Below, in pieces: positions 1 to 64,000 of a DNA stretch of 64,000 nucleotides. Source of the DNA: Halomonas fontilapidosi (GTDB taxonomy: Bacteria; Pseudomonadota; Gammaproteobacteria; Pseudomonadales; Halomonadaceae); assembly GCF_014192285.1 (NCBI RefSeq), contig NZ_JACHXQ010000004.1, positions 62,001 to 126,000 on the forward strand, written 5' to 3'. Under the pieces are notes generated by a model that did not search any database, was not told where the DNA came from, and was given only the letters and a program-made list of their open reading frames with translations. Made by a program: the position numbers and the translations under genes. Position 1 is the first letter of the stretch; the number at the start of each line of letters is the position of its first letter.

Positions 1-513
1 GAAGGCGCGGGTGGCGGCCGGGTCGAGGCCGGTGGTGGGTTCGTCGAGCAGCAGCAGGCGCGGGTCGCCGAGCAGCGCCTGGGCCAGTCCGAGGCGCTGG
101 CGCATGCCCTTGGAATAGGTCTTCACCCGCTGCGAGGCGGCGTGGCCGAGACCCACCTGGTCCAGCAGTTCGTTCACCTGGCGGCGATCGACCCGCTTGA
201 GCCGGGCGAAATAGTCGAGAACCTCGCGGCCGCTGAGCTGCTCGTAGAAGCGCACGTTCTCCGGCAGGTAGCCCAGGCGGCGGCGCAGCGTCTCGGCGTG
301 GGTACCGTCGGGTGCGCCACCCAGCACCGTCACGCGTCCCGCGCTGGGCGAGAGCAGCCCGAGGATGAGGTGCATGGTAGTGGTCTTGCCGGCGCCATTG
401 TGGCCGAGCAGGGCCAGTACCTCGCCCTCGCTTACCTGGAGGTCGAGGGCGTCGAGGCGCACCAGCTCAGCGTCGCGGCGGGTGACGCCCTGGAAATCGA
501 TTACCGCGGTCAT
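1..513 (-). CDS. nosF: NosF ABC transporter ATPase (partial, C-terminal end outside window)
   Basis: ATP-binding subunit of the NosDFY system needed to mature the copper centres of nitrous oxide reductase. The gene runs off the left edge, so only about the first 171 residues are seen. It begins [10 protein letters not shown] and shows a Walker A (GHNGAGKTT), a signature region ([13 protein letters not shown]) and Walker B with the following acid ([13 protein letters not shown]). The start ATG (511-513, reverse strand) overlaps the nosD stop codon in an ATGA arrangement, as expected for translational coupling in a nosRZDFYL operon. NosF identity rests on family resemblance plus position directly after nosD. 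Confidence 0.93.
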
Positions 514-1826
514 GCGTCGGCCTCGTCGAAGTCGGGTTCGTTCATCAGCGGATGGCTGTCCTTGACGCCCTGGGGTCGGAACACCGGGAACTGGCGCTGC
601 ACCCAGCGCAGGGCCAGCACCGCCGGGCTGTGCATCAGCAGCCGCGCCACCGGATAGCGCCACAGCAGGCGGTCCATGGCATCGTTGGGCTCGTAGGCGG
701 TGTCGCCGATGCCGTCGCCGTCCAGGTCCCATCCCAGGTAGTCGCTCCAGTAGTTGCCGCGCCCCTCCACCGACCATTCCTGGGCGCGGGTGGCGACGTA
801 CATCACCTGCTGGCGGTTGCCGACGAAGGCGTTGCCTACCAGCGTGTTGTCCTCGGAGCCGGCGGTGAGGTGGATGCCGATATCGCTCCCGGCGAAGCGG
901 TTGGCCGCGAAGCGATTGTACTGGGCGTTATAGACGAACAGTGCCTTGCCCTCGCCGCCGCTGATCAGCCCCTGGCCCTGCGCGTCGCGACGCTGCTCGA
1001 TGCCGGTGATGCGGTTGCCGCGCAGGATTGAGTCGGTGATGTTGTTCATCAGGATGCCGTAGCGACGGTCGTCTTCCGAGCGGTTGTCGATCACCTCGAG
1101 CCGCTTGGACTGCATCAGCGCGTAGCCGGTGCGGGTGTGGCGGGTGGTGTTGCCCTCCAGGCGATTGTCGTGGGCATACATGTAGTGCACGCCGTAGCGC
1201 AGGTCCTGCATGTGGTTGCCGCGCAGCAAGCTCTGGCTGCTGGTGTCGATATAGATGCCGTCGCGGGTGTGGCGAATATCGTTGCCGGCCACCGTCACGT
1301 TGCGGACGTTGAACAGGTGCACGCCGTTGCCGCGATCCTGGGAGCGCAGCGCGGCGTCGCCGCGGATCACGTTGTCGAGCACCTGCACGTCACTGACGGC
1401 ATCGAGCCAGATGCCGAAGCCGGGGCCACTCAGCCGCGAGTCGCGGATCACGCTGCCGGTGGCGTTCTCCTCGACAAAGATGCCGGCATCCATGTCGGTG
1501 AGGTTGGCGCCCCAGTTCTCGATGGTCAGGTCCTGGATCACAATGTCGGGGGCCTCGAGCACCATGGCGTGGCCGATGCCGCCGGCGTCGATCACCGCGC
1601 CCGGCTCGCCCTGCAGGGTGAGCGAGCGGTCGATGGTCAGCGAGCCGGGGTAACGGCCCTCGGGCAGCATCAGGCGGTCGCCGTCGCTGGCCTGGTCGAT
1701 CAGCGGCTGCAGCGATTCGCCGGGGCTGGCCGTCCAGTCGGCGGCCAGCAGGTCGCCGGGTAGCCACGTGAGCCACCAGGCGACAAGAATCAGTCGGGGG
1801 ACGACGCGAAACTGTCGTCGAGTCAT
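510..1826 (-). CDS. nosD: NosD periplasmic copper-centre maturation protein
   Basis: About 438 residues, the usual NosD length. Starting at MTRRQFRVV there is a Sec-type signal peptide ([18 protein letters not shown]), followed by right-handed beta-helix repeats of the carbohydrate-binding CASH type (recurrent N-x-I/x-G-N and GI motifs such as NRFAANRF and [12 protein letters not shown] near the end). NosD works with NosF and NosY in supplying sulfur/copper for CuZ of NosZ. The reading frame is open far upstream to 2087, but that extension has no signal peptide at its start; the ATG at 1826 has a GGAGAG ribosome site and is directly followed by the signal peptide. Its stop overlaps nosF. Confidence 0.93.
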
Positions 1827-1894
1827 GCGTCTCTCCGCGAAAAAGCGGGGGAATTCCGAGGGGCAGTAGGGTTGGCTTTCATCGTTCGAGGCTG

Positions 1895-2074
1895 ACCCGG
1901 CGACAAGCCTGCGAGGAGGCGCTGTGAATACATCCTTGTACGCTACCGACGCCCTGCGGCGCTCTCGCATCCTGCGCCGCTTGCAGGGCCGGTGCGGGCC
2001 ATCCATGGCCCGCCCGTTCGGAGCAATGCTCCTCACCCCTGGCGTAGGACCTCCTCTTCGGCTTGTCCCCGGCG
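1895..2074. repeat. Mosaic palindromic intergenic element between nosZ and nosD
   Basis: This fills most of the 310-base gap between nosZ and nosD. The outer arms are imperfect inverted repeats: 1895-1919 (core GCGACAAGCC then GCGAGGAGG) and 2050-2074 (CCTCCTCTTC then GGCTTGTCCCCGG). Nested inside are further palindromes: GCCCTGCGGCG with CGCCGCTTGCAGGGC (1951-1989), GCGGGCCA-TCC-ATGGCCCGC (about 1994-2013) and GGAGCAATGCTCC (about 2020-2032). No convincing gene is present. The layout looks like a REP/BIME-type mosaic element rather than a simple terminator; if transcribed it would fold strongly between two genes of one operon. Confidence 0.6.
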
Positions 2075-2136
2075 CCTCTCGCTTCATGAGGCTAACGGTG
2101 ACCCTCCCTTGGCCTGCTACCTTGATTCGATAGCGA

Positions 2137-4011
2137 TCAGGCCTTCTCGACCAGCATGCGACCGGTCATTTCCATGTGCATGGCGTGGCAGAACCAGGAG
2201 CAGTAGTACCAGTACACCCCGGGCTTGTCGGCGGTGAAGGTAACGCTGGAGGTCTGCTGCGGGCCGATCTCCATGGAGGCGCCATGATTGACCATGACGA
2301 AGCCGTGGGTCAGGTCCTCCACCTGATCGAGGTTGGTCACCACCACGGTGACCTCGTCACCCTGCTTGACCTTGAACTCGCTCAGACCGAACTGGGGCGC
2401 CACCGAGATCATGTAGACGTGTACCTTGTTGCCATTGCGGACCACCTTGTTTTCGGTCTCGAGATTTACCCCGTCGGCCTCGGCCATGGCGCGGGTCTCG
2501 GCGAAGAAGGGATCGTCACGCGTCCACACCCGGCTGGGACTGAGCTGGTCGGCGCGCAGCAGGATGCAGTCGTGGGGTTCGGCGAAGGTGGGGCCATCGT
2601 GGACGAGCTTCATCTGCTCGCCGGAGATATCGATCAGCTGGTCATTTTCCGGGTGCAGCGGACCCACCGGCAGGAAGCGGTCCTTGGAGAACTTGGAGAG
2701 CACCACCAGCCACTTGCCGTCGGCATCCCGCGACTCGGTCAGGCTGGCGTGGTTGTGGCCCGGCTGGTAGTGGACGTCGAGCTTCTGGCGCAGGTAGTTC
2801 ACTTCCTCGCCGTTGTAGGCGCGGATCGCGTCCTCGATGTTCCACTTGGCCACCTGGCTGTCGATGAACAGCGTGGTATAGGCATTGCCGCGGCCGTCGT
2901 AGGTGGTATGCAACGGCCCCAGGCCCAGCTCCGGCTCGCCGACCACGGTGTCGCGGGGCGCGATGGCGTCGTCGAACAGGGCGGGAAGCTTGTCGATGCC
3001 GATGATGGTGCAGGTCGGCGAGAGCTTGCCGTTGGCGATGAAATACTGGCCATCCGGCGAGGTGTTGAGGCCGTGAGGGTTCTTGGGCACCGGGATATAG
3101 CGGGTCAGCTGCGAGCCCTTGCGACCGTCGAGTACCGGCACGTCGCTGTCGCCCAGGGTCTCGAACTCGCCGGCTGACACGGCGGCCTCGATGGCGTCGA
3201 CGTCGAAGACCACCACCCAGTCACGCTCGGCGCGCATGGTATCGGCCAGGGTCATGCCCTTCTCGGAGTTATAGCAGGTCGAGGCCACGAAACGGCCGGT
3301 GTAGTCGGCGTCGGTGTTGTCGAGATTGCCGTCGACGATCACCTGCCACGCCACCTCCATGCTCTCGGCATCGATGGCGTTGAACATGGTGAAGTAGTTG
3401 TCCGGGGTCTCCAGGTCGCGGCCGTCGTTGATCTGGGGGATGGGCAGTTCGGCGTTGGCGAAGACGTACTTGGTGTGCGGCACCTTCTGCAGGCGCAGGC
3501 CGTGGATCGCCTGGACGTTGGGAATGGTGGTGATCTTGTCCGTCTTCATGATGTCGAGACGGATACGCGCCACCCGCGTATTGGCCTTGTCGTTGATGAA
3601 CAGGTACTTGCCGTCGTAACGGCCGTCGGTCATCGAGATGTGCGGGTGGTGGCAATCGCCGTTGAGGAAGCGCGCCGAGTCGCCGAGGATGCGCCGCGAC
3701 TCGTTGGTGATGCCCCAGCCGGTAGCGCTGTCGATATTGAACACCGGGATGCGCATCAGCTCACGCATGGAAGGGATGCCCAGCACCCTCACCTCACCCT
3801 GGTGGCCACCGCTCCAGAAGCCGTAGTACTCGTCGAGCTCGCCGGGCGCGACCTCGATGCCGTCCTCGGCGGCCTTGGCCTCCTGGCTGCTCATCAGCGC
3901 GCCGGCGCCGAAGCCACCGGCCAGGCCGGCGCCGGCGACACCGGTCACGGCGCTGTTGCGCAGGAAGTGGCGGCGTCCAAGGTTCTCGATCGCTTTCTTC
4001 TTGTCACTCAT
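2137..4011 (-). CDS. nosZ: NosZ nitrous oxide reductase (clade I, Tat-exported)
   Basis: Periplasmic copper enzyme reducing N2O to N2. The 624-residue protein starts with a Tat signal ([16 protein letters not shown]), which marks the clade I type. CuZ ligand regions are visible in order: [32 protein letters not shown] and AEPHDC. The CuA site is at the C-terminus ([14 protein letters not shown]: two Cys, His, Met). The ATG at 4011 has AGGAGG at a spacing of 7; a TTG at 4017 is in frame but sits too close to that site. It starts two bases after the nosR stop, so the genes are almost certainly co-transcribed. Confidence 0.98.
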
Positions 4012-4013
4012 GG

Positions 4014-6152
4014 TCAATCCTCCTGAAGGGTCGGGATTCGCTGCAGCTTGCGTTCTCGGGCACTGCCGGGGTCGTGCGTCTCCACGCCACCCTGGCCCGC
4101 GGCCATGCGCGCCGCCTTCTCATAGCGCTTGCGACGCTTGATCACCGGCGGGCAACGCTGGTCGTCGTAGTAGAGGACCTGGCAGTCGAGACAGTAGTGG
4201 CACTCGTTGGCATTGATGCGGCCATCGGGATGGATGGCGGCCACTTCGCATTCGTTGGCGCAGATCTGGCACGGGGTGCCACAGCTGCCGCGGTGCCGCT
4301 TCAGCCAATCGAAGAGACGCAGGCGGGCGGGGATCGCCAGGCCGGCGCCCAAGGGGCAGATGTAGCGGCAGTAGAACTTGTGGTTGAAGGCCGAGATCGC
4401 CACCAGCCCCAGGGCGTAGAGCACAAAGCCCCAGTCGCGCTGGAAGCGCAGGGTGATGGCGGTCTTGAAGGGTTCCACCTCGGCATAGCGCTCGGCGGTG
4501 CCCAGCGAGTGCAGCGAGAGACCGAACAGCGCCAGCAGGATGATGTACTTGATCGCCCAGAGGCGCTCGTGAAGCCCGAAGGGCACCTCGATCTGTTTCA
4601 CGCCCAGCTTGCGCGCGGCCTTGTTGACCAGGTCCTGCAGGGCGCCGAAGGGGCATAGCCAGCCGCAGAACACGCCGCGGCCCCACAGCAGCAGGCTCAC
4701 GGCGACGAAGGACCAGAGGATGAACATCATCGGGTCGATCAGGAAGGAGCTCCAGCTGAAGCCGCTGATCAGCGAATTGGTGAAGGTCAGGATGTTGACC
4801 ACCGACAGCTGGGCCAGGGCATACCAGCCGATGAACACCAGGGTGTAGACCAGAAAGCCCAAACGCAGCGGGCGCAAGATCCTCGGGTGGCGTGCCAGCA
4901 CGTCCTGGAACAGCATGATACCGGTGAGCACCAGCAGACCGGCGGCCAGCACGCCGATCTGGAAGGCCTTGTCTTTCCATACCTCCACCCAGATAGGCAC
5001 TTCCTTGGGCGGCTCGGGTCGCTCGATATAGGCCTCTGGCACCGCGTAGTCGGCGGTGAAGCGGCTGAACTCGGTATCCAGCGGGCCCGAGGCGCGGCGT
5101 ACCAGCAACTCCAGCTGCCATGGCTGGCCGGGGTTGAAGGCAGCGTCCTCGCGGATAATGAAGATGTCGCGCTCGTCGAAGGCCGGTGCGCCGTCCAGGG
5201 CGAGATCGCCCAGGCGAATATGATCGCGGTCGTGGAAGCTGATGTTGGTGTTGCCCTGGGAAAGCTCGATGCGATCGAAGATGCCGCCACGCACATAGCC
5301 TGATCCCTTGAAGGAGTAATCGCCGCGACCCAACACCGCGATGGCATGCTCGCCTTCGTCGAGTTCCTCCATCACGCGCTCGTAGCCGCTATCGCCCAGC
5401 AGGTTGCGACCGGCAGTGGGCGGGTTCAGGTAGGTATAGAAGAGCTCGATGAAGGTGCGCTCCGCCGGCTGCGGCGTGTGCATGAAGTCTTCGGCGGGGG
5501 TGCCGACGAAGGACGCGTCCACCTCGCCATGGGTCAGGTGCAGACGGCGGATAGTGCCATCACCGGTAAGCGCCTCCCAGTCGGCGGGAGAGAACACGTC
5601 CTGGCGCACCCTGGCTGGTGGTGCGCTGGAGGGGTCGGCGATCAGCCCCTGTTCGGCGGCGACCTGGCGCGCGGCGCGCATGATCGTGTCGCTGACCACG
5701 ATGACCGTGACGGTGGCGCCGGAGATGGCGTCGAGGTTGTCGCCGACCTTCATGCGGTCGTTGACGTGAGCGGAGACGTGGTCGTCGGCGAAGCCCTCGA
5801 GCTTTGCTTCGGGGATGCCCACCAGCATGATGGGCTCCTCGTGGCTGATGACGTCTGCCTGAACGACTGTCCCCTCCAGGTCGATACCCACCAGCAGGTT
5901 GACCGGCTTGCCCGAATAGGCGGGAATCGGCGCCATGTCGACGCTCTCGAAGGCGTAGCCGAGCAGCTCGTCACCGGCATGCACCTCGCGCACCGGCCAC
6001 TGGGACTCCGCCGGCTCCAGGCGGTCCGCCGTGGGAAAGCCCTCACGCACTTGCTCCAGCTCCAGGGCGTGCAAGGGCAGGGCGATCAGCAGGAGGAGTA
6101 GCGTCAGCAGCAAGCCGGCGAGGCCGGCGGGCCGAGAGAGTCGTGCGGGCAT
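4014..6152 (-). CDS. nosR: NosR membrane flavo-iron-sulfur protein for N2O reduction
   Basis: About 712 residues. A signal sequence ([20 protein letters not shown]) precedes a periplasmic FMN-binding domain with the covalent flavin motif SGATVTV. Several transmembrane segments follow, carrying two cytoplasmic CxxxCP motifs (CGWLCPFG and CRYICPLG), and then a C-terminal ferredoxin-like region with two cysteine clusters ([12 protein letters not shown] and CHYCLDCQ). NosR passes electrons to NosZ and is needed for nosZ expression in pseudomonads. The frame is open to 6356, but the ATG at 6152 is followed directly by the signal peptide and preceded by AAGGA. It lies between a cytochrome gene and nosZ. 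Confidence 0.97.
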
Positions 6153-6220
6153 GACGAGGTCCTTGCGGGCATGAGCCTGGGCAATGCGGGGCGGCATCTC
6201 GGCCGCCATACAACAAGGGA

Positions 6221-6240
6221 GGCCGGCCCGAGGGCCGGCC
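6221..6240. terminator. Hairpin between cytochrome c gene and nosR
   Basis: Perfect 9-bp stem GGCCGGCCC with GGGCCGGCC and a 2-base loop, no T-tract. More likely an RNA processing or partial attenuation hairpin inside the operon than a full terminator. Confidence 0.45.
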
Positions 6241-6246
6241 GGGGGA

Positions 6247-6567
6247 TCAGGGCTCGAGGCTGGCGTAGTAGGCCGACATATCGGCGATGTCCTCATCGGA
6301 GAGCCCTTGGGCCTGGGGCGCCATGATCGCGGACATGCCGCCACCGCGCTTGCCATCGCGATAGGCCTTCATGGCGCTTTCCAGGTAGGTGGCGGACTGG
6401 CCGGCGAGGTTCGGATAGATCGGCGCGGTACCCATGCCGTCGGTGCCGTGGCAGGCAGCGCAGGCGGCGATCTTGTCCTTGCCGGCTTCCGGGTCACCGG
6501 ACTGGGCTTGGGCATCCATGGCCAGTAAGGCGCCGCCGAGCAGGCCGGCAATCAGCAGTGGCTTCAT
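6247..6567 (-). CDS. Small class I cytochrome c upstream of nosR
   Basis: Periplasmic electron carrier of 106 residues: signal peptide to about residue 21 (MKPLLIAGLLGGALLAMDAQA), heme-binding CAACH at 36-40, and a distal Met in the segment MSAIMAPQ. It resembles the cytochrome c4/c5 and nosC-like proteins. Being first in the nos operon, it probably feeds electrons to NosZ, or to NirS, because no nirM is present in the nir cluster of this window. The ATG at 6567 has a GGAGGT ribosome site; the longer open frame to 6627 adds a non-signal stretch and is rejected as the start. Confidence 0.88.
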   Translation of the reverse strand: MKPLLIAGLLGGALLAMDAQAQSGDPEAGKDKIAACAACHGTDGMGTAPIYPNLAGQSATYLESAMKAYRDGKRGGGMSAIMAPQAQGLSDEDIADMSAYYASLEP

Positions 6568-6590
6568 AACATACCTCCAATATGAATCTT
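6568..6590 (-). promoter_or_regulatory. Weak NsrR-like 23-bp operator at the cytochrome c/nosR start
   Basis: Read on the minus strand: left half AAGATTCATAT, one base, right half GGAGGTATGTT. The spacing is exactly 11-1-11 as in the other boxes of this window, but the right half doubles as the ribosome binding site, so resemblance may be partly accidental. Confidence 0.35.
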
Positions 6591-6600
6591 TAAGTGCTTG

Positions 6601-6619
6601 AAAAAGCCCGGACCGGGCT
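6601..6619 (-). terminator. Rho-independent terminator after nsrR
   Basis: On the minus strand AGCCCGG-T-CCGGGCT is followed by five T residues. It lies downstream of nsrR but also between the FNR-type box at 6673 and the cytochrome c start, so transcripts from that box would carry it in their leader. Confidence 0.6.
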
Positions 6620-6672
6620 GTGACCACGCCGGGCGAGTGAGGGCATGATGCCAGCCGATACCCGGGCGAGGC

Positions 6673-6686
6673 TTGACGTGCGTCAC
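6673..6686 (-). promoter_or_regulatory. FNR/DNR-type box upstream of the cytochrome c-nosR operon
   Basis: TTGACGTGCGTCAC: TTGAC-N4-GTCAC, one mismatch from TTGAY-N4-RTCAA. With a -41.5 spacing the transcript would start near 6638, about 70 bases before the cytochrome gene. Confidence 0.55.
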
Positions 6687-6751
6687 GTTCAGCCTAGACC
6701 CGAAGGCGGAAAAGGTAAAAGAGGGTGCTAATGCAGGGGTGCCAGCGTGGT

Positions 6752-7204
6752 TCAGCTGGCGGGAGGTACGTCATCGAGCTGCAGCAACCCGATCAGCTTG
6801 GGACGTTGTGGGCCCATCAGATCGGCGAGGGTGTAGTGGTCGAGTACGGCAAGAAAGGCATTAAGGGCTTCTGCCAGGATCGGCTTGAGCCGGCAGGCGG
6901 GCGTGATGACGCATTCGTTGGCGTCGCCGAAGCACTCCACCAGGTTCATGTCACGCTCGGTGTCGCGGACCAGCTCGCCCAGCCGAATCGTCTCCGGGGC
7001 ACGCTTGAGCAGCAGGCCGCCGTTCTTGCCGCGGATGGCGGTGATGTAGCCACGATGATTGAGATCCTGAACGACCTTCATCAGGTGGTTGCGGGAGATC
7101 TCGAAACGCTCGGCGATCTCGGTGATGGTCGAGCGCTGCTCACCCTTGACGGCGAGATAGATCAGCACGCGCAGCGAATAATCGGTGAATCGAGTCAGGT
7201 GCAT
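6752..7204 (-). CDS. nsrR: NsrR, Rrf2-family nitric oxide-sensing repressor
   Basis: 150 residues, MHLTRFTDYSLRVLIYLA, with an N-terminal winged helix (SRNHLMKVVQDLNHRGYI) and the NsrR signature C91, C98, C104 (ECFGDANEC then ITPACRL) that holds the Fe-S cluster. NsrR loses DNA binding when NO attacks the cluster, releasing NO-detoxification genes. Spacing C-x6-C-x5-C and the strings IRGKNGG and ITPACRLK separate it from IscR and RirA. Its own start faces a good 23-bp NsrR operator 130 bases away at 7337, shared with divergent nnrS. Eight candidate operators in the window point to a local regulon. Confidence 0.95.
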   Translation of the reverse strand: MHLTRFTDYSLRVLIYLAVKGEQRSTITEIAERFEISRNHLMKVVQDLNHRGYITAIRGKNGGLLLKRAPETIRLGELVRDTERDMNLVECFGDANECVITPACRLKPILAEALNAFLAVLDHYTLADLMGPQRPKLIGLLQLDDVPPAS

Positions 7205-7336
7205 GGGCGTCCCGGCACGTTGGAGGCCTCGCGAGGCGTAATGACAAAACAGATAATACTAACAGCATGCCAGTTAGCTTTGATTCGCGACTGCGGCATT
7301 CGGTCGCGTAGCGGCGCGGTTGGCGTGATCACAGCT

Positions 7337-7359
7337 AAGATGTAATTTATATGCATGTT
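7337..7359 (+). promoter_or_regulatory. NsrR operator overlapping the nnrS start
   Basis: Left half AAGATGTAATT, one base, right half ATATGCATGTT: the 11-1-11 inverted repeat known for NsrR. The predicted nnrS ATG (7355) falls inside the right half. Confidence 0.75.
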
Positions 7360-8539
7360 ATGTCGCTTTGCCAGTGATCCAGGTCAAACCGGTGGCACCC
7401 GCCGCACCGACCGGCGTCCTGCCTGGACGCTGTTTTTCCCGCTCGCCGCTCTGCATGCGGCCCTGGCGGTGCCGCTGTCGCTGGCGGCGATGTGGGGCTG
7501 GCTTGCTTGGCGACCGGCGCTGACGACACCCTCAGCGCATGGTCGCGAGCTGCTGTTCGGCTTTGCCCTGGCGGTGATGGCGGGATACCTGCTGGGTCCA
7601 TTGTCGCCTCGTCGGCTGGCGCTTCTGGCAGCGTTGTGGCTCGTCGGGCGTCTCGGCGGCTTGGCGGGCCATGCGGCCTGGCCGCTGCTGCTGGCTGATG
7701 TCGGCTTTGCGCTGCTGCTGGCCTGGCAAGTAGTGCCGCGTTTCCTGGCCGCCAAGAAGTGGCGCAACCGCCTGCTCTCGCCGCTGCTCGGGCTGCTCTG
7801 TGTGCTGGCAGTGGCCAGCCTTGTGGTGCACCTGGCCCCTCCAAGCCTGCTCTCTCCAAACCTGCTCTCGCCCCTGTTGCACCAGGGCGTACTCTGGCTG
7901 CTGTTGCTGATGGCCTTCATGGGCGGCCGCGTGATCGCCCCGGCGGTGAACGGGCACCTGATGGCCCGCGACCGGGTGGCCGGGGTCGGCGTTCAGCCGC
8001 GGCTCGAGGCGGCATTGATCGGCCTGCTGGGCGTGGCGGGGCTGCTGGCGATATGGCCGCTGCTATGGCCGCTGGCCGGGGTGATGCTGGTGCTGGCTGG
8101 AGCGGCGATCTTCATACGGCTCTGGCGGTGGGCGCCCTGGGCGCTTGGCGATCGACCGGACCTGCTCGGCCTGTTGCTCGGCTATGCCTGGCTGGGCATG
8201 GGGTCCCTGCGGGTGGCGGTCGACCTCATGGCGGGAGACGCCCCAGCGTCAGGACTGCATGCGCTCACCGTGGGCGCGCTCGGCACCCTGGCCAGCGGCA
8301 TCATGCTGCGCCAGGCCATCCTGAGGGCCAAGGGGCGCCCGGGAGAAGAGCGCTGGCTGCCGCGCCTGGCCCTGTTCTTCTCCCTGGCAGCGCTGTTGCG
8401 GCTCGCGTGGCCGCAGGCCGGCACCCCGGTGCTGTGGGGCGCCGCCGGTGTCTGGAGTCTGGCCTGGCTGCTGGTGGCGTGGCGCCTGGTGCACTGGCGC
8501 CGGCGAGCTGTCGCCAGAGTACCGGCTGCCTCGACTTGA
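7355..8539 (+). CDS. nnrS: NnrS family heme-copper membrane protein, copy 1
   Basis: 394 residues with about 12 hydrophobic segments, beginning after a short tail with WTLFFPLAALHAALAVPL. It has the NnrS hallmarks MGGRVIAPAVNGH and LHALTVGALGTLASGIM. NnrS proteins protect against NO stress and are typical NsrR/NNR targets; the exact reaction is not known. The ATG at 7355 is the only in-frame start upstream of the first membrane helix, which puts it inside the NsrR operator and leaves no clear ribosome site, so the start is uncertain. A second NnrS lies at 32841. Confidence 0.88.
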   Translation: MLCRFASDPGQTGGTRRTDRRPAWTLFFPLAALHAALAVPLSLAAMWGWLAWRPALTTPSAHGRELLFGFALAVMAGYLLGPLSPRRLALLAALWLVGRLGGLAGHAAWPLLLADVGFALLLAWQVVPRFLAAKKWRNRLLSPLLGLLCVLAVASLVVHLAPPSLLSPNLLSPLLHQGVLWLLLLMAFMGGRVIAPAVNGHLMARDRVAGVGVQPRLEAALIGLLGVAGLLAIWPLLWPLAGVMLVLAGAAIFIRLWRWAPWALGDRPDLLGLLLGYAWLGMGSLRVAVDLMAGDAPASGLHALTVGALGTLASGIMLRQAILRAKGRPGEERWLPRLALFFSLAALLRLAWPQAGTPVLWGAAGVWSLAWLLVAWRLVHWRRRAVARVPAAST

Positions 8540-8549
8540 TCTGGGTCAG
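8536..8549 (+). promoter_or_regulatory. FNR/ANR-type box upstream of hemN
   Basis: TTGATCTGGGTCAG, one mismatch from consensus, centred 113 bases before the hemN ATG. A TATAAT-like ATAATT at 8591-8596 would fit a -61.5 class I arrangement. It overlaps the last codons of nnrS. Confidence 0.65.
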
Positions 8550-8655
8550 CTACCCCTTGAAGGGTACCGACGCGCCCGGTCTTGGCTGGCATAATTCGCC
8601 CATTGCGGTGACGGCTGCGGTCGTCGCCTATCGGTTCTAGAGGCTCGATTCGATC

Positions 8656-10041
8656 ATGCAAGATACCCTGCCGTTCATCCGTCCCCTGGTCGAGAAGTAC
8701 GATCGTCCGGGCCCGCGCTACACCTCTTACCCTACGGCACCGCAGTTCCAGGCGGCCTTTGCCGAGGACGACTATCGTGCCGCGGCCGAGCGCAGCAACC
8801 GGGCGACGACGCCCAAGCCGCTGTCGGCCTATGTGCATATCCCGTTCTGCGAGAGCCTCTGCTACTACTGCGCCTGCAATAAGATCATCACGCACAATCG
8901 CGAGCGAGCCGCCGAGTACCTCGCCTGGCTCAAGCGCGAGATCGCCCTGCAGGGCGCGCTGTTCGACGACACGCGGCGCATGACGCAGCTGCACCTGGGC
9001 GGTGGCACACCCACCTACCTGAGCAATGATCAGCTCGGCGAGCTGATGGCGGCACTGGATGCCGCCTTCCACTTCGCCGAGCCCGAGACGCGGGAGTTCT
9101 CCCTGGAGGTGGATCCGCGCACCGTGACGCCCGAGCAGATCCACGAACTCCATGCCCTGGGATTCAACCGCTTGAGCTTCGGCGTGCAGGACTTCGACAC
9201 TCGGGTCCAGGAGGCGGTCAACCGCATCCAGAGCGAGGCCCAGGTGGTGGAGCTGGTCGCCGCGTCGCGCGAGGCCGGCTTCCAGTCGGTCAGCGTCGAC
9301 CTGATCTACGGCCTGCCGCTGCAGACTGTGGCGAGCTTCGACGAGACCCTGACCAAGATCATCGCCCTGCGCCCCGACCGTATCGCTACCTACAGCTATG
9401 CTCATCTGCCGGAGCTGTTCAAGGCCCAGCGCCTGATCCGCCCCGAAGACATGCCGCCGCCGGAGCGCAAGATCGAGCTGCTGGAGCTGACCATCCGTCG
9501 TCTTACTGAAGCAGGCTATGTCTATATCGGTATGGACCATTTCGCCCTGCCCGAGGACGAGCTCTCGCTGGCGAAGCAGAACGGCACCCTGCAGCGCAAC
9601 TTCCAGGGCTATTCGACGCATGCCGACTGTGACCTGATCGGCCTGGGCAATACGGCCATCGGCAAGGTGGGCGACAGCTACAGCCAGAACGTCAAGGAGA
9701 CGCCTCAGTACCAGGCACGTCTGGAGGCGGGGCGACTGCCGGTCATGCGCGGCTACCGCCTCAATGCCGACGATCGGCTGCGCCGCGATGTGATCAACGC
9801 CCTGATGTGTCACGGCCGTATCGACTTCGCCACGATCGAGGCAGACCACGGCATCGACTTCACGACGTATTTCGCCGATGCCCTCGCCGAGCTCGAGGAG
9901 ATGGCCGACGACGGCCTGCTGGCGATCGGCGATGGGGCCATCGAGGTGCTGCCGGCCGGGCGGCTGATGATGCGCAATGCCGCCATGGCCTTCGATGCCT
10001 ACCTGGCACACAGCAAGGGGCGCTACTCGCGCACCGTCTGA
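8656..10041 (+). CDS. hemN: HemN, oxygen-independent coproporphyrinogen III dehydrogenase
   Basis: 461 residues, the full HemN length. It converts coproporphyrinogen III to protoporphyrinogen IX without oxygen, using two SAM molecules. The radical SAM cluster motif is C65-ESL-C69-YY-C72, followed by the extra Cys (ACNK) seen in HemN, and the GGGTPTYL SAM-binding loop. The N-terminus (DRPGPRYTSYPTAPQF) is the HemN-specific trip-wire segment. It supplies heme for the cytochromes of this cluster under anaerobiosis, in line with the FNR-type box upstream. Confidence 0.98.
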   Translation: MQDTLPFIRPLVEKYDRPGPRYTSYPTAPQFQAAFAEDDYRAAAERSNRATTPKPLSAYVHIPFCESLCYYCACNKIITHNRERAAEYLAWLKREIALQGALFDDTRRMTQLHLGGGTPTYLSNDQLGELMAALDAAFHFAEPETREFSLEVDPRTVTPEQIHELHALGFNRLSFGVQDFDTRVQEAVNRIQSEAQVVELVAASREAGFQSVSVDLIYGLPLQTVASFDETLTKIIALRPDRIATYSYAHLPELFKAQRLIRPEDMPPPERKIELLELTIRRLTEAGYVYIGMDHFALPEDELSLAKQNGTLQRNFQGYSTHADCDLIGLGNTAIGKVGDSYSQNVKETPQYQARLEAGRLPVMRGYRLNADDRLRRDVINALMCHGRIDFATIEADHGIDFTTYFADALAELEEMADDGLLAIGDGAIEVLPAGRLMMRNAAMAFDAYLAHSKGRYSRTV

Positions 10042-10060
10042 GGCGCGATCTCCTGCCAAC

Positions 10061-10091
10061 ACAAAACGGCGCCCCAGGGACGCCGTTTTGT
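10061..10091. terminator. Bidirectional terminator between hemN and gdhA
   Basis: Perfect 11-bp stem ACAAAACGGCG with CGCCGTTTTGT and a 9-base loop. A/T runs on both sides let it serve both converging genes. Confidence 0.88.
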
Positions 10092-10119
10092 ATTCACTAG
10101 CGCTCGACAGGGATCGGCG

Positions 10120-11547
<1,428 letters not shown>

Positions 11548-11598
11548 CTATGCGCGGAATAGACATAATAATGGGAGGAAATGCCTTTAAAATCGCGA

Positions 11599-11625
11599 AA
11601 ATGTATGCACCATTTTAATACATTT
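11599..11625. promoter_or_regulatory. AT-rich inverted repeat upstream of gdhA
   Basis: AAATGTAT and ATACATTT are perfect inverted 8-mers separated by 11 bases, in the 11473-11975 intergenic region, about 130 bases upstream of gdhA. The half-site resembles that of NsrR but the spacing is wrong (8-11-8). It may be an operator of an unidentified regulator. Confidence 0.4.
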
Positions 11626-11670
11626 ATAGTTTTTGATATACGCTGTCTCAACGAAGCTGCGGCAGCAGCA

Positions 11671-11708
11671 GGGCAGCAGGGCAGCAGGGCAGCAGGGCAG
11701 CAGGGCAG
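11671..11708. repeat. Short tandem repeat, octamer GGGCAGCA
   Basis: Four full and one partial copies of GGGCAGCA, in the 503-base gap between gdhA and ubiT. No gene is supported in this gap; it otherwise holds the inverted repeat at 11599 and the FNR-type box at 11887. Confidence 0.85.
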
Positions 11709-11886
11709 AGCGCTGCCGTTGTGCGGTCTACCATGCTGGGGGTCAGCAAGGGGGCGAGAATGGCGCCCCTCCGCCGGTTTCGGCTGTCTCGAATGAGGGG
11801 GAAATTTTTGCACATCTTGTGCTTGAGTCCGTCAGCTGGTCTATATATGGTATTGGCCCGTCAGGATACGCGGTGCCGGTAACGGC

Positions 11887-11900
11887 TTGACGCATGTCAG
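11887..11900 (+). promoter_or_regulatory. FNR/DNR-type box upstream of ubiT
   Basis: TTGACGCATGTCAG, one mismatch from consensus. At -41.5 it would start transcription near 11935, 41 bases before the ubiT ATG. Confidence 0.6.
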
Positions 11901-11975
11901 TGCAGGCGGTTTAGATGGCCCCTAGGATGAGCGGTTCGGCGGCCCAGCCGCGTCGACGTCATCAGGAGAACCCTC

Positions 11976-12461
11976 ATGTCCCTGCCTCTTCCGTCACTGT
12001 CATTTCCGCAGCCGCTGGCGCCGAGTCGCCTGATCCGCATTCTCGACCCTCGAGTGCCGCTGATCGTCAAGCGTCGGCTGGTTGAGCCTGTGCTCAACCG
12101 TACTTTCGCCGAGCCGCTGGAAGAGGGTGAGTTCGATGCCCTGGAGGGGCGCCGGATCAGTCTGGCCATCGAGGATCTCGGCGTGACGCTGACGCTGAGC
12201 CTTGCGGCGCAGCGCCTGGTGCTCTGTCACGCGCCGGGCGAGGCGACCATCCGTGGTGGCTGGCGTGAGTTTCTCTGCCTGGCGACACGCCGGGAGGACC
12301 CCGACAGCCTGTTCTTCCAGCGCCGGCTGCTGATCGAGGGCGACACCGAGCTGGGCCTGATGGTCAAGAACCTTCTCGACGGTCGCGAGGAGGGGCTGGC
12401 CCAGGGACGCCTGGGAGAGCTGCTGGTCCGCCTGGAGAGGCTTGCACAGCACACGCGCTGA
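11976..12461 (+). CDS. ubiT: UbiT, SCP2-domain accessory factor of O2-independent ubiquinone synthesis
   Basis: 161 residues forming one SCP2 sterol/lipid-binding domain (EGRRISLAIEDLGVTLTLSL and IRGGWREFLCLATRREDPDSLFFQRRLLIEGDTELGL). In E. coli and P. aeruginosa UbiT acts with UbiU and UbiV to hydroxylate ubiquinone precursors without oxygen. Here ubiUV is 4 kb away and nrdJ lies between. An AGGAGA ribosome site precedes the ATG and an FNR-type box lies upstream. An SCP2 domain alone is not specific; the call relies on the DTELGLMVKNLLD-type UbiT pattern and the presence of ubiUV. Confidence 0.86.
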   Translation: MSLPLPSLSFPQPLAPSRLIRILDPRVPLIVKRRLVEPVLNRTFAEPLEEGEFDALEGRRISLAIEDLGVTLTLSLAAQRLVLCHAPGEATIRGGWREFLCLATRREDPDSLFFQRRLLIEGDTELGLMVKNLLDGREEGLAQGRLGELLVRLERLAQHTR

Positions 12462-12499
12462 CCTTATTTCGTTCAATGATTTTTTCCGGAGCCATCCGC

Positions 12500-14611
12500 A
12501 TGAGCACTTCCACCAAGGCAGTGAAGTCATCCAACGAGGTGCCCCTGCAGGGGCCGTCCCGTGACATCTGGGATGCCAAGTATCGCCTTAAGGACCGTCA
12601 CGACCACGCCGTGGACAAGGACGTTACCGCCACCTGGGAACGCGTGGCCCGGGCACTTGCCGCGGTGGAAGGCGACAATGCCGAGACCTGGCTGCCGAAG
12701 TTCCGCTGGGCGCTGGAGAACGGCGCCATTCCGGCCGGGCGGATCATGTCCAATGCCGGCGCCGAGGCCTACAAGCCAGCGGTGAGCCTGATCAACTGCA
12801 CCGTCTCGCGCACCATCCGCGATTCCATGCACGACATCCTCGACTCGGTGGTGGATGCCGGCATGACCCTCAAGGCGGGCTGCGGCATCGGCTACGAGTT
12901 CTCCACCCTGCGCCACAAGGGCGCCTTCGTGTTCGGCGCCGGCGCCGGCACCAACGGCCCGCTGGCGTTCATGGATATCTACGACAAGATGTGCTTCACG
13001 GTGGCCTCGGCGGGTGGGCGCCGTGGCGCTCAGATGGGCACCTTCGACGTCGGCCATCCTGACGTGCGTCAGTTTATCGAGGCCAAGCGCGAAGCGGGCC
13101 GGCTTCGCCAGTTCAACCTCAGCCTGCTGATCACCGACGAGTTCATGGAAGCCGTGAAGAACGACGCCGACTGGCCGCTGGCCTTCCCGCTTCACGAGGG
13201 CGAGAAGGACGACGTCGAGGAAAGCGAGCTGATCTACCGCGACTGGCCGGTGGTCGAGGAGGGGTACACCGTCGACGCCGAGGGGCGCGTGGCCTGCCGC
13301 ATTGTCGAGGTGATCAAGGCCCGCGAGCTGTGGGACACCATCATGGCCTCGACCTACGACTTTGCCGAGCCAGGCTTCATCCTGATCGACCAGGTCAATC
13401 GCATGAACAACAACTGGTTCTGCGAGGAGATCCGCGCCACCAACCCCTGCGGTGAGCAGCCGCTGCCTCCCGAGGGCGCCTGTCTGCTGGGCTCGGTGAA
13501 TCTGACCCGTTTCGTCATCGACCCCTTCGGCAAGAAGCCCCGCTTCGACTGGGAGCGCTACCGCCAGGTGGTGGCGATCTTCACTCGCATGCTCGACAAC
13601 GTGGTGGAGATCAGCGGCCTCCCGCTGGAAGGCCAGCGCAAGGAGATCGAGGCCAAGCGCCGTCACGGCATGGGCTTTCTGGGCCTGGGCTCTACCCTGA
13701 CCATGCTCAAGATCCCCTATGGCTCTCCCGAGTCGCTGGCCTTTACTGAAGAGGTGAGCCGCAACCTCGCCCTCGAGGGCTGGAAGCAGGCGCTTGAGCT
13801 CTCGCGCGAGAAGGGAGTGGCGCCGGCCCTGGCCGAGGACTACGCGATCACCCCGCGGATGATGCGCGAGCGCCCCGAGCTCAAGCAGGACGGCTACGAA
13901 GTCGGCGACAAGGTGCCCGGCCGCATCCTGCACGCCCGCTACAGCCGCTATATGCAGAAGGTCGCCGAGGTGGAGCCGGAGCTGGTGGCCCAGCTCGCCG
14001 AGCACGGCGCGCGCTTCACCCACCACAGCTCCATCGCCCCCACCGGCACCATCTCGCTGTCGCTGGGCAACAACGCCTCCAACGGCATCGAGCCCTCCTT
14101 CTCGCACCGCTATTTCCGCAACGTCATCCAGTCGGGCAAGAAGACCAAGGAGCAGGTCGAGGTGGTCTCCTTCGAGCTGGCGGCCTATCGCCACTTCATC
14201 GCCGCCGACGCCGTAGAGAGCGACCTGCCCGATTATTTCATCACCGCCGACGCGGTGAGCCCGAAACAGCACGTGGCGGTGCAGGCCGCCGCCCAGGTAT
14301 GGGTGGACTCGGCCATCTCCAAGACGGTCAACGTGCCCACCGAGTTTGCCTTCGAAGACTTCAAGGACCTCTATCTCGACGCCTACGCCAGCAAGCTCAA
14401 GGGCTGCACCACCTTCCGCTTCAACCCGGAGGCCTTCCAGGGCGTGCTGGTGCGCGAGGACGATCTCAAGAACACCACCTATGTCTTTGAACTCGAGAAC
14501 GGCGAGACCGTCGAGCTGGCGGGCGACGAGAAGGTCATCTACGACGGCGAGGAGCACAACGCGGCGAACCTCTACGACGGGCTGAAGGAAGGTACCTATG
14601 GCAAGTGGTAA
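12500..14611 (+). CDS. nrdJa: NrdJa, large part of split B12-dependent class II ribonucleotide reductase
   Basis: 703 residues holding the catalytic barrel of an adenosylcobalamin-dependent ribonucleotide reductase. Seen: the first active-site Cys in SLINCTVSRTI, the finger-loop NPCGEQPLPPEGACLLGSVN with the thiyl-radical Cys and Glu, and SIAPTGTISL (substrate phosphate binding). The C-terminal redox cysteines are missing here and are carried by the next gene, the same split as in P. aeruginosa nrdJa/nrdJb. The start at 12500 (MSTSTKAVKSS) follows a CCGGAG site; an upstream in-frame ATG at 12476 has no such site. Class II enzymes work with or without oxygen, fitting denitrifying growth. Confidence 0.95.
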   Translation: MSTSTKAVKSSNEVPLQGPSRDIWDAKYRLKDRHDHAVDKDVTATWERVARALAAVEGDNAETWLPKFRWALENGAIPAGRIMSNAGAEAYKPAVSLINCTVSRTIRDSMHDILDSVVDAGMTLKAGCGIGYEFSTLRHKGAFVFGAGAGTNGPLAFMDIYDKMCFTVASAGGRRGAQMGTFDVGHPDVRQFIEAKREAGRLRQFNLSLLITDEFMEAVKNDADWPLAFPLHEGEKDDVEESELIYRDWPVVEEGYTVDAEGRVACRIVEVIKARELWDTIMASTYDFAEPGFILIDQVNRMNNNWFCEEIRATNPCGEQPLPPEGACLLGSVNLTRFVIDPFGKKPRFDWERYRQVVAIFTRMLDNVVEISGLPLEGQRKEIEAKRRHGMGFLGLGSTLTMLKIPYGSPESLAFTEEVSRNLALEGWKQALELSREKGVAPALAEDYAITPRMMRERPELKQDGYEVGDKVPGRILHARYSRYMQKVAEVEPELVAQLAEHGARFTHHSSIAPTGTISLSLGNNASNGIEPSFSHRYFRNVIQSGKKTKEQVEVVSFELAAYRHFIAADAVESDLPDYFITADAVSPKQHVAVQAAAQVWVDSAISKTVNVPTEFAFEDFKDLYLDAYASKLKGCTTFRFNPEAFQGVLVREDDLKNTTYVFELENGETVELAGDEKVIYDGEEHNAANLYDGLKEGTYGKW

Positions 14612-14665
14612 ACCGATCTGTCTGATGCCCAGTGCCACCCAACAACTTTCCGGAGGAGCCTCCTG

Positions 14666-15418
14666 ATGGCCGTCGAGATCAATTCCAAGATCGTGTCCTA
14701 TAGCGTCAAGAAGGCGGTGGAAGAGCCGCCCCTGGCCGAAGAGAACCCGCTCACGGTGCGCATCCCCTCGCGCCCCGAGGGCACCCTGGAGGCCGTGTCG
14801 GAGAAGATCTCCTACGTCGGCGCCGAGGGGCGCAAGAAGGTCTATCTGCTGGTGTCGTTCATGCCGGTGGAGGGCGTGCTCAACGGCAAGCGGGTGGTGA
14901 TCGAGCGCCCGGTGGAGTTCTTCTTCCCCTCCGGCCAGCTCTCCAGCGAGCACCAGTGGATCACCGCCACCATGCGCAGCCTGTCGCTGGCGGCTCGCGG
15001 CGGCTACGTCACCCAGGCGGTGGCCGATCTGCGCAAAGTGGCCTGGGACAAGGGCCTGGTGCGCTGCGGCATGAACCGCTGGGGCAAGCCGATGTTCCAC
15101 GACTCCGAGGTCGCGGCCATCGCCTGGTCGATCCAGCAGATTCTCTATCGTCGCGGCTTTCTCGACCAGGACGGCAACCAGGTCCCGGTGGAAGAATTGG
15201 TCAGCCGCTATGCCCAGCGCCTGGCCAGCGGTCATCCCTGGCAGCCGCCCACCACGGAAGAGCTCGAGCAGGCCGAGCGCAAGGCTCAGCACGCCGCCCA
15301 GGCGAAGGGCGACGGTCCCACCGTTGTCGGCCACTGCCCCGAGTGCAACGGCGAGCTGATCATGATGGACGGCTGCCCCACCTGCTACTCCGGCTGCGGC
15401 TGGTCCAAGTGTGGATAA
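14666..15418 (+). CDS. nrdJb: NrdJb, C-terminal part of split class II ribonucleotide reductase
   Basis: 250 residues. It completes NrdJa: it carries the TSCPD-like segment and a C-terminal cysteine-rich tail (CPECNGELIMMDGCPTC then YSGCGWSKCG) that would re-reduce the active site. A strong GGAGGAG site precedes the ATG, 54 bases after nrdJa. As the two are separate genes in several pseudomonads, the split is probably real and not a frameshift: both have proper starts, and the joint is long and in a different frame. Confidence 0.93.
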   Translation: MAVEINSKIVSYSVKKAVEEPPLAEENPLTVRIPSRPEGTLEAVSEKISYVGAEGRKKVYLLVSFMPVEGVLNGKRVVIERPVEFFFPSGQLSSEHQWITATMRSLSLAARGGYVTQAVADLRKVAWDKGLVRCGMNRWGKPMFHDSEVAAIAWSIQQILYRRGFLDQDGNQVPVEELVSRYAQRLASGHPWQPPTTEELEQAERKAQHAAQAKGDGPTVVGHCPECNGELIMMDGCPTCYSGCGWSKCG

Positions 15419-15484
15419 GCAGGCTCTTCCTAGGCTCTGTGGATAACCCAGGCCAGTCGAACTGAACGCCCGTTTTCGCAACGC

Positions 15485-15519
15485 CAACGCCCCGGGATGC
15501 ACAAGCAGCCGGGGCGTTG
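15485..15519. terminator. Hairpin between nrdJb and the convergent radical SAM gene
   Basis: Perfect 11-bp stem CAACGCCCCGG with CCGGGGCGTTG and a 13-base loop. There is little T-tract on either side, so it is probably a terminator but a weak one. Confidence 0.6.
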
Positions 15520-15548
15520 TCGTTGGTAGGGACACATTGCCACCGGGC

Positions 15549-16295
15549 TCAGTGGCGCAGCTCGAGCCGCGCGAAGTGGGGCGTCAGCCGTCGAGCCAAG
15601 GCCTCCAGCGCCTCCCGGGGCGGTGCGCCGGCCACCGGCAGGCAGTAGTCGGGGTCGCGGCAGCGCTCCACGCGGGCCACCTGAATGGCATAGCGACGCA
15701 CGCCGCAGTCGGCCAGCGTCATCGCCAGGCGCTCCAGGTCCTCCAGGGCGAAGTCCCGCCAGTGCACCGTGGTGCGGCATTCGAAAGGGGTGTTGCCCTC
15801 CAGCAGCAGCGAGAGGCTTCGAGCATGCTGCTGCCAGATGCCGCGGCGGCCGCAGATCCGGTCGAAGTCTCGCCCGCGTCCCTTGACGTCCAGCGCCACC
15901 CAGTCCAGCTGTGGCAGCAGGGCGGCCAGGCGCTCCGGGTAGGGGCCGGCGGTATGCAGCCCCACGGCCAATCCCATCTCGCGCGCCTGCTCCAGGGCGC
16001 GTGGCAGGTCGGCATGCAGGGTGGGCTCGCCGCCGCTGAACACCACGGCATCGAGCCCATCGGGTCGGGCCTGAAGGAACGCGCGCATCGCCTCCCACTC
16101 GCCGGGGTCGCCGCGGCGGGTGGGGGCCATCTCGCTCACCTCGCAGTAGCCACACTGCAGCGGACAGCCCTGGAGGTGGATCACGGTGGCACGCCGGCCG
16201 GGGAAATCCGCGGTACTCGACGTCGTCAAGCTGGCCACCGGCAGGCGGATGTCGGAGGTCTCCTCCGGTTCGAGGCGCAGGGCGGAGCCGATCAT
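15549..16295 (-). CDS. NrdG2-type radical SAM activating protein
   Basis: 248 residues; the cluster motif is C44-PLQ-C48-GY-C51, with a following GGEPTLHADL SAM motif and the leader TADFPGRRATVIHLQGC typical of anaerobic ribonucleotide reductase activase-like proteins. These install a glycyl radical on class III NrdD. No nrdD is in the window, while a class II enzyme that needs no activase sits next door. The ATG overlaps the ubiV stop (ATGA), so it is in one operon with ubiU-ubiV. It could serve NrdD elsewhere or have another radical SAM role linked to quinone synthesis. Confidence 0.78.
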   Translation of the reverse strand: MIGSALRLEPEETSDIRLPVASLTTSSTADFPGRRATVIHLQGCPLQCGYCEVSEMAPTRRGDPGEWEAMRAFLQARPDGLDAVVFSGGEPTLHADLPRALEQAREMGLAVGLHTAGPYPERLAALLPQLDWVALDVKGRGRDFDRICGRRGIWQQHARSLSLLLEGNTPFECRTTVHWRDFALEDLERLAMTLADCGVRRYAIQVARVERCRDPDYCLPVAGAPPREALEALARRLTPHFARLELRH

Positions 16296-17212
16296 GATGC
16301 CTCCCGCCCTTGGGTATGCGCCATGCCGGGCCGGCCGTTCCAGTAGCCGTCACAGATCTCGGCATCGACCAGGGCAAGCGGGTCCGGCGCCGGCAGGGTG
16401 CCGTCGCGCGCGGCATCGAAGACGCTGACCACCTCGGCCATGCCGTCGGGGCGCGGGCTCAGGCGCGCCAAGCTGACGCCCATCTCGGCCATGTCCGGTA
16501 CCTCGTGGCGCAGGTCCTGGCAGGCGCCGGAGAGGGTCTGGATGCCGTTGAGGTTGAAGACCTGGGCCGCTTCCTGGGTGCGCAGCGCCAGGCCTTCGGG
16601 ATGCTTCTGGCAGACGAACTGGCAGCGGTCCTTGGGCTTCTGGTAGCGGCGTGCGGTGAAGCAGCGCGACGACCAGGCCAGCGGCAGGTGGCCGTAGGCA
16701 AACACCTCGCAGGGTGTCTCGAGCCCCTGCTCGCGGCAGTCGGCGAGCAGCCGGGTAAGGTCCTGCTTCGACATTTCCACTGGGGCTTGCCAGCGCTGCA
16801 TGCCGGCGCGCTTGAGCACGCTCAGAGTGGCCGGGTTGTAGAGGTTCAGCGCCGCTCCGGCAGTGAACGGCAGGCTTGCTGTCGTAAGGCGCTGCACCGC
16901 GCTTTGATCGTTGGCCTCGACGATGAACTCGCCGTTGTCGCAAAGCTTGCGCAGGTCGCGCAGGTCGGCCTCGGACTCGATCAGGGTCTGGCTCGAGAGC
17001 ACCACCTGCTTGCCGCTCTGGGCCAGCTCGCGGCCTATCCCCAGCCAGTCATCGAGTTTCATGTCGCGGCGCCGCGAGCAGACCGACTCGCCCAGGTGGA
17101 CGATCTCCACCGGCCAGTCGGCGGCCTCGCGGTAGAAGTCGGCGTAGCGCTCGCGGGTCCAGTAGAAGAGCACCGGGCCCAGCGACAGTTGGAGCATGGG
17201 GGTGGCGGACAT
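16292..17212 (-). CDS. ubiV: UbiV, U32-family Fe-S protein for O2-independent ubiquinone synthesis
   Basis: 306 residues of the U32 'peptidase' family. UbiV and UbiU form a heterodimer with one [4Fe-4S] cluster each that hydroxylates ubiquinone intermediates without oxygen. The four expected cysteines are seen: C45 (GESVCSRRR) and C184, C197, C201 (the C-x12-C-x3-C block CFTARRYQKPKDRCQFVC). The start at 17212 (MSATPML) has AGGAG at spacing 7, directly after the ubiU stop; the longer frame to 17242 would start inside ubiU. It is co-transcribed with ubiU and the NrdG2-like gene. Confidence 0.93.
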   Translation of the reverse strand: MSATPMLQLSLGPVLFYWTRERYADFYREAADWPVEIVHLGESVCSRRRDMKLDDWLGIGRELAQSGKQVVLSSQTLIESEADLRDLRKLCDNGEFIVEANDQSAVQRLTTASLPFTAGAALNLYNPATLSVLKRAGMQRWQAPVEMSKQDLTRLLADCREQGLETPCEVFAYGHLPLAWSSRCFTARRYQKPKDRCQFVCQKHPEGLALRTQEAAQVFNLNGIQTLSGACQDLRHEVPDMAEMGVSLARLSPRPDGMAEVVSVFDAARDGTLPAPDPLALVDAEICDGYWNGRPGMAHTQGREAS

Positions 17213-17222
17213 GGGCGCTCTC

Positions 17223-18218
17223 CTATTTCCAGCGGCGCTCATAGGCGCCCAGGGTGGTGATGCTGCCTTCGGAGACCTCGCCGAGGCCGGTCATCCAGGC
17301 AGGTTCGGGTTGGAAGCGGCCTGGGGCACGCGCGAGGCGGTCCAGCGCCTGGCGCCAGATGCCGGCGACCTTCGACACATAGGCCGGGCTGCGCTGGCGA
17401 CCCTCGATCTTCACCGCACTGATGCCCAACTCCGCAAGCTCTGGCAGCAGTTCCAGAGTGTTGAGGCTGGTGGGCTCCTCGATGGCGTGATAGGTCTCGC
17501 CGCCCACCTCGAAGCGCCCCTTGCACAGGGTGGGATAGCCGGCGTTCTCGCCCTCGCCGTAGCGGTCGATCAGCACGCCGTTCAAGCGTGACTCCAGACC
17601 CTCCGGCGTCTCCTCCCAGCGCACATGGGCGGCAGGCGAGCAGACGCCGCGGGTGTTGGGGGACTCGCCGGTGAGGTAGGACGACAGGTAGCAGCGTCCC
17701 TCGGCCATGATGCACAGGCTGCCGAAGGCGAACACCTCCAGTTCCACCGGGCTCTGTTTCGCCAGGTCACGCACCTGGGTGATGGAGAGCACCCGCGGCA
17801 GCACGGCGCGCTTGATGCCGAACTGGTCGTGGTAGAAGCGCAGCGCCTCGTGGCTCGTCGCCGAGCCCTGCACCGAGAGGTGGCGGGCGAGGTCCGGGTG
17901 GCGGCGGGTGGCGTAATCGAGCAGCCCCATGTCGGCCATGATCAGGGCGTCGACGCCGAGATCCGCGGCCTGGTCCACGGCGCGGGTCCACATCGCCCAA
18001 CCGTCCGGCTGTGGGTAGGTGTTGATGGCGCAGAACACCCGCTTGCCGCGGACATGGGCGTAGTCGATGCCCTCCCTCGCACGCTTGTCGGTGAAGTTGA
18101 GACCCGCGAACTGGCGGGCGTTGGTAGTGTTCTGGAAGCCGAAGTAGACGGCATCGGCCCCTTCGTCCACGGCGCGCTTCAGGGCGGGCAGATTGCCGGC
18201 AGGGCAGACGAGCTCCAT
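17223..18218 (-). CDS. ubiU: UbiU, U32-family Fe-S protein for O2-independent ubiquinone synthesis
   Basis: 331 residues. Begins MELVCPAGNLPALKRAVDEGADAV, a U32 signature. Cysteines at 169, 176, 193 and 232 (SLCIMAEGRCYLSS, NTRGVCSP and TLCKGRF) match the numbering of the cluster ligands known for E. coli UbiU. Partner of UbiV. A strong GAGGAGG site precedes the ATG. An FNR-type box at 18277-18290 fits a -41.5 promoter with a 24-base leader, consistent with anaerobic induction. Confidence 0.95.
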   Translation of the reverse strand: MELVCPAGNLPALKRAVDEGADAVYFGFQNTTNARQFAGLNFTDKRAREGIDYAHVRGKRVFCAINTYPQPDGWAMWTRAVDQAADLGVDALIMADMGLLDYATRRHPDLARHLSVQGSATSHEALRFYHDQFGIKRAVLPRVLSITQVRDLAKQSPVELEVFAFGSLCIMAEGRCYLSSYLTGESPNTRGVCSPAAHVRWEETPEGLESRLNGVLIDRYGEGENAGYPTLCKGRFEVGGETYHAIEEPTSLNTLELLPELAELGISAVKIEGRQRSPAYVSKVAGIWRQALDRLARAPGRFQPEPAWMTGLGEVSEGSITTLGAYERRWK

Positions 18219-18276
18219 GGTGAGCCTCCTCTCGGTGAAAACCCGACCATGCTAGTCGACGATCCTTGCTCGGCCC

Positions 18277-18290
18277 TTGACGGACGTCAC
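18277..18290 (-). promoter_or_regulatory. FNR/DNR-type box for ubiUV
   Basis: TTGACGGACGTCAC, one mismatch from consensus, centred 65 bases before the ubiU ATG. Confidence 0.6.
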
Positions 18291-18315
18291 GACGAGGGGG
18301 CGATTCACCTCGGAT

Positions 18316-18329
18316 ATGATGCAGATCAT
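18316..18329 (+). promoter_or_regulatory. FNR-type box for the globin gene
   Basis: ATGATGCAGATCAT, a perfect palindrome with the FNR core TGAT-N4-ATCA. At -41.5 it starts transcription near 18364, 56 bases before the globin ATG. Confidence 0.6.
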
Positions 18330-18419
18330 GACGGGGCGATGCGCACGCTATCCGACGCGGTGTTGAGCGAGTGTCTGGCCTAACCTGGGATCAGGCCTGT
18401 TCACCGGTCGGGAGTCGTC

Positions 18420-18848
18420 ATGGACATTGAAGGCCTGTTCGATGTCAGCTACGTGCGTGTGCTGAGCCGGGAGGTCGAGGGGCGGGAGTTCTTCGAGGCC
18501 TTCTATGAGCGATTTATTGCGTCCTCGCCAGCCGTCGCCGCGAAGTTTCGCCATACCGACATGGCGCGCCAGCGGGCCATGCTGAAAAAGTCCTTCTATC
18601 ATCTGCTGGCGTTCTATGTGTCGAGCCATGCCGACTACTATCTCCAGGCGGTGGCGATCAGCCACGATCGCGCCCACCGCGATATCCACCCGGCCCTCTA
18701 TGACCTCTGGCTCGAGACCCTGATCGACACGGTTCGCACCTTCGACGAGCAGTTCGATGACGACGTCGAGCTGGCCTGGCGGCTGGTGATGACGCCGGGC
18801 ATTGTTTTCATGACCTTCCACTACGACCGATGCGACCCCGCCGGTTAG
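18420..18848 (+). CDS. Single-domain globin-like protein
   Basis: 142 residues, all helical, with a globin pattern: an A-to-E helix block (VEGREFFEAFYERFIASSPAVAAKF then MLKKSFYHLLAFY) and a likely proximal His in the F-helix region (VAISHDRAHRDIHPALYDLW). There is no reductase domain, unlike Hmp. Such globins bind oxygen or NO; a role in NO or heme handling is inferred from its position, divergent from ubiUV and facing its own FNR-type box. The function is not known for this subgroup. Confidence 0.72.
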   Translation: MDIEGLFDVSYVRVLSREVEGREFFEAFYERFIASSPAVAAKFRHTDMARQRAMLKKSFYHLLAFYVSSHADYYLQAVAISHDRAHRDIHPALYDLWLETLIDTVRTFDEQFDDDVELAWRLVMTPGIVFMTFHYDRCDPAG

Positions 18849-19027
18849 GCCAGTATCTCGAGGACTCCAGGGGCGAAGTCCAGGGAGGCCAATGCCGTGG
18901 AAGCGTTTTCGTGTCGGATCAAGACGAGGTGGCTGGTCGGGCGTCGTATAGCGGGCAGAAGTCGGCCTCAGGCCGACGATGTCGTGACGCCTCCTCTTGA
19001 CGCTGAGAGGGCATTGGCTACCTTTCA

Positions 19028-19050
19028 AAGGTGCATAGGATATGCATCTT
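19028..19050 (+). promoter_or_regulatory. NsrR operator upstream of the small secreted protein gene
   Basis: Left half AAGGTGCATAG, one base, right half ATATGCATCTT; AAGGTGCAT and ATGCATCTT are near-perfect inverted NsrR half-sites. One of the best matches in the window, ending 19 bases before the ATG. Confidence 0.78.
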
Positions 19051-19069
19051 ATAGATTGAGGAGGTTACC

Positions 19070-19414
19070 ATGTCGCTCACCTTCCGAGCTCCCGCTTCGG
19101 CCAAGGTCACCGGCGCACTGCTGCTGGCGGCCTCGCTGCTACTGGGCGGTATCGCTCTGGCCGATGACCATGAAGCGAAGGAATCCGGTGATACCTGGCT
19201 GCCGAGCCTGATCACCGAGACGCCCCAAGAGGGCTTCGCCCTGGCAGTGACGCTCTCCCAGAAGGGGGTGGGGACCACCCAACCGGACGCCGAGGTGCGC
19301 AAGGCACAGCGTCCCGAATATGCCGAGGATCCCGACAGCCTGATCGCGGCCTCCCACGTCATCGCCACGCACTTTCAGACCGTCGCCGCGGCCAACGACT
19401 ACTGGCGGGAGTGA
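19070..19414 (+). CDS. Small secreted protein of unknown function, putative NsrR target
   Basis: 114 residues that I do not recognise. A signal peptide is clear (MSLTFRAPASAKVTGALLLAASLLLGGIALADD is the N-terminus; cleavage after ALA is likely), leaving about 83 exported residues with no cysteine, no transmembrane segment and several His. It has a strong GAGGAGG ribosome site and a near-ideal NsrR box just upstream, between a globin and hmp. A hairpin at 19506 ends the convergent region. It is probably a periplasmic protein made in response to NO; nothing in the sequence shows a catalytic site. Confidence 0.7.
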   Translation: MSLTFRAPASAKVTGALLLAASLLLGGIALADDHEAKESGDTWLPSLITETPQEGFALAVTLSQKGVGTTQPDAEVRKAQRPEYAEDPDSLIAASHVIATHFQTVAAANDYWRE

Positions 19415-19505
19415 AGCGTAGCATGATCCGGTGCGCGCCATCGGTCATATCAAGGCGATGCTTCTGGCTCTCGGCAGCTAAGCCCCATCCCCAAAACCCA
19501 CGCAA

Positions 19506-19538
19506 CGGCGACGCCCCAGCATGGCCGGGGCGCCGCCG
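19506..19538. terminator. Hairpin between the small secreted protein gene and hmp
   Basis: Stem CGGCG-A-CGCCCC with GGGGCG-CCGCCG around the loop AGCATGGCC; it lies between two converging genes and has no clear T-tract. Confidence 0.5.
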
Positions 19539-19556
19539 ATGCAGGTGTCGCTGGCC

Positions 19557-20726
19557 TTAGGCGGCGTCGAGGGGGCGCGAGGGACCGAAGTGCTCGTAGT
19601 GGCGACGTTCGCCTGGCACGCCCAACTCGGCGAGCGCCTGGTCCATGGCGGTCATGAAGCCCTGGGGGCCCACGAAATAGCAGCGAGCATCCTCGGGCAG
19701 CAGGCTGGCGAGCAGCTTGCGGTCGATCCGGCCGATATGGTCGGCGGCATCGCCGCGCTCGTGCACGCTCACCGCCCGAAGCCGCTGAGGGTGCTCGGCG
19801 GCCAGGGCCGCCACCTCGTCGCGGAAGGCGTGATGCTCACCGTCCAGGGCGGCGTGGAGATAGATCACCCGGCGGCCCGCGGCGAGGGCATGGCGGGCCA
19901 TGGGCAGCATCGGGGTCTGGCCGACGCCACCGCTGGCCAACAGCAGGGGCTCGTCACCGTCTGCCAGGGTGAGGTCGCCGGCCGGCGGCAGCAGTTCCAG
20001 GGTGTCGCCGACACTCATGGCGTCATGCAGGTGACGGCTGGCGCGGCCCTGTGGCTCGCGCTTCACCGAGATCCGGTAGTGGCGGCCATTCGGCACGTCC
20101 GAGAGGCTGTAGTGCCGATAGACCGGCTCGCCGTCGATAGTCAGCTTCACGCCGATGAACTGGCCCGGCTGGTGGTCGGCCACCGGGCCGCCGTCCTCGG
20201 GTTCCAGCACGAAGGAGCGGATCACCGCGCTCTCCTGGCGAGTGTCGGCGATACGGAAACGGCGGGTGCCGCGCCAGCCGCCGGGGCGCTGCTCGAATTC
20301 CCGATAGCGGTACTCCTCCAGCTCGATGAGCAGGCCGGCGAGCTCCTCGTAGAGGCCGCTCCAGGCCGCGGCGACCTCCGGGGTCACCGCCTCGCCCAGC
20401 ACCTCGCCAATGGCAGCCATCAGGCACTCGCCGACGATGGGATACTGGTCGGGCTGGATGCCCAGGGAGACGTGCTTGCTGACCACCGTGGCCAGCACGC
20501 CGCGTGCCTGCTGGGGGTCCTGGCGCAGTCCCACATAGGCGAGCACGGCACCGGCCAGGGCCCTTGGCTGGCCGCCGTCCTGCTGGTGGGCCTGGTTGAA
20601 GAGCGGCTTCACTTGCGGATAGCGCTCGAACATCAGGGGGTAGAAGCGCTGGGTGATGGTGTCGAGATGATCGGCCACCGCGGGGGCAGTGGCCGCGATC
20701 AGGTCTTCCTGCTCTGGGGTCAGCAT
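19557..20726 (-). CDS. hmp: Flavohemoglobin, NO dioxygenase
   Basis: About 389 residues: N-terminal globin domain (proximal His in VVSKHVSLGI), then a ferredoxin reductase module with the FAD motif RHYSLSD, the NAD(P)H motif LLASGGVGQTPMLPM and the C-terminal HYEHFGP. It oxidises NO to nitrate with O2, or slowly reduces it to N2O. The frame begins at an ATG at 20747, but that start abuts the NsrR operator without a ribosome site; MLTPEQEDLI at 20726 matches the usual Hmp N-terminus and has AGAGAG upstream, so I prefer it. A classic NsrR target. Confidence 0.95.
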   Translation of the reverse strand: MLTPEQEDLIAATAPAVADHLDTITQRFYPLMFERYPQVKPLFNQAHQQDGGQPRALAGAVLAYVGLRQDPQQARGVLATVVSKHVSLGIQPDQYPIVGECLMAAIGEVLGEAVTPEVAAAWSGLYEELAGLLIELEEYRYREFEQRPGGWRGTRRFRIADTRQESAVIRSFVLEPEDGGPVADHQPGQFIGVKLTIDGEPVYRHYSLSDVPNGRHYRISVKREPQGRASRHLHDAMSVGDTLELLPPAGDLTLADGDEPLLLASGGVGQTPMLPMARHALAAGRRVIYLHAALDGEHHAFRDEVAALAAEHPQRLRAVSVHERGDAADHIGRIDRKLLASLLPEDARCYFVGPQGFMTAMDQALAELGVPGERRHYEHFGPSRPLDAA

Positions 20727-20747
20727 CGGGGGGCTCTCTATCGTCAT

Positions 20748-20770
20748 AAGATGTATATAAATTACATGTT
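20748..20770. promoter_or_regulatory. NsrR operator upstream of hmp
   Basis: Left half AAGATGTATAT, one base, right half AATTACATGTT (11-1-11). It starts 22 bases upstream of the preferred hmp start codon. Confidence 0.78.
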
Positions 20771-20817
20771 ATAGCCCGGTAATGCTGACCTGCGACGTTG
20801 CGCCACATCATTCGGCG

Positions 20818-21384
20818 TCAGTAGGCCCAGACGACGGCCATCAGTAGTCCCCAGGCCAACACACCGGCGGCCATGATGGTGTAGGTGGCCGACATGGTGT
20901 TGACGTCGTTGTCGCTGCGTTCGCACAGCGCCTGAAGGCCGTGGTAGACCAGGCTGCAGGCGATACCCAGGGCCACCAGCACCGCCAGGGCATTGAGCAG
21001 CAGGCTGGGGATCAGCAGCACGATGGCCGAGGACCACAGCGGCAGCGGGGCCAGGGCTGCCAGCAGATAGGCGTCGTGATAGTTGATCGATAATTCCCGC
21101 GTGGCATTGACCACGGCATGAATCAACCAGCCCATCACGAAGAACGTCAGCAGCTCGGCCAGGAACAGGATGGTGGTGATGAAGCGCCACTCCCGGCCGG
21201 CAAAGCCGGCAACGAACTCATCGCCGTAGTGCGTGCCGGCGTAGTAGAGCAGTACAGGCGGCAGCAGCGACATCGGTAGAACCAAGCACCAAGCCAGGGT
21301 AGGAATTGACGGCTTGCGCTGTTGGAGGTTCTTCCAACCCGCCTGGCGGGTGAAGGGCAGCTGGATCACGGTCAAGGGGTTCAT
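20818..21384 (-). CDS. Yip1-domain inner-membrane protein
   Basis: 188 residues with five or so membrane segments (for example LVLPMSLLPPVLLYYAG, FLAELLTFFVMGWLIHAVV, AIVLLIPSLLLNALAVLVALGIA, IMAAGVLAWGLLMAVVWAY). The pattern fits the bacterial Yip1/DUF1282 family, whose function is unknown. The start at 21384 (MNPLTVIQL) has a GAGGA site; the frame is open to 21414. It is divergent from a MarR regulator with a palindrome between them, and lies 50 bases beyond the hmp operator. Confidence 0.72.
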   Translation of the reverse strand: MNPLTVIQLPFTRQAGWKNLQQRKPSIPTLAWCLVLPMSLLPPVLLYYAGTHYGDEFVAGFAGREWRFITTILFLAELLTFFVMGWLIHAVVNATRELSINYHDAYLLAALAPLPLWSSAIVLLIPSLLLNALAVLVALGIACSLVYHGLQALCERSDNDVNTMSATYTIMAAGVLAWGLLMAVVWAY

Positions 21385-21415
21385 GGCGGTATCCTCGTCG
21401 GCAGCAGTGAACAAG

Positions 21416-21430
21416 TATCATGCTGTGATA
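21416..21430. promoter_or_regulatory. Palindrome between the Yip1 gene and marR, possible MarR operator
   Basis: TATCA-TGCTG-TGATA, a perfect 5-5-5 inverted repeat in the divergent intergenic region, a usual place and size for a MarR-family operator. Confidence 0.45.
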
Positions 21431-21508
21431 TGGTTTATTAACCTCTAGGTTCCCTCCTCACGCCTGTCAAGCGGCGGGCCACTGTCCATCTACCCTCGGA
21501 TCTCCCTC

Positions 21509-21922
21509 ATGAGTGATGACGCCCTCAGTAAGCAAGACTTCCAGCGCCTCTCGCACTTCCGCTACCAACTGCGCCGTTTCCTGCGGCAGAGCGAGGACTT
21601 CTGCCGCGATCACGACCTCACGCCGCTTCAGTACCAGCTGTTGTTGCACCTGCTGGGGTTCGAGGGGCGCGAATGGGCGACGGTGGGTGAGCTGGCCGAG
21701 CGGCTCCAGGCCAAGCACCACGGCACCGTGATGCTGGTCGATCGCTGTGAGCAGCTGGGCTTGGTGGAACGCCGCCAGAGCCGAGATGACCGCCGGCGTA
21801 CCGAGGTGCATCTGCTGGCTCGCGGTGCCGAACTGGGGCGTCGCATCGCCAAGCTGCACCAGCCCGAGCTGCGCCATCTACAAGAGGAGTTCAGCCTGCC
21901 GGGCTGGCCCGAACTTTCCTGA
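21509..21922 (+). CDS. MarR-family transcription regulator
   Basis: 137 residues with the MarR winged helix: LTPLQYQLLLHLLGFEGREWATVGELAERLQAKHH as helix-turn-helix and VERRQSRDDRRRTEVHLLARG as wing. It has only one Cys, in the first helix (SEDFCRDHD), so a redox switch is not obvious. The ligand is unknown. It is 90 bases upstream of the P450 gene in the same direction and divergent from the Yip1 gene; both are possible targets. Confidence 0.88.
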   Translation: MSDDALSKQDFQRLSHFRYQLRRFLRQSEDFCRDHDLTPLQYQLLLHLLGFEGREWATVGELAERLQAKHHGTVMLVDRCEQLGLVERRQSRDDRRRTEVHLLARGAELGRRIAKLHQPELRHLQEEFSLPGWPELS

Positions 21923-21939
21923 ACCATGAATCTGGTCCG

Positions 21940-21953
21940 CTGACCTGTGTCAA
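21940..21953 (+). promoter_or_regulatory. FNR/DNR-like box upstream of the P450 gene
   Basis: CTGACCTGTGTCAA: one mismatch from TTGAC-N4-GTCAA. At -41.5 it would start transcription near 21988, 25 bases before the P450 ATG. Confidence 0.5.
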
Positions 21954-22012
21954 TGCACCTTCGGGGGGCTTCTGGTCTGCTTGCCGCACGCTTGCCCCTC
22001 TTAGGAGATGAC

Positions 22013-23170
22013 ATGAGCAATACGCGCCAGCAGGACTGGGACCCGCGCGATGAGGACGTCCAGGCAGACCAGATTGCCGCCTACGACGCGATGCGCCACC
22101 GCTGCCCGGTAGCCTTCAGCGACTACCTGCAGTGGTCGCTGCTGCGCCACGCGGACGTGATGCGCGTGCTCGAGGACCACGAGACCTTCAGCAACGCGGC
22201 AAGCCGCCACCTCTCGGTGCCCAATGCCATGGACCCGCCCGAGCACACCCGCTTCCGGCGCTTGATTGAGCCCTATTTTGGCCCCCAGGCGATGGGCGAG
22301 TTTGCCCCGCAGTGCCGTGCTATCGCCGAGGACGTGGTGGATCGCCTGCCCGCCAACGGCGAGGTAGAGGCGATGACCGCGATGGGCCAGGACTTCGCCC
22401 TGGAGATCCAGTGTGCCTTCATGGGCTGGCCGACCAGTCTGCATGAGCCGCTGCGTGCCTGGGTAAGGCGCCAGCAGGCCGCCACCCTGGCCGGCGATCG
22501 CGAGGCACTGGGTGAGCTGGCGCACGAGTTCGATGGGGTGATCCGCGACCTGCTCGCCAGTCGCCGTGAGGCTGGTGACGCCGCGCCGGACGACGTCACC
22601 ACGCGGATCATGAACGAGACGGTGGAGGGGCGCGCGCTCGCCGACGAGGAGATCGTCAGCATCCTGCGCAACTGGACGGTGGGAGAGCTGGGTACCATCT
22701 CGGCGAGCATCGGCATCCTGATGCGCTACCTGGCGGCGCACCCGGACATGCAGGATCGGCTGCGTGCCGACCCTGGGCTGCTGCCGGCGGCCATCGACGA
22801 GATCCTGCGTCTCGATGCGCCGCTGATGTCCAATCGGCGCATCACGACCCGGGCAGTGAAGATCGGCGACCGCCACCTGGAAGCGGGTGAGCGTCTGACG
22901 CTCCTGTGGGGCTCGGCCAACCGAGATGAGGCGGTGTTCGGCGACCCCGACGAGGTGCGCCTGGATCGCGACCCGACGGATAACCTGCTCTACGGGGCCG
23001 GTATCCACGTCTGCCCCGGGGCGCCCCTGGCGCGCATGGAGCTTCACGACTTCATGGACGCGCTGCTCGACGCCACCGTGGATATCCGCCCGCTACCCGG
23101 CCGCCCTGCGGTGCGTGCTCGCTACCCCGCCGGCGGCTACGCCGAGGTGCCGCTGCACGTGCGGCGCTAG
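22013..23170 (+). CDS. Cytochrome P450 with atypical I-helix
   Basis: 385 residues, soluble bacterial class. Heme thiolate Cys334 in YGAGIHVCPGAPLAR and E263-I-L-R266 (K-helix ExxR) are present. The I-helix reads V223-G-E-L-G-T228: the acid normally before the Thr (P450cam GGLDT) is a Gly. The fungal NO reductase P450nor also lacks this acid, and the string SANRDEAVFGDPDE recalls its SANRDE region, though such strings are shared by other P450s. The start MSNTRQQ has TAGGAG; the open frame to 21947 is rejected. An FNR-like box lies upstream, and hmp and nirFC are neighbours. The substrate is not known. Confidence 0.88.
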   Translation: MSNTRQQDWDPRDEDVQADQIAAYDAMRHRCPVAFSDYLQWSLLRHADVMRVLEDHETFSNAASRHLSVPNAMDPPEHTRFRRLIEPYFGPQAMGEFAPQCRAIAEDVVDRLPANGEVEAMTAMGQDFALEIQCAFMGWPTSLHEPLRAWVRRQQAATLAGDREALGELAHEFDGVIRDLLASRREAGDAAPDDVTTRIMNETVEGRALADEEIVSILRNWTVGELGTISASIGILMRYLAAHPDMQDRLRADPGLLPAAIDEILRLDAPLMSNRRITTRAVKIGDRHLEAGERLTLLWGSANRDEAVFGDPDEVRLDRDPTDNLLYGAGIHVCPGAPLARMELHDFMDALLDATVDIRPLPGRPAVRARYPAGGYAEVPLHVRR

Positions 23171-23199
23171 TCGCCAAGGTCTCGCATCAGCGAGGGCGT

Positions 23200-23226
23200 C
23201 AGCGACAGGTCGTAGACCTGTCGCTG
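23200..23226. terminator. Hairpin between the P450 gene and nirF (convergent)
   Basis: Perfect 12-bp stem CAGCGACAGGTC with GACCTGTCGCTG and a 3-base loop; no long T-tract, but well placed between two converging genes. Confidence 0.65.
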
Positions 23227-23242
23227 AGTTAGTCTGAGCGAG

Positions 23243-24451
23243 TTACAGACCAATACGGTGCGCCCGGTCGGTAAAGAAGATGCCGCTGGGCGATTCGCTG
23301 TCGAGCCTGGCGACCTCCTCCAGGGTGTGGGTGTCGTAGACCACCACCCGGTCGCTGTCGCGAGCCGAGATCCACACCTGCTCGCCCCTTGGGGTGAACT
23401 CCATGTGCAGCACCGCCTCGCCCGGTTCCAGCGTGGCGACGATCTCGCGCGATTCGGTGTCGATCACCTGCACCACGTTGTTGTCGGGGTGGGCGAAGTT
23501 GACCCATACCTGGCGTTCGTCCGGGCGGGACATCACGAAGATCGGCTGGCCATGGACGGCGATGCGCTCCACCAGCGACCAGTCGTCGCTGTCGGCGACC
23601 AGCACCTCGTGGCGGCCCACCGCCGGCAGCCAGGCTTCATCGCCGGCCATCGCCCAGCCTTCCAGGTGGGGCATCTTGTAGACCGGCAGACGCTCCTCGC
23701 CGCGGCCATAGTCGGGCAGGATGCGCTGCACGCCGGCCTCCGGATGCCAGAGGTCGAGCAGCGCCAGGCCGTCCTCGCCGAATAGCCCGGCGATGTAGTA
23801 GCGGCCGTTGGGGCCGATCAGGGCGTCATAGGGTGCCTCGCCGATCTCGCGGAAGCGGGTCACGTCGGGGACGCCCTCGCGCATGTCGAGCATGTGGATC
23901 TCCCCGGCCTCGAAGAGGCTGTAGACGAAGCGGTTGCCGGGGGCATCCACCAGGCCCACCACCTTGGAGCGCTTTGTCTCGCCGTTCTCGTCCCGGTAGG
24001 TTGCCGGAATCTCGGCCACCGCCTCCAGGGTCTCGCTGTCGAAGACCTTCACGCCGCCCGGTTCGTAGTTGGCCACCGCTACCAGCGAGCCGTCCTGGGA
24101 GATGGCGCCGCCGATGCTATTGCCGGACTGCATCACCCGGTGGGTGATTTCACCGCTGAGTAGGTCGACCCGGCTCAATCCGCCATCGCGGCCGAAGACG
24201 AAGGCGTAGCGGGCATCGCGGGAGAACTTCACCGAAGCGTGGGAGAGATCCCCCAGCCCCTCGACGCGATCGAGGATCCGGTGGTGGCTGGTATCCACCA
24301 CCGCCAGGCTGCCGGTGGCGCGTTCCACCACCACGCCCAGATCGCCTGTGCCGCGCAACTCGGCCTGCGGGGTGGCCTGACAGCCGGCCAGCACGGCAAG
24401 CAGCGCGACGGCGGCGAGAGGTTTGCGCAGGGTGCGTGGGAACACGGCCAT
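23243..24451 (-). CDS. nirF: NirF, heme d1 biosynthesis protein (lipoprotein)
   Basis: 402 residues. The N-terminus has a lipoprotein signal with lipobox LAGC, then an eight-bladed propeller related to the d1 domain of NirS (repeats such as VYDTHTLEEVARLDSE). NirF acts late in heme d1 synthesis, in the periplasm, dehydrogenating a side chain of the precursor. The start at 24451 (MAVFPRTLRK) follows AAGGA; an ATG at 24472 is in frame but lacks such a site. It follows nirC with a gap of 30 bases, both divergent from nirS. Confidence 0.93.
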   Translation of the reverse strand: MAVFPRTLRKPLAAVALLAVLAGCQATPQAELRGTGDLGVVVERATGSLAVVDTSHHRILDRVEGLGDLSHASVKFSRDARYAFVFGRDGGLSRVDLLSGEITHRVMQSGNSIGGAISQDGSLVAVANYEPGGVKVFDSETLEAVAEIPATYRDENGETKRSKVVGLVDAPGNRFVYSLFEAGEIHMLDMREGVPDVTRFREIGEAPYDALIGPNGRYYIAGLFGEDGLALLDLWHPEAGVQRILPDYGRGEERLPVYKMPHLEGWAMAGDEAWLPAVGRHEVLVADSDDWSLVERIAVHGQPIFVMSRPDERQVWVNFAHPDNNVVQVIDTESREIVATLEPGEAVLHMEFTPRGEQVWISARDSDRVVVYDTHTLEEVARLDSESPSGIFFTDRAHRIGL

Positions 24452-24481
24452 ATTGCTTCCTTGTGGGATCATCGCGATGGC

Positions 24482-24814
24482 TCACTCATCCAGGGGGTTA
24501 TCGTTCTGCAGGTGGTCGGCGAGCCAGCGCGCCTCCTGCTGGCTCAGCAGGCCGGCCCAACCGGGCATGGCGGTGCCGGCAACGCCGTTGAGAATCAGCG
24601 CGGCCAGGCCCTCGCGGCTATAGGCGTTCATGCGCGACTTGGGCAGCGCCGGGCCGAGGCCGCCGCGCAGGGTCATGCCGTGACAGGAGCCGCAGTCCTG
24701 GTAGAGCAGGGTCTCGAGCTCCTGCTCGCGCTCGGCAGAGAGCGAGCCATCGGCCAGGGCAGCTATCGGCAGCCAGCAGATCACCAGCAGTACGAGACGG
24801 GTGGGGAAGGGCAT
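24482..24814 (-). CDS. nirC: NirC, small cytochrome c (c55X)
   Basis: 110 residues: signal peptide (MPFPTRLVLLVICWLPIAALA), heme motif C41-GS-C44-H45, and MPGW with the likely axial Met. NirC donates electrons to NirS or takes part in heme d1 maturation. It heads a nirCF operon divergent from nirS; in P. aeruginosa it lies inside the nirSMCFDLGHJEN operon, so the layout is rearranged here and nirM is missing. An AGGAGA site precedes the ATG, and an ideal DNR-type box lies 73 bases upstream. Confidence 0.92.
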   Translation of the reverse strand: MPFPTRLVLLVICWLPIAALADGSLSAEREQELETLLYQDCGSCHGMTLRGGLGPALPKSRMNAYSREGLAALILNGVAGTAMPGWAGLLSQQEARWLADHLQNDNPLDE

Positions 24815-24886
24815 GGCATCTCCTGTGGGCGAGGGCGACCGGTGTCATGGCTGATGGCAGTGTCACCGCTGATGGCCGGGCGCGCC

Positions 24887-24900
24887 TTGACGGTGGTCAA
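24887..24900 (-). promoter_or_regulatory. DNR/FNR-type box for nirCF
   Basis: TTGACGGTGGTCAA, a full consensus match. At -41.5 it would start transcription near 24852, 38 bases before nirC. The 363-base region 24815-25177 holds this box and the nirS control sites and no gene. Confidence 0.75.
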
Positions 24901-24977
24901 AGCGTTGTCCTGCAGGGCCTATGAAGCATGCGGACGCCAACCCCGCAATGTCTCTTTGGAGGTAGGCCCAGGCCCCT

Positions 24978-24991
24978 TTGACGCAGGTCAA
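24978..24991 (+). promoter_or_regulatory. DNR/FNR-type box for nirS
   Basis: TTGACGCAGGTCAA, a full consensus match. At -41.5 it predicts a start near 25026, inside the NsrR box that follows. Confidence 0.78.
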
Positions 24992-25023
24992 ACTCACCCG
25001 CAAAAGCGGTGCGAGAGCCATTA

Positions 25024-25046
25024 AAGATGCATGAATTATACGCGTT
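25024..25046 (+). promoter_or_regulatory. NsrR operator at the nirS transcription start
   Basis: Left half AAGATGCATGA, one base, right half TTATACGCGTT (11-1-11). The left half is strong and the right half weaker. Confidence 0.62.
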
Positions 25047-25162
25047 AATGAGCCAACCTCTGGCGCAGGAAGGCCGCCCTTTGTGCAGCACCGGGTGGCT
25101 CTCCGGCGAATGACAACAATGACTCGCCCATGACCTGGCGACGGCGCATTCAAGGATCATGA

Positions 25163-26905
<1,743 letters not shown>

Positions 26906-26917
26906 TCGGAAGATGGC

Positions 26918-26938
26918 GGCGGGCCCTCAGGGCCCGCC
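26918..26938 (+). terminator. Hairpin between nirS and nirD
   Basis: Perfect 9-bp stem GGCGGGCCC-TCA-GGGCCCGCC without a T-tract. Such hairpins after the structural gene often stabilise its message and lower expression of the biosynthetic genes behind it. Confidence 0.6.
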
Positions 26939-26969
26939 CGCCTGACCGACGCGCAAGTGAGCTGTGCCG

Positions 26970-27485
26970 ATGCATTGCCAAGCCCCGTATTGCCAGGTTC
27001 AAGAGCTCGACATCCTGGACCGCCGCCTGATCGATAGCTATCAGCGTGGCCTGCCGGTCTGTACCCGACCCTTTCACACCGTGGCCGAGCGCCTGGGCAC
27101 CTGCGAGGCCGAGGTGATCGCGCGCCTGGAGCGGCTGCAGTCGCTGGGCGTGCTCAGCCGCGTGGGGCCGGTTTTCGACCATGCCCGAGCCGGTGCCAGC
27201 CTGCTCGCCGCCGTGGCCGTGCCTGAGGCTGAGCGTGATGCCTTCGCAGAGCTCATCAACGCCGCTCCCGGCGTCAACCACAACTATGCCCGTGAAGATC
27301 CGGCCCGCGAGCACGGCTTCAACCTCTGGTTCGTGATGACCGCGCCCGACGAGCCCGAACTCGAGGCGCGCCTCGATGACCTGGAAGCCCGCCTGGGGCT
27401 GCCGATCCTGCGTCTGCCGATGCTGGAGGGCTTCCATATCGACCTTTCCTTCCCGATTCCCTGGGCCGAACTGGAGCGCACATGA
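26970..27485 (+). CDS. nirD: NirD, siroheme decarboxylase subunit
   Basis: About 171 residues of the Lrp/AsnC-like AhbA/B fold (LDRRLIDSYQRGLPVCTRPFHTVAERLG helix-turn-helix-like region, then a RAM-like domain ending in LEGFHIDLSFPI). NirDLGH together remove two carboxyl groups from siroheme (12,18-didecarboxysiroheme). Of the four, this one has the NirD-like VGPVFDHARAGAS and a HNYARED segment with a His. The start is weak: ATG 26970, with GTG 26964 also possible. Its stop overlaps nirL in an ATGA. Confidence 0.86.
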   Translation: MHCQAPYCQVQELDILDRRLIDSYQRGLPVCTRPFHTVAERLGTCEAEVIARLERLQSLGVLSRVGPVFDHARAGASLLAAVAVPEAERDAFAELINAAPGVNHNYAREDPAREHGFNLWFVMTAPDEPELEARLDDLEARLGLPILRLPMLEGFHIDLSFPIPWAELERT

Positions 27486-28015
27486 GCATCGCCACCCCGC
27501 AGCCTCTCGAGACCGCCGACGCGCCCGGCGAGTCGGACGCCCACCGCCGCCTGCGCGCCCTGTTGGAGCAGGGGCTACCGCTCACCCCGCGGCCCTGGCA
27601 GGCCCTGGCCGAGCAGGCGGGTCTTGCCGAAGAGGAGGTGATGGCCTGCGTGCGTCGCTGGCAGGCCGACGGCATGATCAAGCGCCTGGGGCTGGTGGTG
27701 CGCCATCGCCGTCTGGGGATCCAGGCCAATGCCATGGTGGTGTGGGACGTGCCCGACGAGCGGGTCGCCCTGGTAGGCCGCCGGCTCGCCCGGGAAACCG
27801 CGGTAACGCTCTGCTACCGACGTCCGCGGCGGCTGCCCGACTGGCCCTACAACCTCTTCTGCATGATCCATGGCACGCGTCGCGAGCGGGTGCTGACGGA
27901 GCTCGAGGGCATCGTCGAGCGGCTGGGCCTGGACGCGCTGGAACACCGCGTGCTGTTCAGTACCCACGCCTACCGCCAGCGCGGTGGACGCTATGTGCGA
28001 GAGGGGGCGGCATGA
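27482..28015 (+). CDS. nirL: NirL, siroheme decarboxylase subunit
   Basis: 177 residues of the same family, of the type with the CYRRPRRLPDWPYNLFCMIHG block (also in the fourth gene), placing it with NirL/NirH. About 20 extra residues precede the fold. It overlaps nirD by 4 bases at its start and nirG by 4 at its end, so the four decarboxylase genes are translationally coupled. Confidence 0.86.
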   Translation: MSIATPQPLETADAPGESDAHRRLRALLEQGLPLTPRPWQALAEQAGLAEEEVMACVRRWQADGMIKRLGLVVRHRRLGIQANAMVVWDVPDERVALVGRRLARETAVTLCYRRPRRLPDWPYNLFCMIHGTRRERVLTELEGIVERLGLDALEHRVLFSTHAYRQRGGRYVREGAA

Positions 28016-28470
28016 CCCTTGATGACTTGGACGACATCGACCGTCGCCTGATCAACCGACTGCAGGATGGCCTGCCCTTGGTGGCGCGCCCCTATGCCGC
28101 CGTGGCCGATGAGTTGGAGGTCGCCGAGGGCGACCTGCTCTATCGCCTGGAGCGCCTGCGAGAGGGCGGGGTGCTGAGCCGTTTCGGCCCCATGTACCAC
28201 GCCGAACGGCTGGGGGGTGGCCTGACCCTGGCGGCGCTGGCCGTACCCGAGGCCGACTTCGAGCGGGTCATTGATGCGGTCAACGCCTTCCCCGAGGTGG
28301 CCCACAACTATCGCCGCGAGCACGAACTCAACATGTGGTTCGTGCTGGCCACCGAGACGCCCGAGGCTATCGACACGGCCATCGCCGGCATCGAGGCGGC
28401 CACCGGCCTGCCGGTCTACAACATGCCCAAGGAGGAGGAGTTCCATGTCCGTCTCCACCTGCCCGTCTAG
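28012..28470 (+). CDS. nirG: NirG, siroheme decarboxylase subunit
   Basis: 152 residues, starting MTLDDLDDIDRRLINRLQDG. It pairs with NirD in type (SRFGPMYHAERLGGGL; HNYRREHELNMWFVLA). The reading frame is open far upstream, giving a misleading 364-residue frame that overlaps nirL, but the ATG at 28012 sits in the ATGA overlap with the nirL stop and begins the conserved fold. Confidence 0.88.
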   Translation: MTLDDLDDIDRRLINRLQDGLPLVARPYAAVADELEVAEGDLLYRLERLREGGVLSRFGPMYHAERLGGGLTLAALAVPEADFERVIDAVNAFPEVAHNYRREHELNMWFVLATETPEAIDTAIAGIEAATGLPVYNMPKEEEFHVRLHLPV

Positions 28471-29026
28471 CCCGGTCTCGAGCCGCGATGTTCAGGCGTG
28501 CGAGCCCCGTGAGCTTGACGCTGTAGACCGCGCCATCGTGCTGGCCACGCAGGCCGGTCTGCCGTTGGTCCCCGACCCGTGGGGCGCGGTGGGTCGCGAG
28601 GTCGGCCTGAGCGGCGAGGCGGTGCTCGAGCGCATGCAGGCGATGCAGGCTCGCGGCGTGATTCGCCGCGTTGCGGCGGTGCCCAACCATTATCGACTCG
28701 GCTATGTGGCCAACGGCATGACGGTGTGGAACGTGGACGACGCCCATGTTGCGCGGCTGGGCCGCGAGGTGGCGGCACTCGAAGGGGTCAGCCACTGCTA
28801 TCGCCGCCCGCGCCACCTGCCCCACTGGCCCTACAACCTCTTTGCCATGCTCCACGGCCGCAGCCACGACGAGGTCGAGCGCCAGGCGTCGGTGCTGCGC
28901 GAGTGCCTGGGCGAGGCGTGTCGCGACCACCGCATCCTCTACAGTTCGCGAATCCTCAAGAAGACCGGGCTACGCCTGGCCGGCAGTCGGCCGGGCGCTG
29001 CGTCGGATATCGAACGGCGGGGGTGA
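28445..29026 (+). CDS. nirH: NirH, siroheme decarboxylase subunit
   Basis: 193 residues. It has the NirL/NirH hallmark CYRRPRHLPHWPYNLFAMLHG. The ATG at 28445 lies 26 bases before the end of nirG and has an unusually strong AGGAGGAGG site inside nirG, which decides this start. About 25 N-terminal and 20 C-terminal residues extend beyond the family core. Confidence 0.86.
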   Translation: MSVSTCPSSPVSSRDVQACEPRELDAVDRAIVLATQAGLPLVPDPWGAVGREVGLSGEAVLERMQAMQARGVIRRVAAVPNHYRLGYVANGMTVWNVDDAHVARLGREVAALEGVSHCYRRPRHLPHWPYNLFAMLHGRSHDEVERQASVLRECLGEACRDHRILYSSRILKKTGLRLAGSRPGAASDIERRG

Positions 29027-29077
29027 GTCGCGTCCGTCGCGATGACTCAGCCCAGCCCACCCCAGCAGGAGAACGCC

Positions 29078-30295
29078 ATGTTCCGCGTCACCCGCTATAT
29101 CAAGAGCCTGATGGAACCGGCCCCGGTGCCGCCGGCGCGCAAGCCGCCCGGCCCGGTGGTGATCTGGAACCTGATTCGCCGCTGCAACCTGACCTGCAAG
29201 CACTGCTACACCACCTCGGCAGATATCGACTTTGCCGGCGAGCTGTCCACCGCCGAGGCCCACGCGGTGCTCGATGACCTGCACGGCTTTCGGGTGCCGG
29301 CGCTGATCCTCTCCGGCGGCGAGCCGCTGATGCGTCCCGACATCTTCGAGCTCTCGCATCGCTCCCGCGAACTGGGTATCTACACCGGCCTCTCCACCAA
29401 CGGCACCCTGATCACCGAGGCGAACATCGATCAAATCGCCGAGGTCGGCTACGACTACGTGGGGATCAGCATCGACGGCCTGGAGGCGACCCATGACGTC
29501 ATCCGCCAGCGGAAGGGCGCCTTTCGCGAGTCGATGCACGCGGTGAGGCTGTGCAAGGAGCGCGGCATCAAGGTCGGACTGCGCTTCACCCTGACGCGCG
29601 AGAACTACGAGCAGCTCGGTGACATCCTGGCGCTGCTCGAGGAGCACGACGTCGACAAGTTCTACCTCTCGCACCTCAACTATGGCGGCCGCGGCCGGCG
29701 CCACAGCAAGCAGGACGCCTGGTATCGCATGACCCGCGATGCCATGACCCGGCTGTTCGATCACTGCCGCGATGAACTCGAGCGCGGCGTGGAGCGCGAG
29801 TACGTTACCGGCAACAATGATGCCGACGGTCCCTTCCTGCTGATGTGGGCCTGGGAGCACTTCCCCGAGCAGGCCCCGGCGCTGGAGCAGCGGCTGACCA
29901 ACTGGGGCGGCAATGCCTCCGGCGAGAACATCGCCAACATCGACAACCTGGGCAATGTCCATCCCGACACCTTCTGGTGGGACCACGACCTGGGTAGTGT
30001 CCGTGAGCGGCCTTTCTCCGCGATCTGGCGAGATACCCAAGATCCCATGATGTTGGGCATGCGCCAGCGCCCGCGACCGGTCAAGGGGCGCTGCGGCGAG
30101 TGCCGCTACTTGGCGATCTGCAATGGCAATACCCGGGTGCGCGCCTGGAAGGTCAGCGGCGACCCCTGGGAAGAGGATCCCGGCTGCTATCTGACCAACC
30201 AGGAGATCGGGGTTGCCGACGAGAGCGAGCGCCGTATCTCTGCCCCCTATGTCTCCCCACCCTATGAGGCCATCCAGGCCGTCGAAATCCCGTAA
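29078..30295 (+). CDS. nirJ: NirJ, radical SAM enzyme of heme d1 synthesis
   Basis: 405 residues. It removes two propionate side chains of didecarboxysiroheme to leave oxo groups. The radical SAM cluster is C36-NLT-C40-KH-C43, followed by the GGEPL motif; the C-terminal SPASM-like region has further Cys (CGECRYLAIC and PGCYL). The start at 29078 (MFRVTRYIKS) has AGGAGA; the frame is open to 29042 but that start is poor. Confidence 0.95.
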   Translation: MFRVTRYIKSLMEPAPVPPARKPPGPVVIWNLIRRCNLTCKHCYTTSADIDFAGELSTAEAHAVLDDLHGFRVPALILSGGEPLMRPDIFELSHRSRELGIYTGLSTNGTLITEANIDQIAEVGYDYVGISIDGLEATHDVIRQRKGAFRESMHAVRLCKERGIKVGLRFTLTRENYEQLGDILALLEEHDVDKFYLSHLNYGGRGRRHSKQDAWYRMTRDAMTRLFDHCRDELERGVEREYVTGNNDADGPFLLMWAWEHFPEQAPALEQRLTNWGGNASGENIANIDNLGNVHPDTFWWDHDLGSVRERPFSAIWRDTQDPMMLGMRQRPRPVKGRCGECRYLAICNGNTRVRAWKVSGDPWEEDPGCYLTNQEIGVADESERRISAPYVSPPYEAIQAVEIP

Positions 30296-30315
30296 GGCTT
30301 GCGAGGAGCTCCGCC

Positions 30316-31164
30316 ATGCCGTCACGTCGCATTTCCTATGATCTCGCCGAGTCTCCCCTGGCCCCCGGCGAGGTGGCCATCGTCGGTGCCGGGCCCGGTG
30401 ACCCCGGCCTTCTGACCCTGCGTGCCCTGTCGCTGCTCGAACAGGCCGACTGCCTGGTCTTCGACCGCCTGGTCTCCAAGGAGGTGCTGGCCCTGGCAAA
30501 CCCCAAGGCCCGGCGCTTCTACGTGGGCAAGGCCTCGCGCTGTCATGCCCTGACCCAGGACGAGACCAATGCCCTGCTGGTTCGTCTGGCCGAGGAGGGC
30601 AAGCGGGTGGTGCGCCTCAAGGGCGGCGACCCTTACATCTTCGGTCGCGGCGGCGAGGAGGCCGAGGAGCTGATCGGCCACGGCATCCACTTTCGGGTGG
30701 TGCCGGGCATCACTTCCGCCCAGGGCTGTGCGGCCTACGGCGGCTTCCCGCTGACCCATCGCGACCATGCCCAGAGCGTCACCTTCGTTACCGGCCACTG
30801 CAAGGGTGACGGCGACCTGGCCCTGGACTGGACGTCGCTGGCGGTGCCACATCACACGGCGGTCTTTTACATGGGGCTGGCCAACGCCGAGCTGATCAGT
30901 CGGCAGCTGCAGAATCACGGCCTGCCCGCAGACCACCCGGTCGCCCTGGTGGAGCGGGGGACCACTCCCGAGCAGCGCCAGGTGATTACCTGCCTGGGCG
31001 AGCTGGTCGAGACCATCGCCCGGGAGGGGCTGAAGCCACCCACCCTGATCGTGGTCGGCGAGGTGGTGCGCCTGGCCGACACCCTGGCTCAGCCAGCTCC
31101 CGAGGAGCCGACCTTCGCCGAGGGCGAGACCCTGGAACTGGTGCCGGAGCGGATTGCCCTGTGA
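30316..31164 (+). CDS. nirE: NirE, uroporphyrinogen III C-methyltransferase
   Basis: 282 residues, single-function SUMT. It methylates uroporphyrinogen III twice to precorrin-2, the entry to siroheme and heme d1. Motifs: VGAGPGDPGLLTLRA, RLKGGDPYIFGRGGEE and VVPGITSAQGCAAY. There is no CysG-like dehydrogenase/chelatase domain. A GGAG site precedes the ATG, 21 bases after nirJ; its stop overlaps the nirN GTG. Confidence 0.96.
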   Translation: MPSRRISYDLAESPLAPGEVAIVGAGPGDPGLLTLRALSLLEQADCLVFDRLVSKEVLALANPKARRFYVGKASRCHALTQDETNALLVRLAEEGKRVVRLKGGDPYIFGRGGEEAEELIGHGIHFRVVPGITSAQGCAAYGGFPLTHRDHAQSVTFVTGHCKGDGDLALDWTSLAVPHHTAVFYMGLANAELISRQLQNHGLPADHPVALVERGTTPEQRQVITCLGELVETIAREGLKPPTLIVVGEVVRLADTLAQPAPEEPTFAEGETLELVPERIAL

Positions 31165-32744
31165 AACGCGTCATATTTCCCGGAATGTCACGGCGGGTCC
31201 TGTCGGCGGCGCTGCTGGTCGCGGCTATCGCGCCGGTCGTGGCCGATGAACCCCGTGCGCTCTATCAGGCCCAGTGTGCGTCCTGCCATGGCGAGCAGCG
31301 TCTGGGCGGTATTGGCCCGGCGCTACTGCCGGGCAACCTCTCGCGCCTCACCCCACAGGCCGCTGAGGCGGTGATCCGCGACGGTCGACCGGCCAGCCAG
31401 ATGCCGGCCTTCGGCGATCAGCTCGATGAGGCGGACATCACCTCACTGGCCGAGTGGATCTACCGTCCGCCCGAGGTCGAACCCCGCTGGGGGCGTGACG
31501 AGATCCTCGCCAGCCACGAGGTCATCCATCCGGATGGGTCACTGCCGGATGTGCCGCGCTTCGACGCCGACCCGCTCAACCTGTTCATCGTGGTGGAGAC
31601 CGGCGATCACCATGCCAGCCTGCTCGACGGCGATACTTTCGAGCGTCTCCATCGCTTCGAGACGCGCTATGCCTTGCATGGTGGGCCCAAGTTCACACCC
31701 GACGGTCGCCATGTCTTCTTCGGCTCCCGGGACGGCTGGATCACCAAGTACGACATCTACAACATGGAGGTGGTGGCCGAGGTGCGCGCGGGCATCAACA
31801 TGCGCAATATCGCCGTCTCCGGCGACGGTCGCTACGTGATGGCCGCCAACTACCTGCCTCATAGCCTGGTCCTGTTCGACGCCCACAACCTGGACCTGAT
31901 GAAGGTCTATCCGGTGGTGAGCGAAGAGGGCGAGAGTTCGCGGGTCAGCGCCGTCTATGCCGCGCCGCCGCGGGGCAGCTTCATCGCCGCGCTCAAGGAT
32001 CTCGAGGAGGTGTGGGAGATTCCCTGGCCGCTACCCGCCGAGCCGGTGGTCTCCACCGGTCATATGGCGACGCCGCTTGAGCAGCACCGCGGGCATGACA
32101 CGCCGAACTTCCAGGTGCGGCGCATCGCGGTGCCCGACTACCTGGACGACTTCTTCTTCGACCTCGAGTACGACCACGTGATCGGCGCCTCCCGAGGTAG
32201 TGAGAGTGACGGCCAGGGCGGCATGGTGATCAACCTGGATAGCGGCGAGAAGGTGGCCGACCTTCCGCTCGAGGGGATGCCCCATCTCGGGTCGGGCATT
32301 ACCTGGGAGCACGAAGGGCGTCGCGTCATGGCCACGCCCCACCTGACGCGCGCAGCGGTCTCGATCATCGACATGACGGACTGGTCGGTGATCAAGACCC
32401 TAGAGACCGACGGCCCCGGCTTCTTCATGCGCAGCCACGCCAACTCGCCCTTCGTCTGGGCGGACGTCTTCTTCGGCCCCAACCGCGACCGGGTGCACGT
32501 CATCGACAAGGCGAGCCTCGAGATCGTCGAGACGCTGATCCCCGAGCCCGGCAAGACCGCTGCCCACGTGGAGTTCGACCGCCATGGCGACAAGCTGCTG
32601 CTCAGCCTCTGGGAGGAGGATGGCGCGGTGATCGTCTATGACGGCGATACCCTGGAGGAGGAGCAACGCATTCCCATGAGCAAGCCCTCCGGCAAGTACA
32701 ACGTCTGGAACAAGACGCGGTATGAGGAGGGCACCAGCCACTGA
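31161..32744 (+). CDS. nirN: NirN, cd1-like heme d1 maturation dehydrogenase
   Basis: 527 residues, paralog of NirS: signal peptide, heme motif C39-AS-C42-H43, and a d1-type propeller ending in KPSGKYNVWNKT. NirN completes heme d1 (introduces the acrylate double bond) and passes it to NirS. The start GTG at 31161 overlaps the nirE stop (GTGA) and has GGAG upstream; an ATG at 31185 has no ribosome site. Last gene of the nirS operon. Confidence 0.93.
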   Translation: MKRVIFPGMSRRVLSAALLVAAIAPVVADEPRALYQAQCASCHGEQRLGGIGPALLPGNLSRLTPQAAEAVIRDGRPASQMPAFGDQLDEADITSLAEWIYRPPEVEPRWGRDEILASHEVIHPDGSLPDVPRFDADPLNLFIVVETGDHHASLLDGDTFERLHRFETRYALHGGPKFTPDGRHVFFGSRDGWITKYDIYNMEVVAEVRAGINMRNIAVSGDGRYVMAANYLPHSLVLFDAHNLDLMKVYPVVSEEGESSRVSAVYAAPPRGSFIAALKDLEEVWEIPWPLPAEPVVSTGHMATPLEQHRGHDTPNFQVRRIAVPDYLDDFFFDLEYDHVIGASRGSESDGQGGMVINLDSGEKVADLPLEGMPHLGSGITWEHEGRRVMATPHLTRAAVSIIDMTDWSVIKTLETDGPGFFMRSHANSPFVWADVFFGPNRDRVHVIDKASLEIVETLIPEPGKTAAHVEFDRHGDKLLLSLWEEDGAVIVYDGDTLEEEQRIPMSKPSGKYNVWNKTRYEEGTSH

Positions 32745-32752
32745 GACACCAT

Positions 32753-32775
32753 AAGAAGTATTCTTGATACCTGTC
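32753..32775 (+). promoter_or_regulatory. Weak NsrR-like box between nirN and the second nnrS
   Basis: Left half AAGAAGTATTC, one base, right half TGATACCTGTC. The spacing is right but both halves are degenerate. Confidence 0.35.
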
Positions 32776-32840
32776 ATGGAAGGCGCGTCGGGAGTGGGGC
32801 ACAATGGCCATAACCTAGTGTTTTAGTCAGGTATGGCGCC

Positions 32841-34055
32841 ATGCAATCGACCTCCTCTTCCGCCGTTCGCTCCTCCACGCTGTCGCGCCTGCCGTTGGCG
32901 CGACTGGCGTTCCGGCCCTTCTTCCTGCTGGCCGCGCTGTTCAGTGTGCTCTCGCTGGGGGTGTGGTTCGCCTTCTGGCATGGCGATATCCTGCTGCGCC
33001 CCGTTGGCGGGCTGATGTTCTGGCACCAGCACGAGATGCTGTTCGGTTTCGTCGCCGCCGTGGTGGCCGGTTTTCTGCTCACCGCCGTGCAGAACTGGAC
33101 CGGGCTGTCCAGCATTAAAGGCGGCCCTCTGCTGGCGCTGGTCGGGGTCTGGCTGGCCGGGCGAATCCTGATGGCCTTTCCCATGGGCCTGCCAGCCTGG
33201 CTGCCGGCGCTGGTCGACCTGGCGTTCCTGCCGCTGGTGGCGGGCGTCGTGGCGCGATTGGTGATCGCCGCCAAGCGCTGGCGCAATCTGGTGTTCCTTC
33301 CCGCCCTGGGGCTGCTGGTCCTGGCCAACCTGGCCATGCATCTCGGGGTGCTGAACGGCAACGCCGAGCTGATTCGCCAGGCTGCCTACCTGGCGGTGCT
33401 GCTGGTCACCCTGCTAATGGTGGTGGTGGGCGGTCGGGTGATCGCCATGTTCACCGCCAACCGCCTGGGGTTGACCCGCAAGCCGCCGATCCCGGCCCTG
33501 GAGACCCTGAGCCTGGGCAGCATGATGGCGGTGGTGCTGGGCCAACTGCTGGTGATGCTCGGCGTGGCGGTGCCCGCTCCCCTGCTGGCCGCCCTGATGG
33601 GCCTGGCCGCCCTGGCCAACGCCGTGCGCCTGTCGCGCTGGGGAGGGCTGCATAGCTGGCGCGAGCCGCTGCTCTGGGGGCTGCACCTGAGCTATGCCTT
33701 CATCCCCCTGGGCCTGGCCATGTGGTCGCTGGCACTGTTCACCGGCGACCGCGCCGACGCCGCGCTGCACGCCCTGACCATCGGCGGCATGGGGACCATG
33801 ATGCTGGCGATGATGTCGCGGGTCTCGCTGGGCCATACGGCGCGTCCCATTCGTACCCTGCCGGGTATCGGGGTGGCGCTGGGACTGATGGTTGCCGCGG
33901 CCCTGCTGCGCTCGCCGGTGCTGGCGCTCTTCCCGCAGATCACCCACTGGACCTACAACCTGGGCATCATCTTCTGGTGCCTGGCCTACCTGATCTTCCT
34001 GTTCCACTATGTGGGGCCCCTGCTGTCGGCCCGAGCCGACGGCAAGGACGGCTAG
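32841..34055 (+). CDS. nnrS: NnrS family heme-copper membrane protein, copy 2
   Basis: 404 residues with about 12 membrane segments and the canonical N-terminus RLAFRPFFLLAALFSVLSL, FWHQHEMLFGFVAAVVAGFLLTAVQNWTG (conserved His), GGRVIAMFTANRLG and ALTIGGMGTMMLAMMSRVSLGH. It is closer to the standard NnrS than copy 1. It probably protects the membrane or metal centres during NO production. It heads a group with a SirB2-like and a CMD-like gene, just downstream of the nir operon. Confidence 0.92.
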   Translation: MQSTSSSAVRSSTLSRLPLARLAFRPFFLLAALFSVLSLGVWFAFWHGDILLRPVGGLMFWHQHEMLFGFVAAVVAGFLLTAVQNWTGLSSIKGGPLLALVGVWLAGRILMAFPMGLPAWLPALVDLAFLPLVAGVVARLVIAAKRWRNLVFLPALGLLVLANLAMHLGVLNGNAELIRQAAYLAVLLVTLLMVVVGGRVIAMFTANRLGLTRKPPIPALETLSLGSMMAVVLGQLLVMLGVAVPAPLLAALMGLAALANAVRLSRWGGLHSWREPLLWGLHLSYAFIPLGLAMWSLALFTGDRADAALHALTIGGMGTMMLAMMSRVSLGHTARPIRTLPGIGVALGLMVAAALLRSPVLALFPQITHWTYNLGIIFWCLAYLIFLFHYVGPLLSARADGKDG

Positions 34056-34076
34056 GCACGATCCGGAGCGCGCGCC

Positions 34077-34466
34077 ATGATCGAACACTATGCGCTTATC
34101 AAGCACCTTCACGTCACTGCCGCCTCCCTGAGTCTGCTCTTCTTCATGCTGAGGGCCTGGTGGTCGGTGCGCGAGGCGGCGGTGCTCAAGGCGCGCTGGG
34201 TGAGGGTGGTGCCGCATCTTATCGATACCACCCTGCTGGTACTGGGCGTGGTGCTGATGGTAATGCTCTCGCTGTGGCCCCATCAGCATCCCTGGCTGGC
34301 CGCCAAGCTGATCGCCTTGCTGGCCTATATCGGCCTGGGTACGCTGGCGATCAAGCGCGGCCGGACACCGCGGGCGAGAGCCATTGCCGCCCTGGCAGCG
34401 GTCCTCACCTTCGCCTACATGTTGGGCGCGGCCATCCGTCATAGCCCGCTTTCCTGGCTGGCGTGA
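34077..34466 (+). CDS. SirB2-family membrane protein
   Basis: 129 residues, four membrane helices, beginning IEHYALIKHLHVTAASLSLLFFMLRAWW, the usual SirB2 pattern with a conserved KxxH. Despite the family name, its role is unknown; the family is frequent beside nnrS. It starts 21 bases after nnrS and is probably in the same operon. Confidence 0.82.
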   Translation: MIEHYALIKHLHVTAASLSLLFFMLRAWWSVREAAVLKARWVRVVPHLIDTTLLVLGVVLMVMLSLWPHQHPWLAAKLIALLAYIGLGTLAIKRGRTPRARAIAALAAVLTFAYMLGAAIRHSPLSWLA

Positions 34467-34528
34467 TGCAGTGGGCGTCGTGGCTCGCCTACACTGTTCT
34501 GACCACTCTTCCGAAGAAGGATAATCTC

Positions 34529-34846
34529 ATGTCGAAACAGGACCTTCCCTCCGGCGCCGGCGAGGTAGCCGAGCAGTATCCCGATGTCTGGAACGCCTAC
34601 GCCGAGCTGGGCCGCGTCTGTGCCGAAGCCGGTCCGCTGGACGCGCGCACCCGCCGCCTGGTCAAGCTGGCGCTGGCCGTGGGCGCGCGCTCCGAGGGCG
34701 CCGTGCACTCGCATGTGCGCCGCGGCCTGGAGGAGGGCGAGTCCGCCGAAGCGCTCAAGCAGGTGGCCATGCTGGCCATCCCCACGCTTGGGCTGCCCAG
34801 CGGTGTCGCGGCCCTGACCTGGATCGAGGACATTACCGAATCCTGA
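34529..34846 (+). CDS. Carboxymuconolactone decarboxylase-like (AhpD-fold) protein without redox cysteines
   Basis: 105 residues: PDVWNAYAELGRVCAEAGPLDARTRRLVKLALAVGARSEGAVHSHVRRGLEEG, a CMD/AhpD fold. The CxxC of AhpD is replaced (ARSEGAVHSH), so peroxidase-type thiol chemistry is not expected. The start MSKQDLPSG at 34529 has GAAGAAGGA upstream; the frame is open to 34463 but that start lies within the preceding gene. Role unknown; position suggests a link to the NnrS group. Confidence 0.78.
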   Translation: MSKQDLPSGAGEVAEQYPDVWNAYAELGRVCAEAGPLDARTRRLVKLALAVGARSEGAVHSHVRRGLEEGESAEALKQVAMLAIPTLGLPSGVAALTWIEDITES

Positions 34847-34910
34847 TCCCCCCGGCGGCCCTCGGGTCGCTGGGACAAGCGTTTAATCTCTTTCTGGCGC
34901 CACGACGCAG

Positions 34911-34963
34911 AGGTCTGTTAGTTTCAAAGTCGTTGCCTTAGCAATCTTTGACATAACAGACCT
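34911..34963 (+). promoter_or_regulatory. Long inverted repeat in the leader of aapJ
   Basis: Outer arms AGGTCTGTTA (34911-34920) and TAACAGACCT (34954-34963) are perfect complements; inside them TCAAAG (34924-34929) pairs with CTTTGA (34946-34951) and TTGC with GCAA around the tip. The stem ends directly before the ribosome site (GGAG) of aapJ, so it may be an RNA control hairpin or a large operator. Confidence 0.6.
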
Positions 34964-34974
34964 GGAGTCGTTTC

Positions 34975-36003
34975 ATGCGGTACAACAACAAGACACTGCT
35001 CTCTTTTTCTGCTGCCGCGCTCTGCGTTGGCATGATCTCATCCGCCTCGGCGGCGACACTGGACGAAGTCAAGGAGCGTGGCGAGCTTCGCTGTGGCGTC
35101 AACGTGGGCCTTTCCGGGTTCTCATCGCCCGACCAGGAGGGCACCTGGCAGGGGCTCGATGTGGAGACCTGCCGGGGTATCGCTGCTGCGGTGCTAGGAG
35201 ACGCGGACGCGGTCTCCTTCACGCCGCTGACGGCCAAGGAGCGCTTCACCGCCCTGCAGTCCGGCGAAATCGACGTCCTGTCGCGCAATACCACCTGGAC
35301 CGCGACGCGCGACAATTCGCTGGGCCTGAACTTCACCGCCACGACCTTCTATGACGGCCAGGGGTTCATGGTGGCCAAGGATCTGGGCATCGAGGGCCCC
35401 GAGCAGTTCGATGGCGCCTCGATCTGCATCCAGTCCGGTACCACCCACGAGCTCAACCTGGCTGACTACTTCCCCTCCCGCGGCATCGATATCCAGACCG
35501 TGACCTTCGATACCCCCGATCAGACCGCCCAGGGGTTCGCCAGCGGCCGCTGCGATATCCTGACCTCCGATACCTCCCAGCTCAGCGCCCTGCGCCTGCA
35601 GCTTCCCGAGCCGGACAGTGTCGAGATTCTCGAGACGCTGATCTCCAAGGAGCCCCTCGGTCCCGTGGTGCGCCAGGGCGATGACCAGTGGCTGGATATC
35701 GTTCAGTGGTCGATCTTTGCCATGATCAATGCCGAGGAACTCGGCGTGAACCGCGACAACGTCGACGACATGCAGGCCAACCCGTCCAATCCCCAGGTGG
35801 CACGCCTGCTGGGTGTGGATGGCAACTACGGCGAGCAGCTGGGAGTCGACAAGGACTGGTCCTACCAGATCATCAAGCAGGTGGGGAACTACGGTGAGGT
35901 GTTCGCCAGCACGGTGGGCACTGACTCCCCCATGCAGATCAGCCGCGGCGTGAATGCGCTGTGGGACGAAGGCGGCATCCTTTACGCTCCGCCGATTCGC
36001 TGA
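34975..36003 (+). CDS. aapJ: AapJ, periplasmic L-amino acid-binding protein
   Basis: 342 residues: signal peptide (MRYNNKTLLSFSAAALCVGMISSASA), then a class 3 substrate-binding fold (LDEVKERGELRCGVNVGLSGFSSPDQEGTWQGLDVETCRGIAAAVLGD, RNTTWTATRDNSLGLNF, ISKEPLGPVVRQGDDQW), all typical of the general L-amino acid transporter Aap/Bzt. First of aapJQMP. A strong hairpin follows, as usual after a binding-protein gene made in excess. Confidence 0.95.
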   Translation: MRYNNKTLLSFSAAALCVGMISSASAATLDEVKERGELRCGVNVGLSGFSSPDQEGTWQGLDVETCRGIAAAVLGDADAVSFTPLTAKERFTALQSGEIDVLSRNTTWTATRDNSLGLNFTATTFYDGQGFMVAKDLGIEGPEQFDGASICIQSGTTHELNLADYFPSRGIDIQTVTFDTPDQTAQGFASGRCDILTSDTSQLSALRLQLPEPDSVEILETLISKEPLGPVVRQGDDQWLDIVQWSIFAMINAEELGVNRDNVDDMQANPSNPQVARLLGVDGNYGEQLGVDKDWSYQIIKQVGNYGEVFASTVGTDSPMQISRGVNALWDEGGILYAPPIR

Positions 36004-36027
36004 TCCATCCTGAACGTCCAATGACGG

Positions 36028-36057
36028 GGCACCACGCATGGCGACATGCGTGGTGCC
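36028..36057 (+). terminator. Hairpin after aapJ
   Basis: Perfect 13-bp stem GGCACCACGCATG with CATGCGTGGTGCC and GCGA loop, no T-tract. Probably shields aapJ mRNA and cuts transcription into aapQMP. It covers an in-frame ATG (36046) of aapQ, arguing against that start. Confidence 0.75.
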
Positions 36058-36084
36058 GCTTCGGGTACGTCTGCGAGGCTCGAT

Positions 36085-37263
36085 ATGCTGCGTTCTTCTT
36101 CACGGGAGCAGGGGCCGCTGTGGCGTGACCCCACCTTCCGCGCCCTGCTGGTGCAGGGCATCCTGCTATTGGCGCTGGGAGCATTCATCGTCATGGTGGT
36201 GTCGAACACCATGGCCAACCTCGAGGCCCGGGGTATTACCACCGGCTTCGGCTTCCTTCAGGACCGGGCCGGCTTCTCCATTCCCCAGACCCTGATCGAA
36301 TACTCCGGCGACAGCACCTATGCCCGCACGTTCTTGGTGGGCTTGCTCAATACCCTGCTGGTGTCCGCCATGGGCATCGTGGCGGCGACCCTGATCGGCT
36401 TCGCCGTGGGCATTGCCCGGCTGTCGCCCAATTGGCTGCTGGCCCGCCTGGCCACCGCCTATGTGGAGATCTTCCGCAATATTCCGCTGCTGGTGCAGAT
36501 CCTGTTCTGGTACTTTGCGGTGCTGCAGGCCCTGCCCAGTCCGCGCAACAGCCATTCGCTGTTCGAGGCGATCTTCCTCAACGTGCGTGGCGTGGTGCTC
36601 CCCGACCCGCAGCCGCTGAGCGGCTTTGCCGCCACCCCCTGGGCGCTGCTGGTGGCGGTGATCGCTACCTGGGGGCTGGTGCGTTTCGCCAAGCGGCGCC
36701 AGGCGCGCACCGGCCGACCGCTACCGGTCTTCAAGCTGGGGGCGCTGTTGCTGATCGGTCTGCCGGCGGTGGTGTTTGTCGCCACGGGCATGCCGCTTGA
36801 GTGGTCGATTCCCGAGCTCAAGGGCTTCAATTTCCAGGGTGGCGTGACGGTGCTGCCCGAGCTGATGGCGCTATGGCTGGCGCTCTCCATCTATACGGCC
36901 TCCTTCATCGCCGAGATCGTGCGTTCGGGCATTCAGTCGGTGCCCCAGGGGCAGGTCGAGGCCGCGAAGGCGCTGAGCCTGCCCGGCGGTATCATCCTGC
37001 GCAAGGTGGTGATACCCCAGGCGATGCGGGTGATCGTGCCGCAGCTGACCAGCCAGCACCTCAACCTGATCAAGAACTCCTCGCTGGCCACCGCCATCGG
37101 CTACCCGGATCTGGTCGCGGTATTTGCCGGCACAGCGCTGAACGTGACGGGGCAGGCCATCGAGATCGTTGCCATGACCATGGCCGTCTATCTGCTGATC
37201 AACCTGGTGGTGTCGTTGCTGATGAACCTCTACAACGCGCGCACGCTACTCAAGGAGCGCTGA
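36085..37263 (+). CDS. aapQ: AapQ, amino acid ABC transporter permease
   Basis: 392 residues, about eight membrane segments, with the periplasmic insert typical of AapQ and the permease EAA loop (VPQGQVEAAKALSLPGGIILRKVVIPQAMR). MLRSSSREQG at 36085 has GAGG upstream; the longer frame from 36046 begins inside a hairpin. Followed by aapM after one base. Confidence 0.94.
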   Translation: MLRSSSREQGPLWRDPTFRALLVQGILLLALGAFIVMVVSNTMANLEARGITTGFGFLQDRAGFSIPQTLIEYSGDSTYARTFLVGLLNTLLVSAMGIVAATLIGFAVGIARLSPNWLLARLATAYVEIFRNIPLLVQILFWYFAVLQALPSPRNSHSLFEAIFLNVRGVVLPDPQPLSGFAATPWALLVAVIATWGLVRFAKRRQARTGRPLPVFKLGALLLIGLPAVVFVATGMPLEWSIPELKGFNFQGGVTVLPELMALWLALSIYTASFIAEIVRSGIQSVPQGQVEAAKALSLPGGIILRKVVIPQAMRVIVPQLTSQHLNLIKNSSLATAIGYPDLVAVFAGTALNVTGQAIEIVAMTMAVYLLINLVVSLLMNLYNARTLLKER

Positions 37264-37264
37264 G

Positions 37265-38374
37265 ATGGTGGATACCAACACCGTGACCGAGATGGTCGCC
37301 GCGCGCCGCCCGCCCGATCTGCGCCGCGGCATGGTCGGTTGGCTGCGGGCCAATCTCTTCAATACCCCGCTCAATGGCGCCGTTACCATCGTGACCGCCG
37401 TGCTGCTGGCCATGTTGCTCTGGCCCGCGCTGCAATGGGCGGTCATTCAGGCCGACTGGCTGGGCAATTCCCGTGAGGCGTGCAGCGGCGAGGGGGCCTG
37501 CTGGGTCTTCATCAGTGCCCGCTTCGAGTCGATTGTCTATGGCTTCTACCCCGAGGCGGCGCGCTGGCGGGTGGATCTGGTGTTCCTGCTGATGGCCGTG
37601 CTGGTGGCTTGGCTGGTGATTCCACGCCTGCCCGCCAAGCGCTGGGTGGGGCTCTTCGCCATGGTCGCCTTTCCCGTCATTGCCTTCTTTCTGCTGGTAG
37701 GGGGCGCGTTCGGGCTGGAACATGTGCCGACCGGCAACTGGGGCGGCGTGATGCTGACCCTGACCATTGCCACTGTGGGGATCGTCGGCTCCTTGCCCAT
37801 CGGGGTGGTGCTGGCGCTGGGACGGCGTTCGCAGATGCCGCTGGTGCGAGGTTTCTGCGTGGTGTTCATCGAGTTCTGGCGCGGCGTGCCGCTGATCACC
37901 GTGCTCTTCATGGCCTCGGTCATGCTGCCGCTGTTCGTGCCCACCCAGGTGGAGTTCGACAAACTTCTTAGGGCCCTGGTGGGCATCATGTTCTTCTGGA
38001 GCGCCTACATGGCCGAGGTAGTTCGCGGCGGCCTGCAGGCCGTCCCGAGCGGGCAGGAGGAGGCGGCCAAGGCGATGGGCATGGGCTACTGGCAACGCAT
38101 GGGACTGATCGTGCTGCCCCAGGCGCTCAAGCTGGTCATCCCCGGCATCGTCAACACCTTCATTGCGCTGTTCAAGGACACTTCGCTGGTGCTGATCATC
38201 GGGCTCTTCGATCTGCTGGCGATCATTCGCTCGGGGCTGACCGACAGCGACTGGCTGGGCTTCGCCACCGAGGGCTATGTCTTCGCCGCCCTGGTGTTCT
38301 GGGTGTTCTGCTTCAGCATGTCGCGCTACAGCCAGCATATCGAACGGCGCCTGCACACCGGCCACCGCAACTGA
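37265..38374 (+). CDS. aapM: AapM, amino acid ABC transporter permease
   Basis: 369 residues, multiple membrane segments and EAA loop ([30 protein letters not shown]). N-terminus includes the AapM-like [18 protein letters not shown]. It pairs with AapQ to form the membrane channel. One base separates it from aapQ. Confidence 0.94.
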
Positions 38375-38396
38375 TTACCACGAAGGGAACCCTGTC

Positions 38397-39161
38397 ATGA
38401 ACCAGGCAAACACCGCCCGGGCCGATTCGCCCATGATCGAGATCACCGGGCTCAACAAGTGGTATGGCGACTTCCACGTGCTGCGCGACATCGATCTGAC
38501 GGTGGCGCAGGGCGAACGCATCGTCATCTGCGGCCCCTCCGGCTCGGGCAAGTCGACGCTGATTCGCTGCATCAACCACCTCGAGGAGCATCAGGAAGGG
38601 CGCATCGTGGTCAATGGCCTGCCCATGACCCGCGACGTGAAACGCATCGAGCAGATCCGTCGCAACGTCGGCATGGTGTTCCAGCACTTCAATCTCTTTC
38701 CCCATCTGAGCGTGCTGGACAACTGCTGCATCTCCCAGACCTGGGTGCAGAAGAAGCCGCGTGCCGAGGCCGAGCGCACGGCGATGGAGATTCTCGAGCG
38801 GGTGCAGATTGCCGATCAGGCTCGCAAGTATCCGGGCCAGCTTTCTGGCGGTCAGCAACAGCGGGTGGCCATCGCCCGGGCGCTGTGCATGCAGCCGGAG
38901 GTGATGCTCTTCGACGAACCGACGTCGGCGCTGGACCCCGAGATGATCAAGGAGGTGCTCGACGTCATGGTCGAGCTGGCCCGCGAAGGCATGACCATGC
39001 TCTGCGTGACCCACGAGATGGGCTTCGCCAAGACCGTGGCCGATCGGGTCATCTTCATGGACCAGGGGCAGATCATCGAGCAAGCGCCTCCCGAGACCTT
39101 CTTCAACCATCCCAGATCCGAACGCACCCAGCTGTTCCTCAGTCAGATCCTCGGCCACTGA
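38397..39161 (+). CDS. aapP: AapP, amino acid ABC transporter ATPase
   Basis: 254 residues: Walker [11 protein letters not shown]-loop [11 protein letters not shown], signature [15 protein letters not shown], Walker [14 protein letters not shown], switch His in CVTHEMGF. The start [10 protein letters not shown] at 38397 has AAGGGA upstream; the open frame to 38277 overlaps aapM and is rejected. The Aap system could import amino acids, including the aspartate and arginine used by the cyanophycin genes at 49-53 kb; that link is only inferred. Confidence 0.94.
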
Positions 39162-39216
39162 GCCGTCTCCCGGGCGGCAGCCTGTTCGGCTGTCGCCTGC
39201 CTTCCCTTCCCGGAAA

Positions 39217-39230
39217 TTGACCGGCGTCAA
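39217..39230 (+). promoter_or_regulatory. DNR/FNR-type box for norCBQD
   Basis: TTGACCGGCGTCAA, a full consensus match. At -41.5 it predicts a start near 39265; TACGCT at 39254-39259 is a reasonable -10. Confidence 0.8.
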
Positions 39231-39260
39231 AGCCCTACCCCGTGCTCTCCTGCTACGCTT

Positions 39261-39283
39261 AACAAGTATCTGCTATACATCTT
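39261..39283 (+). promoter_or_regulatory. NsrR operator at the norC transcription start
   Basis: Left half AACAAGTATCT, one base, right half CTATACATCTT (11-1-11), covering the predicted start point. Confidence 0.65.
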
Positions 39284-39351
39284 AAAAAGAGATGCAGGGC
39301 CGCTTGCCATGAAGGCGGCGGAACTGCCACACGAGCAAGGGGGTATGGTCC

Positions 39352-39804
39352 ATGGCCGATGGTCTCACCAAGTCGGCGGCCCGCAACATCTTCTATGGCG
39401 GGTCGCTGTTCTTCTTTCTGCTGTTTGCCGCGCTGACGGCCCACAGCCACTGGTACATGGTCAACACGTCCACCGACAGCGAAGGGCTCACCGAGTCGGT
39501 CGTGGAAGGCAAGCACGTCTGGGAAAAGAACATGTGCATCAACTGCCACAGCATCATGGGCGAGGGCGCCTACTTCGCGCCGGAGCTTGGCAATGTCTGG
39601 GAGCGCTACGGGGGGCACGATAATCCGGAGGCGGCCCGGGCGGGTCTCGCCGCCTGGATTCGCGCCCAGCCGCTGGGGGCCGAGGGTCGCCGCCAGATGC
39701 CGGCCTACGACTTCAGTGACGAGGAGATGAACGCGCTGATCGACTTCCTGGAGTGGACCGACGGTATCGACGACCAGGACTGGCCGCCGCATCCCGCCGG
39801 CTGA
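39352..39804 (+). CDS. norC: NorC, cytochrome c subunit of nitric oxide reductase
   Basis: 150 residues: one N-terminal membrane anchor (NIFYGGSLFFFLLFAALTAHSHWY), heme motif C62-IN-C65-H66 (KNMCINCHSIMGEGAY) and axial Met in RRQMPAYDFSD. It delivers electrons to NorB. An AAGGGGGT ribosome site precedes the ATG. First gene of norCBQD. Confidence 0.98.
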   Translation: MADGLTKSAARNIFYGGSLFFFLLFAALTAHSHWYMVNTSTDSEGLTESVVEGKHVWEKNMCINCHSIMGEGAYFAPELGNVWERYGGHDNPEAARAGLAAWIRAQPLGAEGRRQMPAYDFSDEEMNALIDFLEWTDGIDDQDWPPHPAG

Positions 39805-39873
39805 GTCGCCTGAACGCCGAACCACCGGACCGCCGGATCGCCGGACCGGGATGAATCAAGGAGAACGACACCA

Positions 39874-41229
39874 ATGAAATACGAAACCCAGAAGGTGGCG
39901 CTGCCATTCTTCATGGTGGCCATGGCGCTCTTCGCGCTGCAGGTGGTCTTCGGGCTGCTGGCCGCCACCGTCTATGCCTGGCCCAACTTCATGGCCGAGC
40001 TGATGCCCTTCAACATCATGCGCGTCAGCCATACCAACCTGCTGATCGTCTGGCTGCTGCTTGGCTTCATGGGCTGCACCTACTACCTGATGCCGGAAGA
40101 GGCCGAGCAGGAGATCCACAGTCCGACCATCGCCTACATCCAGCTGGCGATGTTTGCCTTCGCCGGCGCCGCGGCGCTGGTGGGCTACCAGTTCGGGATC
40201 CACGAGGGGCGCGAGTTCCTGGAGCAGCCGTTCTGGGTCAAGGTGCTGATCACCATCTCCTTCCTGATGTTCCTGTTCAACACCAGCATGACCCTGCTCA
40301 AGGGGCGCCGGACGGCGATCAACCTGGTGCTGATGCTGGGCCTGTGGCTGGCCGCGGTGTTCTGGCTGTTCGCCTTCTATAACCCCAGCAACCTCGCCGT
40401 GGACAAGCTCTACTGGTGGTGGGTGGTGCACCTCTGGGTCGAGGGCGTCTGGGAGCTGATCATGGCGGCGCTGCTGGGCTACCTGCTGATCAAGATGACC
40501 GGTGTCGACCGCGAAGTGATCGAGAAGTGGCTGTATATCATCGTCGGCCTGTCGCTCTTCTCGGGCCTGCTGGGTACCGGGCACCACTACTACTGGATCG
40601 GTGCGCCGAGCTACTGGCAGCCCATCGGCAGCATCTTCTCCACTCTGGAAGTGATCCCCTTCTTCGCCATGGTGGTGTTCGCCTTCACCATGTTCTGGAA
40701 AGGCAGCCGTAACCACCCCAACAAGGCCGCCATGCTGTGGGCCCTGGGGTGCCCGACCGTGGCCTTCTTCGGTGCCGGCGTATGGGGCTTCATGCATACC
40801 CTGCACTGGATCAACTACTACAGCCACGGCACCCAGGTTACCGCTGCCCACGGCCACCTGGCCTTCTACGGGGCCTACGTGATGCTGATCCTCGGCGTTA
40901 TCACCTTCGCCATGCCGCAGTTGCGCCGCGTGCAGCCCTATAACCAGGTGCTGAACATGTGGGGCTTCTGGATCATGACCGGTGCCATGTGCTTCATGAC
41001 CTTCACGCTGACCTTCGCCGGGGTGGTTCAGACCCACCTGCAGCGCGTGCTGGGCATGAACTACATGGAAGTGCAGGACCAGCTCGGTCTCTTCTACCTG
41101 ATGCGCCTGGGCGCCGGCGTGGCGGTAGCCATCGGGGCGGTGATGTTGCTCTACGCCTTCTTCGGTCCGGCCCGCGAGCAGGTGCCGGCCGGTGGCACCC
41201 AGCTGACCGCGGGCCCCGAGCGCACCTGA
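39874..41229 (+). CDS. norB: NorB, catalytic subunit of nitric oxide reductase (cNor)
   Basis: 451 residues, 12 membrane helices. Reduces two NO to N2O. Heme and FeB ligands: HTNLLIVWLLLGF (low-spin heme His), WWWVVHLWVEGVWEL (FeB His and the key Glu), GTGHHYYWIG (two FeB His) and THLQRV/AHGHLAFYG (heme His). The short N-terminus without a quinol-oxidase extension marks it as cNor, needing NorC. AAGGAGA site. Confidence 0.98.
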   Translation: MKYETQKVALPFFMVAMALFALQVVFGLLAATVYAWPNFMAELMPFNIMRVSHTNLLIVWLLLGFMGCTYYLMPEEAEQEIHSPTIAYIQLAMFAFAGAAALVGYQFGIHEGREFLEQPFWVKVLITISFLMFLFNTSMTLLKGRRTAINLVLMLGLWLAAVFWLFAFYNPSNLAVDKLYWWWVVHLWVEGVWELIMAALLGYLLIKMTGVDREVIEKWLYIIVGLSLFSGLLGTGHHYYWIGAPSYWQPIGSIFSTLEVIPFFAMVVFAFTMFWKGSRNHPNKAAMLWALGCPTVAFFGAGVWGFMHTLHWINYYSHGTQVTAAHGHLAFYGAYVMLILGVITFAMPQLRRVQPYNQVLNMWGFWIMTGAMCFMTFTLTFAGVVQTHLQRVLGMNYMEVQDQLGLFYLMRLGAGVAVAIGAVMLLYAFFGPAREQVPAGGTQLTAGPERT

Positions 41230-41235
41230 CCACCC

Positions 41236-41260
41236 GAGGGCCCCACCTGGGGCCCTCTTT
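41236..41260 (+). terminator. Attenuating hairpin between norB and norQ
   Basis: GAGGGCCCC-ACCT-GGGGCCCTC followed by TTT. The T-run is short, so partial read-through into norQD is likely. Confidence 0.65.
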
Positions 41261-41286
41261 CGTTAATCCTCATGGGAGTGATCCTC

Positions 41287-42099
41287 ATGCCCCTTTCCTC
41301 CGTGGCCGCCAACGCCAGCGAGCAAGAGGTTCCCTACTATCAGAGCGTCGGCAACGAGTGCGCCATGTTCGAGCAGGCGTTCCAGCAGCGCCTGCCGCTG
41401 CTGCTCAAGGGGCCGACCGGCTGCGGCAAGACTCGCTTCGTCAGCCATATGGCGGCCAAGCTGGGCAAGCCACTGTTTACCGTTTCGTGCCACGATGACC
41501 TGACCGCCGCCGATCTCACCGGGCGCTACCTGCTGCAGGGCGGCGAGACCCGCTGGGTCGACGGCCCTCTGACGCGCGCCGTTCGCGAGGGCGGCATCTG
41601 CTACCTCGACGAGGTGGTCGAGGCGCGCAAGGACGTCACCGTGGTCATGCACCCGCTGACCGACGACCGGCGACTGCTGCCGCTGGAGCGCACCGGCGAG
41701 CTGCTCGAAGCGCCGGACGATTTCATGCTGGTGGTTTCCTACAACCCCGGCTACCAGCACATTCTCAAGTCGTTGAAGCCGAGCACCCGACAGCGCTTCG
41801 TGGCGATGTCCTTCGACTTTCCTCCGCCCCAGGTAGAGCGCGATATCGTGGCTCGCGAGAGCGGCCTGCCGGCCGACCAGTGCGCTGCCCTGGTCAACCT
41901 CGCGGCCAGTCTGCGCGACATGAAGGGCCAGGACCTGGAGGAGGGTGTCTCTACCCGCCTGCTGGTCTACTGCGCCACCCTGATCCGAGCCGGCATGCCG
42001 ATCCGCGATGCCGCCCGGGCCACCCTGGTGGAGCCGCTCTCCGACGATGCGGACGTCCAGGAAGGGCTGATGGAAGCCATCCAGGCCACCTTCGGTTAA
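41287..42099 (+). CDS. norQ: NorQ, MoxR-type AAA+ ATPase for NOR maturation
   Basis: 270 residues: Walker A GPTGCGKT, Walker B GGICYLDEVVEARKD, sensor MLVVSYNPGYQ. NorQ and NorD form a chaperone complex that inserts the non-heme iron FeB into NorB. The start MPLSSVAANA at 41287 has GGAG at spacing 8; the ATG at 41272 is in frame but has no site. Confidence 0.96.
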   Translation: MPLSSVAANASEQEVPYYQSVGNECAMFEQAFQQRLPLLLKGPTGCGKTRFVSHMAAKLGKPLFTVSCHDDLTAADLTGRYLLQGGETRWVDGPLTRAVREGGICYLDEVVEARKDVTVVMHPLTDDRRLLPLERTGELLEAPDDFMLVVSYNPGYQHILKSLKPSTRQRFVAMSFDFPPPQVERDIVARESGLPADQCAALVNLAASLRDMKGQDLEEGVSTRLLVYCATLIRAGMPIRDAARATLVEPLSDDADVQEGLMEAIQATFG

Positions 42100-42124
42100 T
42101 CAGGTATCACATGGAAAAGAGGGA

Positions 42125-42150
42125 GAAAGGGGGCGTAATTAGCCCCTTTC
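42125..42150 (+). terminator. Hairpin between norQ and norD
   Basis: GAAAGGGG(G)C and GCCCCTTTC pair around GTAATTA with one bulged G; a T-run is part of the stem. Possibly a weak attenuator. Confidence 0.5.
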
Positions 42151-42169
42151 GATACCCGGGAGCTTGATC

Positions 42170-44116
42170 ATGCTGGACTTTCTTGAGGTCGAGGAGACCG
42201 TCGGCCGCTTCTGGCACCGCTGGGCCTCCGGGGCGGCAAGCTATCCGGATCACCCCGAGGCAGCGGTGACCCTCGAGAGCCTGCGCCCCATGCTCGGCGT
42301 CTTCTTTCGCGCCGGCGGCGGCGAAGCCGGCCTTGAGGTGGCCGCCATCGCCCGGCGCGGTTCCGCCCACCGGCTGAGCCTGCGTCAGCGCCTGGGGCTC
42401 GACGAGGAGGACCTTGACCAGGCCCGCCGCGACGAGGAGAACCTGCTGCTGCCGCCGCGCCTGGCGCTGTTCCCCGAGGCGGCCCTTAACCGCGACCTCT
42501 ACCTGTGGCTCACCGCCTTCCTGGCCGAGGCCCGGCCGCTGACGCTTTCCGCGGACCCGCTGCAGGCCGATCTGCAGCGCCTGCGCGAGGCGCGGCGCAC
42601 CGCGCGCGCCGCCCTGGCGCGCTTTCCGGGGCTGACCGATCGCTACGTGCGCCTGTGCGGCGAACTGCTCGCCATTCGTCCGCGGCGCAAGCGTCTGCCG
42701 CCCATGGAAGCGGCCCTGGAAGCGGCGCTATGCGCCGAACTGGGTGCTCCCGACCCCGAGGAGGCCTGGGCCACGGCCATGCAGCGCGCCATCCGCGAGG
42801 AGACCTTCCCCCTGGACGACTTCCGTGCCCCGCGCGGTTATCGCCCGCCGCTGCCGGTGCCGCTATGGGGCCAGGCGGTGACCCTGGGTACCCGCGACGG
42901 CGCCCGCGAGGCCACGGTGGACGACGACGAGGAGCTGGCGTCAGGGCCCTCCGCGCAGGAGGACGACCAGGGCAAGCGCAAGGCCGACCGCCGCGAGCAG
43001 GACCAGGCCGACCGCGATGACCCGCTGATGCTCAATAATATGGAGAAGATGCTCTCCTGGGCCGAAATGGTAAACCTCAACCGCCTCGTGGACGACGATG
43101 AGGAAGAGGATGCCAAGCAGGCCGCCGACCAGATCGACGAGATCGTGCTCACGCCCAACCGCAAGAAGGCGGCCACCCGGTTCAAGCTCGACCTCGACCT
43201 GGCGCCGGACGAGGCCACCGGTGGCCGGCTGAAGGGGCGTCATACCTATCCCGAGTGGAACCATCGCAAGCAGGCCTACCTGCCGGACCACTGCGTAGTG
43301 CTCAGCGACGTGCAGAGCGAGGAGGGGGAAGACTGGCGGCCAGACGAGATGACGCGGCGGCGTATCCGCCGCGTTCGCCGCGAATTCGAGGCCCTGCGTC
43401 CGCGTCGCGAGATACTGCGCGGCCAGCTGGACGGCAGCGAACTCGACATGGATGCGGTGATTCGCTCGCGCTGCGACCTGGCCGCCACCGGTGAGTCCAG
43501 CGATCGGCTCTACCTGGACAGCCGCACCCAGGCCCGCGACCTGGCGGTATCGATCCTGGTCGACGTGTCGCTCTCCACCGAGGCCTGGCTGCAGGATCGC
43601 CGGGTACTGGACGTGGCCAAGGAGGCACTGCTGGTGCTGGGCCACGGTCTGGCCGGCTGTGGCGACGACTACGCCATCCACAGCTTCACCTCCCAGCGCC
43701 GCCACAAGGTGTGGGTCAATACCCTAAAGGACTTCGATGAGCCCATGGGCGACGGCGTCTCGCGACGCATCGCCGCGCTCAAGCCGGGCTCCTATACCCG
43801 CATGGGACCGGCGATCCGTCATCTGTCCGGTCAGCTGGCCGGACGGCCCAACCGGCATCGGCTGCTGCTGCTGCTGACCGACGGCAAGCCCAACGACAAC
43901 GACTACTACGAGGGGCGCTATGGCATCGAGGACACCCGCAAGGCGGTACTCGAGGCGCGTCGCCAGGAGGTTCGGGTGTTCGGGGTGACCATCGACCGCG
44001 AGGCGGGCCGTTACATCCCCCACCTGTTCGGCCGCGGCGGCTATGCCATCGTCCAGCGTCCCGAACATCTCTCGCTGGCGCTGCCGGGCATCTACCGCCA
44101 GATCATCGCCAACTGA
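42170..44116 (+). CDS. norD: NorD, VWA-domain protein for NOR maturation
   Basis: 648 residues. Works with NorQ. An acidic middle region (VDDDEELASGPSAQEDD; LVDDDEEEDAK) leads to a C-terminal von Willebrand factor A domain with the metal-ion site (VSILVDVSLSTEAW ... LLLLLTDGKPNDNDY). The segment RRRIRRVRREFEALRPR (about residues 399-415) recurs as a fossil at 48212. ATG 42170 has GGGAG; a TTG at 42164 is in frame. Confidence 0.95.
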   Translation: MLDFLEVEETVGRFWHRWASGAASYPDHPEAAVTLESLRPMLGVFFRAGGGEAGLEVAAIARRGSAHRLSLRQRLGLDEEDLDQARRDEENLLLPPRLALFPEAALNRDLYLWLTAFLAEARPLTLSADPLQADLQRLREARRTARAALARFPGLTDRYVRLCGELLAIRPRRKRLPPMEAALEAALCAELGAPDPEEAWATAMQRAIREETFPLDDFRAPRGYRPPLPVPLWGQAVTLGTRDGAREATVDDDEELASGPSAQEDDQGKRKADRREQDQADRDDPLMLNNMEKMLSWAEMVNLNRLVDDDEEEDAKQAADQIDEIVLTPNRKKAATRFKLDLDLAPDEATGGRLKGRHTYPEWNHRKQAYLPDHCVVLSDVQSEEGEDWRPDEMTRRRIRRVRREFEALRPRREILRGQLDGSELDMDAVIRSRCDLAATGESSDRLYLDSRTQARDLAVSILVDVSLSTEAWLQDRRVLDVAKEALLVLGHGLAGCGDDYAIHSFTSQRRHKVWVNTLKDFDEPMGDGVSRRIAALKPGSYTRMGPAIRHLSGQLAGRPNRHRLLLLLTDGKPNDNDYYEGRYGIEDTRKAVLEARRQEVRVFGVTIDREAGRYIPHLFGRGGYAIVQRPEHLSLALPGIYRQIIAN

Positions 44117-44152
44117 ACCATCGCTAGCCGAGCCCGACGCGAGGAGCCCGCC

Positions 44153-44362
44153 ATGACGACACAAACCCGACTCATCCTCGCCGTGGTGACCTGGGGCCTG
44201 GCCGCCATGGCGGTGGTACTGCCACTGGTATGGCTGATCAACAACCGCGACTGGGGCATCGGCCTGATGTTGCTGACGCCCTTTGTGGTCTACGGTCTCA
44301 TGCGCCTGGGGCGTGCCCTGGAAGGCTGGGCACGCGCCTCATCGCCACCCCCGCGGCCCTGA
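44153..44362 (+). CDS. Small two-helix membrane protein downstream of norD
   Basis: 69 residues: two membrane helices (LILAVVTWGLAAMAVVLPLVWLI and GIGLMLLTPFVVYGLMRLG) with a short basic tail. A good GAGGAG site precedes the ATG, 36 bases after norD, so it is likely the last gene of the nor operon. I do not recognise a family; small hydrophobic proteins occur at the end of some nor clusters. Confidence 0.65.
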   Translation: MTTQTRLILAVVTWGLAAMAVVLPLVWLINNRDWGIGLMLLTPFVVYGLMRLGRALEGWARASSPPPRP

Positions 44363-44377
44363 CGAGGGCGATGGGCC

Positions 44378-46603
44378 CTAAGTCATGATCAGCGGCGAGT
44401 CGAGCAGCGTCTCGATGGTGATCGGCAGGTCGCGGACTCGCTTGCCGGTGGCATGGTGGACGGCATTGGCGATCGCCGGGGCGATGCCGGTCAGGCCGAT
44501 CTCGCCGATGCCGCGGGCGCCGAACTCGTTGAAGCGAAAGTCGGGATAGTCGAGCAGTTCGACGTCGACGTCCGGCATGTCGGCATGCACCGGCACCCGA
44601 TAGTCGGCGAGATTGGCGTTGATCAGGCGCGCGTCGCGCGGATCGTATTCGAGCCGCTCGAGCAGTCCCATGCCGATGCCCATGGCGATCGCCCCCTCCA
44701 CCTGGTTGCGCGCGGCGAGCGGATTGACGGCACGACCGACATCGATGCTGCTCACCACCCGGGCGACGCGCAGCCGCGAGATGCCCGGATCCCAGCGCAC
44801 CTCCACGAAGTGGGCGCCGAAGGAGCGAAAACTGTACTGGCGACGCTCACCGCCCGGGGCGGCGCTGCCCTTGCCGGAGACACTGCCAAGGCGGTGTCTG
44901 GCGAGGATCTCGGCAAAGCCGGCGCGCTGTCCCTTGGCCACCAGGGCTCCTTCCTTGACCTCCAGCGACGCCCGGTCGTGGCCCGCGAAGTGGCCGCCCG
45001 GGCCAACGGCGATTTCCTGGAGGGCATCCAGGGCATCGCGCGTTGCGGCGGCTACCGCCGGCAGGGCCGTGGCGGTGGTCATCGAGCCCCCGGAGAGCGG
45101 CCCGGCGGGCAGGCTTGTCTCGCCAAGCCGCACATCGATGCTGGCCACTGGTACGCCGGTGAGCTCGGCGACCGCCTGGGCGACGATGGTGTAGGTGCCG
45201 GTGCCGATGTCCTGGGTCCCGCAGGCGGCCAGCAGCGAGCCGTCGGCACGGATCTCCACGCGTGCCTCGCAGGGCTGGCGCCCGGCGAACCAGGTGGCCG
45301 AGGCCATGCCGTAACCAATGATCTCGTCGCCTTTCCGCATCGCGCCGATGCGCGGGTCGCGAGCCGCCCAACCGAACCGCTCGGCTGCGCCCTTCAGGCA
45401 GACATCGAGCTGCTTGCTCGACCACGGCAGGTCGCGCTGGGGATCGTGATCGGCATAGTTGCGTAGACGCAGGGCCAGCGGATCCATGTCGAGTTCCAGG
45501 GCGAGTTCGTCGATGGCGGACTCCAGGGCGAAGATGCCGGACACCTCGCCCGGGGCGCGCATCGGGCAGGGGGTGCCGTGATTGACCGCCAGCAGGCGCT
45601 GGCGGGTGGCGACGTTGTCGCAGGCGTAGGCGCTCGGCGTGGCCCCGCCACAGGCATCGACGTGGCGATCGACCAGCGACGTCTCGCTGGTGCTGTCGTG
45701 ATGGATCGCCATCAGCCGGCCGTCGGGATCGGCGGCAAGGCGGATGCGCTGGCGCGATGCCGGCCGCTGCCCGGTGCTCATCATGTCCTGCTGACGTGGC
45801 AGCACCGTCTTGACGGGGCGCCCCAGCAGGCGTGCGGCGGCAGCGGTGGCGACAGCATGGGGCCACATGAACAGCTTGTTGCCGAAGCCCGAACCGATGT
45901 AATGGGAGATCACCTCGACCCGTTCCGCGGGCAGGTCGAAGATGCGCGCCAGGGCATTGCGCTCGTAGAAGATGCCCTGGGTCGATTCGTGCACGATCAG
46001 GCGCGGCTCACTGCCATGCCATTCGGCCAGGGTGACATGGGGCTCGAGCGGTACATGGCTCTCGGGTGCGATGGTGTAGGTGGCGTCATGGATCACCGGC
46101 GCCGAGGCGAAGGCGATATCGGGATCGCCACGCGAATAGTCGTCGACCGTCTCGCCCTCGGCATCGCCTGACAGCAGGCCGGGCCTGACATCGTGCTCGC
46201 GCCGGTAGCGCGCGCGGACACACAGGGCGGCGGCACGCGCCTGATCGAAGGTCTCGGCCACCACCAGGGCGATATACTGGCCGTGGTAATAGATGCGCTC
46301 GTCCTCGAAGGGCAGGCGCACCTCGCTGACCTGGTCGCCGTGCTTCATGCTGTTGGGACTGCGCTGCAGCTCAGGGAAGTGCCGGTGGTGGAGAATATCC
46401 ACTACCCCGGGCATGGCACGCGCCTCGTCGAGTTCCAGCGCCTCGAGGGTGCCATGGGCGATGGTGGCGGGCACCGGATAGCCATGCAGCATGCCCGTGA
46501 CCTGCCAGTCGGTGGTATAGGTGGCGCGGCCGGTCAGCTTGTCTTCGCCATCGATACGCGGCGTCTGATGTCCGACGATGGCGGGGTCGTTGATCTCGCT
46601 CAT
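44378..46603 (-). CDS. paoC: Molybdopterin-binding subunit of a xanthine dehydrogenase-family aldehyde oxidoreductase (PaoC type)
   Basis: 741 residues. Carries the molybdenum cofactor and substrate site: HVPLEPHVTLAEWHG, YIGSGFGNKLFMWPHAVATAAAARLLGRPVK, MRAPGEVSG, and the catalytic Glu region FGARGIGEIGLTG near the end. Three-subunit layout and order match the E. coli PaoABC aldehyde oxidase. The start at 46603 (MSEINDPAI) has GGAGGG; an upstream open frame to 47095 overlaps paoB and is rejected. Likely oxidises aldehydes or aromatic substrates; substrate unknown. No dedicated PaoD chaperone is seen. Confidence 0.9.
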   Translation of the reverse strand: MSEINDPAIVGHQTPRIDGEDKLTGRATYTTDWQVTGMLHGYPVPATIAHGTLEALELDEARAMPGVVDILHHRHFPELQRSPNSMKHGDQVSEVRLPFEDERIYYHGQYIALVVAETFDQARAAALCVRARYRREHDVRPGLLSGDAEGETVDDYSRGDPDIAFASAPVIHDATYTIAPESHVPLEPHVTLAEWHGSEPRLIVHESTQGIFYERNALARIFDLPAERVEVISHYIGSGFGNKLFMWPHAVATAAAARLLGRPVKTVLPRQQDMMSTGQRPASRQRIRLAADPDGRLMAIHHDSTSETSLVDRHVDACGGATPSAYACDNVATRQRLLAVNHGTPCPMRAPGEVSGIFALESAIDELALELDMDPLALRLRNYADHDPQRDLPWSSKQLDVCLKGAAERFGWAARDPRIGAMRKGDEIIGYGMASATWFAGRQPCEARVEIRADGSLLAACGTQDIGTGTYTIVAQAVAELTGVPVASIDVRLGETSLPAGPLSGGSMTTATALPAVAAATRDALDALQEIAVGPGGHFAGHDRASLEVKEGALVAKGQRAGFAEILARHRLGSVSGKGSAAPGGERRQYSFRSFGAHFVEVRWDPGISRLRVARVVSSIDVGRAVNPLAARNQVEGAIAMGIGMGLLERLEYDPRDARLINANLADYRVPVHADMPDVDVELLDYPDFRFNEFGARGIGEIGLTGIAPAIANAVHHATGKRVRDLPITIETLLDSPLIMT

Positions 46604-47589
46604 GGGTGTCCCTCCCTGGCATCGCGCAGGGCGCGCACGATGGCCTGACGTGCCAGCACGACCTTGAAAGCGTTGTGGGAAAGCGGCTGTGCCTCGGCAA
46701 GGGCGGCATCTGCCGCCTGAGTGAAGGCGGCCTCCTCGGCGCGTCGACCGACGAGCAGCGCTTCCGCCTCGTGACAGCGCCAGGGCCGGGTGGCCACGCC
46801 GCCCAGCGCCAGGCGCGCCTCGCCGATCATCCCGTCGTCCAGCGAGAGCATGGCACCCGCCGAGGCCAGCGCGAACTCGTAAGAGGCGCGGTCGCGCAGC
46901 TTGAGGTAGGCCGTGCCAAGAGGCCGCAGCGGGGGGTCCAGGGTGATCGCGACGATCAGTTCGTCGTCGCCGAGCATATGCTCCAGATGCGGCGTGGTGC
47001 CGGGAAGACGGTGAAAATCGGCGAAATCGATCTCGCGCTCGCCCTGCGGGCCGTGCAGGGTGAGCGTGGTCCCGATGGCCGCCAGCGCCACGCACATGTC
47101 AGACGGATGGACGGCCACGCAGGCCTCGCTTCCACCGAGCACGGCATGCATGCGGTTGATGCCGCCGATGGCATCACAGCCGCTGCCCGGTTGGCGCTTA
47201 TTGCAGGCCGCCGCCACGTCGCGGAAGTAGGGACAGCGCGTGCGCTGCATGATATTGCCGGCGGTGGTCGCCATGTTGCGCACCTGGGTCGAGGCGCCGG
47301 CCAGTATCGCCCGGGCCAGCAGCGGGTAATCCTCGCGCACGGCGGGGTGGCGGGCGAGTTCGGCGTTGGTCACCAGGGCGCCGATACGCAGGCGGTCATC
47401 CCCGAGCCGCTCGATTCCCTCCAGCGGCAGGGCGTTGATGTCGATGACCCGCGATGGACGCATGACATCGAGCTTGGTCAGGTCGAGAAGGGTGGTACCG
47501 CCGGCCACGAAGGCACTGTTCGGCTCGGCCTGGCGGTACTCCACGGCAGTCTCGAGGCTATCGGCACGGGAGAAGGCGAAGGGTTTCAT
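46600..47589 (-). CDS. paoB: FAD-binding subunit of the molybdenum hydroxylase (PaoB type)
   Basis: 329 residues: FAD motif AGGTTLLDLTKLDV, then the second FAD region AGASTQVRNMATTAGNIMQRTRCPYFRD with CNKRQPGSGCDAIGG, whose cysteines in the E. coli homologue bind an unusual [4Fe-4S] cluster. Start and stop overlap its neighbours by ATGA. Confidence 0.9.
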   Translation of the reverse strand: MKPFAFSRADSLETAVEYRQAEPNSAFVAGGTTLLDLTKLDVMRPSRVIDINALPLEGIERLGDDRLRIGALVTNAELARHPAVREDYPLLARAILAGASTQVRNMATTAGNIMQRTRCPYFRDVAAACNKRQPGSGCDAIGGINRMHAVLGGSEACVAVHPSDMCVALAAIGTTLTLHGPQGEREIDFADFHRLPGTTPHLEHMLGDDELIVAITLDPPLRPLGTAYLKLRDRASYEFALASAGAMLSLDDGMIGEARLALGGVATRPWRCHEAEALLVGRRAEEAAFTQAADAALAEAQPLSHNAFKVVLARQAIVRALRDAREGHP

Positions 47590-48113
47590 GGCTGGCGGCC
47601 TTGCTGTTGCGCATTGCTCTCCAGATGGCGGCGGGCATCGGCGATGGCCGCCTGGATGTTGCGGTAGGCCCCGCAACGGCACAGGTTGCCGCTCATCGCG
47701 TCACGGACCGCGGCATCGTCGGTGGCGGCCTCCGGGTCCTCAAGCAGGGCCACGGCGGACATGATCTGCCCCGGGCTGCAGTAGCCGCACTGGTAGGCGT
47801 CATGCACGAGGAAAGCTTCCTGAACCGGGTGCAGTTGCCCCTTTTCCGCCAGTCCCTCGATGGTGGTGATGGCCTGGCCCTCGCACATCGCCGCCAGGCG
47901 CAGACAGGCATTCACCGCGCGGCCATCGACATGCACCGTGCAGGCGCCACACTGGCCATGGTCACAGCCCTTCTTGGTGCCACCGAGGTGCAACTGATCG
48001 CGTAGCACATCAAGCAGGATGGCCTGTGGGGGGACCTCGAGGGTGACTGGCTCACCGTTCAGGATCAGCCGGACGGTCAGGGTGGCGTCGGGAGGCGAGA
48101 GGGACATCTGCAT
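47586..48113 (-). CDS. paoA: [2Fe-2S] subunit of the molybdenum hydroxylase (PaoA type)
   Basis: 175 residues with two [2Fe-2S] domains: CDHGQCGAC plus a later Cys, then CGYCSPGQ and CRCGAYRNI. The start at 48113 (MQMSLSPPD) has GGAG at spacing 6; an ATG at 48155 is in frame with a poor site. No Tat signal is seen, unlike periplasmic E. coli PaoA, so this enzyme may be cytoplasmic. Confidence 0.88.
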   Translation of the reverse strand: MQMSLSPPDATLTVRLILNGEPVTLEVPPQAILLDVLRDQLHLGGTKKGCDHGQCGACTVHVDGRAVNACLRLAAMCEGQAITTIEGLAEKGQLHPVQEAFLVHDAYQCGYCSPGQIMSAVALLEDPEAATDDAAVRDAMSGNLCRCGAYRNIQAAIADARRHLESNAQQQGRQP

Positions 48114-48211
48114 TGTCAGCTCCGCGTCGGATATCGGTAGCGAGGAAGGGGACATTCGGGATCTGGAGAATGTCTTTCAGCCTAGCAGCCGATCGGACTT
48201 GGGGTTAACCG

Positions 48212-48259
48212 CGTCGCATCCGCCGGCTGCGTCGCGAGTTCGAGGCGCTGCGCCCGCGG
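48212..48259 (+). pseudogene. Fossil fragment of a norD-like gene
   Basis: Sixteen codons translate as RRIRRLRREFEALRPR, identical at 15 of 16 positions to NorD RRIRRVRREFEALRPR of this window, while only 38 of 48 bases match and nearly all differences are at third codon positions. It therefore derives from a diverged homolog that was once under selection. An in-frame TAA lies two codons upstream and a TAG ten codons downstream. It lies between paoA and iadA, 4.8 kb from intact norD. Confidence 0.62.
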
Positions 48260-48261
48260 TG

Positions 48262-49437
48262 CTACGGCGAGTCGTCCCTGGCATAGACTCGCTTCCCTGC
48301 CACGAAGGTCTGCTGCGGCTGGAGGTCGTCGTCGAGCAGGGTCACGTCGGCATCGAAACCGGCGGCCAGGCGGCCCTTCTGGCCATCGAGCCCGAGCACC
48401 CGCGCCACGTTTCCCGAGATCAGGCCCAGGGCCTGGTCGAGTGGCAACACCTCCTCGCGCACCAGGCGCTGCCAGTCCGCGATCAGGGCGGTGTTGCGCG
48501 CCACCCGCATGCCGATGTAGTGACCCTGGGCATCGAACTCGGGCAGGCTGCCGTTGCAGTCCGAGCTCATGGTGATGTGCTCGACCGGCACGCCGCGCAG
48601 GAGCAGCCGGGAGACGGCATCGAAGCCGGAGAGACCCTCCTCGCCGGGGTCCTCGAAGGCGGTCACATCCACGCTGGCGGCAAAGGCCAGCGCATAGTCG
48701 GCAGCCTCCTCGAGCAGCACGCGGTGGCGGTTGACGTGGGTGGGTATCACCTGGTCGGCGGGAATCTCGGTCTCCGCGAGCAGCCGGCGCAGCGGCTCGA
48801 GTCCCCGCTGGCCGTCACCGACATGGAAGTGACAGATGCCGCGCTTGCCGGCCAGCATGGCACCGACGCGCACCTCGCTGACCAGCCGCGCGATCTCGTC
48901 CTGGCGGGGCTGGCTGGAGCGGTGGTCCGAGATCGCCAGCTCGCCCAGGCCGATGACCTCGGGGATCCAGGCCAGGTCGCGCTGCAGGTCGCCGGTGAGG
49001 GTCGGTGGCGGCACGCGATAGGACCCCGTGTACATGTAGGCCGCAATGCCCTCGGCCCTGAGTCCCCGGACCTTGGCCAGCAGGTCCGCCGGCGAGCGGC
49101 TGATGCCGTCGGTGCCCAGCACCCCCACCACGGTGCCAATGCCCATGGCGGCGATCTCCCGGGCGGTGATCTCCGGGCAGCGGGTGCCGCAGCCGCCTTC
49201 GCCGCCGCCACCCGTCACATGCACATGCTGGTCGATAAAGGCAGGAACGGCGGTCAGATCACGCGCCTCCACGACCCGCACCGGCCAGCCCGTCGGGACG
49301 TCGAGCTCTCGCCCCAAGGCCGCTAGCCGGCCGTCGGCGATCAGCAGGTCGGTCGCCTCGAGGGGCTGGGGGGCGAAGATGCGACCGACGCGCAGCAGGG
49401 TCAGCAGGGGGGCGTCCCGCTCATCGAGGGGCATCAT
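48262..49437 (-). CDS. iadA: Isoaspartyl dipeptidase (IadA type)
   Basis: 391 residues of the amidohydrolase superfamily: metal-binding DQHVHVTGGGGEGG, bridging region PTHVNRHR, catalytic MSSDCNGSLPEF. IadA cleaves beta-Asp-X dipeptides, here fitting the beta-Asp-Arg released from cyanophycin by CphB. The ATG at 49437 overlaps the cphA stop, so cphB-cphA-iadA form one operon. Confidence 0.9.
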   Translation of the reverse strand: MMPLDERDAPLLTLLRVGRIFAPQPLEATDLLIADGRLAALGRELDVPTGWPVRVVEARDLTAVPAFIDQHVHVTGGGGEGGCGTRCPEITAREIAAMGIGTVVGVLGTDGISRSPADLLAKVRGLRAEGIAAYMYTGSYRVPPPTLTGDLQRDLAWIPEVIGLGELAISDHRSSQPRQDEIARLVSEVRVGAMLAGKRGICHFHVGDGQRGLEPLRRLLAETEIPADQVIPTHVNRHRVLLEEAADYALAFAASVDVTAFEDPGEEGLSGFDAVSRLLLRGVPVEHITMSSDCNGSLPEFDAQGHYIGMRVARNTALIADWQRLVREEVLPLDQALGLISGNVARVLGLDGQKGRLAAGFDADVTLLDDDLQPQQTFVAGKRVYARDDSP

Positions 49438-52067
49438 GGTGACTCACCGTTGGGGTCAGTCGCCGCCGGTGGCGAGAAGCGACGACCCTTCAGGCGCTCG
49501 ATGGCGCCCTCGACATCGTCGATCAGCAGCACCAGCAGGTCACCTTCGCAGGCTTCGTCGAAAGCCCGGTCGACGGCCTGGTGCTCCTCCAGGACGATCT
49601 CGACCCGACAGCCCCCCATCGATTCGGCACCGTCGCGCAGCAGGTCGGCGGCTTCACCGACGGCGCGACCGCGGGCATCGGTCTCGTAGATGACGACGAC
49701 GTCGTGCATCCGGGCGAGCAGGGTGCCGAGGCTGACGAGGTCCTCGTCACGGCGATTCCCCGGGGCGCTGGCCACGCTGATGCGTCGTCGGGCCGGAATG
49801 CAGCCGACCAGTTCGCTCAAGGCCTCGAGCGCCGGCACGTTGTGCCCGTAGTCGATCAGCACCTTCATGCCGTTGGCGTCGATGAGGTTGGTGCGTCCGG
49901 GATTCTGTCCGGGGGTGGGGTGGAAGGTCTGCAGGCCCATCTGGATATCGGCGATGGAGAGCCCCAGGGCATAGGCGGCCGCGCTGGCGGCCAGGGCATT
50001 GGCGACATTGAAGCGGGCATGGCCCTCGAAGGTGATCGGCACGTCCACCACCGGGATCACCTCGGCCTCGACCTGGCCCAGACGCATCACGATGCGTTCC
50101 TGGTGGACCGTGAAGGCCACCCCGTGATCGCGGACATGCTGGCGGATGGAGGCAGCCTCCGGGTCCAGGGTGAAGAAGGTGACATCGCCTCGCGCCCACT
50201 CCTGGCCGGCCATCACCCGCGGGTCATCGGCATTGAGCACGGCCGTCCCGCCCTGGCGCACGGCATCGATGACAACGGTCTTGCAGCGTGCCAGCTCGTC
50301 GAGGGTGTGGATGTCATGCTCCCCCAGGTGGTCGCTGGCGATGTTGAGCAGTACCCCCACGTCGCATTCGTCGAAGCCGAGGCCGCGGCGCATGATGCCG
50401 CCACGGGCCACTTCGAGCACGGCGTATTCGACCGTGGGTTCGCGCAGCACGATGGCCGCCGCCTGGGGGCCACTGTAGTCGCCGCGCATGATGACATGGT
50501 TGTCGATCTCGATGGCGCCGGTACAGGCCATGCCGACGTTGCGTCCCGCCTGGCGGAGCAGGTGTGAGAGCAGGCGTACCGTGGTCGTCTTGCCGTTGGT
50601 CCCGGTCACCGCCACGATGGGAATGCGGGCGTCGGTCTCGCTGTCCGGGAACAGCATGTCGATCACAGGCTGGCCGACATCGCGTCCCTCGCCGTGCGTG
50701 GGCGACAGGTGCATGCGAAAACCGGGTCCGGCATTGACCTCGACCACCGCGGCGGCCTGCTCCTCCAGGGGCCGGGTCAGGGTCTCGGCCAGCAGGTCGA
50801 TGCCGATGATGTCGAGCCCGACCAGCCGCGCGATCCGCTCCGCCGCGTAGCGTACTTCCGGGTGGACGTCGTCGGTCACGTCCGTGGCCGTGCCGCCGGT
50901 GCTGAGATTCGCCGTGGGCTTCAGGTAGACGATCTCGCCGGCCGGGATGACGCTCTGCAGGCTCAGGTCCTGCTGGCCGATCAGCCTCAGCGACTGCTCG
51001 TCGAGCTGGATCTGGGTGAGCAGGTTCTCATGGCCGACGCCGCGACGCGGGTCCTGGTTCTCCCTGTCGACCAGGGCCTGCAGGGTGGCGACGCCATCGC
51101 CGATCACATGGGCCGGGCGGCGCCTGGCCGCGGCCACCAGCTTGCTGTCGATGACCAGCAGACGGTGGTCCTCGCCCTCGATGTACTGCTCGACGATCAC
51201 CGAGGGGTTGTGGCGGGAGGCGATGCCGAAGGCCTCGCGCAGGGCCTGGTCATCGTCGACGTTGGTGCTCACGCCGCGGCCATGGTTGCCGATCAGCGGC
51301 TTCACCGCGACGGGGTAGCCGATGGCGTGCGCGGCCTCGAGGGCGTCATCGAGGCAGTCGCAGACACGGCCCTCGGGAACCGGAATGCCGGCATCGCCGA
51401 GCACCTGCTTCGTCCAGGCCTTGTCACCGGCGATGCCGTAGCCGATCAGGTCCGTATGGCCGGTTACCGTCGCCTGGATCCGCTGCTGGCGGTGGCCGTG
51501 ACCCAGCTGGATGTAGCTGTTTTCCTCGCTCAGGCGGATGTGGGGAATGCCACGACGCTCGGCGGCCGCAATGATCGAGGCGGTGGAGGGCCCCAGCATG
51601 TGGGCGTCGCGCACCTGCTTGAGGCGCTCGATGATCGCCGGCATGTCGATCGCCTCGCCGGCGAACAGTCGCTCGACGAGGTCGACAGCCTCGATCCCGG
51701 CCGCCAGGCCGCAGGCCTCGTCACGGTAGCGGTAGACGACGTTGTAGATACCGGGCTCGTAGCTGTCGACGGTCTTGCCGTAGCCCACCGAGAAGCCGAT
51801 CAGGTTCTGCAGCTCGATCGCCACATGCTCGACGACATGGCCGGCCCAGGTGCCACGCTCCAGTCGCTCCAGGAAGCCGCCGGGCCGGCCCACCGAGCAG
51901 CGGTGCTCCTGCAGGGTCGGTAGCAGGGCGGCAGTCCGCTCGACGATACCGGCGACGGTATCGCTTGGCTTCTCCTCGAGGTCGCCGATGTCCAGGCGCA
52001 TGAAGATCGCCGGGTAGCGGCTGTAGTAGTTCGGGCCGCGCAGTGCCCGGTGCTCGAGAATGTTCAT
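49434..52067 (-). CDS. cphA: Cyanophycin synthetase CphA1
   Basis: 877 residues. Polymerises Asp and Arg into multi-L-arginyl-poly-aspartate, a nitrogen reserve. N-terminal domain, then an ATP-grasp domain (AVKPLIGNHGRGVSTNV, EQYIEGEDHRLLVI, NAGPGFRMHL) and a C-terminal Mur-ligase domain (VTGTNGKTTTVRLL, NADDPRV, DYGHNVPAL). This order is that of CphA1. It overlaps cphB and iadA by a few bases on either side. Confidence 0.95.
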   Translation of the reverse strand: MNILEHRALRGPNYYSRYPAIFMRLDIGDLEEKPSDTVAGIVERTAALLPTLQEHRCSVGRPGGFLERLERGTWAGHVVEHVAIELQNLIGFSVGYGKTVDSYEPGIYNVVYRYRDEACGLAAGIEAVDLVERLFAGEAIDMPAIIERLKQVRDAHMLGPSTASIIAAAERRGIPHIRLSEENSYIQLGHGHRQQRIQATVTGHTDLIGYGIAGDKAWTKQVLGDAGIPVPEGRVCDCLDDALEAAHAIGYPVAVKPLIGNHGRGVSTNVDDDQALREAFGIASRHNPSVIVEQYIEGEDHRLLVIDSKLVAAARRRPAHVIGDGVATLQALVDRENQDPRRGVGHENLLTQIQLDEQSLRLIGQQDLSLQSVIPAGEIVYLKPTANLSTGGTATDVTDDVHPEVRYAAERIARLVGLDIIGIDLLAETLTRPLEEQAAAVVEVNAGPGFRMHLSPTHGEGRDVGQPVIDMLFPDSETDARIPIVAVTGTNGKTTTVRLLSHLLRQAGRNVGMACTGAIEIDNHVIMRGDYSGPQAAAIVLREPTVEYAVLEVARGGIMRRGLGFDECDVGVLLNIASDHLGEHDIHTLDELARCKTVVIDAVRQGGTAVLNADDPRVMAGQEWARGDVTFFTLDPEAASIRQHVRDHGVAFTVHQERIVMRLGQVEAEVIPVVDVPITFEGHARFNVANALAASAAAYALGLSIADIQMGLQTFHPTPGQNPGRTNLIDANGMKVLIDYGHNVPALEALSELVGCIPARRRISVASAPGNRRDEDLVSLGTLLARMHDVVVIYETDARGRAVGEAADLLRDGAESMGGCRVEIVLEEHQAVDRAFDEACEGDLLVLLIDDVEGAIERLKGRRFSPPAATDPNGESP

Positions 52068-52912
52068 CGACTCTCCGCGAGAATGGCGCCGAGTTCGTGG
52101 GGGACGAGATAGCGCCGTGCCTCGATGTCGAACCCGTGGCCGCTGACCAGCGCATGGAGGATCATGTGCTCGACGGCCACCGGTTCGCCCATGGAGAGGT
52201 CGGCAATGTTCGAGCTCGCCAGGTCCCGGCTGTCGATGAGGACGACATGGCCCGGCCCGATGGCCTCGAGGATGCCGTTGGGGTGGATGATCACGCCGGC
52301 ATCCTCGCCCAGGCCCACCCCGAGGTATTCCGGGTTGCTTGCCCCGACCTCCATCAGGCGCGTGAAGCGCCCGCGCTCGAGGAAGTGGCTGTCGATGATG
52401 AGGCCATCGACGAAGCCCAGGCCGAAGGTCATGTTGACGGCGCCCTTGCGCAGGGCATCGGCGGCGGCGCCGTTGTAGATCATGGTGCCCGGCATGGCTG
52501 CCGCACCGGCACTGGTCCCGGCCACCACTGCGCCGTCCTCGAGGCGATCACGGATGGCACTCAGCACCGGAGATCCCCCCAGGACATTGGTCAGGCGCAG
52601 CTGATCACCGCCGGTGAAGAAGATGACGCCGCTCTGTTTGATCAGGCGAACGGTGTCATCCTCGGCCGCCTGCTGGCGGTCCCGGATCCCCAGCAGATGG
52701 ACGCGGCTGGCGCCGAGGCGAGAGAAGGCCGCTTCATAGTCGGGCAGCACCTCGTCGGGAATGCCACTCGCGGTGGCGATGACGGCGACCTCGTCCTGGC
52801 CCTCGGGGGCCAAGGCAAAGACCTCCCGCAGGATCTCGAGATCGGAGGTCCTGTCCTCGGCGCCGCCGATGGCCACGATGCGGCCGGGTGCCACGGGGTG
52901 TTGGGAAGTCAT
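52064..52912 (-). CDS. cphB: Cyanophycinase CphB
   Basis: 282 residues, serine peptidase family S51. The nucleophile motif is VVAGTSAGAAAMPG, with GGDQLRLTN and DSHFLERGRFTRL. Hydrolyses cyanophycin to beta-Asp-Arg. The frame is open to 53011 (GTG start), but the ATG at 52912 (MTSQHPVAP) starts the family-like part; its ribosome site is weak, so the start is not certain. Confidence 0.92.
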   Translation of the reverse strand: MTSQHPVAPGRIVAIGGAEDRTSDLEILREVFALAPEGQDEVAVIATASGIPDEVLPDYEAAFSRLGASRVHLLGIRDRQQAAEDDTVRLIKQSGVIFFTGGDQLRLTNVLGGSPVLSAIRDRLEDGAVVAGTSAGAAAMPGTMIYNGAAADALRKGAVNMTFGLGFVDGLIIDSHFLERGRFTRLMEVGASNPEYLGVGLGEDAGVIIHPNGILEAIGPGHVVLIDSRDLASSNIADLSMGEPVAVEHMILHALVSGHGFDIEARRYLVPHELGAILAESR

Positions 52913-53154
52913 AACTTTCGTCGCCGAGCGACGCTTTTGAGCCAACGCAGCAGCCACGTTCGCGTGAGTCAGTTGCCGAATGGGCAGGGTGCTTGCTGCC
53001 TGCACTTTCACTTATAACAGGCATCTCGGCGCGGGGCACGATCTTGCTGGTTTACCGTAACGACAGGAGGTGACGCGAGATCGCGACGTGCCAGCGGGCG
53101 CCGGGGGGTCTCTCGCCTTCGCACCGCGGCAGGGGGGAGCGGCCGGCGTCGGCG

Positions 53155-53442
53155 TCAGCCGGTCAGCCGCGCTACCAGGTAGCCGCCGGCGATCAGTGCC
53201 AGCGTCAACACCACCAGGCCCACGAAGGTGCCCTTCCAGGCCGGCGTGGCGGCGCGCAGGTTGAGGTAGACCATCAGCAGCCGCTGGGCCTTGAAGCCGG
53301 TGGCGGCGATCACCAGGCCCGCCGACCATAGCGGCAGTGCCTGCCAGCTGTCCTGATCCAGCTGCGCCGAGATCATCGAGAGCAGCGTCAGGGCCATCAG
53401 CGTGGCCCAGGTAATGAGCAGGCGGCGGGTGCCGGGCAGCAT
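53155..53442 (-). CDS. norF: NorF-like small membrane protein (cytochrome oxidase subunit IV family)
   Basis: 95 residues, three membrane helices (LLITWATLMALTLLSMIS, LPLWSAGLVIAATGFKAQRLLMVYLNL, FVGLVVLTLALIAGGYLVA), with the conserved K-x-x-x-x-D/Y-like segment of COX4-type proteins. In Paracoccus NorF and NorE assist NO reductase activity. Separated from norE by a repeat array. Confidence 0.8.
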   Translation of the reverse strand: MLPGTRRLLITWATLMALTLLSMISAQLDQDSWQALPLWSAGLVIAATGFKAQRLLMVYLNLRAATPAWKGTFVGLVVLTLALIAGGYLVARLTG

Positions 53443-53463
53443 GTCATGGTCACCTCGGGAGGG

Positions 53464-53565
53464 AGCCCTCAGCTTTTTGTTTGATAGAGAGCCCTCAGCT
53501 TGATAGATAGCCCTCAGCTTGATGGAGAGCCTTCAGCGCAATAGGGAGCCATCAGCTCAACGTAA
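53464..53565. repeat. Degenerate 19-bp direct repeat array between norE and norF
   Basis: About five copies of a unit like AGCCCTCAGCTTGATAGAG, starting at 53464, 53490, 53509, 53528 and 53547. Copies 2-5 are spaced exactly 19 bases apart; the first holds a 6-7 base T-rich insertion. The last overlaps the norE stop codon. No spacer/repeat structure of CRISPR type. Confidence 0.8.
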
Positions 53566-54126
53566 TAGATAGAGCAGCGGGTAGAGCAGGATCCAGATCA
53601 GGTCGACCATGTGCCAGAAGGCGGCAGCGGTCTCCACGTTCTCGATGGAGGTCCGCCAGGTCACCAGCGCCAGCAACGCCAGGCCAAATAGCACATGGGC
53701 AAAATGGAACGCCGTGAGCCCATAGTAGAAACCGAAGAAGGCGTTGGTCTCCGGGGTGATGCCGACGGCGAACTTGCCGGCATACTCGATGCCCTTGATG
53801 ACGCCGAACAGCACACCCAGCGCCATGGAGGCACCCAGCCACTGGCGGGTACGGCGAATCCGTCCGGCGCTCACCGCCTCCACCGCCAGGGCTACGAAGA
53901 GTCCGCTGGTCAGCAGTACCAGGGTATTGAGCCCACCCAGCAGCGGATCGAGCTCGCGCTGGGAGGCATTGAAGAGGGCCGTTGCCGCCACTCGTTCCGC
54001 GGCATACAGCGCGAAGAAGGCGCTGAAGACCAACATCTCGCTGAGGATCAGCACCCACATCAGCGGGTTGCCGGGCAGCGCCGAGAGCGGTCCCCAGCCG
54101 GGATTGGGAAGTGCCCGTTCCTTCAT
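53557..54126 (-). CDS. norE: NorE-like heme-copper oxidase subunit III family protein
   Basis: 189 residues, five membrane helices, COX3 family: NPLMWVLILSEMLVFSAFFALYAAER, FFGFYYGLTAFHFAHVLFGLALLALVTWR, AAFWHMVDLIWILLYPLLYLLR (the FWHxVDxxW motif). Typical of NorE in denitrifiers. Its start overlaps the stop of the membrane gene upstream. Standing 9 kb from norCBQD, it is a separate operon here. Confidence 0.9.
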   Translation of the reverse strand: MKERALPNPGWGPLSALPGNPLMWVLILSEMLVFSAFFALYAAERVAATALFNASQRELDPLLGGLNTLVLLTSGLFVALAVEAVSAGRIRRTRQWLGASMALGVLFGVIKGIEYAGKFAVGITPETNAFFGFYYGLTAFHFAHVLFGLALLALVTWRTSIENVETAAAFWHMVDLIWILLYPLLYLLR

Positions 54127-54563
54127 TCGTCGGCCAGGGTCACCCGGGCACCGCCAAAGGCCAGGCTGCGCGGGTCGGCCACCGGCTGGTTGGAGGTCAG
54201 GCGGCTGATGCCCACGCCGCAGCGCGCCACCATCCAGATCAGGCAGACGGTGAAGTAGACATAGCCCAGCGCCCAGGGCGCCACGGCTGGAGCGCCCACC
54301 AGCCCCAGCAGCTGCCAGGTGGCGACGAATAGCCCACCGCCCAGCATGCCCAGCCAGAAGGTGCGGATCTGGAACTGCAGATGGCTTTCTACCCAGGGCT
54401 CGGCGCGCTGGCGCTTGAGGTGGGCGATCAGTACGCCGATAGGCGCGGTGACGACGGTGAGCACGCTGCCCAGGAAGAGCATGTAGACGACGATGGCCAC
54501 GCCGCGGCCACGAGCGCTCTTGTCGGCGTTGACGGGCAATTCATGGGCCAGGGATTGGGACAT
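54123..54563 (-). CDS. Membrane protein of the norEF operon, unknown function
   Basis: 146 residues with three or four membrane helices (IVVYMLFLGSVLTVVTAPIGVLIAHL, FQIRTFWLGMLGGGLFVATWQLLGLV, APWALGYVYFTVCLIWMVARCGVGI). Pattern like small DUF4870-type membrane proteins. Start MSQSLAHELP at 54563 with GAGG upstream; a longer frame to 54632 lacks support. First gene of a coupled operon with norE and norF, hence a candidate NO-reduction accessory protein. Confidence 0.72.
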   Translation of the reverse strand: MSQSLAHELPVNADKSARGRGVAIVVYMLFLGSVLTVVTAPIGVLIAHLKRQRAEPWVESHLQFQIRTFWLGMLGGGLFVATWQLLGLVGAPAVAPWALGYVYFTVCLIWMVARCGVGISRLTSNQPVADPRSLAFGGARVTLADE

Positions 54564-54618
54564 GGGAGATACCTCGCATCCGGCAGGTCGGCCGGGACCA
54601 TATCGAGGCCCCGACCTA

Positions 54619-54641
54619 TTGATGTATTTCATATGCCACTA
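54619..54641 (-). promoter_or_regulatory. Moderate NsrR-like box upstream of the norE operon
   Basis: Left half TTGATGTATTT, one base, right half ATATGCCACTA on the plus strand. The core GATGTAT is good, the far half degenerate. It would cover the start point predicted from the box at 54666; TATAGT on the minus strand (54638-54643) is a possible -10. Confidence 0.45.
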
Positions 54642-54665
54642 TAGCGTGAGACGCGGCGGATTTTC

Positions 54666-54679
54666 CTGGCCTGGATCAA
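54666..54679 (-). promoter_or_regulatory. FNR-like box upstream of the norE operon
   Basis: On the minus strand TTGATCCAGGCCAG: strong TTGAT half, two mismatches in the other half. At -41.5 the start would be near 54631. Confidence 0.4.
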
Positions 54680-54698
54680 GACACTCCACCGAAAGCAC

Positions 54699-54722
54699 GA
54701 ATGCCACCCGCAGGTGGCATTC
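54699..54722 (-). terminator. Terminator-like hairpin after the narK-type gene
   Basis: 10-bp stem GAATGCCACC with GGTGGCATTC, short loop, directly downstream of the MFS gene ending at 54743. Confidence 0.65.
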
Positions 54723-54742
54723 ACGTCGTTCGTTACGTGGCG

Positions 54743-56095
54743 TCACTCCTTGCGCTGCTGCGACCGCCGGTGCTCGGCATACTGTTCGGCTGGCGCCTGG
54801 ATCTCCGGCAGGTAGCGATAGCGCTCTTCACCGAGTTCGGGAAGGCGCTGGCGCTCCATGCGCCGGATGGCACCGTGCATCCAGGCGAGGGATACCGCCA
54901 CCAGCACGAACAGCACCATGTAGGAACTGGTCCAGATGCCGGTGAGATCGAGCACGGCACCGAACAGGATCGGCAGGAAGAAACCGCCCAGGCCGCCGAT
55001 CATGCCGACCAGGCCGCCTACCGAGCCGACGTTCTCCGGATAGTAGACCGGGATGTGCTTGTAGACGGCGGCCTTGCCCAGCGACATGAAGAAGCCCAGC
55101 AGCACGGTCAGCACCACCACGCCCCACAGCGGCATGGCGAGCGAGAAGGCGATCTCGCCCTCCTTGCCCTGCACGACGTAGCGGGTCTCGGGATAGGCGA
55201 GCAGGAACAGGCAGGCCAGCGAGGCGATGAAGGTCAGGTACATGATCGCCCGCGCGCCGTAGCGGTCGGACATCCACCCGCCCAGGGCGCGGAACACGCT
55301 GGCCGGCAGGGTGTAGAGGGCCGCCAGTGAGCCGGCCACGGCGATGCTGACGTCGTAGGCGCCGACATAGTAGCGCGGCAGGTAGGAGGCCAGGGCCACG
55401 AAGGCACCGAACACGAAGAAGTAGTAGAGGGCAAAGCGCCACACCTGGAGGTGCCTGAGCGGCTCGAGCTGGTCCCGGGCGGAGGAGCCCTTGCCGCCCT
55501 GGCCGCGGCGGGCGCGGGTCATCGGATCCTCCTTGGAGAACACCCAGAAGCCCACGGCGACGGCCGCCAGCACGATCGCATAGACCACCGCGGTCTGCTC
55601 CCAGCCCAGCGCCAGCAGCAGGAAGGGAGCGGCAAAGTTGGTCACCGCGGCCCCTGCGTTACCGGCACCGAAGATGCCCAGCGCCGTGCCCTGCTTCTCC
55701 TTCTCGAACCAGTAGGAGGTATAAGCGATACCGACGATAAAGGAACCCCCGGCCAGGCCGACCCCGAGTGCCGCGACCAGAAACATCGCATAGCTCTCGA
55801 CGTAGGAGAGCAGGAAGACACAGACGGCGGTGATCAGCATCAGCACGCTGAACACACGCCGACCGCCGAACTGCTCGGTCCAGATGCCCAGGAAGATGCG
55901 ACTGATCGAGCCGGTGAGGATCGGGGTCGCGACCAGGATGCCGAACTGGGTCTCGTTGAGTCCCAGGTCCTGCTTGATCTGGACACCGATAATGGAAAAG
56001 ATCGTCCATACCGCGAAGCAGGTGGTGAAGGCCAGGGTACTGAGGCCCAGCGCCCGGTATTGCTGGGGCCGGGTTACCCCCTCGAGATGTTGCAT
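54743..56095 (-). CDS. narK: Nitrate/nitrite MFS transporter, NarK1-like
   Basis: 450 residues, 12 membrane helices. Nitrate signature region GGSFIVGIAYTSYWFEKEKQGTALGIFGAGNAGAAVTNFAAP and, in the second half, GSVGGLVGMIGGLGGFFLPI. The N-terminus is short. The pattern suggests the NarK1 (nitrate/proton symport) type. A perfect FNR box lies 67 bases upstream (56162), and GGGAGG precedes the ATG. Confidence 0.9.
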   Translation of the reverse strand: MQHLEGVTRPQQYRALGLSTLAFTTCFAVWTIFSIIGVQIKQDLGLNETQFGILVATPILTGSISRIFLGIWTEQFGGRRVFSVLMLITAVCVFLLSYVESYAMFLVAALGVGLAGGSFIVGIAYTSYWFEKEKQGTALGIFGAGNAGAAVTNFAAPFLLLALGWEQTAVVYAIVLAAVAVGFWVFSKEDPMTRARRGQGGKGSSARDQLEPLRHLQVWRFALYYFFVFGAFVALASYLPRYYVGAYDVSIAVAGSLAALYTLPASVFRALGGWMSDRYGARAIMYLTFIASLACLFLLAYPETRYVVQGKEGEIAFSLAMPLWGVVVLTVLLGFFMSLGKAAVYKHIPVYYPENVGSVGGLVGMIGGLGGFFLPILFGAVLDLTGIWTSSYMVLFVLVAVSLAWMHGAIRRMERQRLPELGEERYRYLPEIQAPAEQYAEHRRSQQRKE

Positions 56096-56161
56096 GGCGT
56101 GCCTCCCTCGACGTTGCGTGAAGCTTTGACTTACAGCCTGTCAGCCTTGGCGAGATCGAGT

Positions 56162-56175
56162 TTGATGTGCATCAA
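56162..56175 (-). promoter_or_regulatory. FNR box upstream of the NarK1-like gene
   Basis: TTGATGTGCATCAA, perfect TTGAT-N4-ATCAA. At -41.5 the start is near 56127, 32 bases before the ATG. A TACCTCC heptamer lies just behind it (56190-56196). Confidence 0.8.
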
Positions 56176-56290
56176 TTTCAGCGCTGGCCTACCTCCTCAA
56201 ATCTCATCTCTATCTCGTTGGTGATAGCCTCGGGGCCGCACTCCTCGTTGCGTCACCAGCGACGCGCGATACCGTGGCTCAAGACGCAGC

Positions 56291-56320
56291 GACCCGGGCG
56301 GTCGTTGAACCGCCCGGGTC
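56291..56320 (-). terminator. Terminator-like hairpin after the second MFS gene
   Basis: Perfect 12-bp stem GACCCGGGCGGT with ACCGCCCGGGTC and a 6-base loop, 12 bases beyond the stop codon of the gene at 56333. Confidence 0.7.
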
Positions 56321-56332
56321 GGGGGAAACGCC

Positions 56333-57835
56333 TCAGCGCGAGGCCTGTCCGGCCTTTAGCGCTGCCTGCTCTTCGATCATGCGATCCACCGAGGAGACGT
56401 GATACTCCTCGTCGAAAGCGCCCTCGGGCTCCTTCAGCCAGATCAGGCAGATCAGCCAGCTGAGGAAGGCGCCGGTGGCAATGATGTAGAAGAACTGGGT
56501 CGGCGTGACGAAGGTGAAGATGGTCAGGTAAACCACCGCCCCCACGTTGCCGTAGGCGCCGGCCATGCCTGAGATCTGGCCGGTGATACGACGCTTGATC
56601 GAGGGAATGATGCCGAACGTCGCGCCTTCGGCCCCCTGCACGAAGAAGGAGGTGAAGATGGTGATGGCCACGGCGACGATCAGCGGCCAGCTCGAGTTGA
56701 GCATGGCCATCAGCACGAAGCCGATGCCGATGCCGAACATGTAGCTGAGCATCACGAAGCGGCGGTTGCCCATGCGGTCGGAGACCAGCCCGCCCATGGG
56801 GCGCGCCACCAGATTGACGAAGGCGAAGGACGCCGCAATCAGGCCGGCCATGGCGGCACTGAGGCCCCAGGTTTCCTCGAAGAACATCGGCAGCATCGAG
56901 ACCACGGCCAGCTCGGCACCGAAGTTGGCGAAGTAGGTGCTGTTCAGCGCCGCCACGCTGCTGAAGGGGTACTTGTCGTCTTCGGGGACACCTTCCTTGA
57001 GGATCGGCACGTTGACGCGCAGGATCTGGATGATCTGATAGATGACGACCGCGACGATGGCCAGATAGGCGATCACGGCACCGGTGGTGGAAAGGTAGCC
57101 CATGTTCTGGATGCGCCACACCAGGATGCCCAGGACGCCGACCAGCGGGATGGTCCAGAGGATCAGCTTGATCATGTCGGCCCAGCTGCTGACCTCCATG
57201 GCGGCGGCCTTGCGCGGCTTGCGGTGGGCCTTGGGATCCGGACCATCGGTGATGCCGAACCAGTAGTAGACGCCATAAGCCGCCATCACGATGGCGCTTT
57301 GGGCGATGGCCCAGCGCCAGCCGTCGTCACCGCCGTACATGGTGATGGCGATGGTCGGCAGGGTCATGGCCGCCGCCGCCGAACCGAAGTTACCCCAGCC
57401 GGCATAGAAACCCTCGGCGAAGCCGATGTCCCGTGGCTTGAACCACAGCGCGGTCATGTGAATACCGACCACGAAGCTGGCGCCGATGGAGCTGAGCACC
57501 AGGCGCGAGACCAGCAACTGCGCCATGGTATCGCCGAAGGCGAACACCAGGGCCGGGACCGACATGGTGACCATCAGGATCGAGAACACCCGCCGCGGAC
57601 CGAAGCGGTCCAGCGCCATGCCGACGATGATCCGCGCCGGTATGGTCAGGGCCACGTTGCAGATGGCGAACAGCTTGATGTCGTCCTGGGTCAGCCAGTC
57701 GACGCTCTTGAGCATGCTTGACGCCAGGGGCGCCATGTTGAACCAGACATAGAAGGTAATGAAGAAGGCGATCCAGGTCAGGTGCAGGGCCCGGATCTCG
57801 GGACTTTTCACCTTGAAGACGGAAGAGACTTTCAT
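56333..57835 (-). CDS. NNP-family nitrate/nitrite MFS transporter, long type
   Basis: 500 residues, 12 helices with a long central loop (GITDGPDPKAHRKPRKAAAMEVSS). Signature GASFVVGIHMTALWFKPRDIGFAEGFYAGWGNFGSAAAAM and in the second half GFVLMAML and SGMAGAYGNVGAVVYL. Family NarK/NasA; transport direction is not clear. The start MKVSSVFKVK at 57835 has AGGA; the open frame to 57889 overlaps the usp gene. It follows usp by 5 bases. Confidence 0.85.
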   Translation of the reverse strand: MKVSSVFKVKSPEIRALHLTWIAFFITFYVWFNMAPLASSMLKSVDWLTQDDIKLFAICNVALTIPARIIVGMALDRFGPRRVFSILMVTMSVPALVFAFGDTMAQLLVSRLVLSSIGASFVVGIHMTALWFKPRDIGFAEGFYAGWGNFGSAAAAMTLPTIAITMYGGDDGWRWAIAQSAIVMAAYGVYYWFGITDGPDPKAHRKPRKAAAMEVSSWADMIKLILWTIPLVGVLGILVWRIQNMGYLSTTGAVIAYLAIVAVVIYQIIQILRVNVPILKEGVPEDDKYPFSSVAALNSTYFANFGAELAVVSMLPMFFEETWGLSAAMAGLIAASFAFVNLVARPMGGLVSDRMGNRRFVMLSYMFGIGIGFVLMAMLNSSWPLIVAVAITIFTSFFVQGAEGATFGIIPSIKRRITGQISGMAGAYGNVGAVVYLTIFTFVTPTQFFYIIATGAFLSWLICLIWLKEPEGAFDEEYHVSSVDRMIEEQAALKAGQASR

Positions 57836-57840
57836 GGTCG

Positions 57841-58317
57841 TTATTCCTGTGTTGCCGATTCGCCGGTGGGAAGAATCAGCAAGGGACACTCGGCACGGCG
57901 GGTCAGGAAGGAGCTGACGCTGCCGAAGGTCATGTAGTCGAATTCATCGAAGATGGCATTCAGCGACTTGGCGATGAAGCTCGGATCGGGTTCGTGACTG
58001 TGACGTGCGATCACTAGCAGATCGGGCCGCTCCTTGTGCGTCGCTTGCAGCAGCAGCTTGCGGGCATCGCCTTCGGCGATCAGCAGTTCTGCATCGAATC
58101 CGGCCTTCACGGCCGTCTCCACACCCTCCTGCAGCTGTGCCTTGAGCTCCCGGTACTCCTCCTGGAAGAGCTCCTCGTTGGCATCCGTGGCATCCCGCGG
58201 GTTCTCGGCGACCCCGACCAGCACCAGGGTGGGCGCGCTGTTGTGGAACATCTGCATGGTCTGTTCCAGGGCAAGCCTGGCATTCCGCGAACCATCGTAG
58301 GCAAGCATGATCTTCAT
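57841..58317 (-). CDS. Universal stress protein (UspA family)
   Basis: 158 residues, one Usp domain: MKIMLAYDGSRNARLALEQ at the start and a C-terminal SVSSFLTRRAECPLLILP. The G-2x-G-9x-G(S/T) ATP motif is not intact (RHSHEPDPSFIAKSL precedes FGSVSSFL). Such proteins are common beside narK in gammaproteobacterial nitrate clusters. It sits in narK-usp-MFS order, probably one operon. Confidence 0.9.
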   Translation of the reverse strand: MKIMLAYDGSRNARLALEQTMQMFHNSAPTLVLVGVAENPRDATDANEELFQEEYRELKAQLQEGVETAVKAGFDAELLIAEGDARKLLLQATHKERPDLLVIARHSHEPDPSFIAKSLNAIFDEFDYMTFGSVSSFLTRRAECPLLILPTGESATQE

Positions 58318-58343
58318 GGCGGATCTCGCTATCTCGGGTAGGG

Positions 58344-58366
58344 GCGCCCGGGATCTTCCCGGGCGC
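58344..58366 (-). terminator. Hairpin between narK and usp
   Basis: 9-bp stem GCGCCCGGG with CCCGGGCGC, 5-base loop, no T-tract; likely mRNA-processing or attenuation site within the operon. Confidence 0.5.
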
Positions 58367-58381
58367 TACCGGCTTGATGAA

Positions 58382-59974
58382 TCAGGGGTTCTTCACGTAG
58401 GCGTTCTTGCGCAGATAGAACCACCAGTTGACGACCAGGCAGAGGGCGTAGAAGACCGCGAAGCCGTACATGGCCATCTCCGGGGTGCCGGCCTTGATCT
58501 GCTCGCCCATCACCCGCGGGGCGATGAAGGCGCCGTAAGCGGCCACCGCGGAGGTCCAGCCCAGCACCGGCCCCTTCTGCTGCAGGTCGAAGATGAAGCC
58601 GATACTGCGGAAGGTGGAGCCGTTGCCGATGCCGCTGGCAGCGAACAGCACGATGAACAGCATCAGGAACATCCAGAAGTACTGATTGGGGTCGGTGGCG
58701 TTGTAGGCCAGCATCATCACGTAGCCCACGGCGGCGGAGGCCAGCACCATCACCACGGAGATCGCCTGGGTGACGATCGCACCCCCCACCTTGTCGGAGA
58801 TCCAGCCGCCCACCGGGCGGATCAGCGCGCCGACGAAGGGACCCATCCAGGCCCAGGTCAGGGCACTGGGTGCATTGGGATTGGCCACTCGCATCAGGTT
58901 GCCGTCGGCGCCCACTTCCATCATGTTGCCGAAGATGACGCTGATGGAGAGTGGCAGCGCCGCGGAGAAGCCGATGAAGGAGCCGAAAGTGGCGATGTAG
59001 AGCACCGTCATCGCCCAGGTATGCTTGTTGGAGAAGATCGCGAACTGCTTCTGGATGTTCGGCTTGATGTCACCGGGAATCAGGCGCAGCAGGAACAGGG
59101 TCAGCACGATGGTCAGCGGCAGGGCGATCCACATGTTCAGCCAGCCCAGCGCCACGACGCCGATGATCGAGGCCAGGAACCCCACGCCATAGAGCCCCAG
59201 GATCTTGCCGAAGGCCTGCACCGGAGAACCGGGATTGGGCGTGATGGCGCGAATGTTGTTCATGCCGAACCAGCCGGCGAAGGCCAGCGGGATCAGAAAG
59301 ACCAGCCAGATGAAGCCGGCGTTCTGGATCCAGGTATCGGTACCCGCCTCGATACGGCCGATCAGGGTACCGCTGGCCTTCTGCAGCTCCATCGGATCGC
59401 CGCCCAGCGCACCGAAGATGCCGACGGTCATCACCAGCGGAATCAGGATCTGCATGGTGGTCACGCCGAAGTTGCCGAGGCCCGCATTCATGCCCAGGGC
59501 ATAGCCCTGCTGCTTCTTGGGGAAGAAGCTGGAAATGTTGCTCATCGAGTTGGCGAAGTTGCCGCCACCGATGCCCGAGAGCAGCGCCAGGGCCTGAAAC
59601 ACCCAGAAGGGCGTGTCCGGATTCATCAGCGCGATGCCGGTGCCCAGGGCGGGAATCATCAGCAGGGCGGTGGTCAGGAAGATGGTGTTGCGCCCGCCGG
59701 CGATGCGGATCATGAACGAGGCCGGGATGCGCAGCGTGGCGCCGGCGAGGCCGGCGATGGCGGTCAGCGTGAACAGCTGGTCCACCGTGAAGGGGAAGCC
59801 GAGGTTGCGCATCTGGGTGGTGATCATGCCCCACATCAGCCACACGGCGAAGCCCATCAGCAGGCTGGGAATGGAGATCCAGAGGTTGCGATTGGCAACC
59901 TTCTTGCCCTCCTTCTCCCAGAACTCCTCGTTCTCGACATCCCAGTGTTCGATGTCGGCGTTCTTTCTGGTCAT
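58382..59974 (-). CDS. narK: NarK2/NarU-like nitrate/nitrite antiporter
   Basis: 530 residues, 12 helices. Close in layout to E. coli NarK/NarU: NRNLWISIPSLLMGFAVWLMWGMI at the N-terminus, the conserved Arg in GATLRIPASFM, signature GGGNFANSMSNISSFFPKKQQGYALGMNAGLGNFGV and GNGSTFRSIGFIF. It would exchange nitrate for nitrite. GGAGGG precedes the ATG. The promoter has a perfect FNR box, an IHF consensus and paired heptamers. Confidence 0.93.
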   Translation of the reverse strand: MTRKNADIEHWDVENEEFWEKEGKKVANRNLWISIPSLLMGFAVWLMWGMITTQMRNLGFPFTVDQLFTLTAIAGLAGATLRIPASFMIRIAGGRNTIFLTTALLMIPALGTGIALMNPDTPFWVFQALALLSGIGGGNFANSMSNISSFFPKKQQGYALGMNAGLGNFGVTTMQILIPLVMTVGIFGALGGDPMELQKASGTLIGRIEAGTDTWIQNAGFIWLVFLIPLAFAGWFGMNNIRAITPNPGSPVQAFGKILGLYGVGFLASIIGVVALGWLNMWIALPLTIVLTLFLLRLIPGDIKPNIQKQFAIFSNKHTWAMTVLYIATFGSFIGFSAALPLSISVIFGNMMEVGADGNLMRVANPNAPSALTWAWMGPFVGALIRPVGGWISDKVGGAIVTQAISVVMVLASAAVGYVMMLAYNATDPNQYFWMFLMLFIVLFAASGIGNGSTFRSIGFIFDLQQKGPVLGWTSAVAAYGAFIAPRVMGEQIKAGTPEMAMYGFAVFYALCLVVNWWFYLRKNAYVKNP

Positions 59975-60024
59975 GGTGTGTTTCCCTCCGAGCGCTTGCG
60001 TTAGGCCCCGGCCAGCGGTCGCGG

Positions 60025-60038
60025 TTGACCGATATCAA
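60025..60038 (-). promoter_or_regulatory. FNR box for narK
   Basis: TTGACCGATATCAA (minus strand TTGATATCGGTCAA), perfect. At -41.5 the start is near 59990, 16 bases before the ATG. Confidence 0.8.
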
Positions 60039-60117
60039 GAGGCAGGGCTTTGTCGCGCAAGATACGCCTGGACGGAGGGCGGCGAAACGGGGAGAAAATG
60101 CCGCAAAATCGGCGGGA

Positions 60118-60141
60118 TACCTCCAGCGAGGTAGGAGGTAT
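60118..60141. promoter_or_regulatory. Inverted TACCTCC heptamer pair upstream of narK
   Basis: ATACCTCC and GGAGGTAT separated by 8 bases; a further GGAGGTAT at 60224. TACCTCC is one base from the NarL heptamer TACYYMT. Placed about 128-151 bases upstream of the predicted start. Confidence 0.5.
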
Positions 60142-60148
60142 TCGCCGA

Positions 60149-60161
60149 CAAGTCGTTGATA
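60149..60161 (-). promoter_or_regulatory. IHF consensus site upstream of narK
   Basis: On the minus strand TATCAACGACTTG fits WATCAA-N4-TTR exactly, next to an AT-rich tract (60161-60178). About 165 bases upstream of the predicted narK start. Confidence 0.5.
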
Positions 60162-60243
60162 TTTAAAATATTTTTATAGAGACGGCGAGCGTGGCGAGAG
60201 CCAGAGGACGCGGCGGGAGTCTTTGGAGGTATCCACACAGAAC

Positions 60244-60909
60244 CTACTTGTCCACGCCCTCCTGAACGGCCCATACCGCGGCTTCGACCCGCGAGCGCAG
60301 ATTGAGCTTCTTGAGCAGATGCTTGACGTGAACCTTCACCGTGCCCTCGGTGATATCGAGCTTGCGGGCGATCAGCTTGTTGGAGAGGCCGGCGGCCAAT
60401 TCGCGCAGGATCTCGCGCTCACGCTGGGTCAGGCTGTGGATATCCGGAGCCGCAGGCTGGTTGCGCTGGCTGCGCAGGGCCTCGGCCAGCAGGGCGGTGA
60501 GGCTCTCGCTGATCACCATGCGACCCAGCGCCGCCTGGCGCAGCTGGCGCACCATCTCGTCGGGGTCCATGTCCTTGAGCAGGTAGCCGTCGGCACCGCT
60601 GCGCAGGGCGGCCACCACGTCCTCCTCGTGGTCCGAAACGGTGAACATCACGATGCGCCCGGCATAGCCCTGCTCGCGCAGCGCCTTCAGGGTGGCGATG
60701 CCGTCCATACCGGGCATGTTGAGGTCGAGCAGGATCATGTCGGGGTCGAGCTCACCGGCGAGCCGGATCCCCACCTCCGGCTCGCCCGCCTCGCCGGCCA
60801 GCACCAGGTCGTCTTCCAACTCGAGCAGTTGCGACACGCCGCGGCGCAGCAGCGGATGGTCATCGATGAGCAGGATCGTGGCAGGGGTGTCGTGATCGGT
60901 GAGTGTCAT
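60244..60909 (-). CDS. narL: NarL, nitrate/nitrite response regulator
   Basis: 221 residues: receiver domain with acidic pocket (LLIDDH) and phospho-acceptor D62 ([13 protein letters not shown]), then a LuxR-type helix-turn-helix ([44 protein letters not shown]). Its start overlaps the narX stop (ATGA). It should control the narK genes and the nar operon, presumably just outside the window. Confidence 0.96.
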
Positions 60910-62819
60910 CCGGGCGAGTTCCTGTGTCCGTGTGGAATGGCGGTGGTCTCGGGGCCGCTGGCCGGCTGCTGGGCGATCAGTCGCGCGGTCTGCGGGGAGA
61001 AGGTGAGCTCGACGAGGGTGCCGCCCGCCTGGCGGTTGCGCACCGCGAACTCACCGCCCAGGGTATCGGCACGGTCGCGCATGATCACCAGCCCATAGTG
61101 CATGGGGGGCGAGCCGCTATCCGGCAGTCCGATGCCATCGTCCTCGACCATGACATGCAGCCGGGCCTGCTGGAAGCGCACCGTGACCGCCGCCCAATGG
61201 GCGTGGGCATGCTTGTGGATGTTGGCCAGCGCCTCGCGCACCACCTGCAGCACATGGATCTCCTCGTTGGGATTGAGCAGGTGCGGCGGGACGTCGAAGA
61301 ACAGCTCTACCTGGCAGCCCAGCCGCTCGGCGAATTCCTCGGTGGTCTGGCGCAAGGCGCTGGAGAGGCCGGGCCCCTCGAGCTTGAGGCGGAAGGTGGT
61401 GAGCAGCTCGCGGAGCTGACGATAGGCGCTGTCGAGCCCGGTACGCAGCTCGCCGAAGACCGCTGTCTGCGCGTCGCGAGGCATCTCCTTGGCCTGCATG
61501 CGCTCGAGCCTGGCGACCTGCATCTTGAGGTAGGAGAGCGACTGGGCCAGGGAGTCATGGAGCTCCCGGGCGATGATGGTGCGCTCGTTCATCAACGTCA
61601 CCTGCTGCTGCTGCTCGATGCGCCGCTGCAGGTACACCGCCGTGGCCAGCTGGTCGGTCAGGGCGTTGAGCAGCCGGCGGGTGCTGTCGGTGAGCTCGCG
61701 GTCCTGGGGATACCAGACTTCCAGAGTGCCGAGCAGGGTGGCGCCGACGCTCACCGGCAGCAGCAGGCACTCCGCTTCGCCGTCTTCGGAGAGCGCCAGC
61801 GGCTCGGGGTCGAGCAGGCAGGCGTGGCAGTCATGGTCGCGACAGTAGGTCGGTCGGCTGGGTGAGTGGGTAGCGAGAATCGGTACCTCGCGGTCGTCAT
61901 AGGGGTCGTGCAGCGAAAGCCGAATCGGACCGATCTCGAGCAGCTCCTCGATGCGGCGCAGCATCGGGGCAGCACTGGCGCAGAGGTCATTGCCGCCACC
62001 GTAGAGGGCCCGGCTGCCGTCGTGAAGCACCTGCATGACCCGATTGCTGCGCTCGAGCTCGGCCTTCTTGCGCGAGACGCGTGCTTCCAGCGCCGCGTAG
62101 CTGGCGCCGAGTTCCTCGGCCATGCCATCGAAGGTGCTGCCCAGCAGCGCCAGCTCGTCGCTGCCCTTGAGCTGAGTTCGGTAGCCGAAGTTGCGACGGC
62201 CGGCCTCCCTGGCCAGCACCACCAGCTGGTGCAGCGGGGCCACCAGGTTGTGGCGGATGTCGTAGAGGGCGATGGCCACTACCACGGCGGTCAGCGCCAG
62301 GAAGAGAATCTGCAGTACGCTGAGCAGGCGGATCTTGGCCTCGCTGTTCTGCTCCAGCTGGGAGACCAGCTGGTCGATGTCACCCACCAGGCCGTCCAGG
62401 GTCTGACGGAGTACCTCGACGTCCACGCCCTCGCCTGCAATGGCGCGGCTCACCTTGGGGGCCAGCGCTTCGTCCCAGCGGGTCCGGAGCATCTGGTACT
62501 GGGTCTGCAGGGGATGATCCTCGGCCTCGGGCAGGGCCTCGGTCAGCTGCGGGCTGTTGAGTCGCTCGCGAAAGCGTTCGCTGAGTACCTCGACACGCTC
62601 GCGCTGCGACGCCTCGGGTTGGCGTTCATAACGCTGCAGGGCAGCGACGATCTGGTAGGTATTCATGCGCAGCGAGCCGGCCACGTTGATGGCGGCGGCA
62701 TCACCGCGGCTGCCGTTGGCGACCACCATGGTCACCACGATGCTGATCAGTGCCATGGCGCTGATCGCCAGCAGCGAGGCGACGATGCGCGCCACCAGAG
62801 AGCGTTGCAGCAGTTTCAT
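60906..62819 (-). CDS. narX: NarX, nitrate/nitrite sensor histidine kinase
   Basis: 637 residues. Membrane helix 12-35; periplasmic P-box [19 protein letters not shown] (40-57) binds nitrate; second helix about 165-187; HAMP; GAF-like part with a cysteine cluster C326, C331, C334 ([11 protein letters not shown]) as in NarX/NarQ; HisKA_3 with phospho-acceptor His421 ([16 protein letters not shown]); HATPase with [10 protein letters not shown]. Partner of NarL. The start faces a divergent MFS gene with a palindrome between. Confidence 0.95.
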
Positions 62820-62868
62820 CGGCGGGTGGGGCCTCCGCGCGCGTTACAAGTCCATGGATTCAGGGTGT

Positions 62869-62891
62869 CACTATACCCTAGTGGGTAGTGA
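62869..62891. promoter_or_regulatory. Palindrome between narX and the last MFS gene
   Basis: CACTA-T-ACCC then TA then GTGGGT-A-GTG: TACCC and GGGTA form inverted NarL-like heptamers with no gap beyond two bases; a TACCTCC follows at 62909-62915. Candidate NarL site for autoregulation and the MFS gene. Confidence 0.45.
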
Positions 62892-62993
62892 TAGCTCCCT
62901 CAAAGGTGTACCTCCCTTGCTCTTTTGACGCCCCGGGCGGCGCTCCCGAGAATTCAGGAACCCTTCACAAAACCTGCACAAAGCCTGCCGCCC

Positions 62994-64000
62994 ATGACTC
63001 GCAACGACGAGACTTCACCGCCGCTGCCGCGTGCCGACCCGTCACAGGACGCGTCGGCGCCTCCCGGCTATCGGGCCCTGGTGGTGGTGATTCTGTCACC
63101 GCTGGCCTTCGCCCTGGTCTTCGCCTGCTGGACCCTGTTTGCCATGCTCGGTGTGGAGCTGCGTCGCGACCTGGCCCTGGGCGGCGTCGGCTTCGCGGTG
63201 CTGCTGGCCATGCCGATGCTCGCCGGGGGCCTGGCCAGCCTGCCCATGGCGCTACTGGCCCGGCGCTTCGGCGGGCGCCGAGTAATGCTCGGCTGCCTGC
63301 TGCTGATCTGCCCCTTTCTGTGGTGGATCAGCCAGGCGGACCACTATCTGGAATTTCTGATGGCCGGCCTGGGCCTGGGGCTGGGCGCCGGGGCCCTGGC
63401 CGCCGGCCTGGTCTATGTGGCGGAGCTGGGGCCGCCTCGACATGCCGGCCTGGCACTGGGCTTCTACGGGGCCGGCATGGTCGGGGCGGGGCTGAGCTAC
63501 CTGCTGCTGCCGCTGGTCAGCCAGGCCTATGGCTGGCGCATGGCGCCGCTGCTCTACCTGTTGCCGGTACTGCTGATCGCGGCATTGCTATGGCTGTTCG
63601 CCGACGATGCCGATGCGCCCGCCTCCCCCGAGACAACCGAGGACGGGGATGACGAGGCACCGCCGACGCGGGGCTCGCCAAGGACGCGCGTCGTCCGCGT
63701 CGCCTGCCTCCTCGCCGACTGGCAGCTGTGGCGACTGGCGATCACCTACAGCTTCTTCTTCGGCGCCTTCGTGGCCCTGGCGCTGTGGCTGCCCGGCCAC
63801 CTGGCGGCCCGCTATGGCCTCTCGCTGCAGGCCGCGGCCCTCTGGGCCTTGCCCTTCACGCTGGCAGTCGGAGCGGGCCAGGTGATCGGCGGCATGCTGG
63901 CTGATCTGCGCGACTTTCGCAGTCTGCGCTGGTGGGTCAGCGCCTTCGTACTGGTCTGCCTCTTCCTGCTCTCCTATCCCCCCTTCTCCATGCGCATCGA
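62994..64000 (+). CDS. NarK-like MFS transporter (partial, runs off the right edge)
   Basis: About 335 residues seen, beginning MTRNDETSPPLPRADPSQD. Membrane helices of an MFS protein with nitrate-transporter-like features (GRRVMLGCLLLICPFLWW; LGLGAGALAAGLVYVAELGPPRHAGLALGFYGAGMVGAGLSYLLLPLV). More distant from the other three. There is a hydrophilic middle loop (DDADAPASPETTEDGDDEAPP). Divergent from narXL; likely a fourth nitrate/nitrite transporter, and narGHJI may follow. Confidence 0.8.
   Translation, partial: MTRNDETSPPLPRADPSQDASAPPGYRALVVVILSPLAFALVFACWTLFAMLGVELRRDLALGGVGFAVLLAMPMLAGGLASLPMALLARRFGGRRVMLGCLLLICPFLWWISQADHYLEFLMAGLGLGLGAGALAAGLVYVAELGPPRHAGLALGFYGAGMVGAGLSYLLLPLVSQAYGWRMAPLLYLLPVLLIAALLWLFADDADAPASPETTEDGDDEAPPTRGSPRTRVVRVACLLADWQLWRLAITYSFFFGAFVALALWLPGHLAARYGLSLQAAALWALPFTLAVGAGQVIGGMLADLRDFRSLRWWVSAFVLVCLFLLSYPPFSMRI

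Follow-up and report, generated by a model that had tools for sequence, protein, structure and literature searches.

A putative NsrR regulon of denitrification, nitric oxide protection and heme-protein genes in Halomonas fontilapidosi

NsrR regulons described in other bacteria

Predicted NsrR regulons were described in gamma- and beta-proteobacteria by Rodionov in 2005, with hmp and nnrS as common members and gATGyAT-N5-ATrCATc as the consensus palindrome (PMC1274295). Among the members given there are norB and nirK in Neisseria, C. violaceum and further beta-proteobacteria, and nos in P. profundum (PMC1274295). In the part of the Thermus thermophilus study considered here, NsrR acts on nirS, nirJ and norC together with DnrS/DnrT, and DnrT, a DNR-family member, has almost no effect on nirS (PMC5748679). 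The Magnetospirillum NsrR was reported to bind and repress napF, nirT, norC and nosZ and to be released by NO (PMC11014258), but this work is disputed since the protein was later found dispensable for magnetosome formation, as stated in the portion of the later paper used here (PMC12774639). NsrR control of nir and nor genes thus has precedents both in beta-proteobacteria, Neisseria among them (PMC1274295), and in Thermus (PMC5748679).

Seven NsrR-type operators in one genomic window

The window, that is, the whole stretch of DNA analysed here, covers 64,000 nt (66% GC) of the 3.6-Mb assembly of H. fontilapidosi. An earlier note on this DNA had proposed a regulon of eight 23-bp sites. Re-reading the window confirmed the coordinates and sequences of all eight, and the regulon claim held for the seven sites between 6568 and 39283 but not for the one at 54619, before the norE operon, which is at background level. 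The sites are palindromic as described, yet far from perfect inverted repeats, with 6 to 9 of 11 positions symmetric between the halves. The seven fall within 33 kb adjoining nsrR, and two points were borne out: a single NsrR, and the concentration in the window of NsrR-type operators before nnrS1, hmp, nirS, norC, nnrS2, the nos cytochrome gene and the gene of a small secreted protein.

Allowing up to three mismatches, the pattern of the earlier note occurred five times in the window and never in 100 shuffles; across the whole assembly it occurred six times, five of them inside the window, and its reversed control gave 0. A looser pattern, AASAWKYATNNNNNATRMWTSTT with up to two mismatches, returned eight sites in the 3.6-Mb assembly (reversed control, 0), seven in the window (6568, 7337, 19028, 20748, 25024, 32753 and 39261) and one at C8:135710; since this pattern was picked after the sites had been seen, the count of only eight in the assembly depends on that choice.

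The main matrix was built from the loci of relatives, partly from their nnrS1 and nos loci, with the window itself left out. With it, all eight claimed sites came out on top in the window, at ranks 1-8. The seven scored 21.5-37.2, whereas 60 simulated windows gave nothing over 16.0 and 396 kb of own-genome DNA nothing over 16.3; scores this far over both backgrounds argue that the seven sites are real. Elsewhere in the window this matrix gave no score above 6.5, a shifted overlap at 25013 excepted, and the ABC-transporter and cyanophycin genes are therefore free of the site, as had been claimed. Two other matrices from other genomes, one built on norC only and one on hmp loci only, each ranked the seven sites 1-7 in the window. 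No background place scored as high with the norC matrix; one exceeded the nos site, and no other site of the seven, with the hmp-locus matrix, which may include some HTHP sites because the best site per locus was taken. Two candidates elsewhere in the genome, at C14:62657 (10.8) and at C8:135710 (14.2, preceding an outer-membrane-type ORF), were rejected as lying within the background.

Target genes and their promoters

The highest-scoring operator (20748..20770, minus strand, score 37.2) adjoins hmp (19557..20747, minus), a NO dioxygenase flavohaemoprotein gene above its NCBIfam cut-off, and was found in 27 of 30 hmp loci, own included; this and the following orthologue counts concern related species, not independent events, and include the own genome where it is in the set. 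The nsrR-nnrS1 intergenic stretch carries an operator at the start of nnrS1 (7337..7359, plus, score 36.7; gene at 7355..8539, plus, Pfam NnrS). It is present in 40/40 orthologues, found among 80 named loci from which the matrix was partly built. Both operators lie at promoters and fit the published NsrR palindrome at 12 of 14 core positions.

On the other side of nsrR, an NsrR-type site (6568..6590, minus, score 25.3) overlaps the Shine-Dalgarno sequence of a cytochrome c gene, the first of the nos operon and followed by nosRZD (6247..6567, minus, with its ATG at 6567); nosR and the TAT-dependent nosZ, both above NCBIfam cut-offs, occupy 2137..6356 (minus). With five orthologues below 60% identity left out, the best site stands at exactly -23 from the ATG in 22 of 24 orthologues and scores at least 16.3 in 17 of the 24, although part of its right half is explained by the Shine-Dalgarno overlap. 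A DNR/FNR-type box read from the sequence (GTGACGCACGTCAA, 6673..6686, minus) lies upstream of the cytochrome gene and recurs in 23/24 orthologues.

The promoter of the norC, norB, norQ and norD genes (39352..44116, plus; Pfam cytochrome c, COX1, CbbQ/NirQ/NorQ and VWA) has two elements: a DNR/FNR-type box (TTGACCGGCGTCAA, 39217..39230, plus) and an NsrR-type operator (39261..39283, plus, score 25.6). The operator was found in 30/30 loci, own included, and in 18/20 more distant ones, and the box precedes it by 43-45 bp in 29/30 orthologues (44 here). Before nnrS2 (32841..34055, plus; Pfam NnrS, 343 bits) the site is composite, its operator (32753..32775, plus, score 21.5) overlapping a DNR/FNR-type box at 32764-32777; the operator was found in 29/30 loci (at least 16.3 in 27/30) and the box at that place in 28/30.

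The gene for cytochrome cd1 nitrite reductase, nirS (25178..26905, plus), is followed by the heme d1 genes nirDL-like, nirJ, nirE-like and nirN-like. Upstream lie a DNR/FNR-type box (TTGACGCAGGTCAA, 24978..24991, plus) and an NsrR-type operator (25024..25046, plus, score 22.9) whose right half is degenerate (ATACGCGTT). No consensus promoter turned up when nirS was scanned for sigma-70 elements, so the position of its -10 element is placed by analogy with norC. An aligned NsrR site occurs in 27/30 nirS loci, own included, reaching 16.3 or more in 19/30.

It is at nirS that the most serious alternative is best weighed, namely that NsrR runs only hmp, nnrS1, HTHP and norC, the sites of nirS, nos and nnrS2 being decayed or too weak and a DNR/FNR-type activator acting there alone. 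The nirS score of 22.9 and the four mismatches of the nos and nnrS2 sites to the consensus of the earlier note would suit it, as would the scores of the aligned nirS sites, which in 8 of 27 cases are 8.2-15.0. So would the other nirS type found in Halomonas, in which boxes are present and the NsrR site was found in 0/20 nirS genes; the site is type-specific within the genus, and genes with and without it coexist in one genome (G125). For NsrR acting at nirS, the same 0/20 serves as a negative control. Against it, the nirS site follows the box by 45-46 bp, start to start, in 27/30 orthologues (46 here), its 23 bp rank at the 93rd percentile of conservation in the upstream region, and all seven sites beat the 396-kb background with the main matrix. 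We consider this restricted regulon unlikely, and NsrR acting at all seven operators is the reading retained below.

The small secreted protein that the earlier note had placed behind the operator at 19028..19050 (plus, score 25.4) can now be named: operator and type of protein stand, and the product is HTHP, a hexameric tyrosine-coordinated heme protein with an N-terminal signal-like segment (19070..19414, plus). It matches Pfam PF11534 with 127 bits against a gathering score of 25, and PDB 2oyy over residues 41-114 (E 3.6e-26). A minus-strand ORF at 18348-19028, matching no family, had been considered as the secreted protein and was set aside. The operator starts 3 bp past a promoter-like pair, TTGACG-16-TACCTT. 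Within the family, 23 of 30 HTHP loci have such an operator upstream at 16.3 or more, compared with 3 of the 30 downstream control windows. HTHP is therefore a newly predicted NsrR target. HTHP also matches 27 plasmid records. Among the seven examined, six are annotated, and three of these six encode an Rrf2 regulator near HTHP; none of the seven has a site of at least 16.3 adjoining HTHP with the Halomonas matrix, and places over that score lie away from it (L377 1513, L375 751 and L379 14387). A literature search found no paper joining HTHP and NsrR, and the one paper listed on both tyrosine-coordinated heme and nitric oxide concerned electrochemical sensors; as far as this search could find, the operator is the first regulatory lead for HTHP.

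The norE site (54619..54641, minus, score 10.4), assigned to the operon of a norE-like COX3-family protein (53557..54126, minus; Pfam COX3), is not the equal of the other seven, given that nine places in the 396-kb background score at least 10. Site specificity against the genome background, used here as a test of NsrR-regulon membership, was found for the seven only; the norE site is not above chance in its own genome. In 29/30 norE upstream regions, however, no position scores higher than this one, and in 5/30 it reaches at least 16.3. It fits the published consensus at 12 of 14 core positions, and since a site at noise level does so, core matches alone fail to discriminate.

The repressor, its proposed action and its relatives

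The nsrR gene (6752..7204, minus) encodes a predicted NO-sensing repressor of the Rrf2 family. The three cysteines attributed to it earlier correspond, in an alignment to NsrR of the PDB, to Cys91, Cys98 and Cys104 in the C-terminal part; the best match there is NsrR (5n07/7b0c; E 1.6e-23 for 5n07), with the three cysteines and Asp8 aligned. A search for NorR as NO sensor gave seven matches in the genome, none over the cut-off.

It seems highly improbable that a different regulator of Rrf2 type, IscR- or RirA-like, uses the palindrome as its operator. Two further Rrf2-like proteins are encoded in the genome (C2:483657 and C8:8709), and the NCBIfam NsrR model reaches 146 bits with the nsrR product, under its cut-off of 182; however, that cut-off is a naming rule rather than a property of the protein. 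NsrR is the top of the nine models matched, RirA comes second (125 bits), and the Rrf2 superfamily model is over its cut-off. Both other proteins are 25% identical to the NsrR of the window, nsrR sits between two of the sites, and most of the genes that follow the sites have to do with NO or denitrification. The seven sites fit the consensus given in the cited part of PMC1274295 at 10-13 of 14 positions, and by this sequence comparison the palindrome equals the motif published for NsrR. That AT-rich palindromes arose by chance where promoters are AT-rich and the genome GC-rich is a negligible explanation, and a refuted one for all sites but that of norE: the motif is AT-rich in a GC-rich window (66%) and norE has a site no better than background, but the seven score above 20, a value reached in none of the 60 simulated windows nor in the 396 kb of own-genome DNA, the reversed pattern gave 0, and the sites are conserved in orthologues.

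From the sites, their spacing and conservation and the cysteines of NsrR, all read in the DNA, we infer how the regulon may work. With high confidence, NsrR is predicted to bind the seven operators of this island and to keep the genes for denitrification, NO protection and HTHP repressed until NO appears. Reaction of NO with the predicted iron-sulphur cluster ([4Fe-4S]) of NsrR would then lift repression. Judged by position, the nirS and norC operators likely cover the -10/start region.

The "different wiring" of nirS and norC suggested earlier is sound as to the NsrR sites, but the promoters have also kept DNR/FNR-type boxes. NsrR in place of DNR is ruled out by the TTGAY-N4-RTCAA boxes at nirS and norC, which lie upstream of the NsrR site at a set spacing. 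A DNR-like protein (L150) is encoded 10.6 kb beyond the window (best PDB match DNR 3dkw, E 1.1e-23; best NCBIfam hit FtrB, below cut-off), and the genome also encodes two FNR-type proteins, both with an N-terminal Cys; any of these could be the activator. With such boxes and such proteins encoded, NsrR probably adds a second lock to promoters of the DNR/FNR type.

At nirS and norC an AND gate is the likely outcome, requiring the anaerobic DNR/FNR-type activator to be bound and NsrR to have left. Because NirS makes NO, derepression of nirS by NO would be self-amplifying. Hmp and Nor would share the repressor and would clear NO or lessen the damage it does, with NnrS as protector and HTHP as a further predicted member of the regulon. 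A fuller scheme is put forward tentatively, with somewhat less than even confidence: the island would carry its own NO switch, NsrR and a DNR/FNR-type activator jointly gating nirS and norC, so that NO from NirS would switch on both nirS and the NO sinks and denitrification would start in an all-or-none manner; HTHP would serve NO defence as an NsrR target across Halomonadaceae; and the lock would belong to one nirS type.

If true, nirS, norC and nos would be added to the NsrR regulon of classical motif. The conserved two-site promoter is open to exact operator mutation, and the genus offers a natural control, since some of its nirS genes have the NsrR site and others lack it. Gating of nir expression by NO is relevant to the amounts of NO and N2O let out by denitrifiers.

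Compared with the regulons of Rodionov, the Halomonas set shares the gATGyAT-N5-ATrCATc palindrome, hmp and nnrS, and differs in including nirS, norC, nos and HTHP; the relevant portion of that report names neither nirS, HTHP nor Halomonas (PMC1274295). Neisseria is alike in that FNR activates aniA (nirK) and NsrR sites stand at the nitrite and NO reductase genes, but it has a copper NirK, a motif altered at two symmetric positions and no DNR, and its passages in that report name neither nos nor HTHP, both present here (PMC1274295). The likeness to Magnetospirillum, which is one of description rather than of site maps, lies in NsrR acting on denitrification genes and in release by NO, according to the section cited (PMC11014258). 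The nic cluster of T. thermophilus, as presented in the cited part of its report, likewise encodes NsrR within the cluster it controls, along with a cd1-type NirS (PMC5748679). Its NsrR motif is CTTGACCNNGGTCATGG, whereas the classical palindrome is found here, apart from the TTGAY-N4-RTCAA box, and Thermus NsrR represses nirS and activates nirJ and norC (PMC5748679), whereas repression is predicted throughout in Halomonas.

Seven predicted NsrR operators and their conservation

The earlier note placed eight NsrR operators of 23 bp in the window, upstream of a nos cytochrome gene (6568), nnrS1 (7337), a gene for a secreted protein, identified here as a hexameric tyrosine-coordinated heme protein (HTHP, PF11534; 19028), hmp (20748), nirS (25024), nnrS2 (32753), norC (39261) and norE (54619). 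With up to three mismatches, the proposed 23-mer was matched five times in the window, against none in 100 shuffles, and six times genome-wide, five of them inside the window. A degenerate pattern, picked after the sites had been seen so that weaker ones be included, gave eight matches in the whole assembly, seven in the window, and none when reversed. A symmetric matrix was built from 29 distinct sites of relatives, the window being excluded, and its top eight window positions were exactly the eight claimed sites. Seven scored 21.5-37.2, above the maxima of 16.0 in 60 simulated windows and 16.3 in 396 kb of other own-genome DNA, while the norE site scored 10.4, nine background places reaching at least 10. 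Circularity was lessened with two rebuilt matrices, both made exclusively from other genomes: one used norC loci alone (27 distinct sites), the other hmp loci alone (25, taking the best site per locus, some of which may be HTHP sites). The norC-only and hmp-locus-only matrices again gave the seven sites ranks 1-7, and background never equalled the seven with rebuilt matrices, apart from one place against the nos site (hmp-locus matrix). Scanning with matrices against background leaves the finding sound for seven of the eight sites, which stand out from simulated and own-genome DNA alike, and sets the norE site at background level.

The seven sites fit 10 to 13 of the 14 positions of the published NsrR consensus, gATGyAT-N5-ATrCATc, in the available text of PMC1274295, and the window motif is that of NsrR. 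Since the norE site matches 12 positions, match count by itself fails to separate it from the others. The single nsrR gene (6752-7204) does encode the three cysteines attributed to it (Cys91, Cys98 and Cys104, aligned to those of solved NsrR), together with Asp8. Its product reached 146 bits vs an NCBIfam cut-off of 182, so that it is named from the best match, the residues, the context and the motif taken together.

Conservation was counted in related genomes, each set of 30 loci containing the own genome. The norC site was found in 30/30 nearest loci and in 18 of 20 loci at greater distance, drawn from 39 further genomes with norB, and the hmp site in 27/30. The nnrS2 site was in position in 29/30 (at least 16.3 in 27/30), and the nirS site was aligned in 27/30 (at least 16.3 in 19/30). 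The norE site was the best position in 29/30, yet reached 16.3 in only five. Counts for two sites depend on a matrix partly made from the same loci: nnrS1, with a site in all 40 orthologues located among 80 named loci, and the nos cytochrome, with a site at -23 from the ATG in 22/24 (at least 16.3 in 17/24), five orthologues below 60% identity being omitted. In many orthologues the nirS operator has the same odd variant, RCGCGTT, as its right half (25038-25046), and may be a weak operator that was kept.

DNR/FNR-type boxes and a putative NO switch

NsrR control of nirS and norC had been proposed as a different wiring from the pseudomonad model. The NsrR sites at both genes stand, but replacement of DNR is not supported: boxes of the DNR/FNR type (TTGAY-N4-RTCAA) are kept upstream at fixed spacing. 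Measured start to start, the nirS box TTGACGCAGGTCAA lies 45-46 bp from the NsrR site in 27/30 regions and the norC box TTGACCGGCGTCAA 43-45 bp in 29/30, as well as in all 18 distant norC regions having the site. At nnrS2 the box (present in 28/30) is offset by 11 bp from the NsrR site and overlaps with it, and at nos a box lies ca. 96 bp upstream of the site in the window, with a box at that place in 23/24. The predicted wiring is NsrR on top of the box, rather than in its stead. Perfect boxes number 28 in the genome, five of them in the window (control, three), which makes the box system global and the NsrR sites local. A DNR-like protein encoded 10.6 kb beyond the window has DNR (3dkw) as its best PDB match and FtrB, under cut-off, as its best NCBIfam name; two FNR-type proteins are also encoded. 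The window matrix scan gave no NsrR site adjoining the perfect boxes at 56162 (before an MFS transporter) and 60025 (before a NarK-like transporter); the predicted sites do not extend past the NO half of the pathway.

The genus offers a natural control in a second nirS type, about 46% identical, which occurs in at least 29 of the 90 genomes compared. None of its 20 fetched upstream regions has an NsrR site scoring even 10, and each has two boxes. One genome, G125, has both types, at C1:125956 and C1:182668, one without an NsrR site and one with it (24.8). The site is also absent from 3/30 nearer nirS regions (73-79% identity), and the predicted lock is thus tied to one nirS lineage, unlike that of norC, which is widespread in the genus sample.

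By position, the operators at norC, HTHP and hmp follow or overlap likely -10 elements read by eye (TACGCT, TACCTT and TATAAC, respectively), and the nos site covers the Shine-Dalgarno sequence, which makes repression by occlusion likely. If an activator occupies the box, the promoters of nirS and norC would act as AND gates. NirS would produce the NO that releases the nirS promoter, while removal of NO would fall to Hmp and Nor and protection to NnrS; we infer a self-amplifying switch with built-in sinks.

HTHP as a candidate regulon member

HTHP (19070-19414), found in 32/250 genomes of the family, has an NsrR-type site of at least 16.3 upstream in 23 of 30 retrieved loci, the own locus among them; these 23 include 13 of the 18 loci that have no hmp gene closer than 1.5 kb. 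Among the seven misses, two score 14.7-15.1, three from one other genus 9.8-11.8, and two show nothing. Shuffling the same regions gives an expectation of 0.11 in total, downstream windows give three, and none of 772 background windows of 500 bp reaches 16.3. In the literature searched, no paper joins HTHP and NsrR. On three alpha-proteobacterial plasmids (L374, 2968-8225; L377, 3036-8222; L375, 5075-8890), HTHP has an Rrf2 regulator nearby, together with hemerythrin or group III truncated hemoglobin; on two of the plasmids it follows rrf2 and ccoNO-type genes, with a palindrome, AATAGGTATTGTAAATACCAATT or one close to it, directly before rrf2.

Genomic setting and published NsrR systems

The genome (3.60 Mb, 23 contigs) has Halomonas species as its closest named relatives, judged by NsrR. 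The window holds nosD-nosZ-nosR-cytochrome, nsrR, nnrS1, hemN, HTHP and hmp, then nirS with heme d1 genes, nnrS2, norCBQD and a norE-like gene, with NarK-like and NarX-like genes close to its end. Between hemN and HTHP/hmp (11976-18218) lie genes for an SCP2-domain protein, for NrdJ, a ribonucleotide reductase that uses coenzyme B12, and for two paired U32-type proteins; the SCP2-domain and U32-type products presumably resemble UbiT/UbiU/UbiV of oxygen-free ubiquinone synthesis. The stretch separating the nor and norE genes (49434-53011) encodes a protein resembling cyanophycin synthetase, and a peptidase of family S51 that we take to be cyanophycinase-like. A 435-aa ORF (48019-49326) matched no Pfam or NCBIfam family at the limits applied.

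A survey of Halomonas genomes places NsrR, NorR and NnrS close to nos, and Dnr close to nir and nar, in one species group, and its available text gives no NsrR sites (PMC8014003); nor was a publication mapping these sites found in the literature, as far as its text was accessible. Elsewhere, nirK and norB are known or predicted to be under NsrR, according to the accessible part of PMC1274295. In Magnetospirillum, NsrR is reported to act on napF, nirT, norC and nosZ (PMC11014258, available text), the magnetosome claims of that work being disputed (PMC12774639, likewise). In Thermus, as described in the available part of PMC5748679, NsrR acts on nirS, nirJ and norC via another motif, and DnrS also takes part, with DnrT for nirJ and norC.
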